NCBI GenBank assembly: GCA_963576735.1 | Contig: OY755171.1 | Coordinates: forward strand, 124,001 to 188,000 | From: Bedellia somnulentella | Lineage: Eukaryota > Arthropoda > Insecta > Lepidoptera > Bedelliidae | Reading direction: 5' to 3' | DNA length: 64,000 bases | Shown: positions 1-64,000 of the stretch, in pieces | Layout of the letters: each line of letters opens with the position of its first letter | How positions within the stretch are numbered: position 1 is the first letter of the stretch | The notes under the pieces: model-generated | Told to the model about the DNA's origin: nothing | Databases searched by the model: none | What the model saw: only the letters and a program-made list of their open reading frames with translations | Position numbers and translations under genes: made by a program

Positions 1-139
1 CCCTCACCGTTAAAAACCATGATAAATTAACCACACATATGACTTTGGAAAAGACAAATTGGTGTAGGCCCGACCCAGGATTCGAACTCACGCCCTTCTG
101 TTTTTAGGGCGGGTGTTCTACCCACTGGACTATCATGTC
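1..139 (-). repeat. SINE family A, tRNA-headed, truncated by window edge
   Basis: Antisense copy of the commonest SINE in the window. Read on the minus strand it has a tRNA-like head with a B-box-like 'gagttcgaatcc' segment and then the body around 'ttaatttatcatggtt'. The full consensus seen across copies is a tRNA-like head of about 75 nt, a body of about 280 nt containing 'cggcgataggcctgccccc', and a 3' end 'cggcgtgaacgtttatg'. Confidence 0.75.
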
Positions 140-204
140 ATTATTTTTAAGTGATTTGGCAAAATAACTTAACTTAATAAGCCCAATAACCTACAAAGAA
201 GCTT

Positions 205-1560
205 CGCCCAAAATAATTAAGGCATATCGCACTGAGTCATTGACCTCGGCACTGGCGATATCAGGCCTTTTGCCCCTAGACTTGAGGATAAGAGAAGCAG
301 CACTACTTTATGAGGCGAAACGGGGAAGACCCCAGGATCTAATTGGCGGAAGGAAAGTAGAAGAAGCACAAGAAACTCAGGTGGAAATCAACATCACCGA
401 CGACAGACATCGAAAACTCCAGGGATTCAGTGGACGTCTACACAGATGGTAGCAAAATAGAAAATAAAGTAAGAGCAGCCATGACGATCTGGAAAAACCA
501 GAAAGAAATAGATAAAAGCAAATTTAAACTGGAACCCTTCTGCAGTGTTTACCAGGCGGAGATATTCGCGATATTTAGGGCGACTGAAAGGGTACGGATG
601 ATGGACGGCGAAACAAACTTTCGAATCCTGAGTGATTCAAGGTCGGCTCTCGAAACCCTCCAATCTCCGAGAAATCAAAGGTACAAGGCAAGACGCTCGA
701 ACTACGATGGATTCGAGCTCACATCGGTACAAAGGGAAATGAACGCGCGGACGAGCTCGCGAAAGACGCGGCACTGAAACTTAAGACCAAAGCAGACTAC
801 GGCAGCTGCCCTGTATCGAATGTCAAGAGGTACCAGCGGTACACAAGATCCACCACTGGCGCCGTCACAAAGATATTCTTCCCAAGCATCGAACAATCAT
901 ACCCTCTTTGTCTCTGGCTTTGTCTCATACCTTTATCGTTTTAAATTAAATCTGACCCTGGTTGCGTTTGCGACAGAAGTATTGAGGAGACCATCTACCA
1001 TCTTCTCCTTGACTGCCCCAGGTATGATAGGCAACGCTACGAGACAGAAATGCTCTTAAAAATGAAAGTATCAATTGAAAATGTATTCCAAATATTGGCT
1101 GACAAAAACATTAGAATATACTTGCAAGACTTTTGTGAAAAAATTGTATCGGACGCATGCAAAAGAAATAAATAATGTGAAAACATAATGGTATGAAACT
1201 TATATTTTCAACACATACTTGAATGTATGTCACTGAATATATAGACAATAAGGATAAATAATTTTAAAATAGCACTAAGCATATAGAGAAAAAAAATAAA
1301 ATAAAAAAATTATATATAATATTAATAATAAAAAAAAATATAAAAAAAGAACTAAGTCTTATTAATATGATAATAACCTCTCATTGTAATATCAATACAT
1401 AGCATTAAGATTAGCATTAAGAACAAAGTTAAAGATGAGAAAGAGAAAAGTTTCCTAAAAAAGAAAACAAACGCTTATAACCGCCCTGGTCTTGCCAGGG
1501 AAAGCAAAGCTGAAGTTACTAAATAACTTCATACATTTAAAAAAAAAAACCTTACCTAAC
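205..1560 (+). pseudogene. Decayed LINE 3' half (RNase H domain), copy 1
   Basis: Remnant of a non-LTR retrotransposon homologous to the copy at 1600-3925. Open pieces at 240-452 and 430-777 encode the RT C-terminus (LLPLDLRIREAALLYEAKRG) and an RNase H-like domain (VYTDGSK, then QAEIFAI, then SDSRSALE), broken by frameshifts. A knuckle-like tail follows. The element ends in 11 A residues at about 1541 joined to ccttacctaacc, close to the CCTAA telomere unit. RNase H plus the RT sequence of the sister copy points to the R1/I group; the exact clade is uncertain. Confidence 0.65.
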
Positions 1561-1599
1561 CCCCTTACCAACCTTACCAACAAGCTGACCAACCTCATT

Positions 1600-3925
1600 G
1601 TCTCTCTTGACATCTAGGGCGCTTTCGACAGCGCGTGGTGGCCCGCAATCAAATGCCGCTTGGCAGAGAAAGGCTGCCCCGAAAACCTGCGCAAACTGGT
1701 GAGCAACTACCTCGATGACAGAAGTCCGCGTGAGATACGCAAATGAGGAGGTTACTCATACCACAATAAAGAGGTGCGTTCAGGGAAGTATTGGTGGGCC
1801 GACTTTTTGGAACATTCTCTTGGACCCCTTGTTGGATGTCTTGGAGGAAAACAGTGTCCATGTGCAGGCATTCGCGGACGATATTGTGTTGGTTATTTCC
1901 GGGAAAGAGGTTCCAAGAATACAGGCTCGAGCTAACGAAGTGCTAGAATATGTGCATCGATGGGGCCGCAGAAACAAGCTGGAATTTGCACCTCACAAAA
2001 CAAAGGCAATGGTGACCACAAAGAAGCTAAAATTCGATCAACCAGTTGTCACTATGAGCACGATACCTATCGACATAGTAGACCATATTAAAATACTGGG
2101 TGTCACCATCGACCATAAACTGACCTTCCACGTCTCCAAAGTACGCAGGAAAGCAGCCAACATCTACAAATGCCTCGCAAGAGCTGCAAGAATCAGATGG
2201 GGATTAAGACCCGAAATTATAAGAACCATATATGTAGCAGTTATAGAGCCCATAGTTTTGTGTGCGGCCAGCACTTGGACTAATGCGGCAAACAAAATTT
2301 CAATCCAAAAGCAGCTCAACGCGCTCCAAAGAGGTTTCGCCCAGAAAATTTGCGAAAGCTACCGCACGGTTTCTCTAAACGCGGCCCTCATCCTGGCCCA
2401 GCTTTTACCACTCGACCTCCGAGTCTAAGAAGCGGTCCAGCTTTACGAAGCAAAACGGGGAAAACCGCAGACTGCCATTGGCGACAGAGAACTGGAGGGA
2501 AAAGTGTGCTTCATGGAAGCGATACACCCAGCTGAGGAAGTCCGGGTCAGTTTCGAGTGCCTCGAGGACGCCAAACCGGAAACTCTCCAGCAACACAATA
2601 TAGAAGGCACCCAAATATACACGGATGGGAGCAAAATTGAAGGAAAGGTTGGATCGGCTCTTAATGTATGGCGAGAGGACATAGAAATCAAGAGTCGAAA
2701 ATACAAGCTAGGCTCTAGCTCGGTATTCCAGGCAGAGCTTCTGGCTATACTAAAAGCAATAACAGAGACCCTTAAAAACAAAGACCAAAACACTAACATA
2801 CTTAGCGACTCAAGATCAGCCCTGGAATTAATCTCCCATGGCGATGCCTCCCATCCCCTCGTGAAGGCCATAAGAGAGAACATCACTCTGATACTCCGTG
2901 CAGACAGGAGCATTAGACTCTTTTGGATACGGGCCCACGTCGGGGTGGAGGGAAACGAAAGAGCGGATCACCTTGCCAAAGAACTGCGCTGACAAAGAAG
3001 TCGGCTGTCGGAAGTCGGCTGCCGAATACGACGGATGCCCGGTGAACCACATAAAGCATATCATACGGGAAAAAACTCTAGTAAAATGGAATGACCGCTA
3101 TCACCAGGGGGAATAGGCATCAGGAACGAAGATCTTCTTCCCCGACGCAACAAGAGCATACAGAATCATCAACGAAATTGCCTTGACTCCGGTACTGGTG
3201 CAGGTTTTCACTGGCCACGGCGGCTTCTCGGGCTACTTACACAGATTCAAATGCAAATCATCACCATCCTGCATTTGTGACCCCGAAGCTGACGAAACGG
3301 TGGTGCACCTTCTAACGGAATGTCCTAAGTATATTAAAGATAGATTTGAATTAGAAAATAAAATAGACTTAAGGCTTGACAGGGATCAATTATGTATACT
3401 TTTAAATGATAAAAAAAAGAGGAATTTATTTTTGAACTATTGTAGGAAGATCACAAAAGAAGTGATGTTAAGAAATGAGACTTGAAAGTTTCATAATAAG
3501 ATAAATACTGTGTTATATATTAAATTATGTGTTAAATTATTGCCTGGTAAGATTTAGATAATTGTACAATAAATATGCTGAAGCACATTATTATAATGCG
3601 AATCAACATGTGTTAAAATTTGTTAAAAAAAAGATAACAAACAGTACCTTGAAAAAAAAAGCCTAAAAATATATATATGAAAGGACATACAATATAAGGC
3701 ATAACGTGGGCATAACACACCACTTACACAATAAAAACAATAACACTATCACATACACAGTCACAACAAATAACGATAATAGCGTTCTGTTCCAACTTCA
3801 TGAACGCCCCAAATTATTAAGTAAATAACATAAAGGAAAGCTCTTTAAGTGTTCAGCTGTATAAAAGCCACGATGCAAATGTCGTGGACAACCAGTGATG
3901 CATAAATTAAAAAAAAAAACCTAAC
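1600..3925 (+). pseudogene. Decayed LINE, RT plus RNase H, copy 2
   Basis: Second, longer copy. A frameshifted RT start (GAFDSAWWPAIKCRL) leads into an open segment at 1715-2428 with the thumb and catalytic motifs QGSIGGPTFWN and AFADDIVLV. It continues at 2504-2992 with an RNase H domain (IYTDGSK, FQAELLAI, SDSRSALEL, IRAHVGVEGNERAD) and at 3183-3485 with a C-terminal CX2C-type tail. QGSIGGPTFWN and AFADDIVLV are typical of R1-clade RT, while R1 elements usually lack RNase H, so the assignment is R1/I-like. It is truncated at the 5' end and has at least three frame breaks, so it is inactive. The 3' end is poly(A) followed by two CCTAA units at 3920-3929. Confidence 0.75.
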
Positions 3926-3931
3926 CTAACC

Positions 3932-4036
3932 GCCGCCGACGCTGCCGCCGCCAAGAAGGCCGCCCCCGCCAAGGCCAAGAGTGCCAAAGCGAAGAAGTCC
4001 GCGAAGCCCCCGACAAGAAGCCGAAGGCTCTTTACG
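3932..4036 (+). pseudogene. Histone H1 C-terminal-like fragment
   Basis: A GC-rich island in AT-rich DNA. In one frame it encodes an Ala/Lys/Pro-rich segment, AAKKAAPAKAKSAKAKKSAK, ending about 4009. The next bases restore DKKPKAL only in another frame, so there is a 1-2 nt indel. Composition and the KKAAPAKAK pattern match the H1 tail. It starts directly after the poly(A)-CCTAA junction and has no start, promoter or globular domain. I read it as a captured or retroposed fragment. An unrelated low-complexity Ala/Lys protein is possible. Confidence 0.55.
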
Positions 4037-4290
4037 TAACTTTGTCACCTGGTGTTCAGAAATTATAACTTTATGAAAATATTGTCACTGAAAGCTACTC
4101 TCATTTAAGCCTTACTTTAGGCAAACTTTCGTTTTCTGAATCGGGAATATCGACTGATATAACTAACGAAACGAGTTCCATATACAAAACTTGTCTTTTT
4201 TTTCAGCGTCAAACGGTTAAACGCTTCATTCTTTCGCTCGATTCAAAACGGCAACTTTTATCGTAAAATTGACTCAGACAAACATTGCAG

Positions 4291-4560
4291 CCGTGATAGC
4301 CCAGTGGGTAGAACACTCGGTTATCGTACAAACGACTAGTGTTCAAATCCCGGGTCGGGCCTACACCAATTTGTCTTTTCTACAGACATATGTGTGGTTA
4401 ATTTATCATGGTTGTTAACGGTGAGGGAAAACATCGTGAGGAAACCCACATGGCTGAGTTGTACTTAGTCATGTGACAGTGTATTCGTGCAAAACGGCGA
4501 TTGGCCTGCCCCCTATCACGTGAGTACACTGTCCATGCAAAACGTGGGTACTCTGAGCCC
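4291..4560 (+). repeat. SINE family A copy
   Basis: Nearly full head and body: 'gtgatagcccagtgggtagaac' region as A box, 'gtgttcaaatcccg' as B box. It ends 27 bp before the MULE target duplication and lacks the usual cggcgtgaacg 3' end. Confidence 0.8.
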
Positions 4561-5085
4561 GTGTTTTACTATAATTCTGGCGCTGACTGAAAATCGGGTT
4601 CACTACGCTTTCCCGAAACACGCTTCACCTTGTTGCATTTCTACTATGACAACTCACCTTAAGATGAATTGAACTAAGCTTCATTATGACAAATAATATT
4701 GCACCGATGGTTCATTTCACCTTTTGACATTTCATTATTGGTTTATTTTGCTTACAGTTAATTACTTCAAATGATGTTTCACCTACGTGCCATTCGAACA
4801 ACTGTTGTCGTTTGATGATTTAATATTTTATCTCCCTATAGGCTAGGCAGGTATTCATATTGACTAAAATACCTAAGTATGTAATAAATGCTAGAAATAA
4901 GGGTAAGACCTAACTGCGACGGGGACGTGGAGGTATACTTGATGTGAAACATCTTAAGGTGCAATTAGAGGAAATTAGCGGGTATGAGAATAAATGTGGG
5001 GAAATGAGGGGAAACGAAGGGAAAGGAGGGGAAAGTGGGAAAAAAATCTTATTCCGGAAAATAAAAAAGAATACTAACAGATAAA

Positions 5086-5204
5086 TCTATACTTATAATA
5101 AATCTGTAGAGAGGTCAATTCTGTACATGAAATATATTTTCAAAATAACCATCAGGTGGTGATTAGGGATCGATACTGATGCCAAAAATGCAATCAGTAA
5201 AATT

Positions 5205-5238
<34 letters not shown>

Positions 5239-6055
5239 GGTTTGTATGTTCCTTATGGAAACAAAAACTACTCGACAGATTTTAACGAAACTTGGTACAA
5301 TTATTCTTCATACACCTGCGCAGGTTTTTGTATACTTTCCAGCTGAGTAGTTAAGGGGAATTTTGGGAAATTTTGGGAAAACGGGAGAAGTTACTCCATT
5401 TTTTAGGTTTCCGTCGCGTGTGCAGCTTCAATGGTTAAACTTACATAGAAATCATGTGTAACGGAAATATTCTTCATAAAATTATCTAAACAAAAATCCA
5501 TAGCAGTTTATGTCTATCTTTTACGGTTGACTCACAATAACACGTGTAATTCCTGATAGCTTAGCAGTTCGGATTATTCTGATTATATTTCTTTACTCTT
5601 GCGTTTGTAAACGTCTCACTCATCCCAAATTTAATAAAGGTAACATTATTACCTATTCAATAAAAAAAGAATCATAGAAATCGGTAGACAAACACCGAAA
5701 TTATACATAAAATAAGCCATCGCGCCCGTGATCAAAACCAAATCTTTACTAATTTACATATAACATACTAGATGGCGCCAGTAGTTGCATCCTACATCAC
5801 GTAATGATTTATTTCTAGATTGTTATAAATACTTCATAGCGTTTTATTCCAAAACTTGCTATGAAACGGAAATACTGAACCGTTCATTAAAGCGCATTCA
5901 AAATCACCAAACTACACTGTTTAGGGAGTGCTATAAATTTAATAAATTGAAAACATTGCGCTGAATTTCACAATGCTTGAGCAGTGACTGAAGAAAGAAA
6001 CCTCAGATATTTAAAAAAACAACGCTACCCGTGCGAAGCTGGGACGATCCACTAG
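5086..6055 (+). mobile_element. Non-autonomous Helitron, family H1, copy 1
   Basis: Starts TCTATACTTATAAT, ends CGATCCACTAG, and lies between a host A (5085) and T (6056) as Helitrons require. It has no coding capacity. It contains a (GTCT)n tract at 5208-5238. It is about 95% identical by eye to copies at 36545-37542 and 46239-49936. Confidence 0.8.
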
Positions 6056-6197
6056 TCAACAATATAATTGTTTTGTAACATTACGCACTACAAAAGAAAT
6101 TTTTAGTGATTTTACATACCTCAAATAAAATCATCATTGAAAAAAATCATAGAATGTTTGTTTCATTTACAAATATTTATATTTGTTTTCTTCTTTG

Positions 6198-7007
6198 TTA
6201 CAAATCAACATGGTTAGCAATTGCTCGCAGAAAATCAAGAGTGTTCATTTTAGTTTTGTTTTCGCATATTCTTTGTATTGCATTAAATCTTCTCATTCCC
6301 TTTTTTCTGGGTGGTATTTTTTCTACACTTGCGTTGGATTTTTCAATTGCATGATTCGTTGACATTTGCTCCTTTTGCATGTATTGAACCGTAGTATATA
6401 CTCCAAACCGTGTTTGACTCAAAAGTCCGTTCCATCGCCGATGCCAGGCTTCTATTTTATTTTGGGTTCTTGGGAGATGTAATGTGTTACTTCTATGAAC
6501 AGACCACAAAGTAGGAGAAAAAATTGGAGAGATTCTGGTAACAGATACACCAGTCTCTGTTACACGCGAATGAATTTTACCAACCACGTAGTATTTCTCA
6601 AAATACGTTACTACTGCTTCTGCTTCTTCCGGAAAAACATTGTCTTTGAGCATTGTAAATGCTTCCAAAATCTCTTCAGGCGGTAAGTAAGCCAAAGAAA
6701 TCATGTGACATAATCTCAAAGAGAAATCACTATCTTTTCCATATTTAGAGGCTAAATGACATGATTGTATTTTGCGCCAGATATTTCGTCCGAAATGGAA
6801 CAAACAACCATTGTGTGTGGCGTCCGGAAACTCGATTTTTATGACATTTAAAACAGCAATTTCAAAATCTGTCACGATATGTGCTGGATTTAAAACACAG
6901 TCAAACTCAAGAGCATATGATTTAAGCTCTTTGAAAAAAGTCATATACGATTCTTCGGTTTTATCAGGTAAGAGACAATATACTACCGGAACCATCTTTC
7001 TGCTCAT
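6198..7007 (-). pseudogene. MULE transposase fragment
   Basis: 269 residues of a MULE-domain transposase. Visible family features are VPVVYCLLPDKTEESY at the start, HIVTDFEIAVLNVI around a catalytic Asp, and GCLFHFGRNIWRKIQ with the usual C/H pair. The C-terminal part has the Trp-rich segment NKIEAWHRRWNGLL. Upstream on the minus strand the homologous sequence continues (QIYSIHAYVGND) but is cut by a stop about 45 nt before the Met, so this Met is not a native start. It lies inside the TIR-bounded element. Catalysis would also need the upstream DDE residue; none is seen in an intact frame. Confidence 0.8.
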
Positions 7008-7237
7008 TGCGTCGTTACCGACATACGCATGTATCGAGTATATCTGCTTAAAATATTACTGGACAAGATTGGAAAGTTCCATCCATCTACCAGGAGGAAG
7101 AATTTCACAAAATTTCAATATTCTTCCTCGTACAGAAAATTAACATTCGCTTATTTTGACTATACGTCACATCTCGAGCCAGGAAGACCTCTCCTTCAAC
7201 AAACTGTAATGAAAAGAAAATATTGAATAGTAGACTA

Positions 7238-7570
7238 AACTAAAAAAAACCGGACAAGTGCGAGTCGAACTTGCGCACCGAAGGTTCCGTACAAAGTTGT
7301 AACGGCCGTATCTTTTTTTAACGTTAACTTAGAAGCTTGATGTTTTCAAAGCTTCAACGACCATAAACTAAAGTATATGGTTTTAATTTCAACTCGATAC
7401 CTCTACGCATTATTGAGATAAATGGTCTTGACAGACAGACAGACACACAGATAGACAGACAGGCAGACGGACGGACGGACGGACAGACGGACGGTCGGTC
7501 GGTCGGACGGACAACAAAGTGATTCTATAAAGGTTCCGTTTTTTTTCCTTTTGAGGTACGGAACCCTAAT
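7238..7570 (+). repeat. Dispersed lepidopteran-type repeat (ggttccgt...acggaaccctaa)
   Basis: Begins aaaccggacaagtgcgag, contains an interrupted GACA/GACG tract at 7431-7506, and ends at 7570 with 'ggtacggaaccctaa'. From memory this motif pair is abundant in lepidopteran genomes. It splits the MULE transposase gene. Confidence 0.65.
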
Positions 7571-7760
7571 TGAAAAGTAGATAAAAGTTAAATTTAGTTA
7601 CTTATGTTTCGGTCATACTCATTTTCATTTCTTCTGGAACGTCGATTTCATCTAATGTTTAAGGTTCCACTGGTATTTTCTTTTTCCTAGTACGCTTTAT
7701 AATTTGGCGTAAAGCATTTTTATTTGGTACACTGCATGCGCTGCTACTCGGTATTTGCGC

Positions 7761-8144
7761 TTAGTTATTCTGTATGATCTGAGTAGGTGCGGAGAAGTTA
7801 CTCGCAGCATCGCGTTTCAATCGATTTTTGAGAGTAATTTCATCAGATTTCGAAGCACTGGGCGAATGAGAATGGTCACTTGGAGGGCGAATTATCGAGT
7901 GCCCTTCACCGACAGTAAACTTTGTCATCATAGAACTTCTACACTGTTTAGATTGCTTTTGAATACACTGCCAATAGAACTTGTCATTGTTTTGCGAGTT
8001 TACATGAAACTGATAACCGTTCAATATCAGCATATCCTTTCCGCGCACAGTTTTTTCAATTATAATCTCACATCTGGGAATGCTAATATTGTCTGACATG
8101 ATTGCCAACACTCTCTGACCGGTAAAATAAACTAAAACCGACAA
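7761..8144 (-). pseudogene. FLYWCH zinc-finger part of the MULE transposase
   Basis: 127 residues with a FLYWCH-type finger: RGKDMLILNGYQFHVNSQ, then FYWQC, then KQCRSS, then HSHSP (C...C...H-X-H ligands visible). FLYWCH domains commonly sit N-terminal to MULE transposases and bind the element ends. The frame stops at 7761 before the catalytic part, which resumes after the inserted repeat in another frame. The 5' end lies about 270 bp inside the right TIR. Confidence 0.75.
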
Positions 8145-8480
8145 TTCGCAGTGTAAAAGTAGTTAGTTTAACTTTTCGCTACTACCCTCATTTTTTTCAT
8201 GTTGTAGGTAGTATTGCAATATCTGTCTGAGTTGCGTTTTATTTATAGAATTTAGATAAGAGCCATTGGTGATGCGATAGTAAGTGTAAATAGTACTTCG
8301 ATGAAACATATTTCGTAGTATAGTGTTTAGGTGAAACGTACCACTGAGCAAATGGTTCAAGGCATAACAAACATTCTATGAATTAAACTTGAGTTTTACT
8401 GTATGGTCGATGATTCGTCTTAGTAGAAATGTAACAAGGTGAAACGTGTTTCGGGAAAGCGTAGTGAACCCCTGAAAATC

Positions 8481-8967
8481 AGTGTTGAGAGGTAAAGCTC
8501 ACAAAAACAATGCTGAGTCATTTTGTTGCGTTCGCGCATTGGGTAAGATTGCCATTGTGTTTATTAAACATTATATTACCTTTTTTACCTTGTTATATTT
8601 ATTATTGTTATTATGCAGAATAAACATGTACGTGTGCGATTGGCAACAAATAAACTGTTTTTTCTTCTTCTTTTTCTAGTTATCTAACCGGTTGGTTCAT
8701 AGATCCAACAATAAAGTACATAGTTTAGATAGTTATTGTTATTGTATTTTCAAGTAAAAGTATGAAAGCTGTTTCTAGGCTTTATTTATATCATAAACCG
8801 ATACATATATTTTCGAATCCTAAAATCATATTCGATAATAAATTATTTTTTAATCAAGTTTGACGGTTGTATGGAAATCTAATCATTTTACTTTTTGCAT
8901 TATGCTATGAACAGACCTATAATGCTACTAAATATTAATTGGATGTGAACAGAAGTAATTGGTTTTC
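8481..8967. other. Upstream region of the micro-exon gene, nothing else recognised
   Basis: AT-rich single-copy-looking DNA with a T-rich stretch at 8658-8679. No coding signature or known repeat seen. Confidence 0.4.
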
Positions 8968-9002
8968 CTTTATATACGTACGTGCAGATCGTTTTAGTGA
9001 CT
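8968..9002 (+). promoter_or_regulatory. Candidate TATA promoter of the micro-exon gene
   Basis: ctttatatacg puts TATATA at 8971-8976, and an initiator-like tttTAGTGAC lies at 8993-9001. That is 25-30 bp downstream and only about 10 nt before the ATG. If used, the 5' UTR would be very short. Alternatively 9007-9008 (cccag) is an acceptor and the promoter is further upstream. Confidence 0.4.
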
Positions 9003-9009
9003 TCCCAGA

Positions 9010-9048
9010 ATGGGTGGTTTTTATACCAATTTTTGTTTAACTGCAATT
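9010..9048 (+). CDS. Exon 1: start and first half of signal peptide
   Basis: ATG in a strong context (A at -3, G at +4). Encodes [13 protein letters not shown] and ends in phase 0 at ATT|gtgagt. A possible upstream acceptor cttcccag ends at 9008. Confidence 0.8.
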
Positions 9049-12000
9049 GTGAGTATTTGCTTAAATACTAATTACAGAGTTGCAATAGTAGGAAGAAGTT
9101 TAGAAAATATGTGAAAAAACAAATACAAAAACCCATAAAAAATGACATAAATTAAAAGTGTGTTTTGTAGTAGATATTTTTGTTGCAAACGTTTCTGATG
9201 TGGTTTCAAACACGTTAAAAAGTTTAGTGAGTGAGGAAAACCAAACAAAGTTTGTATTTATTAAGCCAAAAAGTGTATTTATCGCAGGAAATGTTTATTA
9301 ATTAACACTGATCGCACGAAATCTTTTTTTATTGTGTGTTATATAGTTCATTTCTTTAGAAATTATGTAACCTATAATACCACTTGAAATAAATGCTTAC
9401 TGCTGTGCGTTCTAAGATGGGCTGGGTCGCTTGCAATATGGGATGCATTTTTTAGGGACAAACCTCAGCTTGAATTTTTGTCATGTCTCCAGCGCAGAGT
9501 ATAAATATACGAATATTTTTGCCATAGTATTAGTAAGATAAATAAGAATGAAGAACATGAGTTACATATTTATTTTGACATCTAGATAATGGTTCTTTCT
9601 GACTACTCCACCTAGATTCAAAATAATCAAAAAAAGCTTTCTTATCAGGACTGAAAATTACGCAACCTTAACTTGAGCATGCAAACACTTACGAAACTAT
9701 TATAAGAGTGAAAGTTGTCCCATCTATTCAATAACTATATTTTATAATTAATTAAAATTAATAAAGAGTAAAAGGAAACCAAGAGAGGTTTATCGGGATT
9801 GCTAAACCGGTGATACATTTACCTTAGCCTATCCCGATGGGGCTATGTTACGTTATATTATAACGTTATAAGTGAAGTTTTAGTATGAACAAAATTATCA
9901 TAGTTTCTATCTATGTTTATTTAAAAAAAGAGAAGGAAAATAAAAAAAACTTTATGCATAGATATAAAATAAAAAAATAAAAAAAATCTTTATTTCCAAA
10001 AAAATGTAATATTACAGTCTATACAGTAAAGTAATAATATGAACAGAGCTGTATTTCACAATAGTACTTAATTAATGGTACAACCGATACCTAATAAAGG
10101 GTAACCTGTGCTATAGGTACCGGTAAAAAACATCAGTGACGCTAAGAATACAAAATCAGCACTGCGTGCGTAAAAGAACATTAAGCACTAAACTAAAGAA
10201 TTACATCAAATTAAAAAAAAAAAAAACTACTAAAACATTCAAAATAAAACACAGAAGTTGTAGAAAAAAGAAACTTAAACTAGGTGTGAAGTAAAATAAA
10301 TATGTTAAGTAAATAAATATTTATAGTGTTTTATGTAATAAAATATAATGTAAATAGGTTTATAAATATAAATATTATAAAATAATATAAATATACATTA
10401 ATATCTTAAAATATACATATACAATAATAATAATACCTTTAATAATCATACTAAGAAAAACAGAATAATGATAGTTCAAGTCAGTATAGATAGGAAGTTC
10501 TCTGTTTCCTCATAAGATAGATTTGAAGCCACGTATTTAGTTTTTGCTTGAGACCGAAATTATTTAAATCATAAATGCCGAGTTTACTGTTTAATTTATT
10601 GTATAAGTAAGGTCCAAGGAATGTAGGGAAACGTTGAGCAAAAGAAGTCTTACATAATTTACCACTGACAACCTCTTTGTTTCTTAGTTTATTACTGTCT
10701 GGATTAAAATATGTTATGCAGTGTTGTTTTAAAACAACGTTCTTAATAAATAACTGTCGAACAGTAAGTACTTCGCAGAAAAGGTATAATTCTTTGGTTG
10801 GGAAACGGAATGGCTTGAACGTTGCAACCTTGAGTACAGCCCGCTGAGCTCGTTCAATTTGTATGAGATGACTTTTACAAGAGGTGCCCCATGACGTGAT
10901 ACAGTAGGTGATTATACTTTGGCAAAGTGCAAAATAGATGGTTCTTAGCAATTTTGCATCTACTACCGATCTAAGAGCCTTAAAAGAAAATATTAACTTT
11001 CTGATACGATTACTGAGTGTATTGATATGTGTACGAAAGGTAAGAGAGCTATCAATTACGATACCTAAATATTTAATTTCTGTCACACGTTCTAATCTCG
11101 GACATTGGCATGAGTTGTTTTGATTTGAGCAATTGTGAACTTTAATTTCGGGAATATTGTTTGGCGAAAGATAACCTGATTTTATTGTATGCATTAGAAA
11201 TTTGGTTTTTGAAATATTAATTGTGAGGCGATTTAAGGCGAGCCATTCACAAACAGAGGTAAATCCTGTCTGTGCCAGAGACGTCACTTCATCCCAAGAA
11301 TTACCAGAAAAAAATAGAGCTGTGTCATCTGCGTAGGAGATAATTGAGCAATTTGGAATTTTAAGAGAACTAAGACCATTTATAAATATAAGAAAGAGGG
11401 TAGGACCTAATATGCTGCCTTGTGGCACTCCATATAAGATAGGCATTTCTGTGCTTTTTTGATTCGTGATGGTAACAGATTGAAAGCGATCTTTAAGGTA
11501 GTCTTTAAATAGTTCTAAGGGAAGGCCTCGAATACCAATAGCTTCTAACTTTTTTAGGAGTAATGGGATAGGTACAGTATCAAAGGCCTTCGTTAGATCA
11601 AGGAATATGGTGAGACATTTCTTCTTATTATCCAAACTGTTTACAACATTCTTCAGCAACTCATCAACTGCCATATCGGTTGAATAACCACGTCAAAAAC
11701 CGAATTGATTTTTAGACAGTAGATCGTTTGATTCAAGAAAATCAACCAAGCGGTTATTCATAATTTTCTCAAAAAATTTTGATAAAGAGGGAAGTATTGA
11801 GATAGGTCTGTAGTTTCCTATGCATGACTTGTCACCTCCTTTATGAATCGGGTGTAATAGCGCTTTTTTAAATGTTTTAGGGAAGACACCTTTGTTTATG
11901 CAGTTATTAAGAAGGTAAGTAAGAGGAGCTACCAAAACGTCGCAATTGTTTTTGAGGACTAAAGGAGAAATGCCATCCCATCCTACAGAACTGTTGGTTC

Positions 12001-15000
12001 TAAGTCCTTTGATTAAGGTGGAGATCTCGAGATTGTCTGTTTCAGCAAAAGCAAATGATTTGCATACGAGGCTAATCGGGACTTTCAGCTCAGGGCCTTG
12101 AAAAGAATTAGCTAGATTTGAGCCAATGTCAGTGAAATAATTATTAATTAAGTTTAAGGATCGCTGTGCATCATCGTTATTAGCTAGAAGTTCTGTCGCT
12201 GAGGATTTAGCCCTATTTAGGTTAGCGACCTCTTTAACAGCTTCCCAAATATGTTTGTTATTGTTGCCGGCTTTTTGTAAGAGATCTGTAAAATACGCCT
12301 TTTTAACATTTTTTAAAATTTTGGTGCTAAATGATCGGTATCTCGTGTAAGTAACTTTTAAGGTTTCATTTAACGGACTTTTTTTACATTTTATATATAA
12401 CCGGTCTCTGTTTCTAATAACTCGAAGAAGTCCTTGAGTAATCCACGGTTTCATTGGTCTTTTGCGACGGGGAAACACGTAAAAACCAACAAAAACTTGT
12501 GTAATGTTTATTGTGTAAATACTTTTGTAAAAAAATAACTTTGACAACCTAGCTTCAGGATCCGAGCCCAGAGAGTTATTAGTTTGATTTATATTTGTTA
12601 ATAAACAAATACAGGCATATTATGTACACAGTTAACTCCTCATTATTGACTTAAACTATGTCCATCATTACAATTAATCTGCAACTGCTTAATGAGTCGT
12701 ATATCTTGTTCAATAAATGTTTTATTTTCTTTTGATCCTTGTTCCTGTATTTAAATACAGCATACGAGTAACATAAATGTAGCGATTCAGATTATTTTTT
12801 TATGTTTGTTTTAGGTGATTTTCTCTTTACCAAATGCGATTAATTGTCGGGTAAGTAACTGACTTTTGCTTCCGTCACTATTTCCCAATCGTATATGGTT
12901 TGCTTGAAAAAAATATGCTAGCGAAAGTTATAGAATTAATAATGTATATGTCGAGTCGAGTCATTCGTATAATTTTGTGATGCATTATGAGACCCATCAC
13001 CAATAAGCTTTATTTTAAAAAAATTACACCACTCAAGTTCCAAATGTAATATGTATGTTATGTACTGAAGGGTATTATTTTTTATATTTTGATTCGGTTA
13101 AAAAAATCAATCTTTCTAGCATTCAAAATACATTGCCACTAATATTCTTGTCGTCTCTAGATATAGATACATAACATTGTGTCTCTGCTTGCTGCGGATA
13201 GACCGAGCTCTGGACCTTTTTATCTTTGTATACTTTTACTGTCATTATTTCATTTCATATGTTTAAGAAAGACTTTTGTTATTAATTTAATTAATTGATA
13301 GTCCAATGGGAAGAACAACCGCCCGTCAAAACAGACAGCCGTGAGTTCAAAGTCCGGGTCGGGCTGACACCAATTTGTATTCTCTAATGACAAATGTATG
13401 GTTAATTTATCATGGTTGTCAACGGTGAGAGAAAACGTCGTAAGGAAACCCACATGGCTAAGTTGTACTTAGTTACGTGACAGTGTATTCTTACCAAACG
13501 GCGATAGGCCTGCCCCCTATCACGTGAGTACACTGTCCAAGCAAAACGTGGGTACTCTGAACACCAGGTACGATGTCAGAAGTATTAGTAATTCAGCCAA
13601 CCCCTTCAAGGATGTACGGCTTAAACGCTTGAGTCTTGATTCATATTTTTTAAACATACATAACCTCTTGTCTAACGTATGTACATATGTGAGCATGTAT
13701 TGTCTTTGTCATTTTCGAATGTCAGATATAACATAAACATAAACGTTCACGCCGAATATCCCCGAAGGTTGGCAGAGGTACTAATACTTCTGAACATCAC
13801 GTGACTTTGTCACCTGGTGTTCGGAGTACCCACGTTTTGCATGGACAGTGTACTCACGTGATAGGGGGCAGGCCTATCGCCGTTTTGTACGAATACACTG
13901 TCACATGGCTAAGTACAACTTAGTCATGTGGGTTTCCTCATGATATTTTCCCTCACCGTTAACAAACATGATAAATTAACCACACATATGTCTTTAGAAA
14001 AGACAAATTGGTGTAGGCTCGACCCGGGATTCGAACACTAGTCGCTTGCACGTTAACCGGTGTTCTACCCATTGAGCTATCACGTCGTCAGATATAAATA
14101 AATGGAAAATGGCAATAGCATTCAAATATACACATACATACACATATTCACGGCCTTAAAAGGTTAGCCAGAGCTAGGGATTTAAAAATTCCTCAGCAAC
14201 TTTTGGAAGCTGCGTGGGGAAAGATGGTGAAATAACGGTTGTTAATGATGGGTCTCCAACCGCATCGCCCAAAAATCTCTTTAAAGCACAAGAATATTAT
14301 ATACATACATATACTCACGCCATTATTTCGCATTGAGGTAGGCAGTGACTATTGATCGCCACTTTGTACGATGCTGGCAAACCTCTCTAGCTTTGTTTAC
14401 ATCAATAAATCTTTTCATACAATATGCTCTTTTGTTCTTCATACTTGGGATGCCTGCCTTTTTGCGTACACCCTCTATTTGGTCTAAGTGTATCCTCTAT
14501 CTACCTTATATGGGTGAAACTCAATTGTATGATATTAATCAAATAAATGAAGCCCTGTTTGCCGCCTTTCCTATTTGAGTTGGTTACACACTTCGATCAT
14601 ATATACCAAAGATACACAAACAAAGCACGAAAAGCGGCCCGACCGAACAGTGCTTTTTTATATGGTAAGCACTGTTTCACTGACAGTCGCGCGCGTGCTA
14701 GATCTTGCAATAAATAATAGGTCTTAAGAAACTGTGGAAAGGTCGCTAATTGTAAAAAAAGAAATATTTAATTGTCAAACAGTCTTGTCATTCTCGCGGT
14801 CCACCTTTGTGAATTGATTTTTTATGGAATGCGGCATCTTTGGTTTATATGATCGAAGGTTACACAACAAACTTGAATGTTTGACATAAATCTTGACAGA
14901 AATTTATTACTTTCAATCTAGACAAAACTGGATATCAACGTTTAAAAATCTAAAAAAAATTTTTTTATTGTATGTAGTATACCCAAACCTATGACAATCA

Positions 15001-18000
15001 AATTATTTGAGGTATAATTTAAAATATACTAATAAATTTACATTTTCACGTTTTAGAATTGTGTAAGTTACCAATATTTTAAGATTATGTTTGGAATTAA
15101 AATTACTTTATGCACATCATAAATACAACATTTTTAAATTAAAAGGCTCAAATAAGTAGATACATTTGCTAGGAGATTTCACTTGAGATTAGTTTTTTAC
15201 TAACTTTTCCAATTATCATCTCTCAAAGGAGGCTGAGGAGTTTTTTCTTTTTTGAGAATTCTGATGTTTTGGTTACCCCTTTTTAATTTATAGCCGTGAG
15301 TATATGTTTGGTGTGGAAATTCTTTTATTTAATGAAACTAATATATTTTGGTATTAGTATCCTTTGGTATTTTCATGTACATATCTTCTTGTAAACTTAA
15401 GTTTTCGGTGTACCAACTTCTTATATTATTTTAACGATTTTAGAGATATAAAAAAAAAATGATTATATTTTTTAGATTATGGAGGTAAGTTTAAATATTT
15501 CAAAATATTTTGGATAAGTTTTTTAAAGGATTATAATATTATTAGGTTAATAATTGTTTTTGAAGATATTTAATTTTATATGATAACTAACAAAATTTTA
15601 AAATTTTCAGACATTTGTAAGTGTTATTTTTCTTCTTATCTCTTTATCTCAAGATGTAAATGCACGCCGCCAGATGGATTAATTTGTGTTGTGGACACAT
15701 CATCAACAATAATCCTGATTTCCACCACTTATTCAAAGTAGCTGAGGAATTTCAATCATAGTATATATAGTACTACACGAGTATACTATAAGCTATTGCT
15801 GTCACACACACTCACGGTTATAAATCCAGTAAAAGATAGCAAAGGCTTTCCATTAAACTTTAGCAGTTGTAACAGGAAAAGATGAAATTACATACACATA
15901 TATACATACATATATTCACGGCTATAAATCCCTAAAAGGGGTAGCCAGAGCTAAGGAATTAGAAATTCCTCAACCACTTTTGGAAAGTTATGTGGGGAAA
16001 GGATTTTTAAATAAAGGTTATTGGTGATAGGTCTCCAACCGCATCGCCCAAAAATACCGTTAGTCGCCTCTTACGTACACCCACCGGAAGAATAAATAGG
16101 GAAGAAAAGATGAAAATGTACGCAACATACAGGATATTGCTTTTTTACACTTGTAACCATAAAATACTTCACGTCAATGTTATTAAAATTTGAGAGTATT
16201 TTACGGAAAAACATGTCAAATAGATAAACATATTCTAGAAAGAAGTTTTGTTTATTATTTTTATAAATACATTATCATGCTTAGAGTTTATTATTCGAGT
16301 TAGTACATAGCTCAGTTAGAAGAGCGACGGAGCGTATACCCGGATGTCGCGGGTTCGAGTCCCGCTGGTAACGCAAATTTTTATTTGCTTAATTGATTAG
16401 TAATAGTCCCCACGTGATGTTTTCATGTAAAACAAAGCCTAATTATTGCTTCTATCTAATTACTTTAAGTCTCATACGCCCGATTTCTGAATTGAGTATT
16501 CCAGCTGAGGACAACTTAAGTATCGTTCTGTCGCATTGAAATCTTAACAACTGAATGAGACAAAACGATACTTAAGTCGTTCTCAGCTTGAATATTCAAT
16601 TCAGAAATTGGGCGTTAGACAAACATATTATTATATCAACTCAAGCTCAATAATAATTATATAAACATCGACATCTCACTCACAAACATACTTTGACAAA
16701 TATTATGAAATGCTACTAGCATTGCATTCATAGCTAACTAAGTTCATATAAATGTTTACAGGTCGCAAAAGTAAGTATTTAATTCTCATATAAACATCTC
16801 TTATGTACATTTCGCTTCGTCTGCACCCTTCATATGTATGTCAAATTTAATAATTTATATGTATATGTACCTAAAACCAGATAAAGTAACAAAAAGGTAT
16901 TCATAGGTTTGCTAATCAAAAAAGAAGATCAAAGGCATGATGAGTTTTGTAATTGTGAATTTAAGAGTTCGGGCTTATTTCCAAAATTTTCCAAACATTG
17001 CTTTTTTGTGATGGATGTCGTTTAGTTGTATGTAATAACTCGGCAACTTTCCCGACCCGTTTTTCGATCAGATAAAACTTCAAACAGGCTTTAGTGATGG
17101 TTTAGTGTAACAGTTTCATGTCATAAAGTTTTTAATTTATCGTTTCAGATAAATCGTGTAAGTAAAAATTCTGTTAAATGTTTCTTTTTAATATGGATGA
17201 TGAAAAATTAAAGAAATATGTGACTACATTAACTGAAACTGCTATATATATTACTAGCTGACCCGACAGACTTCGTACTGTCAAATTTGCTTATGAAAAA
17301 GCTTAAGGCGTTTTTTAAATTAATTTAATAAAACCTCAAAAATTGTAGCCTATGTGTTATTCTGATGTATAAGCTATAGCCTATGTGTTATTCTGATGTA
17401 TAAGCTATATTGTGGTAAAGTTTCATTCAAATCCATTCAGTAGTTTTTACGTGAAAGAGTAACGAACATCCACACATCCACACATCCATACTTACAAACT
17501 TTCGCCTTTATAATAGTAGTAGGATTTAGACCAAAAATATACGTCGAATGATTTTGTTTTAAATTTATTTTTTATAAGTTTATTCATATTTTTTTTAAAT
17601 AATTGTTCTTGAAAGACAAAACGCCCGTGGCCTGAGCCGTGGCCATATGGTGTTCAGTTTTATGGAGAAGGAGGACCTGTTTAGTATAAACTCTTTCCGA
17701 GAGAATCAAAAGCAGCGAAAAAAAACATTAGTCCCAAACTATTTTACAAATAACTAGTTAGATTTTACAATGTCGACCTATATTTTAAAGTGTGATTGGT
17801 ACTGTTAAGACCGTCAGCGATCCCCAAATGATGATAGCCACATTTCACATCCACACAGAGCTAGAGCTATGTCTGTCGAAATCTACACTTCCACATTCAG
17901 GAGCCCGATGATGGTTGTGTTGGATGTTCTGGAGTGGCGGCCACGGCTATACCACTTAGAAGGGGCAACCAAAGCTTCAGAAAAACTTCTCAATTTTGAC

Positions 18001-21000
18001 AATTTTAGAAGTTGAGTGGGGAAAAGACAGGGAAATAAAGGTTGTTGGTCCAACCGTTTAAACCCATTTACACAAAACCCTTAGGCTCCTCTTACAAACA
18101 CGTCCACGACAAGAAATAGGAAATAATTATTTTAAGCAACTCCTAAAAGTGTATGAAAAATTACCATTTGTTAGGCTACTTTTTTAGATGAAGGTGGAGT
18201 TTTCAATCTGCAACTGACTTTTAAACTTATTCAATTTAAGACTCAAATGAAATTCAATAGTATTTCTTGTTAATTTTCAGAGTCACAATGTAAGTATATG
18301 TCATCTTTTACTTGGGGTCACCATTGAACTAATATATTTGTACTTCGACAGATTAATAATATATTGCTGTATTTTGAAAACATTAAAGTATATCCGTAGC
18401 ATAAACTAAACCGTTGTTTATAGCCAGCAGTGATTAACGATTTGCGCATGATATTGTGATGCATGTTACAGTGGAGGTCCCAAATTAATGATTTTATAAG
18501 CTACTTAGATTGATCAATAATGGCGAGCGTCAATCAGCAATCATTTAGTATATTTATCGTGCCTAGCATCGTGCTAGTTTGTTTTCTAAACAATATCTTT
18601 TCCGCCAATAGCTAGCTACCATCAATTATCAACATTTGTAGAAATGTACAATTTCTTAGAAAAATTTCGATAGTCTTTCAGACTTGGCCAACGGATATAT
18701 TTGATTATTTTATTAATATTTTTAATTATTATCGTTTTTGTTAGTTATTATTTTATTTAAGTTTCAATTGTCATGCCTAATAATTTAATTTAAATTTTGA
18801 TTTCACAGAATAACATTTTTTAATACCGACTTAAAATTAATGTTATAACTATTGCTATTTCTAACTTACTTTGTAAATTCTATTTTTATTAGAATTCACT
18901 AAAATTTAATGTATGTAATTATCGAAATTGTATTTCATATGCTGACCTGTAATTGGTTTTAGGACCAGCTGTATATACCTGTTTCTATGTATGTGATATT
19001 TCTGTTCTTGAACTGTTGGTTGGCTTTAAATAAATAAATAAACCAGCGTTTTGCCCGCGACTAAGTCCGCGTGGACTACATTTTTGCATCTGGTTTACAT
19101 ACCAAATACAAGAACACCATATATCTTCTGTTCTTTTAGATTCATATTCCCGCGGGCGTTGAAATCCATACATATCATATCCCTTTGAAGAGGTAGCCAA
19201 AGCTAGGGGATTAGAAATTCCTCAGCAACTTTTGGAAGTTGCGTGGGGAAAAGATGGTGAAATAAAGGTTGTTAATGGGGCTCCAACCGTGCCGCCCAAA
19301 AGTCCCATAAAAGACCCAATACCGTTAGTCACCTTTTATGTACACCCACCGGAAGAAATGGGGTAGTGCTATTCTAAGCTGACAGTACACAGCAATAGAT
19401 ATAAAGATCATTGAGGCTTTTTACTTGATTATTGGGCGATGCAGTTGGAGACCCATTTGACTACCTTCAAATAACTAACTAGGTTAAGACAAATATTATG
19501 TACTTTTGAAAACCTAATAAATTTTTATTATTATTTTTTATTTTCCCCATTCAATTTCCATAAATGGATAAAGAATTACTATCTCTGAAGCTGTGGCTAC
19601 CCTTTTTTGGGATTTATTGCCAGTTTCAAATTTCTAGATACAGAAATGTTAAAAATCTATATACTATTTTCAATCTCTTAGGGGGTTCTAAAAAACCTTT
19701 TTAACTAAATAAAAGTTATGAATAAATTCTCAGATCTACCAAATGAATACGCAAAATTCATACAATATAATTTCAATTATCTTTATTCATACATATTCGC
19801 GTAGCTGAATGTGAAAAAGAAGGAATAGTGCTTCCTATTATTCTAAGCTAACACAAAAGCGAAAAGAAAAACGCAAAAATATTGTGATCCCCGAGATCCG
19901 AACCTGGGTCTTCCGTACAATTAGTATTAACGAAACGGTAAACCGCTACGCCACGAAGGCGTTAGAACACAACAGACAATATTATCCTAGTAACAACATT
20001 ATTATGTTTCAAATTTTTGATAAGCTATATATCCAGTAGTCTTACTATTGACAAACAATTAAATGGATATTTATTTTGACGAAAATGGATGAAACCCTTA
20101 TTTTTTCCTATAAGACTATTAATCCAGCGACATGATAGTCCAGTGGGTAAGAACACCCGCCCGAAAAACAGAAGGGCGAGAGTTCCAATCCTGGGATGGG
20201 CCTACACCAATTTGTCTTTTATAAAGTCATATGTGTGGTTAATTTATCATGGTTGCTAACGGTGAGGGAAAACATCGTGAGGAAACCCATATGGCTGAGT
20301 TGTACTTAGTCATGTGACAGTGTATTCGTACAAATCGGCGATAGGCCTGCCCCCTATCCCGTGAGTACACTGTCTAAGCAAAACGTGGGTACCTTCTCTG
20401 GAAACTAGATGGCGCTTGCCATGTGAGTTCAGGAGTATTGGTACCTCTGCCAACCCCTTCGGGGATAAAACGGCGTGAACGTTTATGTATATTCGTTTAT
20501 GTTTAAGACTATTAATGAAGAGTCTGATATAGTCGTTTGATGAAAAAAATAATCGTGTGAAAATGGGGAGCAAATATATTTTTTTATGCTCCTGTGGGAA
20601 CCCTCGTGAAATCCGGGATAAATGATCCTATATGTTGGCCCAGCGTATAAGCTACAGTCACACCGAATTTGATCCAGATCTGTTTGATAGAACTAGCGTG
20701 ATGACCGGACATACAGACAGACAGACAGACATTTTTTTCAAAAAGCGCAAATTTGGCTTTAGTATCGAAAATTAAACATATTCAACCGGTTGTAATTTTT
20801 TTTCTACCATGTACAATTTTGACCTCGGTACAGTCTTATTATAGTAAAGATAGAAGATAGATAGATTACACTTAATTCTTCGTTTATTGTATTTAAATGA
20901 CATTATTTTTTTCAGTTATATGTAAGTTATTAAATAATTAGAAATATTTGTGTCTATCGGACTCACTATCTCACATATTTAGAAAATAAGGCAACTACGT

Positions 21001-24000
21001 AATCTCTTTAAATTATTGATGGGTAAAGCTGTACGGATTAACAATGATACTTTATTTTTTATCTATACATAATTAAATATGAATTATTCTACATGGAAAA
21101 ATCTATATATAAAACCATTCTTAGTATAAACCGGTTGTATTGGTTACATACTCACGGCCAGGTAACCAATACACAGTAACAGTTTTCACGGCAACCAGGG
21201 CTAAGGAATTAGAATTTCCTCAGCCACTTTTGGAAATTGAATGGAGAAAATATGGTAAAATAAAGGTGATGGATCTCCAATCGCACCGCCCAAAAATTCA
21301 CTTAATAGCCCCAATAGTCACCTCTCACGTACAACCACCTGAAGAAATGGGTCAGTGCTATTCTAAGCCTTTTGTAAGTAAGCCTGTTACACTACACAGC
21401 TTTTGTATTTGGTCAGTACGTTTATATTATGAAGCAGAAACATTATTACAAAAAAATATATGAAATATTATTGGGCCTTTAGATAATACTCGTGTGATTA
21501 AAAACGCGTTTTTTTTTATTTTTTATTTGATAGCCTATGCATATAAGAAAACTGTAACAATAATTACTTGAAATATATACTTTGAAGGAACTTAGCATTA
21601 ATATATTATCTTTTTCAGTGCTTTACTTTATTAAATAATATATAAGTAGTGATTTGGTTAGCATTCATTATGGTTTGTAATATTTTTTTATTGATGAAAT
21701 TTTAGAATCAGGTAAATAAAATAAGTACAAATTATTATTAATCCTCAATTTATTTTAGGAAAAGATATGGTCCTAGTATTCAACTTGTTTTTGTGAAAAA
21801 CGGAAAACAAACTATTCGTACTATTTTCCACGTCCCGTACTGAGAACATTTAATAAATTTCATAATGATCTATGTAAACTTACTTACTTATAAGCTCTGT
21901 GTAACTATTTTCTTTTACAAGTCCCATGGCCAAAGAAAGAAGGCTTTTAAATTATTACCTCTTCTGTAATTGTTGTATAAGGTCAGATAGAATATATCAA
22001 TTAGCATTACAGTACATAAAATAATTGGAATAAGGTAAATCGGTTCATAAGCTTATCACTTTACAGAGATGTGTAAGTTATTATTTAATTTGTATTATTC
22101 ACATACACACAACGTTCCCACATAAATTAGTTAGAAGACGACCACAGAGGACACACCTGGATCAAATAGAGAGTGTACTCAAGAAGGCAGGCGTCCGAAG
22201 TATGAAGAATAAAAGGGCATGTATGAGAAGCTTGATGGGTGTAAATGAAGCTAGAGGTTTGCCAGGATCGTACTAAGAAGCGATCGATAGTCTCTGCCTA
22301 CCCTAAAAAGAAAAGTGGCGTGAGTATATATATGTACAGCAATCGCATAATCGTCATATCCAAATAAGTAGCATCATCAATTACTCAACTACTTTTAACT
22401 GGTGCTTTTAATTGAGAGTTTGGTAAGTGACAGTAAGAACATTCCAAATGTTCTTCCAAATCGTATTCACATTGTCGTATCCTATGGCACCCCATTCAGT
22501 TTACTACTACTTATTTCATCTTGAACACAGACCTAGGGAAGTGAAGTGAAGTTAGATTAATCTGATCCACTAGTTCTATGGGTCAAACTTCCCATGTAAT
22601 TTTTTCCCTCCCAAGACGAATTATTACTAGTTTATATAATCACTACAATCATACAATATATTAAATATAAGAAAAATGAATAAAACTATGATAAAGATAA
22701 ATATTATAACTAATAATTAACTTGTACGCTTTTCTTGAATAAACTATTTGTATTTGTATTATATCATAGCATTGTATCACCTAATTACACTGTCCAAGCA
22801 AAACGAGGGTACTATGAACACCAGGTGACAATGTCACGTGACGTTCAGAACTATTAGTACCTCTGCCAAACCTTCCGGGGGTATACGGCGTGAACGTTTA
22901 ATTCTTTCATTCTTGAGTCTATAATTAATTTTGTTAACTACATTGCAGTACGATGTAAGTTAAAACCAAACTTCATATACGTAACTATGATAAAATATTT
23001 TTTGCATGCATCTCAAGGTCTTAAATTAATATTTAATAACATATATTTTTAGTGGATAGTGAGTAACGCATAATTTATATTTAAAATTTACTATACAGTT
23101 TTGAAACTTAACAAAAAAATTGTATTACACTTTTCTTTACTAATACTTTCTGCGCAAAGCATATATTTGGAGTAAATTTATAATGAAGAATATAATTAAA
23201 TATCAGAAAGATACATACTGCACACTTTTTTATCAAAAGGTAGGTATGGCTTAATACTAGAACACTTAGTGACATTTCGATGCCACAAATTCCGAGAAAC
23301 AGCGGCGACGGCGACGAGCGATTAGGAGGTGATATTTAAGATAAATTTGAATTATTTTGTAGTTCCAGCTTCGAATGTTACTACCCATTTCTACCAAGTG
23401 TTGTAAGAGGCAACTACCTGTATTCAACTTTTTAAGTGGTTTTTGGGCGATGCGGTTGGACACCCATCACCAACAATACTTTATTTCTACCATCTTATCC
23501 CCTACCAACTTCCAAATGTGGCTGAGGAGTTTCTGGCTCTGAAGCTCTGGCTACACCTTTTTGGGATATTTGGCCGTGAGTATATGTATGTAGGAATGTA
23601 TGCTGTGGTCTAACATGTTTAAGAGTTGGAATGTTCATAAGATGTGCCACATTTGTGTGAACATTACATCATTTGTTGCAAATGTATTAATGAATGAGAA
23701 CAATAAAGTGCGAGCCAAACTTATTACTTGCTGCATACCAACTGCGCAAAATTATTAAATGATTTTTTTCAATTCATTTTCAGGAAGGAAATGTAAGTTA
23801 TCTTTTTTCAATAGATATATATATATACGGACATATACGGACATATTATACACAGATCAAGTTAGCCCCAAACTAAGTAAGACTTGTATTATGGGATACT
23901 AACTCAACGATATATTTAATATTATACAATACACATATAAATAACATCCAAGACTAAGAAACAACATTTACGCTCGTCACATAAATGATGCCCTCAGCGG

Positions 24001-27000
24001 GGATCGAACCCGCAACCTCCGGACCGAGAAGCTAGTCACCTATCCACTCAGCCACGGCTGTCGTCAAGCGTCAAGTCAATATAAGCAACTAGATTAAGGT
24101 AACCTGAAAGTTGTAATAATACTCGTAATGGGTGTTAATAAAGCGAGCGTCAAAGAACATACAAAGTTAGAAATAATAGCTTACACTAGTAAAAATGTTT
24201 GTGAAGGTTCTATGTGCATAGTGTATGAGTAACCACGTATTCTTTATTTGACCAACCAAGATATGTCAGTGGTTAGAAGTGCGCTTATCACGCAGACAGG
24301 CGTCGGTTCGATCCCCGAGTCGGGCCCACATCAAAGTTCATTTTCTTAAGTCATATGTGTAATTAATTTATCTTGGTGGTTGACAGTGAAAGAAAACATC
24401 GTGAGTAAATGACTAAATTGTTCTATATCATGTGACAGTGTAATCGCACAAAACGGCGATAGGCATGCGCTCTATCACGTGATTACACAGCCCAAGCCAA
24501 ACGCGGGTACTCTGAAAACCAGGTGACAATGTCAGGTGATTTTCAGAAGTATTGGTACCTCTGCCATAAACGTTTAAATCGGAGTTTTATTCATAAAACT
24601 CAAAAATCCTCAAGTAAATATTATTTAATTATCATTATTTATTAGCAATTTTTGGTCTTAACAGTATAAAAATACATGTTTTACTAACAGTCAGTCGTAC
24701 AACCGACATTTCATGTAACGCTGTTTATGTATGGGCAATACAAGTGATTGATCATTATATTTAACTGTGTGTTTTGTTCCAGAGTACAGTAAGTATCTGC
24801 TATTAACTTATGTTTAAATGTATTGTTTCTTCTGGAATGCAAGGGAACACTATAGGGATAAGCAAAATAATTTCCAAAGCTTTTAAATCTTTTTGTTCAT
24901 GAAAACCTCATGTGGGGATTATTACGAATAAATAAAGAAAAAGAAAAATTTCGACACAGGCGTGAATAGAACCCGCGACCTCGGGTATACGCCCCGGACG
25001 CTCTGCCAATTGAGCCACCGTGTCAATGGCTGCCAGCGCGAAATTCTTCTATCCTTTATTTCTATTACACGTTTAAGTATATCAATCAACTTCCAAAAGT
25101 GGCTGAGGAATTTCTCATTCCAAAGCTTTGGCTACCCCGATAAGGGATTTATAGCCGTGAGTATATGTATGCATGTATGTACGTTTAAGTAGTATTTGCG
25201 TTTCCTACCTCCGAATTTTTACTAATTCGGAAGGCCACTTGTCTATCATTTCAGATAGAATGCAAATGTTGAAATAGCCTTACTATCACATAATTTAAAT
25301 CTTTCTGTTCATGAAAACCTTATGTGGGGATTATTACTTATAAATAAAGAATAAATAAAGGAAAGCAAAATTTCGACACAGGCGGGAATAGAACCCGCGA
25401 CGTCGGGTATACGCCCCCGTCGCTCTGCCAATTGAGCTACCGTGTCGTTGAATATCGCGCTGGCAGCCATTGACACGGTAGCTCAATTAGCAGAGCGACG
25501 GGGGCGTATACCCGAGGTCGCGGGTTCGATTCCCGCCTGTGTCGAATTTATTTTTTCTTTATTTATTAACTTAAGTATCGTTCTGTCGCATTGAAATCTT
25601 AACAACAGAATGAGACAAAACGATACTTAAGTCATTCTCAGCTTGAACACTCAATTCAGAAATCGGGTTTAAGGCTTCCAACCTAAAATTAGCTGCCACT
25701 CATAAACGTAGGAAAATTTTACACAATACATTAGTCTATTATTATTAAATCTACTCATTTTATTGGCTTACGCCCGATTTCTAAATTGAATACTCCAGCA
25801 GAGAACAACTTAAGTATCGTTCTGTCGCATTAAAATCTTAACGACCGAATGAGACAAAACGATACTTAAGTCGTTCATAGCTTGAATACTCAATTCAGAA
25901 ACCGGGCGTTAGTGGGTAGAACACCGCTTATAATGCATACGATGAGGTTCAAATCCTGGGTCGAGCTTACATATTTTTTTCTTTTCTATAGACATAAGTG
26001 TGGTTCATTTATCATAGTTGTTAACGGTGAAGGAAATAAGAATTGTAAAGAAACCCACATACCTGACTTGTACTGAATTCTGTAATAGGGTATTCGTATC
26101 AAACGGCGATAGGCCTGCCCCCTATCACGTGAGTACACTTTTCAACCAAAACGTGGTACTCTGAACACCAGGTGATAATGCCACATGATTTTCAGAAGTA
26201 ATTATACCTGTGCCAACCCCTTCGGGGGTATACCGCGTGAAAGTTTGAGTTTATCAACTCAGACTAAGTCGCGGGCTATTACTAAAATATAGCTTGTGAA
26301 GATTTAGCTGCATATATTTTTATAATTGTTGCTAATTATTTATGAAAATATTAATGTTATTTTTCAATTATTTTACTACACTTATATTACACTTTTCAGG
26401 TTGACGTAAGTTGAAATCCTTTTTTTTATTGACTGTTTAGACTAAAATTAATCAAAGACATATTATGTTCAATTTACTGTAGAAGAATATTTGGAATTAC
26501 TTACGATAACTTTCCTTTTCCAGGGTTATGTGAGTATGATCAGTTCTATAGTGTGTGCTGTGTGATCAGCGATCACTAGATTGATGTATTGCATATAAAT
26601 AACGTAGAAAATATAGCTGTGTAGTGTCGGCTTAGAATAGCACTACCCCATTTCTTCCGGTGGGTGTACGTAAGAGATGACTAACGGTATTGGGGTTTTA
26701 TTGACTTTTTGGGCGATGCGGTTGGAGACCTATCACCAACAATCTTTCATCATCTTTTCCCCACGCAACTTCCAAAAGTGGCTGAAAAATTTCTAATTCC
26801 TTAGCTCTGGCTACCCCTTTAAGGGATTTATAGCCATGATTATATGTATGTATATAAAATACTTCTGAACTATAAGGATCGGAGAGGCTTACTTAAATAT
26901 TAATTATTTATATTTAACAAAGAATAGTCACCAACTAGTTGTAACTTCTTAACACTTAAGAGTACTGTTCGTGTATTGGATTCAACCTTTTTTTTAAATT

Positions 27001-30000
27001 TCCGAATCAGATCATTGTGTGTACCCATTTGTGTGATTCCATTAATGTAGTACACACAAAATAAAACAGTTTTACAATGTTTATTATACTATTTTACGGT
27101 ACAGAATAAACTTAAATTAATCTATGACTTTTAAATATTGGTATCAAAGAGAATTTAACAAATCATTTTCTGTGGACATTTAAAGCATATATTGCTGTTA
27201 TCATTATCCAACAAAACTTAGAAAAAAATATGTTTGTTATACGGGAGCTCTCCAAAATATATCATTCTTCAAAATATTTGGCCTATGATTTTAAAGTGAA
27301 AATAGAAGAAAATATACAGTTCTTAGGGCCAGTTTATTGATCCGTAGTTATAAATATAACCATTTGTTACATTGACGTGACATTGACTATAGTTAAATGT
27401 CTAACCAGTAGTCAAATCGTAAATCCATTTTGGTTCGATATTTGACATTAGTTACTCTAACCACGGGTCAAAAAATGCATTTTGCTGATATCTAACTAAT
27501 AGTTACGATATTTAACAAATTGTTGAGTTAACCACGGATCAAAAAACTGGCCCTTAGTATAGCTATTCAAGAGAACACACAAGAGAGAGAGAGAACTTAG
27601 TACAGCCTCGTGACAGGCAGACGAACTTACAACAAAATATTAGTAATAGCAATAAGGGCTCCTGTTTTAATATTTTTTGAAAATATTCTTTAAAAAGTGA
27701 GAATCATTATGGGATCTGCACCCTGCTGATTGTATTTATCATAAAAAACACCTTGTTGACTGAAACATAACTGTAAAGCAGAAATTAGACAAAGGGTACT
27801 ACGGCCTACGAGGATCACACTAACCAATCCTAAACTGTATTTTAAAATATTTTTGATTACTTTTGAGGCAGTCAATTGAGTCGAAGGTTGTTAAATTGAA
27901 GCTAACAAAATAGTGACAAAATACATATTTTTGGATAAAAAGAGAGGTATTTAATTGCTCCTCACATAACTCACAAATCTGCATAAATAGGCGATTTCGA
28001 TTGATCGTCAAGAACTTTCATCTTTTTCACATAAATATATTTTTAAAATTTCAGTGGCAAGTAAGTTGCATTTTATTTTTTTATATTCAATGTACGAGTT
28101 TGAGAAATAAAAAAATAAATAGTTGTATACCAGTACCAGTGAACTAAAAAAAGTGTATTAAACTCTAACGCCCGATTTCTGAATTGAGTATTCCAGCTGA
28201 TAACAACTTAAGTATCGTTCTGTCGCATTGAAATCTTGACAACTGAATGAGACAAAACGATACTTAAGTCGTTCTCAGCTTGAATACTCAATTCAGAAAC
28301 CGGGCGTAAGTGTACACAAATATACACACAGTGCAATTTTTATATTTTCATTGGTGTGGTAAATATATGTTTAAAATAAATATGTGGATAAACTGGCGTT
28401 TATCCACATATTTATTTTAAACATACAGGGTGTCCAGTAAATAAACGTCCAACCGTTAACCACCAATAGAGGACCCTGTGAAGTGCCCGGAAATGCAATT
28501 TTTTTTATTATAATAAACCTGGTTTAGAAATAAGCCAGGTTTAAGTTGTCCTCCTCTTGCTAACCAATTCTCCTCTAATCCTCAATTTTGGTAACCAAGC
28601 TGTTCTTTGCTTCATTAGGAGTCTAATAAAAAAAATATATGCCGATATCCCTATTTTTGCCCTCTTACCATAACAAAATAGCCCAAAGGAATTTAAAAAA
28701 ATAAAAAACAACTTAAATCTGGCTTATTTCTAAAATAAAAAAAATTGCATTTCCGGGCACTTCACAGGGTCCTCTATTGGTGGTTAACGGTTGGACGTTT
28801 ATTTACTGGACACACTGTATATTTACCACAACGGTTTGGCGTGAACGTTTGAGTGTTTCATATCCCGCAATAAAACCTACAAAATCTTCGACCATTTTAA
28901 GACCCCACTATGCACAGCAGTCCAAGAGGTAAGTAGTATAACTCTTTATGAGCCAGCCATAACTCTTGCTAGCAATCACTTGTGCATTTTTATATATTGC
29001 AGTTCTTTAAAACTTATTTTATCTATTTTTAAATAATAAGGTTAATAATTTCTTACTCGTACACTTAAGAAATTCATTTAGTTTAATAAATTTCCAGTAC
29101 GCTGTAAGTTATAATTTATATTAAAATTAACCTTCCATAATTTACTTGCGAATAAAGCATCCCGTAGAATTAATATTCTCACTTCCATGTTGAGCAGATG
29201 ACATGCCTTATGGCAAGCGATATATTTGACAAAACATTCAAGTTACTAAAAGGTGAGGTAAAACATCGTGAGGAAACCCACATGTAGAAAACGGCGATAG
29301 GCCTGCCCGCTATCACGCGGGTATCGAGCAAAGCGTGGTTATTCTAAGCACCAGTTGGCAATGTCACGTGATTTTCAGAAGTATAATACCTCTGACAACC
29401 CTTTCAGGGATACACGGTGTGAACACTGTGAACGTCTGAGTTTGAGATTCTAGTTACTAAAATTTGTTAATAACTTATTTAATATTTACAGGGCTATGTA
29501 AGTTATGCGAACTTTTTCAGGAATACATAAAGAAGGAAAAATTAACATGCTCTTAGTAAATTGACTTACCTCAAACATTCATTTAGATATGATCTGCTTT
29601 TTTATCGCTGACACTTCTGTAAAAACAATAAACTATAACCCGGAACATCATTACTCAAACGATTTACATTACTATGTCTACAGCAACCAATTAGTAATTC
29701 TAGTCTATAGGTATCCATATACATAAATGACTGAATATAAAGGATGGAATTAACGACGTTTTAATTACATTTACAGTTATAATATTCAATAGACATCACA
29801 CATACAGAATATATTTGGTTTAAATATCGTTAACAGATTATTTTTATGTTTCATTAATTTTACTGTTTGTTTGCAGTATCAAGTGAGTAAGATTAGGTCA
29901 TTTTCATATTTGTAGCTACTTCAAAATTGGGATAGATATGCATAATGTATTTAACATGTTTTTGAATTTATCAATACTTTTTCATTTATTTCAGTGGGAT

Positions 30001-33000
30001 GTAAGTTTTTTTGTATTTCTTCTGATTTAGAGACTAAAGTATGTTTATTTTGTGTAAAAAAAACGAGACAAATAGAAGAGACAATATTTATTATAGAAAT
30101 TTAAAAGGAAATAAAATTCAGGGTTTATAATATAACGTATTTGTGTTTGTGAGTAAAGAAAAAAATTAAAAAAGAAGTTAGTAAAACTAAAGACACGGGT
30201 GTAATTTTTCATAGTTTTTCATAATTTTTCATGTAAGAGAATGCATTTTATGATTTGTTTTTTACGTTTCTATGAATATATCAATTAAGCAGACCTACTA
30301 ACAAAAAAAGCTACATAAATATATCCACTATCACAAAATCTATCATACTTCTCTCGCTTCGTCTCTGTCTAGTATACTAATTATGTATACATATGGATAT
30401 CTTTGTGTTCAAACAACGTGTTCGTAACACAAAGATTCCTCTCCAAACATACATCAATCACTTTCTCACCATTCTCGTTCACTCTTTTATCACAAAACTT
30501 TCCTAAAACTCTTTCACAACCGTTGCGTGACACACCAACCCAACCATTAAAATCTCGTAACATAACAAATTTAAATCTTTTTGTTCATGAAAACCTCATG
30601 TGGGGATTTCCACTAATAAATAAAGAATAAATAAAGGAAAGAAAAATTTCGACACAGGTGACATAACAATTTTCTCATTTTGATCACACCCATTCGCAAC
30701 ATCGTCTAACAGATTCTCAAACTCCTCCCTCTCGGTTAGTGATCTGGACATGTCCGGAGCATACACGCAAATTATGCGCATCCGGATGAAGTCCGGACAA
30801 GCCCTACCTTCACCTTTAATCATAGGAGCCTTGGACTCTCACATGCATAATTTTTCATCCACTTAGCCATCCTTTTAAGATATATATATGTATATAGATA
30901 TATATATATATTTCTTGAACATTTATTAATGTAGACGAAGCCAGTATTTTGCCAGGATCGTACAAAGTGGCGAACAATAGTCTCTGCCTGCCCCAATGGG
31001 AACTAAAGCTTGACTATATGTATGTACGTAATTTTTGTTTCTGTTTTCAGATTTATGTAAGTGTTGTTTATGTTTATTCTTGTTTTAGAAATTGGATAAA
31101 GTTTTCCGTTGCCTGCAAAATAGATAATTTGAAATGTATGGTATGATAATGAGAGAGGTTTGGTGGAGCAAGTACCATAGTGAATGGAGTTAAGGTACCT
31201 TAAAACCCGCTGTTGCTATCAAGAGCATTGGGAAAACTAGCGTTTGGTTTTGTCACATAGAAATTTTTTTTGTAAAGTAAAAATATGACCCAAAATTGTA
31301 CAAACCATATTTTGAAAAAATGTGAATGTAAAGAGTTTCTTTGTTGCTTCTTCGCTTTACGAACACCTCCCAAAGCAACGGACTGATGATAAATTTAAAA
31401 AAAATTACTTTCAAAAAATGTTAGTTGTTAACTTGATTTTGGAATAAAAACTTTTTTTTTTTAAAAAACATTTGTGAAACTAAATCTAATTGATGTCCGT
31501 TTATACACAAAAACAACAAAGTTTAAGAGCTAAAGTTAAAAGGAATATTAAATATTAGAATATTCATGATCTGAAACATAAGATTGATTTGTGGAGAACT
31601 CGGTAGACTAATCATTACCAAAGATTCGTTTTTAAATTAGCTAAATCCTTGATATACTACAATATTATTAAGGTAGTGTAGTGCCGGCTTAGAATGTCAC
31701 TATACCTTTCTACCAGCGGGAGTCGTAATAAGCAACTAAGGGACCCATCACCAACAACCTTTATTTCACCATCTTTTCCCCACGCAACTTCCAAAGGTGG
31801 AATTCCTTAGCTCTGACTACCCCTTGTAGGGATTTACAGCCGTGAGTATATGTATGTATGAGTAAAGTATGCCAGAATCTTACAACGTGGCGATCTATAG
31901 TCTCAACCTATCCCAAAAGAAATAAATGGTAAGTATATGTATGACTGACGATTTTCTTATTCCGAAGCTCTGGCTACCCCTTCTAGGGATTTATTGCCTT
32001 GAGTAAATGTATGTTTGTGTATGTATGAATTTATTGACGTGACTTTGGCTACCCTTTGTTATATTTATAATTGTTTTCTGTTTCAGTCAAGAGTAAGTCA
32101 TACATTATAAAAAAATAATAACTTTTACTTGAAAATGGCCCATTAAGTTCCAAACGTGGCTGAGGAGTTTCTTGCTCTAAAGCTCTGGCTACCCCTTTTT
32201 TGATACATGGGTGTGAGTATATGTATGTATGTATTGCATTTATGTTACAAATGGTACCTTTGTCATTATGGATGTAGGACCATAATCTGCAATATATTTT
32301 AGAATATATCATTCAGTATCATTGTCAATATTTAATATTAATAATGATTTAAAAGGTTTCATCAATTCAAAACAGAAGTGTAACTATATATTGTTCATAT
32401 GATATTTAAAACATTGAAATCTTTAGGAAAAACACTTATGTTATCTGAACTCATGTTTTAGTATAGTCAATAACGATCCTGGTCAATTGAGATATAATAA
32501 CCGTTAGTCTACTCTCGCCAATGTTTCCTATATTGTTTTCACAATATAGCTTTTACGCTTTTTAAGATCTCGCCTACTCGACTTAATTTACCATTACCAT
32601 GTGATGTGACATGGTGATATTCAATTTTACACGTGACAAGACATAGTCCCGCACAGTTGTCTTTTTTTAATGTTGCTATATTAACTATTTTTCTGTTGCT
32701 TATTTCAGAAAAAAGTAAGTTTTTTATAAATATTTTTTCGTAAAAATTTTTTTATTTAAGTATATCATATATCAATTGAAAAAAGCACCTTACAACTAAA
32801 TTAAAATTAAAAATTAATTAATCAATAAAATTAAACAAAAACAATAAAAAAAAAGTAAATTGAACAAAACTAAATTGAATTATTTACGGCGTGAAAGCGG
32901 AACAAACAAACAAACAAACTCACTTTCCCATTTATAATATTAGTATGGAAGTATGGATTTATTTATTACAAATTGTAGAACGTCTTAAATTAAATTAAAC

Positions 33001-36000
33001 TTGAAGTATGACATAAAAAAGCACAAAATAATTATTTTCTATTTTCAGGTTCGCGACGTAAGTTACAATATGACTAATCGTATTTTTAGCAAACAATATT
33101 TGTGTGAGCTAAACCCATCCAAGTATATCATAAACATTATTAACATGATATGATAACATTATAGACATGATAGTCCAGTGGGTAGAACACCCGCCCAAAA
33201 ACAGAAGGGCGTGAGTTCCAATCCTGGGACGGGCCTACACCAATTTTTCTTTTCTAAAGTCATATGTGTGGTTAATTTATCATGGTTGTTAACGGTGAGG
33301 GAAAACATCGTGAGGAAACCCACATGGCTGAGTTGTACTTAGTCATGTGACAGTGAATTCGTACAAAACGGCGATAGGCCTGCCCCCTATCACGTGAGTA
33401 CACTGTCTAAGCAAAACGTGGGTACCTTCTCTGGAAACTAGATGGCGCTTGCCATGTGAGTTCAGAGGTATTGGTACCTCTGCCAACCCCTTCGGGGATA
33501 AACGGCGTGAACGTTTATGTTTATGTTATGTTAATATTAAATAATTATGCATGAACATATTACGAAAATCAAGTAAGCCTTTAGTGCCTCCCTGTTTACT
33601 CTGAACCCGAATTAGGTGTAGTACCAACAAGCTCCCGGAGATCATTGCGGACAGAGTTGATAGTCCAACTTTAAATCATTGGTCATCATCACTTCATGTG
33701 ATGAGTAACATAAATTTCAAATTCCACTAACATAGTTTATAAGTCTTTTCACTAACAGATATATGGACATTTTGTAACTGATTTGTCTGAAATAAATGAA
33801 TTTATTATTATTATTTAGAAAGACCCGTGGGTAGGGATATTAACTTGACGACATTTTTAATCATATAGAACAGTCATGTAAATATCACCAAAGACTAAGT
33901 AACACAAATACATAATATTCATCATAACAATTAATGGTCTCAGTTGGATTCGAACTCGCAATCTCCGTCCGACTTTGACCATCAATAAATTCTTAAATTC
34001 AAATCGGTTATATAAATAGTGTTTTTGGGCAAAGTGGCTGGCTGGCTGGCTAAACTTTTTTCACACCCACTTTACTACAAAAATGCCTGAATATTCCAAT
34101 TGTAAGTGTTACATACATGTAAGTAAGCATTTTAATTTTTTTTTGGTTATATCTTTCAGTTTTTTGTGAGTATAATTTTTCTTATACTTCATTAATTAAT
34201 GTCGTAATATAACAGGATCCAGTTGAAAAGGATAATATTTCGAGTATTAGAATATTTTAAAACCGAATTTCAACATTTGGAAAACGGTTCACAGAACTTA
34301 CGTATCACAGATGTTTCATTTTCCACAAGTTCATTAGTACATAAATACATTTTCTAGTAGTATCATTTCCCAGAAAAACTAAAACCAGATTATAAAAATG
34401 AATTTTTAGCTTTTACCAACTATACCTTTTGCTGTAATCTCATTATTCCAAAGGTTTAAAAGACGGAAGTAACTGTATCCGTAGTCTTACAAATCGTAAA
34501 TTTGTTTAACTAGATATTATTTATGTTAGAAAAATTGTATAAATAAAACGCGGATGCATGACTGTTTGTATGCATACTTGCTTGAATATTTGCAAGCTTG
34601 CTTGCTTGGTTGCATGTAAGTGGGGTGCAGGAGGGCAGAGCCTGCGTTGGGGGGTCGGGGGTTGAAAGGTTTAATAAGTTAAGATTATGTATAAAACGAG
34701 GGAGCGGAGCAAGCACCTTAAATGCTTGATGCATGCCTATATGCGTGTATGCTTACATGCTTGCATGCATGCCTGCTTGCTTGCATGCATTCTTGCTTGT
34801 TTGCAGCTGGCTTGCGTGCTTGCTGCATGTAGGGAACGGGGGGCGGGGTATACTACCTACATAAAATATGCCTGCAAAATTATGCATAGCAGTAGGTATC
34901 ATTCAATACATCTGTATTTTAAATGTATGGAAAATGATTTTATGGAATAGTGATTATTCGGAAAAGCAATATTGCAGAATTAAGGTATATCTGGTTTTTG
35001 ATTCTGTGCGAATCCGTTCTAGTGGTAATAATGATAGTAAAGAAAAAAAAAGTCAATCGAAAATCTGGAACGTACGAATATGGTATTTGAAATTTCGGTG
35101 AAACAATATTATAGCAATTAAGAAAAAGTTGATTAGTTTTCGGTACAATCATATTCTGGTTTAAAATTTTGGAAATACAGTATGTAACCGTAAAAGAGTT
35201 GTTTTAATTTACGTTTTAAGTAATTATTGAATAAAACGTATATTTTTTGTCCTGATTCGGTCATACATACATATGATCACACCGTCTCGGTTCTATATTT
35301 TAATGAGGCAAAATATACCGCGCTATATTTGTGTAGCGCGGTTTGTATATTTTGGTATTATAGCTATGTGTGTATGGTCATCTAAAATTTGTGTGGTATA
35401 AATATTTCATAGGATGCCTTGTTTTAATAAATATTATGACTATGTCTCATGCGTGCTTTGGGAAAGCAAACAAAAGAGGCACAATGGTGTCAATAAAACA
35501 AAACATAACATAAACGTTCACGCCGAATATCCCCGAAGGGGTTGGCAGAGGTACCAATGCTTCTGAACATCACGTGACTCTGTCACCTGGTGTTCAGAGT
35601 ACCCACGTTTTGCATGGACAGTGTACTCACGTGATAGGTGGCAGGCCTATCGCCGTTTTGTACGAATACACTGTCACATGACTAAGTACAACTCAGCCAT
35701 GTGGGTTTCCTCACGATGTTTTCCCTCACCGTTAACAACCATGATAAATTGACAAAAAAATATAAATAAATTCAATTTAATTGTACAGATTTTTAGTAGT
35801 AATAAATATGTATCTTGATTTAGTTTCTTTCTCTTTATTATTTTCAGAGCGAGGTTTGATACAACTTTACGTATAATTGTTGTTATTTTATTTCTATATA
35901 AAATAAACTTTGGTATCTCAGTGGTTACGAACTTGGTTTAGATTTAATAAGACACAAGCAAATTCTTAGGTATTTTTGTGGTAAATGCTGAATTAATTAT

Positions 36001-36663
36001 ATATTATATACAATTCTAATACTTGTGACATTGTATCTACTTGTACCAATTGGTTATAGAGACTATGTATGCTTAAACTAATTTCCGTTTTGCGTCATTT
36101 CCAGCATGTGTACACGCACACATATACTAACGGCCATTAAAAGACGTAGTCAGAGCTTCAGAGCTGGAAACTTGTCAGTCACATTTGGAAGTTGATAGGG
36201 GACAAGAGAGTAGAAATAAATTATCGTTGGTGATGGGTTTCCAAACGTATCGCCCAAAAACCACTTAAACAAGCTCCATTCTCCTAGTCGCCTCCTCTGA
36301 CACTCGAGGGTAGAAAGGGGTAGTGACATTTCATAAGCCAGCACTACACGGCTTCTTTGTATATTTTAATATTTTTGCATGTATGTGATAAGAATAGCCA
36401 TTAAAAAACAACTTTTAGAAAGTATTTGTGCAAAGATCTATTGGCGACAATCATAATAAACAAAATTTCGTTACGTACGAGTGTAATGTAGCTTTATCTA
36501 AGATTTCATTTCATTTTACAGCCCGATCCTGTAAGTTCCAATTATCTATACTTATAATAAATCTGTAGAGAGGTCAATTCTGTACATGAAATATATTTTC
36601 AAAATAACCATCAGGTGGTGATTAGGGATCGATACTGATGCCAAAAATGCAATCAGTAAAATT

Positions 36664-36733
<70 letters not shown>

Positions 36734-39700
36734 GGTTTGTATGTTCCTTATGGAAACAAAAACTACTCGACGGATTTTAACGAAACTTGGTACAATTATT
36801 CTTCATACACCTGCGCAGGTTTTTGTATACTTTCCAGCAGAGTAGTAAAGGGGAATTTTGGGAAGTTTTGGGAAAACCGGAGAAGTTACTCCATTTTTTA
36901 AGCTTCCGTCGCGTGTGCAGCCTCAATGGTTAAACTTACATAGAAATCATGTGTGACGGAAACATTCTTCATAAAATTATCTAAAAAAAAATCCTCAACA
37001 GTTTATGTCTATCTTTTACGGTTGACTCACAATAACACGTGTAATTCCTGATAGCTTAGCAGTTCGGAACATTCTGATTGTATTTGTTTACTCTTACGTT
37101 TGTAAACCTCTCACTCATCCCTGCTTTAAATAAGGTAACATTATTACCTATTCAATAAAAAAAGAATCATAGAAATCGGTAGAGAAACACCGAAATTATA
37201 CATAAAATAAGCCATCGCGCCCGTGACCAAAACCGAATCGTTACTTATAAAATACTAGATGGCGCCAGTAGTTGCATCCTACAATACGTAATGATTTATT
37301 TTTTAGATTGTTATAAATACTTCATAGCGTTTTATTCCAAAATTTGCTATTAAACGGAAAAACTGAACCGTTCATTAAAGCGCATTCAAAATCACCAAAC
37401 TACACTGTTTAGGGAGTGCTATAAATTTAATAAATTGAAAACATTGCGCTGAATTTCACAATGCTTGAGCAGTGATTGAAGAAAGAAACCTCAGATATTT
37501 AAAAAACAACGCTACCCGTGCGAAGCTGGGACGATTCACTAGTATTTGAATAATAAAACTTACAGTTAATTTGTATTTCATTGATACGGCCTATAACTAG
37601 CATTGAAATTTTCAGAAAATAAGAGTAAGTAGTTTTAGTTTTTTTAATGTTTAATAATAAAATAATAAAACTTTATTTAACGCACAACATGGTTCTTATT
37701 TGTTAGTAAAGCTTACATCTATTGTAAGTTGGTACATCTAAAACTTAATCTAAGAACATGATTGGTCACGTGTACGTGGGGCGATGCGGTGCGGCCGCGC
37801 CGGCGAATGTACACGCAGTATTTGGTTTAGCTATTAGTATTTCAAGTTAAACCCTATTCAGAATCCAAATGAAAGTTCCAAAAACATAAAACAACACTGA
37901 ATTTACTCTATTATACAGATTTGTTTTGTACTAAACATTTATTTTTATTTTGTGAAACTTAATATTTCTACATCTATTTCCATCACATTGTCTATATGCT
38001 CGAATCAAAATTTTCAGTGGAGAGTAAGTTGATTTTGCTTTTGTAGACTGGCACTCTCATTACTTCGAAGCCTGTGTCTGTAGATATTGAAAACAACATT
38101 ACATACATACATATACTCATGCCGTTAGTTTCCATTGGGTTAGGCAGAGATATTCGATCGCCACTTTGTACGATCTTGGCAAACCTCTCTAGCTTCTTCA
38201 CATTTACCAATCTTAACTTCACATACACATGATCTTTCAAACAACTAAAAAAATGAACACAAAAATGCTCAACTAGAAAAGAAAGAAAGAAAGACATCTA
38301 TTCGCTGCATAAAAGGCAAAAAAAACTAACAATATGCAGACAATAAGAAATAAAAAAAAGTAAAAGAATACAGAAAAAAAACAATATAACACTAAAATAA
38401 TTAAAAACACAAAACAAAAATTAAATGAAAATAAAAATATAAAAAGTGATAAAAAACTAAAGATGAAAAAAGACAAAAAACACTATAAAAATAAATACCA
38501 AGACCACATCAAAAATCACTCTGTGCCCTCCAACAGCAAAAACGCAGTGACTCAGCAAACTTTGTAAGTTTTACCTCACAACACTGATTTTCCGTCAGCG
38601 CCAACAGTAGCGGCAACACAAGCGTCTCACAAGCAGCAACGTGATATATTATAATTATAATATACTTATAGTATAGGTACTTACACATAAACAGTATTTA
38701 GAGATATAAATATATAGTATATAAAATATAAAAAAATGTTACTACAAACAGAAAGACAACATTTATATAGTACACTAGCTGATCCGACAGACTTCGTACT
38801 GTCAAAAGTAAAGACTTTCACGTCGTTTAACTGAAATATGACCCATTGACTGAAATGAATGAAACTGTTGAATTAAAGGGAAGCTAGAGATTAGATTAGA
38901 TTAGAAATTCCTCAGCCACTTTTGGAAAGTTAAGTGGGGAAAAGATGGTAGAATAAAGGTTGTTGGTGATGGGTCTCCAACCGCATCGCCCAATGTTCCC
39001 TTAAATGTCTTCTTGCCATTATTGAAAATCGCATAGCTATTGATATAGTAGTTTTTGAGATCCTAGGTAACAAACACATTTTGGGCGCCCTTCACAACTT
39101 CATTTCATACTATGTATAGAAGTAGGCGACCATACGTTTTATCCAATCGCTAGTGCCTTGAAAATTCGCATAACAGACACAACCGTCAACTGTCAGTCTG
39201 CCCTCACGCGTCTGCCCTCGTTCGGGTCGCGCACTCAGCGATGAGCCACTTCTTCCCCACCGCACCTACCCCGCTCCCCCCACGCCCCGTTCGCCTGTCG
39301 CCGCTGCCGGTATTTATCACCGAAACGGTATTTATCGCCGAAATTGCAATGACTTTGCATTTTAAATCTGTGATATCTTCGAAAATATTTATTTAATTTA
39401 CATGCTGTAAAAAGCCATATTGATCTTTATTAAATGCACAATATGACCGAATGCGTGATTGAGATTAATGGTAAGAAAGTGGAACAAGTGAAAAAGTTTG
39501 TATATTTGGGAAGTTTGTTTACTAGGGATGGAAATTGTGATGAAGATATCGAGAGAAGAGTGAAAAAGGGTAATGCGGTAAATGGAGCACTGGATAGTCT
39601 AATGTCTAGTCAGTCGGTGTCTGAAAAGGCCCGAATGGCTGAGTATGATGCTGTCCTCGTTCCTACACTTATGTATAGCAGTGAATGTTGGGTGTGGCAG

Positions 39701-42692
39701 AAGAAGCATGAAAGTAGAGTGAATGCAGTAGAAATGAGATCCCTCAGAAAAGTGTGTAATGTAAGGTTATGTGATCGTGTGAGGAATGATGTGATTCGTG
39801 AAAGGTGTGGTGTAAAAGATGATATTGTAAGAAAGATAGAAAAAGGAATGTTGAGATGGTTTGGGCACATAGAGAGGATGGATGACAGTAAATTGGTGAA
39901 AGAGATATATAGAGCCAATGTGGAAGGTAATGTTAGTAGAGGACGACCTCGGAGGACACATTTGGATCAAATAGAAAATGTGCTCAAAAAGGCAGGTGTC
40001 CGCAGTATGAAGAATAAAAGAGCATGTATGAAAAGATTGATGGATGTAAAGGAAGCCAGAGAGGTTTGCCAGGATCGTACAAGGTGGCGATCGATAGTCT
40101 CTGCCTACCCCAATGGGAACTAACGGCGTGAGAATATGTATGTATGTATGTATGTATGTAAATGCACAATGTATTTAAGATACTTAATTGGATAAGGATT
40201 AATACTATATTGCTTAAAATCGCTTCGTAAATAAGCCATTATTTCTCGTACAAAGTAAAGGATAAAAAATGGTTATTGTGGATTATTCCTAAGAGATAAA
40301 CATATACCATCACGGACGTTTTTGTAGACCTTTTTAAGTAGTACAATACTGTAGTATATTGTTTTGATCTATCTTGTAGGATTCAGTCAGCGTTTGCAAT
40401 GTGAACGCAAAAAATGTGTTTTTTTTACGACCTCAAATTAAAAACCTCAAAAATTGTAGCCTATGTGTTATTCTGATGTAAAAGCTATATAATTTAAATC
40501 TTTTTGTTCATGAAAACCTCATGTGGGGCTATTCTTTATTTATTACTATAGCCTATGTGTTATTTTGATGTATAAGCTATATTGTGGTAAAGTTTCATTC
40601 AAATCCATTCAGTAGTTTTTACGTGAAAGAGTCACAAACATCCATACATCCATACTTACAAACTTTAATCTCGACAATATCAACGATCCACAAAGGTGAA
40701 CACGCAAATCCACACTTAGGTAATTGCGAATATGGTAAAGAATTTTGAGTCGATAGAAGCAGTTACTTACTACTGAAAGAACATGGTTTTCGAACCGCAG
40801 TTCCCCGTCCATCAGTATGCCAAGGTTTCGTGCTTCTTCGACTCTTTCCAATGGTTGGTCCATAATGGCCATATCAGAAGTCTTCAGGGCCTCCAACGTA
40901 TTACAGATCTGAGTTCTGGTACCAAGAACCATGAATTTAGATTTCAATGGGTTTATAACAAGATAGTTTTACTCCGACCAAGTAACAATTTGATGAAGAT
41001 CAACATTCAGATTATTTACTGCATCAACGGTGTTTTTGGGATGAGTAGAAATATACAATTGGAGATCATCAGCATATAAATGAAATTTGCAGTTTTTTAT
41101 AATATAAGCCAAATCTGCGTTGTGTAGAAGAAATAGGAGTGGGCCTAATATTGATCCTTGGGGGACTCCCCGATCCAGTGCTCTTTCGGAAGAGGGATTC
41201 GTAACACCGTTCCTCTTACGCAACTCAACAAATTATTTTTGATCGGATAAATGACTATCAAACCGTACACACTGTACCGACATCAAATCCTTAATACGAC
41301 ATTTTGGATACGACTTTTTGCATGCAGAGCATTTAGGCGTGATGGTAAACAAGCTTAATCGATAAAACGGTCCAGAATTTCACGGAAAAAATGTAGACGG
41401 CGGTAGGCGCTGGCACGCACGATAACGATTTTATTATCAAATAATTTTTGAAATAATTTTGTCGGTGGGTGATTTAGAAAACCAAGTAAATCTAACTACC
41501 AAAAGATATTGATAAATTCTCAACTATCTTAATTATCCCTTGTTTTGTAAAACCACAAACACTACACGCAATAGCATGTTTAGAGATATGCACACTTATA
41601 CACTTTCTGACACTCATCTTGCACTGTAAATATTTTATAAACGAAAAACATTAGACACGCAATGACTCAACTCAACTAAACAACAACTATTGATTCAATA
41701 TTCAAAAATCAATTGCTGTTTTAATTAAAATTAGTATTGTTAAGCAATTTAGCGAAACCATTTCTTTAAATTATGTCTTTGAATTCTGTATATGTGTTAA
41801 AAAAACTTAAATCTTAAATATATCAATTATCAACACTCATCTTTAATGTTTTCTTATAGATGACGGTATGTAAAGTTTTTTTTTTAAAGTTACAAAGGAC
41901 AAAGATGTGATATTGTTAGTTAGTAAATGAAGTAACAAAGATGTGTTTTTATTCATAAATTGAGACTCTATAGTGGTAGCCAAAAATAACAAGGCGCTCG
42001 TAAAATAATTTGTGTGTAAAAACAATGAATTCTGTAAGTTTCAAACACTCAGCACAGATACAAAGAGATTAGGCAACGCAGTTCGAATAATTAAGATTTT
42101 CGAGTTTCAATCATTGCTAACTTAACTGCTTGCCGGTATAAAAAATGACATTTTGGGTTGAACAATTATGAAAAAATACATTAAATATTTTACCACCCGA
42201 ATCATTGTTTATTTACGGAGAGTTGGAAAGAAATTCAAACGTTATGATTTGACTTTATGTTACGGGATCACAAGTTTCATAAGATTTGGTACGTGTGTTT
42301 TCATAGCGGGTTTATATTTAGTTTTGTTTATTAGTAGTGTTTTATTGAATCTTTTGAATAATACTGCATGGCCAGGTCACCTAAAGTTTAAATAAGTTCT
42401 TTATTTGATAAATATTCGCAAAAAGCAACTAATGCTTGTGGTGGCAAACATGAGGATGATAACGAAAACTGTATAAAATATTTTGAATGCTAATGATTAA
42501 ACGCCTTTATGGTTTATATTTTAGCTTGACGATGTAAGTTTATTTTAATTTTAATAATCGCGTAGCGTGACACGGCAGAGGTGTTCTTACGTATATTTTA
42601 TAGTAACCTCTTTCATTGCAAGTAATGTGTTAAGACTTCTTATAAACGTATAAGATTATATTTTATAAACTGGAATAATAAACTGTTACTAA

Positions 42693-42724
<32 letters not shown>

Positions 42725-45700
42725 CTATAAGCCACATAATTACCATCTCAATATCCTTAACCTCTTAATATAAAAAAATACACAATCATTTGTAACTTTT
42801 ATTGTAATTTAATTTTCGCTAAATAAATTTTTATTGTAATTATTTCAGCGATATGTAAGTTTGAATTATATCTTTGGTTAAACGTGGTTTAAGGAGCTTT
42901 AAATTGAATAATTTTACCTTTTTAATCTCGCAATCAAAACGAGTGCTGATTTTGAGTCACACTTACACAAATCAGAATACTGCTCGTGGCCAGTTTAGCG
43001 AAACCAGTCTGGTGACACTTTCTCATTGTTTCTTTATTTCTTTGATAAACTTCATAATTCAAACATGTCATAATTTATGTTTAAGCTGTATAGTGTCAGC
43101 TTAGAATAACACTACCCCATTTTTACCCATGGGTGATCGTAAGAGGCGATTAAGGGTATAGGGGCTTTTTAAGTGATTTTTGGGCGAAGTGATTGGAGAC
43201 CCATCACCAAAAACATTTATTATCACCATCTTTTCTCCAATCAATTTCCTAAAGTGGCTGAGGAATTTCTCATTCCAAAGCTCTGGCTACCCCGTTAAGG
43301 GATTTATAGCCGTGAGTATATGTATGAATGTATGTAATAACCGTGATAACTCAGTGGGTAGAACACCGCTTATCATGATGTCGACGTGGATTCAAATCCC
43401 GGGTCGGGACTTTCTTATGTCATATGTGTGGTTAATTTATCATAGTTGTTAATGGTGAGGGAAAACATCGTGAGGAAACCCACATGCCTCAGATGTACTT
43501 TGTCATATGACACTGAATCCGTACAAAACGGCGATACGCCTTCCCCCTATCACGTGGGTACACTGTTCAAGCAAAACGTGGTTACACTGAACATCTAGGG
43601 CCAATGTCACGTGATTTTAAGAAATGTTAGTACCTCCACAAACCCCTTCGAGGATTACGGCGTGAGAGTTTGAGTTGAGATGCGTATAATTATGTCATAC
43701 AATTTATGATTCCATAATGACACTCTCAGTGATTGTTTTGAAATTCATGTGTTTCCACGGAGTACTAATGTTCTTATACATCCAATTTGGCTATAGATTT
43801 GATATAATTAAAATAATTGTCTGTGTAGAATCGGCTCAAAATAGCACTACCCCCATTTCTTCCGGTGGGTGTGCGTAAGAGGCGACTAACGGTATTGGGG
43901 CTTTTAAGAGTTTTTTGGGCGATGCGGTTGGAGACCCATCACAACAAACTTTATTTCACCATGGCTTCCCTCGCAACTTCCATGTGGCTGAGGAGTGTCT
44001 AGCTCTAAAGCTACCCATCTAAGGGATTTATAGCCGTGAGTATATTGTATATAATTAATATAAATTGGTGTAAGATAGTCCAGCGGTATGATCAAATATA
44101 TTAAATATTAACCTTCTTCTATAACGGAGAGGCGGGTGCTCCTAGACAAACCATAGCTTATGAATCAGCTATGAACGTAAATATTATACAAAGGTTACTT
44201 ACGTACTAAAATTTTTAATTAAATGATTATACTTGATTACATTTATAATCAAAATTTATTATTACAAGTAAAAAATATTCAGTTCTGTTGGTATCCGTAT
44301 ATATGTCACGAGTAGTTATATAGATAAATCGAAACTAGTATTTTAAATGCGATCCTTTAGTTAATCTGAGTATATGAATCATTTGTAAGTAGAGAACTTT
44401 CTTTAATGGCTTTGTTATTTTTTCAGTATGATGTAAGTATATTATTTATTTTATAATGGTACTGTTATATCTGAATGAACACAAAATTTATATTTTCCAT
44501 TTCATTCATGCCCAAAATAACGTTAAGATATCCTTCAACTTCTACAAGTAAAACAATATTCATATTACAATTATTACGGCATTTTTCGTAAATTTTCAGT
44601 ACGACGTAAGTTATATATTATCACTGTTTTAACAAGATTTTATGTTGTTGTTTAATTTGTTTGATTATTTTTATTGTTAAAATCGGCGATAGGCCTTATT
44701 TCTGATACGTGGGTACACTGTCCAAGCAAACCGTGGGTACTGTGGTCACCAGGTGACAATGTCACGTCCTGTTCAAAAATATTAGTAACTCTGCCACTGT
44801 ATTCAGTGATATACGGCGTAAACGTTTCTCACATGACTTAGTACAACTAATAAGAAATAACTTAGTCATGTTTAGGGTAGGTTTCCTCACGATGCTTTCC
44901 CTCACCGTTAACAACCAAGATAAATTAACCACACATATGGCTTAAAAAGAGACAAAAATCAAAGATGTTGGAATTTTGGTCACCGGAAAAACTTTACTGT
45001 AAAAGTCTAATATTATATTATCATTCTGTTTCCAGAAAGGAACTGTAAGTTTGGATTATATTTTATATTTGTTGAACGACATTGACGAAAGACATTACGA
45101 TAATAATTATTATATAACTTATCTTATTTTAGCACAAAGTAAGTATTTTTAGACTTTATTACCTAATGTATTGAGGACCCTAAGTATGTCTTGGCGACAC
45201 GTAGATAATTTAAAAGTGTATAGACTACGAAACCTACAAAAATCCGGTTAAAACATTTTTATTTATATTTAGGTACTTCTTGTTAGTCGTACTTGTACCT
45301 AAAGAACAAGTCTTGTAGAGGACTTTTTACAGGAAATTAATGGAAAATTCAGGTTTTTCATTAAATCTATAAAGCTACAAAAATGCATTAAAAGGAAACA
45401 AAATAAGAAATGACATAATGATTACGAAAGAAGCCTAGCGTTCTGAACGTTATTTATTCCACTAGTCTGAATTCAGATTCTGTGGCTCTCAGACGTCTTC
45501 ATTCAGACAAATGGAATAAGCTCTTTAAGAGCTCATTCCATTACACTTTGTCGTTGCTGAATTCAGACGTCCATCACAGTTACTGCCGCAGAAGCTTGTT
45601 ATTCCACTACACAAATTTCAGTAGCTGAATCATTCGAGAGCGCGCGATGAATGCAGGCGCTCTTTATCGGACTCTCTTATGAACAATTCCACTCTCATTC

Positions 45701-48700
45701 AATAAACGGCGACACATTGCGTCTATATATCCCTTTCGCTACTATACTTACATCCTTTTCATGTGCACAACCTTTTCCAAATAATTTTACGTCATATTTC
45801 ACACAAAATATTAAATACGCGGGAACTGCTACATGATATAAAAAAAGCATATTTATTAAAAAGTTTGCCGGGGTCGTACGATGTGGCGATTGATAGTTTC
45901 TGCCTACCCAATGAGTAATAACGACATGAGTACTTTTATGTAATTAATTGTATCTGCCTACTCCAATGGGAGGTAATGACGTTAGTATATGTATGCATAT
46001 ATGTGATTAAACGTATTTGCCTACCCCAATGGGAAATAATGGCTTGAGTATATGTATGCATATTTGAGACATTACGTATCTGCCTACCCTAAAGGGCAAT
46101 AATGGCGGAAGTTTAAGTTTGTATGTATGTAATTACAATTATCTGCCTACCACAATGGGAAGTAATGGCGTGATTATATGTGTGTATGTATGTAATTACC
46201 TACTCCGATGGAAAGTTATGTCGTGAATATCTATAATATCTATACTTATAATAAATCTGTAGAGAGGTCAATTCTGTACATGAAATATATTTTCAAAATA
46301 ACTATCAGGTGGTGATTAGGGATCGATACTGATGCCAAAAATGCAATCAGTAAAATTTTTGTCTGTCTGTCTGTCTGTCTGTCGGTTTGTATGTTCCTTA
46401 TGGAAACAAAAACTACTCGACGGATTTTAACGAAACTTGGTACAATTATTCTCCATACTCCTAGGCAGGTTTTTGTATACTTTCCAGCAGAGTAGTAAAG
46501 GGGAATTTAGGGAAATTTTGGGAAAACGGGAGAAATTACTCCATTTTTTAAGCTTAATGGTTAAACTTACATAGAAATCATGTATCACGGAAATATTCTT
46601 CATTAAATTATCTAAAAAAAATCCTCAACAGTTTATGTCTATCTTTTACGGTTGACTCACAATAACACGTGTAATTCCTGATAGCTTAGCAGTTCGGAAC
46701 ATTCTGATTGTATTTGTTTACTCTTACGTTTGTAACCCTCTCACTCATCCCTAATTTAAATAAGGTAACATTATTACCTATTCAATAAAAAAAGATTCAT
46801 AGAAATCGGTAGAGAAACACCGAAATTATACATAAAATAAGCCATCGCGCCCGTGACCAAAACCAAATCGTTACTAATTTACTTATAAAATACTAGATGG
46901 TGCCAGTAGTTGCATCCTACAACACGTAATGATTTATTTTTTAGATTGTTATAAATTCATAGCGTTTTATTCCAAAATTTGCTATTAAACGGAAAAACTG
47001 AACCGTTCATTAAAGCGCATTCAAAATCACCAAACTACACTGTTTAGGGAGTGCTATCAATCAATATACATAGTATAAAACAAAGTCGCTTTCGCTGTAT
47101 GTCCGTATGTATGCTTAGATCTTTAAAACTACGCAACGGATTTTGATGCGGTTTTTTTTAATAGATAGAGTGATTCTTAAGGAAGGTTTGTATGTATAAT
47201 CAATGCATAATATAGTAGAGAAACACTGATAAAGGGTCTAGCAGGCTAAGGGAACAAGATTGGCCCCCGAAGCCGATCTGGCTGGTTTTTATGGTGGTGC
47301 ATCGGTTTCAGCCACGGTTACTGTCTGACAAAAATCAGCCCTCGATCTTCTTTTGTTTTGGAGATTTTTGACATTTACCAAATCATCAAGGTATTTTTTA
47401 AACTTATATTTTAGATAAACTACGCAAGCTAGAACAACCAAACCAAATCACGATAAACGAGAATAAAATGAACTTTTAATCGCATGTTTTTATGGGGGGC
47501 CTACCAATAGCACTTCAGTCAAAAAATCATAGTTTATTTTTTTTAGTACATTTTTTTGACGTTTGCCGCGGTGGTACACCCACCAAAAAAATCTCAAAAA
47601 GAGCTACTAAAGACATGTACAAGTGCATAGAAAAATTTTTCCAAAAATCGTGGTGCGTCATGTCAAAAAATCGAAAATATTTGCAATACAACACCAGTAT
47701 TTAAGTACTAGAGTAGTATATATTTTATGTAACATTTTGACATCTGACATTTGACATTTGCAATCAAATGGTGCACTACAGTCTCATCACCCCCCTAAGT
47801 TACTGTTGGCATAATGCAAATATGGATCAGATAAGAAAGCTCAAAGTTGCTCAATGTAGCTCAGAGGGCAATGGAAAGGGCTATGCTCGGGGTTTCTTTG
47901 CGCGATCGAATCAGAAATGAGGAGGTCCGCTGAAGAACTAAAGTCACCGACATAGCCCGAAAAGTTGTAAACCTCAAGTGGCAATCGGCGGGGAACATCG
48001 GTCGATGGACGGATTGCGGGACATCGATGAATGCAGGTGGCTCAAGACCGTGACAAGCGGAAGTGATTATCGGAAGCATATGTTCAGCAGTGGATGTATA
48101 CAGGCTGAAATGATGATGATTATGATAACAAATAACCCTGTTTATTATTTAATCCTCTTTTATTTCATAGAGTGGACCAGTACAATAGCGGCAATATAAC
48201 ATACATACATATACTCACGGCTATATTTCCCTAGAAGGGGTAGCCAGAGCTAAGGAATTATAAACTCCTCAGCCACTTTTGGAAGATGAGTGGGGAAAAG
48301 ATGGTAAAAATAAAGGTTTTTGGTGATGGGTCTCCAACCGGCAATATAAGTCATGGATATTCTGCCAATACGAAAACAAAATCATTAAACCATTAAACTT
48401 GGAGTCTTTTTGGCAGGATTGACACACGGCCGGCGTGTAAAAGCATGAATTCTTCTCTTATATTGACTTCAAAGTTGTCCAATGTGTAAAAAAATATTTC
48501 TTAAATACTGGTGTTGTTTTGCAAATATTTTCGATTTTTTGACATGACGCACCACGATTTTTGGATTTTTTTTTCTATGCACTTGTACATGTCTTTAGTA
48601 GCTCTTTTTGAGATTTTTTTGGTGGGTGTACCACCGCGGCAAACGTAAAATAATGTACTAAAAAAAATAAACTATGATTTTTTGCCTAAAGTGCTATTGG

Positions 48701-51700
48701 TAGGCCCCCCATAAAAACATGCGATTAAAAGTTCATTTAATTCTCGTTTATCGTGATTTGGTTTGGTTGTTCTAGCTTACGTAGTTTATCTAAAATATAA
48801 GTTTAAAAAATACCTTGATGATTTGGTAAATGTCAAAAATCTCCAAAACAAAAGAAGATCGAGGGCTGATTTTTGTCACACAGTAACCGTGGCTGAAACC
48901 GGTGCACCACCATAAAAATCAGCAAGATCGGCTTCGGGGGCCAATCTTGTTCCCTTAGCCTGCTAGATCCTTTAAAGGTTTCTAATGTGATGTCGTAAAT
49001 AAGCACGTTTTTTTGCGCTTATATTGCAAACGCTGGCTGAACCCTACGAGATAGACCAAAATAATGCACTACAGTATTGTTCACCTTAAAAAGTTCAACA
49101 AAAAAGTCTGCGATGGTATATGTCTATCTCTTAGGGATAACCCAGCATAACCAGTTTTATTCTTTACTAAAAAATGGTTATTTCCGAAGTGATTTTAAAC
49201 AATACAGCATTAATCCTTATCCAATTAAGTACCTTAAATAAATTGTGCATTTATTAAAGATCAATATGCTTATTACAGCATGTAATTTAAGTGAATATTA
49301 CCGAAGATATTACAAATTTAAAATGCAGGGTCGTATTTGTTTGCGCCGGGCGGCGCGTGCCTATAAATAGCGCGTCGATGGCCGCGCTTCGCCTCCCTAT
49401 TCGACTTGACTATTCGACTTAGCTTAGGTACACTCCTTTGCACCGCCAGGGCGGCCTTCAGCCGCCCGGCAAAACACACGTCAAGGTGACGCCGCACAGG
49501 CCGCAGGGCCAGCAGCACCGAACCGGTGGGGTTTTAGTCGGTAAGAGTCCGACATACCCCCGTCGCTCGAGAGAGGATCCTATGAGGATTTCCCCATTGG
49601 TAAACAAAAAAAAAGCGCTTCGTCTTATAGCACTTTATGATTTGCAGCGATCGCACGCGTTTATCGGAGCTCTCTAGCGAGGAAAATATCAAGAATTAAT
49701 TAAAACATGTTTGTATTGGCTAATGACAAAAAAGCTGTGAACGTTGTGTATAAGGACATTCTGTAGTAGGTATATTTTGCATTGCACCCGTACGAAGCCG
49801 GGGCGGGTCACTAGTAAATTTAATAATTTGAAATCATTGCGCTGAATTTCACAATGCTTGAGCAGTGACTGAAGAAAGAAACCTCAGATATTTAAAAAAA
49901 CAATGCTACCCGTGCGAAGCTGGGACGATCCACTAGTTTATAATATAATATTATTTGCATGTATGTGATAAAACGTATTTACCTACCCCAACCGGAAATG
50001 ATAGCGTGAGTATATGAATGAATATAATTATACACATCTGCCTACCCCTATGGGAAGTGATTGCATGAGTATTGCGTATGCATATACGAGGGGCATGCTA
50101 AAAGAAACAAGATACTCAAAAAATATAAAATTTATTCTTTATTAAAAATATCAACCTTTTCAAAGTATTCACCCTGAGCACGAATACACATCTCCATACG
50201 TCTGAACCAATTGGAAAATACCTGTGACCACTCTTCTTTAGATACCTCAGAAATCTCGAAATTATAGGCAACCAGCGCATCTTCTTTGCTTTTAAAGTTC
50301 TTCCCCTTTAGTGTTTCTTTCATTTTTGGAAACAAGTAAAACAAGGAAAATGGCGGGTAAGGGAGAATCGACACAATTTTCGAGTTGAAAAAGTCTAGTG
50401 TTCTGGCAGACGTGTGAGGAGCCGCATTGTCGTGGTGCCAGAGAAGGTGCCGGATTCCTGACTTCGGTCGCTTGTCACACCAAGCTGATATTACTGTTGG
50501 AGCACAAACTGTCACATACCATTCGGAGTTCACCGTTATTTCATTCTCAAGCACAACGGTAGCAATATGACCCGTTTTGCAGAAAAACGAGGCGACCATT
50601 CGTTTCTGTGTGCTTCGTGCACGGCGACATTTCGTTGGAGTTCGCTCGTCTTCAAAGCAACATACAGTCGACTGTCGCTTCGATTCGGGATCATAGTTAT
50701 ATAGCCATGTTTCGTCACCAGTCAGTATATAATATACGTTTTTTTTCTCGCCTCCGTTGAATTTATCTATCATGAATAGGCACCAATCCACCCGACGGTC
50801 TTTCTGCTCATCGGTAAGTTTGTGCGGCACCCATCTTGAACAACGTTTACGGAGAGAAAGGTGGTCGTGAATTATGGTTTGCATTGCTGCTGATCCAATT
50901 CCTAGTTCTCGCTCTAGCTCTACATTATAATTCGTCGGTTTTCGCGAAAAAGTTTTTCGACTGCACGAACGTTTTCTTGCGTGACCGCGGTTGGCGGCCG
51001 TCCTGTCTTCGCTTCATCTTCGAGACATCTCCGCTCTCTTTTAAATTCAGCAAACCAATTGAATATTATTGTTTGGGAACAAACAGACTCACCAAAAGTA
51101 GAAGCCAAAAGTTAAGAACATTCTTGAGTTTTTAAACCTTTTTAAAGTCATAATAAATCATAGCGCAAAAATCACGTCGACTGAGCTCCATTGTTGTAAG
51201 TGAATTTCCGCCAGATTTTTGGAAAAATGATGCTCATTCAAATAAAAAATAACTAAAAGAAGTGTGTTCTATATTCAAATATGTCAATAAAAAACCAGCC
51301 TATGAGATGGTTTATATCTTGCCAGTGTCAATTAAATGGGAAAAGAGTATCTAGTTTCTTTTGGCATGCCCCTCGTATGTTATACGTAACTGTCTACCCC
51401 AATGGGAAATAATGGCGGGAGTTTATGTATGTATATAATTGAACTTAGTTGCCTACCACAATGGGAAGTAATGGCGTGGGCATATGTATATTTGCTATAA
51501 AACGTTTTTTAATCTTTTTTTTGTTCACGTAATTTGCAATCATAGGCATGTAAAATTTTGGCACGTCCTCTCGCAGTGGCAGGTGCGAGGCGACTGAAGC
51601 GTCTGACTGAACGTTATTCCACCTCCCTGAGACGGAGCTACTAAAAATTTATTGAGCTAGGAGCCACACTTGCTCTGAGGCTCTGAGTTTCAGCAGCCTA

Positions 51701-54700
51701 GCGTTCTGAACGTTATTCCACTAGTCTGCATGCAGATGCTGTGAAGTTCAGACGTCTGCATGCAGTCAAATGGAATAAGCTCTTTAACCGTAACTTTATG
51801 TGTACCGGGCAACTGAAGGCCATCCTGCTGAGACAGAGGAGTGTACTTAAACTTATTCGGATAGAGGCATACACAAGACTTGAGAACTAGACTATTTATT
51901 TAAAGAGGAATAAGAAACAATACCCAGATGTGGCAATCGCGTTTACTATCTATAGTTTACTCATACACATTACACCTGACACTTTATAGTTTACAAGAGT
52001 ACTGCGGTCATACATTCATACATAATTTGGCGTTTATTTTTTTTTTACTTAAGATTGTTTAGCTTTACCAAATCACATAAATATTCAAAGTTATAATATA
52101 ACTTAAAACAATTGTTACTACGAGTATGTTGAGATAATTTTAATATGAGCGTTAAATGAGAAACTATAGTAAATAGTAAGTTCAAAAGAAGGACTACAAC
52201 TCGAAATCATAAGGAAACCCCACGTTCATATACCGACCGAGTTTATCACGAGGTGAGAATGGATAAGGAAAATATAGAAAACTTATTTTATTAATGTTAT
52301 AATTTGGCTTTTTGTGTTGCTACTCTCTAATACTGAAACGTTTACTCCATCGAATATAAAAATGAATATACAACTAATACCAGTTATACATTTATAATAC
52401 ACTAACTGACCCGACACACTTCGTACTGTCAAATTTGCCTATGACAAAACTTTAGGCATTTTTTCCGATACCTTAGTTCAATCAGCCGTGTATATTTTAT
52501 AAGTAAAAATTTTCCGGGACGAATATATAACATAACATATAACATAAACTTTATAGTTTGGCAGAGGTACTAATACTTCTGAACATCACGTGACTTTGTC
52601 ACCTGTTGTTCAGAGTACCCACGTTTTGCATGGACAGTGTACTCACGTGATAGGTGATATATAATATATCCTATTTCATAATTTGTTTCATTACCTAGCA
52701 TTCTGCCAAACTCCATTCATATACATTATGTACAGACAGTCTAAAGAGGCAATGCCAACTCTTAGGAAAAATCTGACCAGATATGCCTTACGCCTTAGCA
52801 GACCAAATCTACGAACTCTAGTGGGTGTTATCACAGGGCACTATGCCCTAAACAAACACTTCCACACTCTAGGCATCACCGATAGCCCTCTGTGCCGTGC
52901 GTGCATGGAGGCGGACGAAACGGTCACTCATGTGCTCCAGGAATGCAACGGAGTAACCGATATCCGAAATAAAACCATCGGATCCAAAAAGTCGCTACCA
53001 GAGGCAATGGCTGACCTGGATAAGCTTTTGTCCTTCTGGTCTGAATTAGGTTGGGAAACTTAAACGGCCAAATGGCCCACGTACAATGGCCCACCTCGTA
53101 GCTGGGTTAAGTGCGGAAACCCGAGGCGGTTAGCGCCCAACAATAATAATAATAATAATAAAAAGGCGTAGGGATGTGACGACCCCACCGCCCATTGTTG
53201 GAATGGCAGGATGACATGTTTACCGGCTTGCCATTCCAGCAATGCAAATAGTCAGCGCTTGAGTTTGTAGGTGTTGACCGTGTCTACAAACTGGTCTCAG
53301 CGCAAAATAGAGCAATAACGGTCTCCCCGGGGCAAGTGAGTGAAACCCCGGGTGAATCTTCGCTCATCGTAAAATGGCAGGTGAGAGAAACGATGAGCGT
53401 ATAGGGCCGCTCGCACGCTAGGGCTATCGCTGGGGCGCGTCTGGAGCTGGGGCTGGACGTGGCAGCATGCGGTCCCCCAGCCGCAGCAGACCGGCACGAC
53501 CACCTGGTCGGTCTGCGCGACCACCTCAGCCACCAGATGGCTTGGCATCGGTTGGGACTGAGGCAACTCAGTCCCAGCAATCGGTGCCCGCCGCTGGTGG
53601 GACAAGGCGCCGCATGGCATGGACGGTCGATATGAATAGGAATGCCATGCGGGCCTATCTTAGGGCCTCGGGTTCGAGAACTGGACGGACGGGTTATCGG
53701 GCAGCAATGTACCGCGAATTTCTGCGGCTGGAGCCCAATTTGACCGTCACAGAACAAAACCTGGCGGACCGAGTTCGGTACATACAACGCTCAGAACTTT
53801 TTAGCACTACCGAACTCGAACAATTGCGACGCGAGGCTGTTCCTCCGCTGGACGAAGAGCCACCTTTGCAGGTTCTCCCTCCTGTCCCTGAGCGGGAAGT
53901 TCGGAGGGAGCCGATCGTTAACCTGCCGGATGCGGGTGGTGCGGAAAGCGATTGGGGAACAGTCTCCCTGGATTTGGATATGGTGAGGAGCGCACTCGAA
54001 GAGACGATCCTGGAATATCGCCAAGTGCCTCTCGAAAGGAGGCCAAGGCTGCCCCGAGTTCCTCTCAGCATCAAGGTTCGGGATGTCGTTGAGGCCGTCA
54101 ATAACATGCTGCCCTCATTTTTAGAGAGCAGCATGGACCTTTGGGATACGGATTCAATTCTCTTTGGCGCCGCAATGACAGTTTGTCAATTTGTCGGCGT
54201 CAGGATGCCGCCAACAAGAGCTGGTGGCTCCCACCAGGCTGGCAGTACTAGTCCCAGGACTAGAACTAGACCAGCCTGGATGAGGCGGATTGAAAGCCGT
54301 ATCACAAGGGCCAGGGTCCTGATCGGCAAACTGACCAGCTTCAGATCAGGCAACAATAGGCCGAGGGTGGTGCGCTTCGTCAGGGAGGCATTCCCTGGTG
54401 AGAATGTCTTTGACAACTCACCGGAGTTTGCCTGTAGACTGGTGGAGCGCATCGATGATCTGAAGCAGAAGATCGCTGCTTGGGGTAAGCGAATTAGGCG
54501 ATATTCTGAAAGGGTAAAGAGGTACCAACAGAATCGTCTCTTCATGAGTGACCAGAAGAAGTTCTACACAAAAGCAAAGAGCTGTACAAAATTGATAGTG
54601 CAGTTCGACACTTCCTCGGGCAATGTATGGGGTGCTGGAGAACGATCCTGAGTTTAGACGGTCAGCGGATGACGGATGCGGATGACCAAATTGATATAAG

Positions 54701-57700
54701 GCGAGGGATTTTCCAGGGCGATTGCCTGAGTCCAGTTTGGTTTTGCTTGGCCCTGAATCCTCTAAGTACACTCTTGGAGAATTCGGGGACGGGCTTTCAG
54801 TTTCGGAGAGGCGGACCACGCTTGCTTTACGCCCCCACGGCTGACAGATTGGCGGAGCTACTGACGATCACTAACGATTTCAGTGGTTCCGTCAAGATGG
54901 AGCTCGGGGTCGATAAGTGTGCGGTCATCCATGTTGAGAAGGGGCATGTCGTGCACTCTGATGGTGTCGATGTCGGCACCAATCATTTGAGGGCACTCTC
55001 CGAGGCTGAAACATACCGGTATCTGGGCATGTCACAAACCATCGGTGTGAAGGTGGCAGACGTGAAACAGGGTGTTTGCGAGGAGTTTTATGAACGCCTG
55101 AAAAGTGTGCTGAAAAGCTACTTGTCAGGCGTTAATAAGATCCGAGCCATTAACTCCTGGGTCATGCCTGTACTGATGTACACATTTGGCGTGCTCAGAT
55201 GGACTCAGACCGAACTCGACGCTCTGGACAGACGAGTCCGCACGATGATGACCTCTCATCGAATGCATCATCCGAGGTCGTCGGTTATGAGATTGTATAT
55301 CCCGCGGAAGTGTGGTGGTCGTGGCCTCTTGAGTGCCAAAACCATGCACAACCGCGAGGTATGCAACCTCAGAAACTATTTTTTGACGATGACGGATGAT
55401 AGTATTCGGGGAGAGGTGGTCGCTAGTGATAAAGGACTGACTCCCTTATCGTTGGCCTCACAGGATTGGCGAACCCCGGAGGTACTTAGCACCTCTGATC
55501 GGGAGTCCGTATGGAAAGAGAAGGAGCTGCACGGGAGGTTTTACAAGGTACTTCACGAACCTTTCGTGGACCGCAAAGCCTCCCTGCATTGGCTGCGTTT
55601 CGGGGACCTCTTTGGGGAAACCGAAGGTTTTGTCTGTGCAATACAAGACCAGGTTATCAAGACGCGGAACTATCGGAGATACATCCTAAAGGACGGTACC
55701 ACAGACGTTTGTCGAGCATGTGGCCGTCCCGTTGAGTCACTTAGGCATGTTATTTCCGGTTGTTCGGCTCTTGCTAACACTGAGTACTTGCACAGACACA
55801 ACCAAGCAGCCAAAATCCTGCATCAGGAGCTCGCTCTGAAATACGGACTCTTGCAACAGAGGCTGCCGTATTACAAGTATCTGCCGGAGCCAATCCTAGA
55901 AAATGACCGTGCCAAAATCTATTGGGACCGATCCGTTATCACGGACAGGACTATTCTAGCGAATAAGCCTGATATCGTGGTATGGGATCGGTCGCAGTCG
56001 ATGGTATTTCTAGTGGATGTCACTATCCCGCATGACGAGGGTCTCGTGAAAGCCGAAACCGAGAAGCGTCGGAAGTATCTCGATCTGGCTCACGAGATCA
56101 CCGACATGTGGGGTGTGACCTCGACTGAAATTATCCCAATTGTTTTGTCCGCGAACGGGTTAATTCCAACCAGCCTCGCGACCAACTTGAGGCGGTTGGA
56201 TTTCTGTGGCGTGTCGGTTCCAGCACAAATGCAGAAAGCGGTGCTGCTCGATACGGCTCGGATCGTCCGTCGGTTCTTGAACCTGACTCCCTGACCCCGA
56301 CCGACTGTGCTTTTGTCTGGGAACACCGCCTCTCCCATTTAAAATTTATATTTTCATTTTCGGCCATGGGAGAGGCGAGAAACAAAAATGTCTTTCGAAA
56401 TAATAATAATACATTATGTACTTAAGAACTCTTTCGTCTCAAACACACAGACATCTAAACTTTCACATTTATAATACTAATAGGATAACGGCACAGCAGT
56501 GACGGTTGCGAGCGCGCAATTAAATAATAAATGATTTGATATCTATAAGAAACTATATTATATTTTCAATACCGTTTTAGTTAATTCATAGATAACCACT
56601 ACAGTTATAATATAGATGAAATGTAAAATATTACAAAATTTTCAGAGTAACGTAAGTTTTTTACTATTCCATTTATACATTTGAATGTTTATGTTTCTGT
56701 AACAAATCTTGAGGCATCATAAACCTGCACTATAAGAGTATAGTTTTTAAAATTGCCTTTAATAACGTGAATTGTACTTCATTTTATGTTATTAAAGAGT
56801 GATTAAAAATACAAATATTAATTTCAAGTAATACATAATAGTACTTTGTTCCTCAAATACTCTTCTCACACACTTGCTCATGATGAAACGACATTTTATT
56901 ATGTGTTTAATATGTGTTATATTGTGCTGTAATAATGTGTGGTGTGTGCTATAATTTATAATGTGTTTTTTATATCAAATTTAAATTTATATTTCATAAA
57001 TTAAGAAGTTTTGTATACAAACAAAATACATGGATTCATACATTATATTCTTCCCTTCGTTTTTACTACTTTTAAATTTATTTGTTACTACTTTCCAGTG
57101 GAACGTAAGTAAACGAACGTACACCTCTGCCTGTTCTATTAATTATATTGTGGAACATCAAATCAAATAATTGTGTACTTTCTTATTAACTATTCTAATA
57201 CTCAAAATACTCACGGCTGTAAATCCCTAGAAGGGGTAGCCTGAACTTAAGAATTAGAACTCCTCAGCCGCTTTTAGAAATTAAATTAAATGGGAAACAG
57301 ATGGTATAATAAAGGTTGTTGGTGATGGGTTTCCAACCGCATCGCCCAAAAATCCCTTAAAAGTCCCAACACCCTAAGGCGCCTCTAAAGTACACTCACG
57401 GCGAGAAATGGGGCATATTTTTATTTATTTATTTATTCTAAGCCGACACTACACAGCGGATTCTATACATATTTTGTATTTGTGAATATGTTGTAAAAAA
57501 TATATGTCTTAGAATAAAAGTCCATGATTCGAATCAATTTGACTTAAAAATAGCGAATAAACATTATTGTTAAAAGTCTCCAATTAACTGCACTTTTCTG
57601 AAATTTATTGGTAGGTTAGTTTATATTTTACGTTAATTTTCTCAATATGATTTTCAGGGCTATGTAAGTTTTAACACTAATATTTAAGTGAATGATTATA

Positions 57701-60700
57701 TTATTAACTGAAAACTCCCCTCATTTTATTTCAGTGTTTTTTTTATTGTTTGTTAATGATCTTAATAAGGCAGACAACCGTAGTGCGAAAAATAAAAGAG
57801 CACGTATAAAAAGATTGATGAAGAAAGATGAAACTCGAATGGTTTGCTCGGAACATCCAAAGTGGGGATCGATAGTCTATGCCTACCTCAATCGGATCTA
57901 ATGGCGCGAGAATACGTATATATAGTTTTTTTTACAATTTGAAATATTTCATTATTAACTGTAAAAAAAACTATTTACTTTAATCGTTGATATTTACTGT
58001 AGGATACCTTAAGAGTCATCCGAAAAGCAAAACGACAAATTCTGCGCCCAACACTGCCGCAAACTTAATACAGTGTCTAATAATATAAGTTTTGTAAATA
58101 ATAACACCATCCGTGCGAACCCGGGGCCAACCATTAGTTAATATTATGAAGTTGCAGAGTTCGATCATTTTAAACATGCTTATTTCAGAAAATTAAGTAT
58201 CATTTTTAGATAGCTAATTTATCGGAAAAAAAACTGTAGACTATAAATTGATGCACATAAAAATAAACACTTATTACAAACATTCAGTTTACATGATATG
58301 AAATTTCATTGAAATCTTGCACTAGGCTGGGCCTGTATCGCAAGATTCATGAAGATTGATAGAAAAAATACAATTACTGAATTATCTATATCTATACATA
58401 TAATAAATCTGTAGAAAAGTAATTTTTGTACATTGAAGAAATTGAAAAAAAAATAGCCAGCGAGTGAACAGATAAGTAACAGAACCCATTTCCATCATTT
58501 TTAAATTTTTTGTCTGTTTGTCTGTTTGTCTGTTTATATGTTTGTTTGTGCGCGCAAAACGTAAAATCTACGAATTTAATGCTGAAAATGTTTATATACA
58601 AAAATTAAACGTAACTTGAGGTATAACTTAGTTTTTGTTTCATCGAAATCGGTTCACTCTATCAAAAGATATGATTAATTTTGTGAGTTCAAGAAGAAAA
58701 ATATTACGTTACGCAATTCAGTATAGTACTTGCAACGACATCTTAAGTCTAAATATAGAACTAATGTTGATAGTTGGAATCCAAAGTCCGATAGATGGCG
58801 TTGTGCAAAAATAAAATAGAGAACCAAAATAAAATAAAGCAAAAATAAAATTTGCATTTTTTTAGCCCCTTTAACCCCTTATTTTAAAGTCGGTTAAAGT
58901 AATAGAAGCTACAGGAAACAAGCTAGGCGAAATTAATACAAGCTGCCAATATCAAGTGAATTCGCCGACTATGAAAATAACTGAAATGCTTTTAAATATT
59001 ATCTTTACTTAGTTTCTTAAATTAGGCTTATTAATATTAATATATTATGTAAATAGTCTGCCTATTAATAAATCCAATTTGGTGAGCATAATTTTGAAAT
59101 TCTTAGCCATTCTTCAAATGCACGTCACTTCACAACCAGTTTTCGTGAACGTTTATAATAAAAAACTGAATTTTGGTCTACATTAAACACCAAACCTCTC
59201 TGGCTTCGTTTACATCCATCAATCTTTTCATACATGCTCTTTTATTCTTCATACTGCGGACACCTGCCTTTTTGAGCACGTTTTCTATTTGATCCAAATC
59301 TGTCCTCCGAGGTCGTCCTCTACTAACATTACCTTCCACATTGGCGATAAAAAAAGTGTCAAGTACAAAGTGGCGATCGATAGTCTCTGCCTACCCCAAT
59401 GGAAACTAACGGCGTGAGAATATGTATGTATGTATGTATTAAACACCAGAAACATAAGACATCTTTTAAGTTCTACTTTTTTTAACACTAAAATGATGTA
59501 GTGACCTTAGTGACTAACCTTAATTTAGTTATATTTGCATATTATACATACATACATATACTCACGACTATAAATCCCTAGAAGGGGTAGCCTGAGCTAA
59601 GGAATTAGAAATTCCTCAGCCACTTTTGGAAAATTGAGTGGGGAAAAGATGGTAAAATAAAGGTTGTTGGTAATGGGTCTCCAACCGCATCGCCCAAAAA
59701 TCCCTTAAAAACCCCAAATACCGTTAGTCGCCTCTTACGTACATCCACCGGAAGAAATGGGGTAGTGCTATTCTAAGCCGACACTACACAGCTACTACAG
59801 TGCATATTATGCCACTGATAAATCGATTTAATTCAATGTATTATCATAGTACAACCAACAACCGTAAACCCTAATAATAGTAAAGTACCTTTTTTGAGCG
59901 GTTTTATTTAGCTTACCCCGTTTGTTTTATTCTTTCTTGAGTGAAATTTAGTAATTTAGTTTTCACCCCCTTCCTGTCAACCGGTTAATATTTATTTTCG
60001 GAAGGAAAAGACGTGATGAGCTCGAAGCAAAGAGTGATGAGCTCAAGGCCCGACCACCTGCGGCCATCAATAATAACTACCTATATATTGGAGGGGTACT
60101 GATTTTTCAACATACGTCATAGAACATTTGTCGGAAAGATTGGCTATGTCAGTCACATGAGAGCACATGAACACACTCTTAATAGCCGGATACCAGAACT
60201 TGCTGTGGCCGAAATCGGGCGGGATTGATATATGATCTATGTGCAAAATTCCGAAGTGTTAAAAACAAAAGGGCTTTATAAATATATTGATGCATTATGC
60301 AGGTCTGCTAGGATCGTACAAGGTAGCGATCCTTAATCTTCGGCTAACCCTGTATCTGTATCTAAATAAACACTAATTCAAATGAGATACACACAGTTAC
60401 GACCTTTTATTATTTCAACTGGATAATGGCTACTGTAATTAATTAAATATCATTATAAAATACTCAATAGTTCCTACATCACAATAAGTGTGCGCATTAG
60501 ATTTCATTGGTTCTTTATTTTATTTCAAAAAGGTGATATACTCTTAACTAAACGACGTTTTTTTGTTCTCGACAATCACGCGAACGAAGTCGCGGGCACA
60601 GCTAGTTCGATTCATAAAATATAAAATAGTTAAAATTTAAGTTAAGTACAATATTTAAGTTATTATTAAAGTAGTTAAAGTTATAATTTTAAAATTAGAA

Positions 60701-63089: not shown

Positions 63090-64000
63090 GTAAGTTGACA
63101 TTTTAATTCCCTTTTAAAACTTTCTTAAATCAGTTAAGCTACGTGAAAAATAATTAAATAGGAATCAGAAAGGTATTGGAGAAATAAGATAATTACTATG
63201 AAATTCTATAAATATTATATTTTAGTTATATTTTGCTAGAACGGATCATATTTATTTGCAAATTTTTATCGGTATATTTGGTATTGCTGGCAGTTCTATT
63301 AATTTGTTGCTATATTATTATCTAACTATATATACATCTAACGCACATATTTAACCTCATTTACTTTTCCTTCGCATATGGTGGTCCCATAGATTTAGTA
63401 TGCTATACTTTCGTTTATAGATTGGCAAAACAAAGACGACAGACGAGACCAAAAAAAAGCACAATAGTGTGCGTAAATGCGTGTGTGTGCGTTAGTTGGG
63501 CGGATTCCATACTAGCACTATTAAAATTGATAAAAATTCACGTATATGTTGTTTTTTCCAAATTGTAAACTTTTCAGTAATTGTAATATAATGATGATAG
63601 GAGATATTTTTATCATATATTTGCATTGAAAACTTTGGTTTAAGATCTATAATAAAGCGCATAGGCTGTTAATTATAACAATCTTAATTTGGACATGAAT
63701 GGCTTAAAATTTTCTGTTAGCCAAATAATATGTATTTGAATTACATTATGTGCTGTTAAATATTAATAATTTTATCAAAAAATCACCAAAGTTAAGACTT
63801 AAATACCAGGATTAACGTAAATAGGACAATTATTTTCTTTCATGTTTGATGCCAAAACCGTTATAGGCTGTTATCGTGCCTTTGTCGACGTTTATGCTAT
63901 GACGTTTGTCACTTAATGCCAATCTATGGGTTCTATATCTATGGGTGGTCTAATGGAACTTTTATGATAGAAAATTGCGGCGATTTCAAGTATACGAATA
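63090..64000. other. Start of the next intron
   Basis: No further micro-exon, repeat or coding signal found up to the window edge. Confidence 0.45.

Follow-up and report, generated by a model that had tools for sequence, protein, structure and literature searches.

Several described systems combine very short exons with unusual splicing. As set out in the sections of PMC10526429 on gene structure, schistosome MEGs, of which there are at least 35, have 10-20 exons of 6-81 bp, mostly 15 bp, and combine a signal peptide with short exons that are mostly multiples of three and with long introns. According to the account of aphid genes in PMC9168663, the bicycle homologue megacycle of M. sacchari spreads 118 exons over about 100 kb and encodes 2092 aa; it contains 15 repeats with intron positions in common and is single copy in most aphids studied. 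The same account gives internal exons of bicycle genes as almost all phase 2 and describes megacycle itself as having no obvious CYC motifs. Drosophila ratchet points, as characterized in PMC8605326, juxtapose an acceptor and a strong donor in the stepwise removal of long introns, and their content is absent from the mRNA. The smallest constitutive exon known earlier was 6 nt, to which a 2015 paper adds a single-nucleotide exon (PMC4674806); single exons of such size can thus be spliced.

Here, we analyze a 64-kb stretch of moth DNA (the window, C1:124001-188000, C1 being the numbering of contig OY755171.1 in an assembly of 549 Mb and 486 contigs), together with 30 kb upstream and 170 kb downstream. 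Read as a whole, the sequence makes it very probable that the locus is one gene, whose exons would be joined stepwise into the mRNA of a secreted repeat protein. Micro-exon genes are already known; what looks new is the predominance of exons of two or three codons. A search of open-licence papers, bioRxiv excluded, found no report of an insect gene composed chiefly of exons of 6-9 nt.

A one-stranded array of 6- and 9-nt intervals

In the window, the pattern AG-N6-GTAAGT occurs 28 times on the + strand and never on the - strand, compared with a mean of 1.86 and a maximum of 6 in 100 shuffles. Under a more general rule, which asks for a pyrimidine tract and YAG, then 6 or 9 nt and GTRAGT, 37 intervals lie on the + strand and none on the - strand, with a mean of 0.62 and a maximum of 3 in 60 order-1 Markov resamples. 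When lengths from 1 to 45 nt are admitted under this rule, the + strand spectrum of the window peaks at 6 nt (28) and 9 nt (9) only, each other length being represented by 0-2 intervals. The preliminary description had reported 43 intervals of 6 or 9 nt, all on one strand and mostly with GTAAGT donors. The array, its strand bias and its donors (GTAAGT in 36 of the 40 intervals that we accept in the window, Table 1) all stand, but not the exact count; two candidate intervals that lie in repeats were dropped from ours.

Table 1. Exons of the gene model that lie in the window, with their residues (window coordinates)
Feature	Position	Strand	Remarks
Exon 1, 13 residues, signal peptide start (predicted)	9010..9048	+	ATG to GTGAGT donor
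Exon 2, 12 residues, end of predicted signal peptide	12815..12850	+	acceptor 10.8, donor 10.9
Micro-exon NC	15057..15062	+	
Micro-exon IME	15476..15484	+	
Micro-exon TF	15611..15616	+	
Micro-exon VAK	16762..16770	+	
Micro-exon INR	17149..17157	+	
Micro-exon SHN	18281..18289	+	
Micro-exon LY	20916..20921	+	
Micro-exon RC	22067..22072	+	
Micro-exon SL, doubtful	22417..22422	+	weak acceptor 3.8
Micro-exon YD	22949..22954	+	
Micro-exon WI	23053..23058	+	
Micro-exon EGN, opens aligned repeat block	23784..23792	+	exon alignment
Micro-exon ST	24783..24788	+	exon alignment
Micro-exon VD, V-G-W triplet 1	26400..26405	+	
Micro-exon GY, V-G-W triplet 1	26524..26529	+	
Micro-exon WQ, V-G-W triplet 1	28055..28060	+	
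Micro-exon YA	29098..29103	+	exon alignment
Micro-exon GY	29492..29497	+	exon alignment
Micro-exon YQ	29877..29882	+	exon alignment
Micro-exon WD	29995..30000	+	exon alignment
Micro-exon IY, overlaps sequence that recurs once elsewhere in the span	31051..31056	+	
Micro-exon SR	32087..32092	+	
Micro-exon KK	32709..32714	+	exon alignment
Micro-exon VRD	33049..33057	+	
Micro-exon FF	34160..34165	+	exon alignment
Micro-exon PDP	36522..36530	+	
Micro-exon KIR	37616..37624	+	exon alignment
Micro-exon WR	38018..38023	+	exon alignment
Micro-exon LDD	42525..42533	+	exon alignment
Micro-exon RY	42849..42854	+	exon alignment
Micro-exon YD	44427..44432	+	exon alignment
Micro-exon YD	44600..44605	+	exon alignment
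Micro-exon KGT, opens next repeat block	45036..45044	+	exon alignment
Micro-exon HK	45133..45138	+	exon alignment
Micro-exon SN	56646..56651	+	exon alignment
Micro-exon WN	57099..57104	+	exon alignment
Micro-exon GY	57658..57663	+	exon alignment
Micro-exon YV, V-G-W triplet 2	62191..62196	+	
Micro-exon GY, V-G-W triplet 2	62343..62348	+	
Micro-exon WP, V-G-W triplet 2	63084..63089	+	weak acceptor 2.9; backed by repeat position

Among the rejected candidates, PF (21368) and KPG (28297, with a sister copy at 25899) sit inside repeats, and the interval at 52168 contains a stop. Also left out of the model were the intervals at 21706 (NQ), 41860, 45273, 64877 and 64996, a 72-nt interval at C1:191682, the one at C1:198563 and other weak-scoring intervals.

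The array overruns the window by some 92 kb, to about C1:280200. Acceptor and donor profiles trained on 41 window intervals, a few of which were later excluded as repeats, detect at score 16 over C1:133010-280200 81 intervals of 6 or 9 nt on the + strand (including one repeat-borne interval, 28297) and none on the - strand; the same scan of the flanks (117 kb) gives 0 on the + strand and 1 on the - strand. Out of sample, these window-trained profiles yield, at a score of at least 18 over C1:188000-284000, 38 intervals of 6 or 9 nt, and the spectrum of lengths up to 60 contains 28 intervals of 6 nt, 10 of 9 nt and 7 of 18 nt, with at most 3 at any other length. At score 15, intervals of 6 or 9 nt reach C1:278 kb, interspersed from C1:231 kb with intervals of 18-24 nt, and from there up to C1:358 kb the + strand has no further one. 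The micro-exon array is well above chance, and the gene structure is very unusual. On the sequence evidence, the array is almost certainly a real gene, predicted to be protein-coding.

The proposal of a gene family, also part of the preliminary description, found no support in two genome-wide patterns. Across the 549 Mb, TTTCAGTN5GTAAGT has 33 matches, 11 of them in this gene, and TTTCAGSN5GTAAGT has 39, with 10 here; these two patterns, which take in only 6-nt exons beginning with T, C or G, thus place 21 of 72 matches at this locus, and the other 51 are single, with no two within 200 kb and no second cluster. The looser YYYYYYYAGN6GTAAGT has 113 matches genome-wide against 133 for its reversed control, so that alone it carries no genome-wide signal. 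A second interval was found neither within 10 kb of two scattered sites with the 6-mers of exons LY and NC nor in five further 3-kb loci from the looser pattern. When a 2.1-kb piece of the gene was compared with the genome, the sole full-length match was the piece itself, and the other 131 matches were repeats or parts of it.

Gene model, reading frame and repeats of the predicted protein

The model comprises 103 exons over about 147 kb of the + strand and gives 322 residues as read; the earlier figure of well over 54 kb for about 120 residues holds as to the span but is too small. Its 101 internal exons include 64 of 6 nt, 21 of 9 nt and one of 3 nt, the rest measuring 12-36 nt, so that 86 are no longer than 9 nt (3-9 nt). 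Introns have a median of 789 nt, a minimum of 79 and a maximum of 11,507 (here, as in the phase-stop and composition counts below, the later-dropped interval PF at 21368 is still included). The weaker-site exons, with scores of 13-16, are SL, WP, FV, WD (C1:209070), EV and IREP. The 3-nt interval GAA at C1:204540, whose sites are very good (score 27), is a possible single-codon exon; GAA and the next 6-nt exon, DT, seem to stand where the neighboring block has the 9-nt KGT.

The first and last exons of the model are uncertain. The last begins at C1:280118, with a stop at C1:280181 and an AATAAA at C1:280354. For exon 1, a stretch of 18.7 kb offers five candidates that run from an ATG to a donor; the one chosen has the best donor of the five and the third-ranking hydrophobicity, and the signal peptide was judged by eye and by hydrophobicity score. 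The leader proposed in the preliminary description is plausible, with good splice sites at exon 2, but less secure at exon 1: from their sequence, exons 1 and 2 are predicted to encode a plausible signal peptide at the 5' end of the array.

To read the frame without circularity, we rely on a set of intervals collected blind to stops. Its 87 intervals of 6 or 9 nt in phase 0 (score of at least 14; 41 from the window part and 46 from outside) contain 0 stops in 196 codons, in agreement with the earlier claim of an open leader-set phase, whereas AG/GT-bounded intervals on the opposite strand have stops at 8.3% of 375 codons. Among full codons of the modeled exons, stops number 5 of 188 in phase 1, 28 of 188 in phase 2 and 0 of 290 in phase 0, but modeled exons were listed only as multiples of three and without phase-0 stops, so that only the stop-blind count is a test, and phase 0 for every internal exon is in part built in by the listing. 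A free chaining of intervals of any length went through other phases at longer intervals, in part through transposon pieces, and this model was discarded. The aromatic-rich product that had been claimed is borne out by composition: Tyr accounts for 25 of 193 residues against 2.3% in the opposite-strand background (P 3.5e-12), and, against the same background, Asp (20/193, P 3.4e-9) and Trp (10/193, P 2e-4) are enriched as well.

The predicted protein would consist of four, perhaps five, aromatic-rich blocks followed by a Thr/Lys-rich tail. The 243 residues from exon 2 to the tail contain 28 Tyr, 13 Trp and 10 Phe, and the last 54 residues contain 25 Thr and 12 Lys. The product is likely to be secreted; its leader and Thr-rich tail would suit an extracellular protein made by a gland or an epithelium and possibly O-glycosylated.

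Internal repeats emerge when each exon is treated as a unit of alignment. Two consecutive blocks of about twenty exons each match exon by exon, EGN-ST-VD-GY ... KIR-WR-LDD-RY-YD-YD pairing with KGT-HK-SN-WN-GY ... KIK-FK-IDR-KF-YD-YD, with a score of 81 compared with a mean of 36.7 and a maximum of 75 under shuffling of exon order (0 of 300 shuffles reach it). There are four copies of a triplet in which an exon with V is followed by G-x and then by W-x (VD/GY/WQ, YV/GY/WP, FV/GH/WD and LV/GE/WL), a number that none of 20,000 shuffles reproduces, the pattern having been picked post hoc; the recurrence also strengthens the case for WP, FV and WD, which are among the weaker exons. Paired exons are identical at 67 of 111 bases and their flanks at 390 of 1275 and 424 of 1275, the pairs having been selected by the alignment and the flanks being unselected. 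Aligned residue by residue, five blocks cut by hand agree poorly outside the V-G-W motif (mean column identity 31%, with a single invariant column), so that the count of four or five blocks is a judgment by eye. The intron flanks of paired exons show no likeness, the flank matches found being neighboring exons or repeats, and the blocks are therefore probably old. Because the blocks have exon boundaries in common, fragmentation into micro-exons likely preceded the block duplication. Hemopexin repeats were considered as a possible counterpart of the blocks.

A protein database search, which needs shared 5-residue words, returned no relative of the predicted protein. Since the database includes many lepidopteran proteins, the missing relative says more than an empty database would, although the limits of short-word matching and a lack of micro-exon annotation would account for it no less well than true absence. 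The one Pfam hit was Dicty_REP, at E 4 and in the low-complexity tail; PDB sequences gave no match, and a protein search of the moth's own genome, run without a positive control, found no intron-poor copy.

Splice sites, a proposed stepwise mechanism and its alternatives

The splice sites of the model are mostly strong and uniform at the donor. Across the 101 internal exons, 84 donors are GTAAGT and 10 are GTGAGT (94/101 GTRAGT). A G at the last exon base, present at most insect donors, is found in only 10 of these 101 exons, and is more frequent at the deviating donors (3/7) than at GTRAGT donors (7/94; P 0.02), which hints at compensation. In a scan for branch-point and intronic motifs, upstream CTAAT and TGTTT and downstream T-runs were somewhat commoner than in random intron pieces, with nothing decisive. 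Zero-length ratchet points (juxtaposed AG|GT) number 0 on the + strand of the gene span and 1 on the - strand, so that the idea of a ratchet rests on the micro-exons themselves.

An exon of 6 nt offers scant space for cross-exon recognition, and each 3' splice site may therefore act, together with the GTAAGT beside it, as a ratchet. The growing upstream exon would be spliced to the next 3' splice site, retaining two or three codons, and the fresh, near-perfect GTAAGT donor would then serve the following step; the exons would in this way be joined successively, 5' to 3', into one mRNA for a secreted repeat protein. By analogy with the Drosophila ratchet points (PMC8605326), such stepwise splicing seems the simplest mechanism, and we lean towards it.

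The gene may be constitutive, encode one protein and bear an extreme intron load, its tiny exons being a relic of old intron gain and block duplication without a role of their own. We give this reading about an even chance: the boundaries common to the blocks, which suggest that fragmentation predates duplication, and the uniformly strong splice sites both agree with it, and the regular spacing of boundaries at two or three codons is what it leaves unexplained by itself.

A less probable reading holds that the gene is combinatorial, its frame-neutral micro-exons being variously included or skipped to give many secreted variants, as argued for schistosome MEGs. Since all modeled internal exons are frame-neutral, skipping any one would yield a variant rather than a null; the multiples of three agree, for 6 and 9 nt, with the blind spectra, and acceptor strength ranges from 2.9 (WP) to above 17. 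The discussion of MEGs in PMC10526429 likewise ties micro-exons to alternative splicing. The mostly uniform strong sites (84/101 GTAAGT) nevertheless fit constitutive inclusion, and exon order and identity are kept in two blocks, as befits a defined protein. Routine alternative inclusion of exons is in our view less likely than not, and the fuller picture, in which about a hundred dipeptide and tripeptide cassettes serve as coding ratchet points and one moth locus makes combinatorial secreted aromatic proteins, is doubtful to the same degree.

Decay is far less credible. A once-working micro-exon gene, now an untranscribed pseudogene, would suit the repeat-filled introns (of the 148,000 bases of the span, 61,723 recur elsewhere within it), yet the stop-blind set has no in-frame stop and nearly all donors keep GTRAGT, sites whose quick loss is expected under decay; we consider this very improbable. 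We give marginally less credence still to a recursive-splicing relay in which the intervals are stepping stones lost from the mature RNA and their codons incidental: acceptor and donor do stand nearly back to back, as at the Drosophila ratchet points treated in PMC8605326, but the absence of stops in 196 codons, the residue bias and the protein-level repeats favor translation. Chance, or a transposon family bearing AG-6nt-GTAAGT, would account for the two window candidates in repeats (21368 and 28297) but is practically negligible, being contradicted by the shuffles, the minus strand and the flanks, and by the remainder of the genome as far as two patterns are concerned. Of the 102 internal exons then modeled, moreover, only 3 overlap sequence that recurs within the span, and one of these was dropped.

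If the exons are spliced into one mRNA as predicted, the locus would be a natural test of the spliceosome on dozens of consecutive exons too short for cross-exon recognition, and of whether signals in the exon can be dispensed with when the intronic part of the donor is strong. The gene would, moreover, represent a class hardly visible to standard annotation, which ordinary gene finders would likely miss. It would also mean that an architecture described for secreted proteins of flatworms and aphids likely arose independently in Lepidoptera.

Genomic setting and comparison with known micro-exon systems

The first recognizable downstream neighbor is a juvenile hormone epoxide hydrolase-like gene at C1:304300-309140 on the + strand, a potential synteny anchor. 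Its best named matches are all lepidopteran, Eumeta japonica (45% identity) coming first and Leguminivora, Choristoneura, Cydia and Plutella next, and it also matches PDB 4qla, a juvenile hormone epoxide hydrolase. Upstream of the gene, C1:94001-123500 and window positions 1-8100 are dense in frames that look retrotransposon- or transposase-like, and this stretch near the start of C1 is possibly subtelomeric. Reverse-transcriptase-like frames, again by their look, form two neighboring pieces within intron 1 (window 10481-12619, - strand). The longest intron, of 11.5 kb (45139-56645), holds transposase- or retrotransposon-like frames, likewise judged by look, at 50132-51013 (-) and 53422-56294 (+), and window 45937-46198 is a tandem array of 4.2 copies of a 63-base unit. 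Short repeats lie at window 28165-28312 and 28419-28825; the latter has at least 39 other genome copies of 96-99% identity among 40 candidates scored, and is therefore probably a young family.

Structurally, schistosome MEGs and the aphid megacycle appear to be the nearest known systems. With megacycle, as portrayed in PMC9168663, the locus has in common its many micro-exons, internal repeats with matching intron positions and, as far as searched, a single copy. It differs in belonging to another insect order and in having about 3 residues per exon, against about 18 in megacycle by our division of the published figures. The exons here are phase 0 as modeled, unlike the phase 2 given there for bicycle genes, and reading them in phase 2 meets 28 stops in 188 codons; the CYC motif is absent from the 322-residue model. 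With schistosome MEGs, as outlined in PMC10526429, it has in common short multiple-of-three exons, 6-bp exons among them, and long introns (median 789 nt here), but it has about 100 exons, 6 nt is the commonest size, and one gene was found. Because exon size does not fit a MEG, exon phase does not fit a bicycle gene, and a sequence relation was not found, we file the gene as neither. Like the Drosophila ratchet points of PMC8605326, its acceptors and strong donors are almost adjacent, but the 6-9 nt between them are readable as codons. And whereas the smallest exons known, in the cases presented in PMC4674806, are lone exons in otherwise ordinary genes, here dozens form an array.
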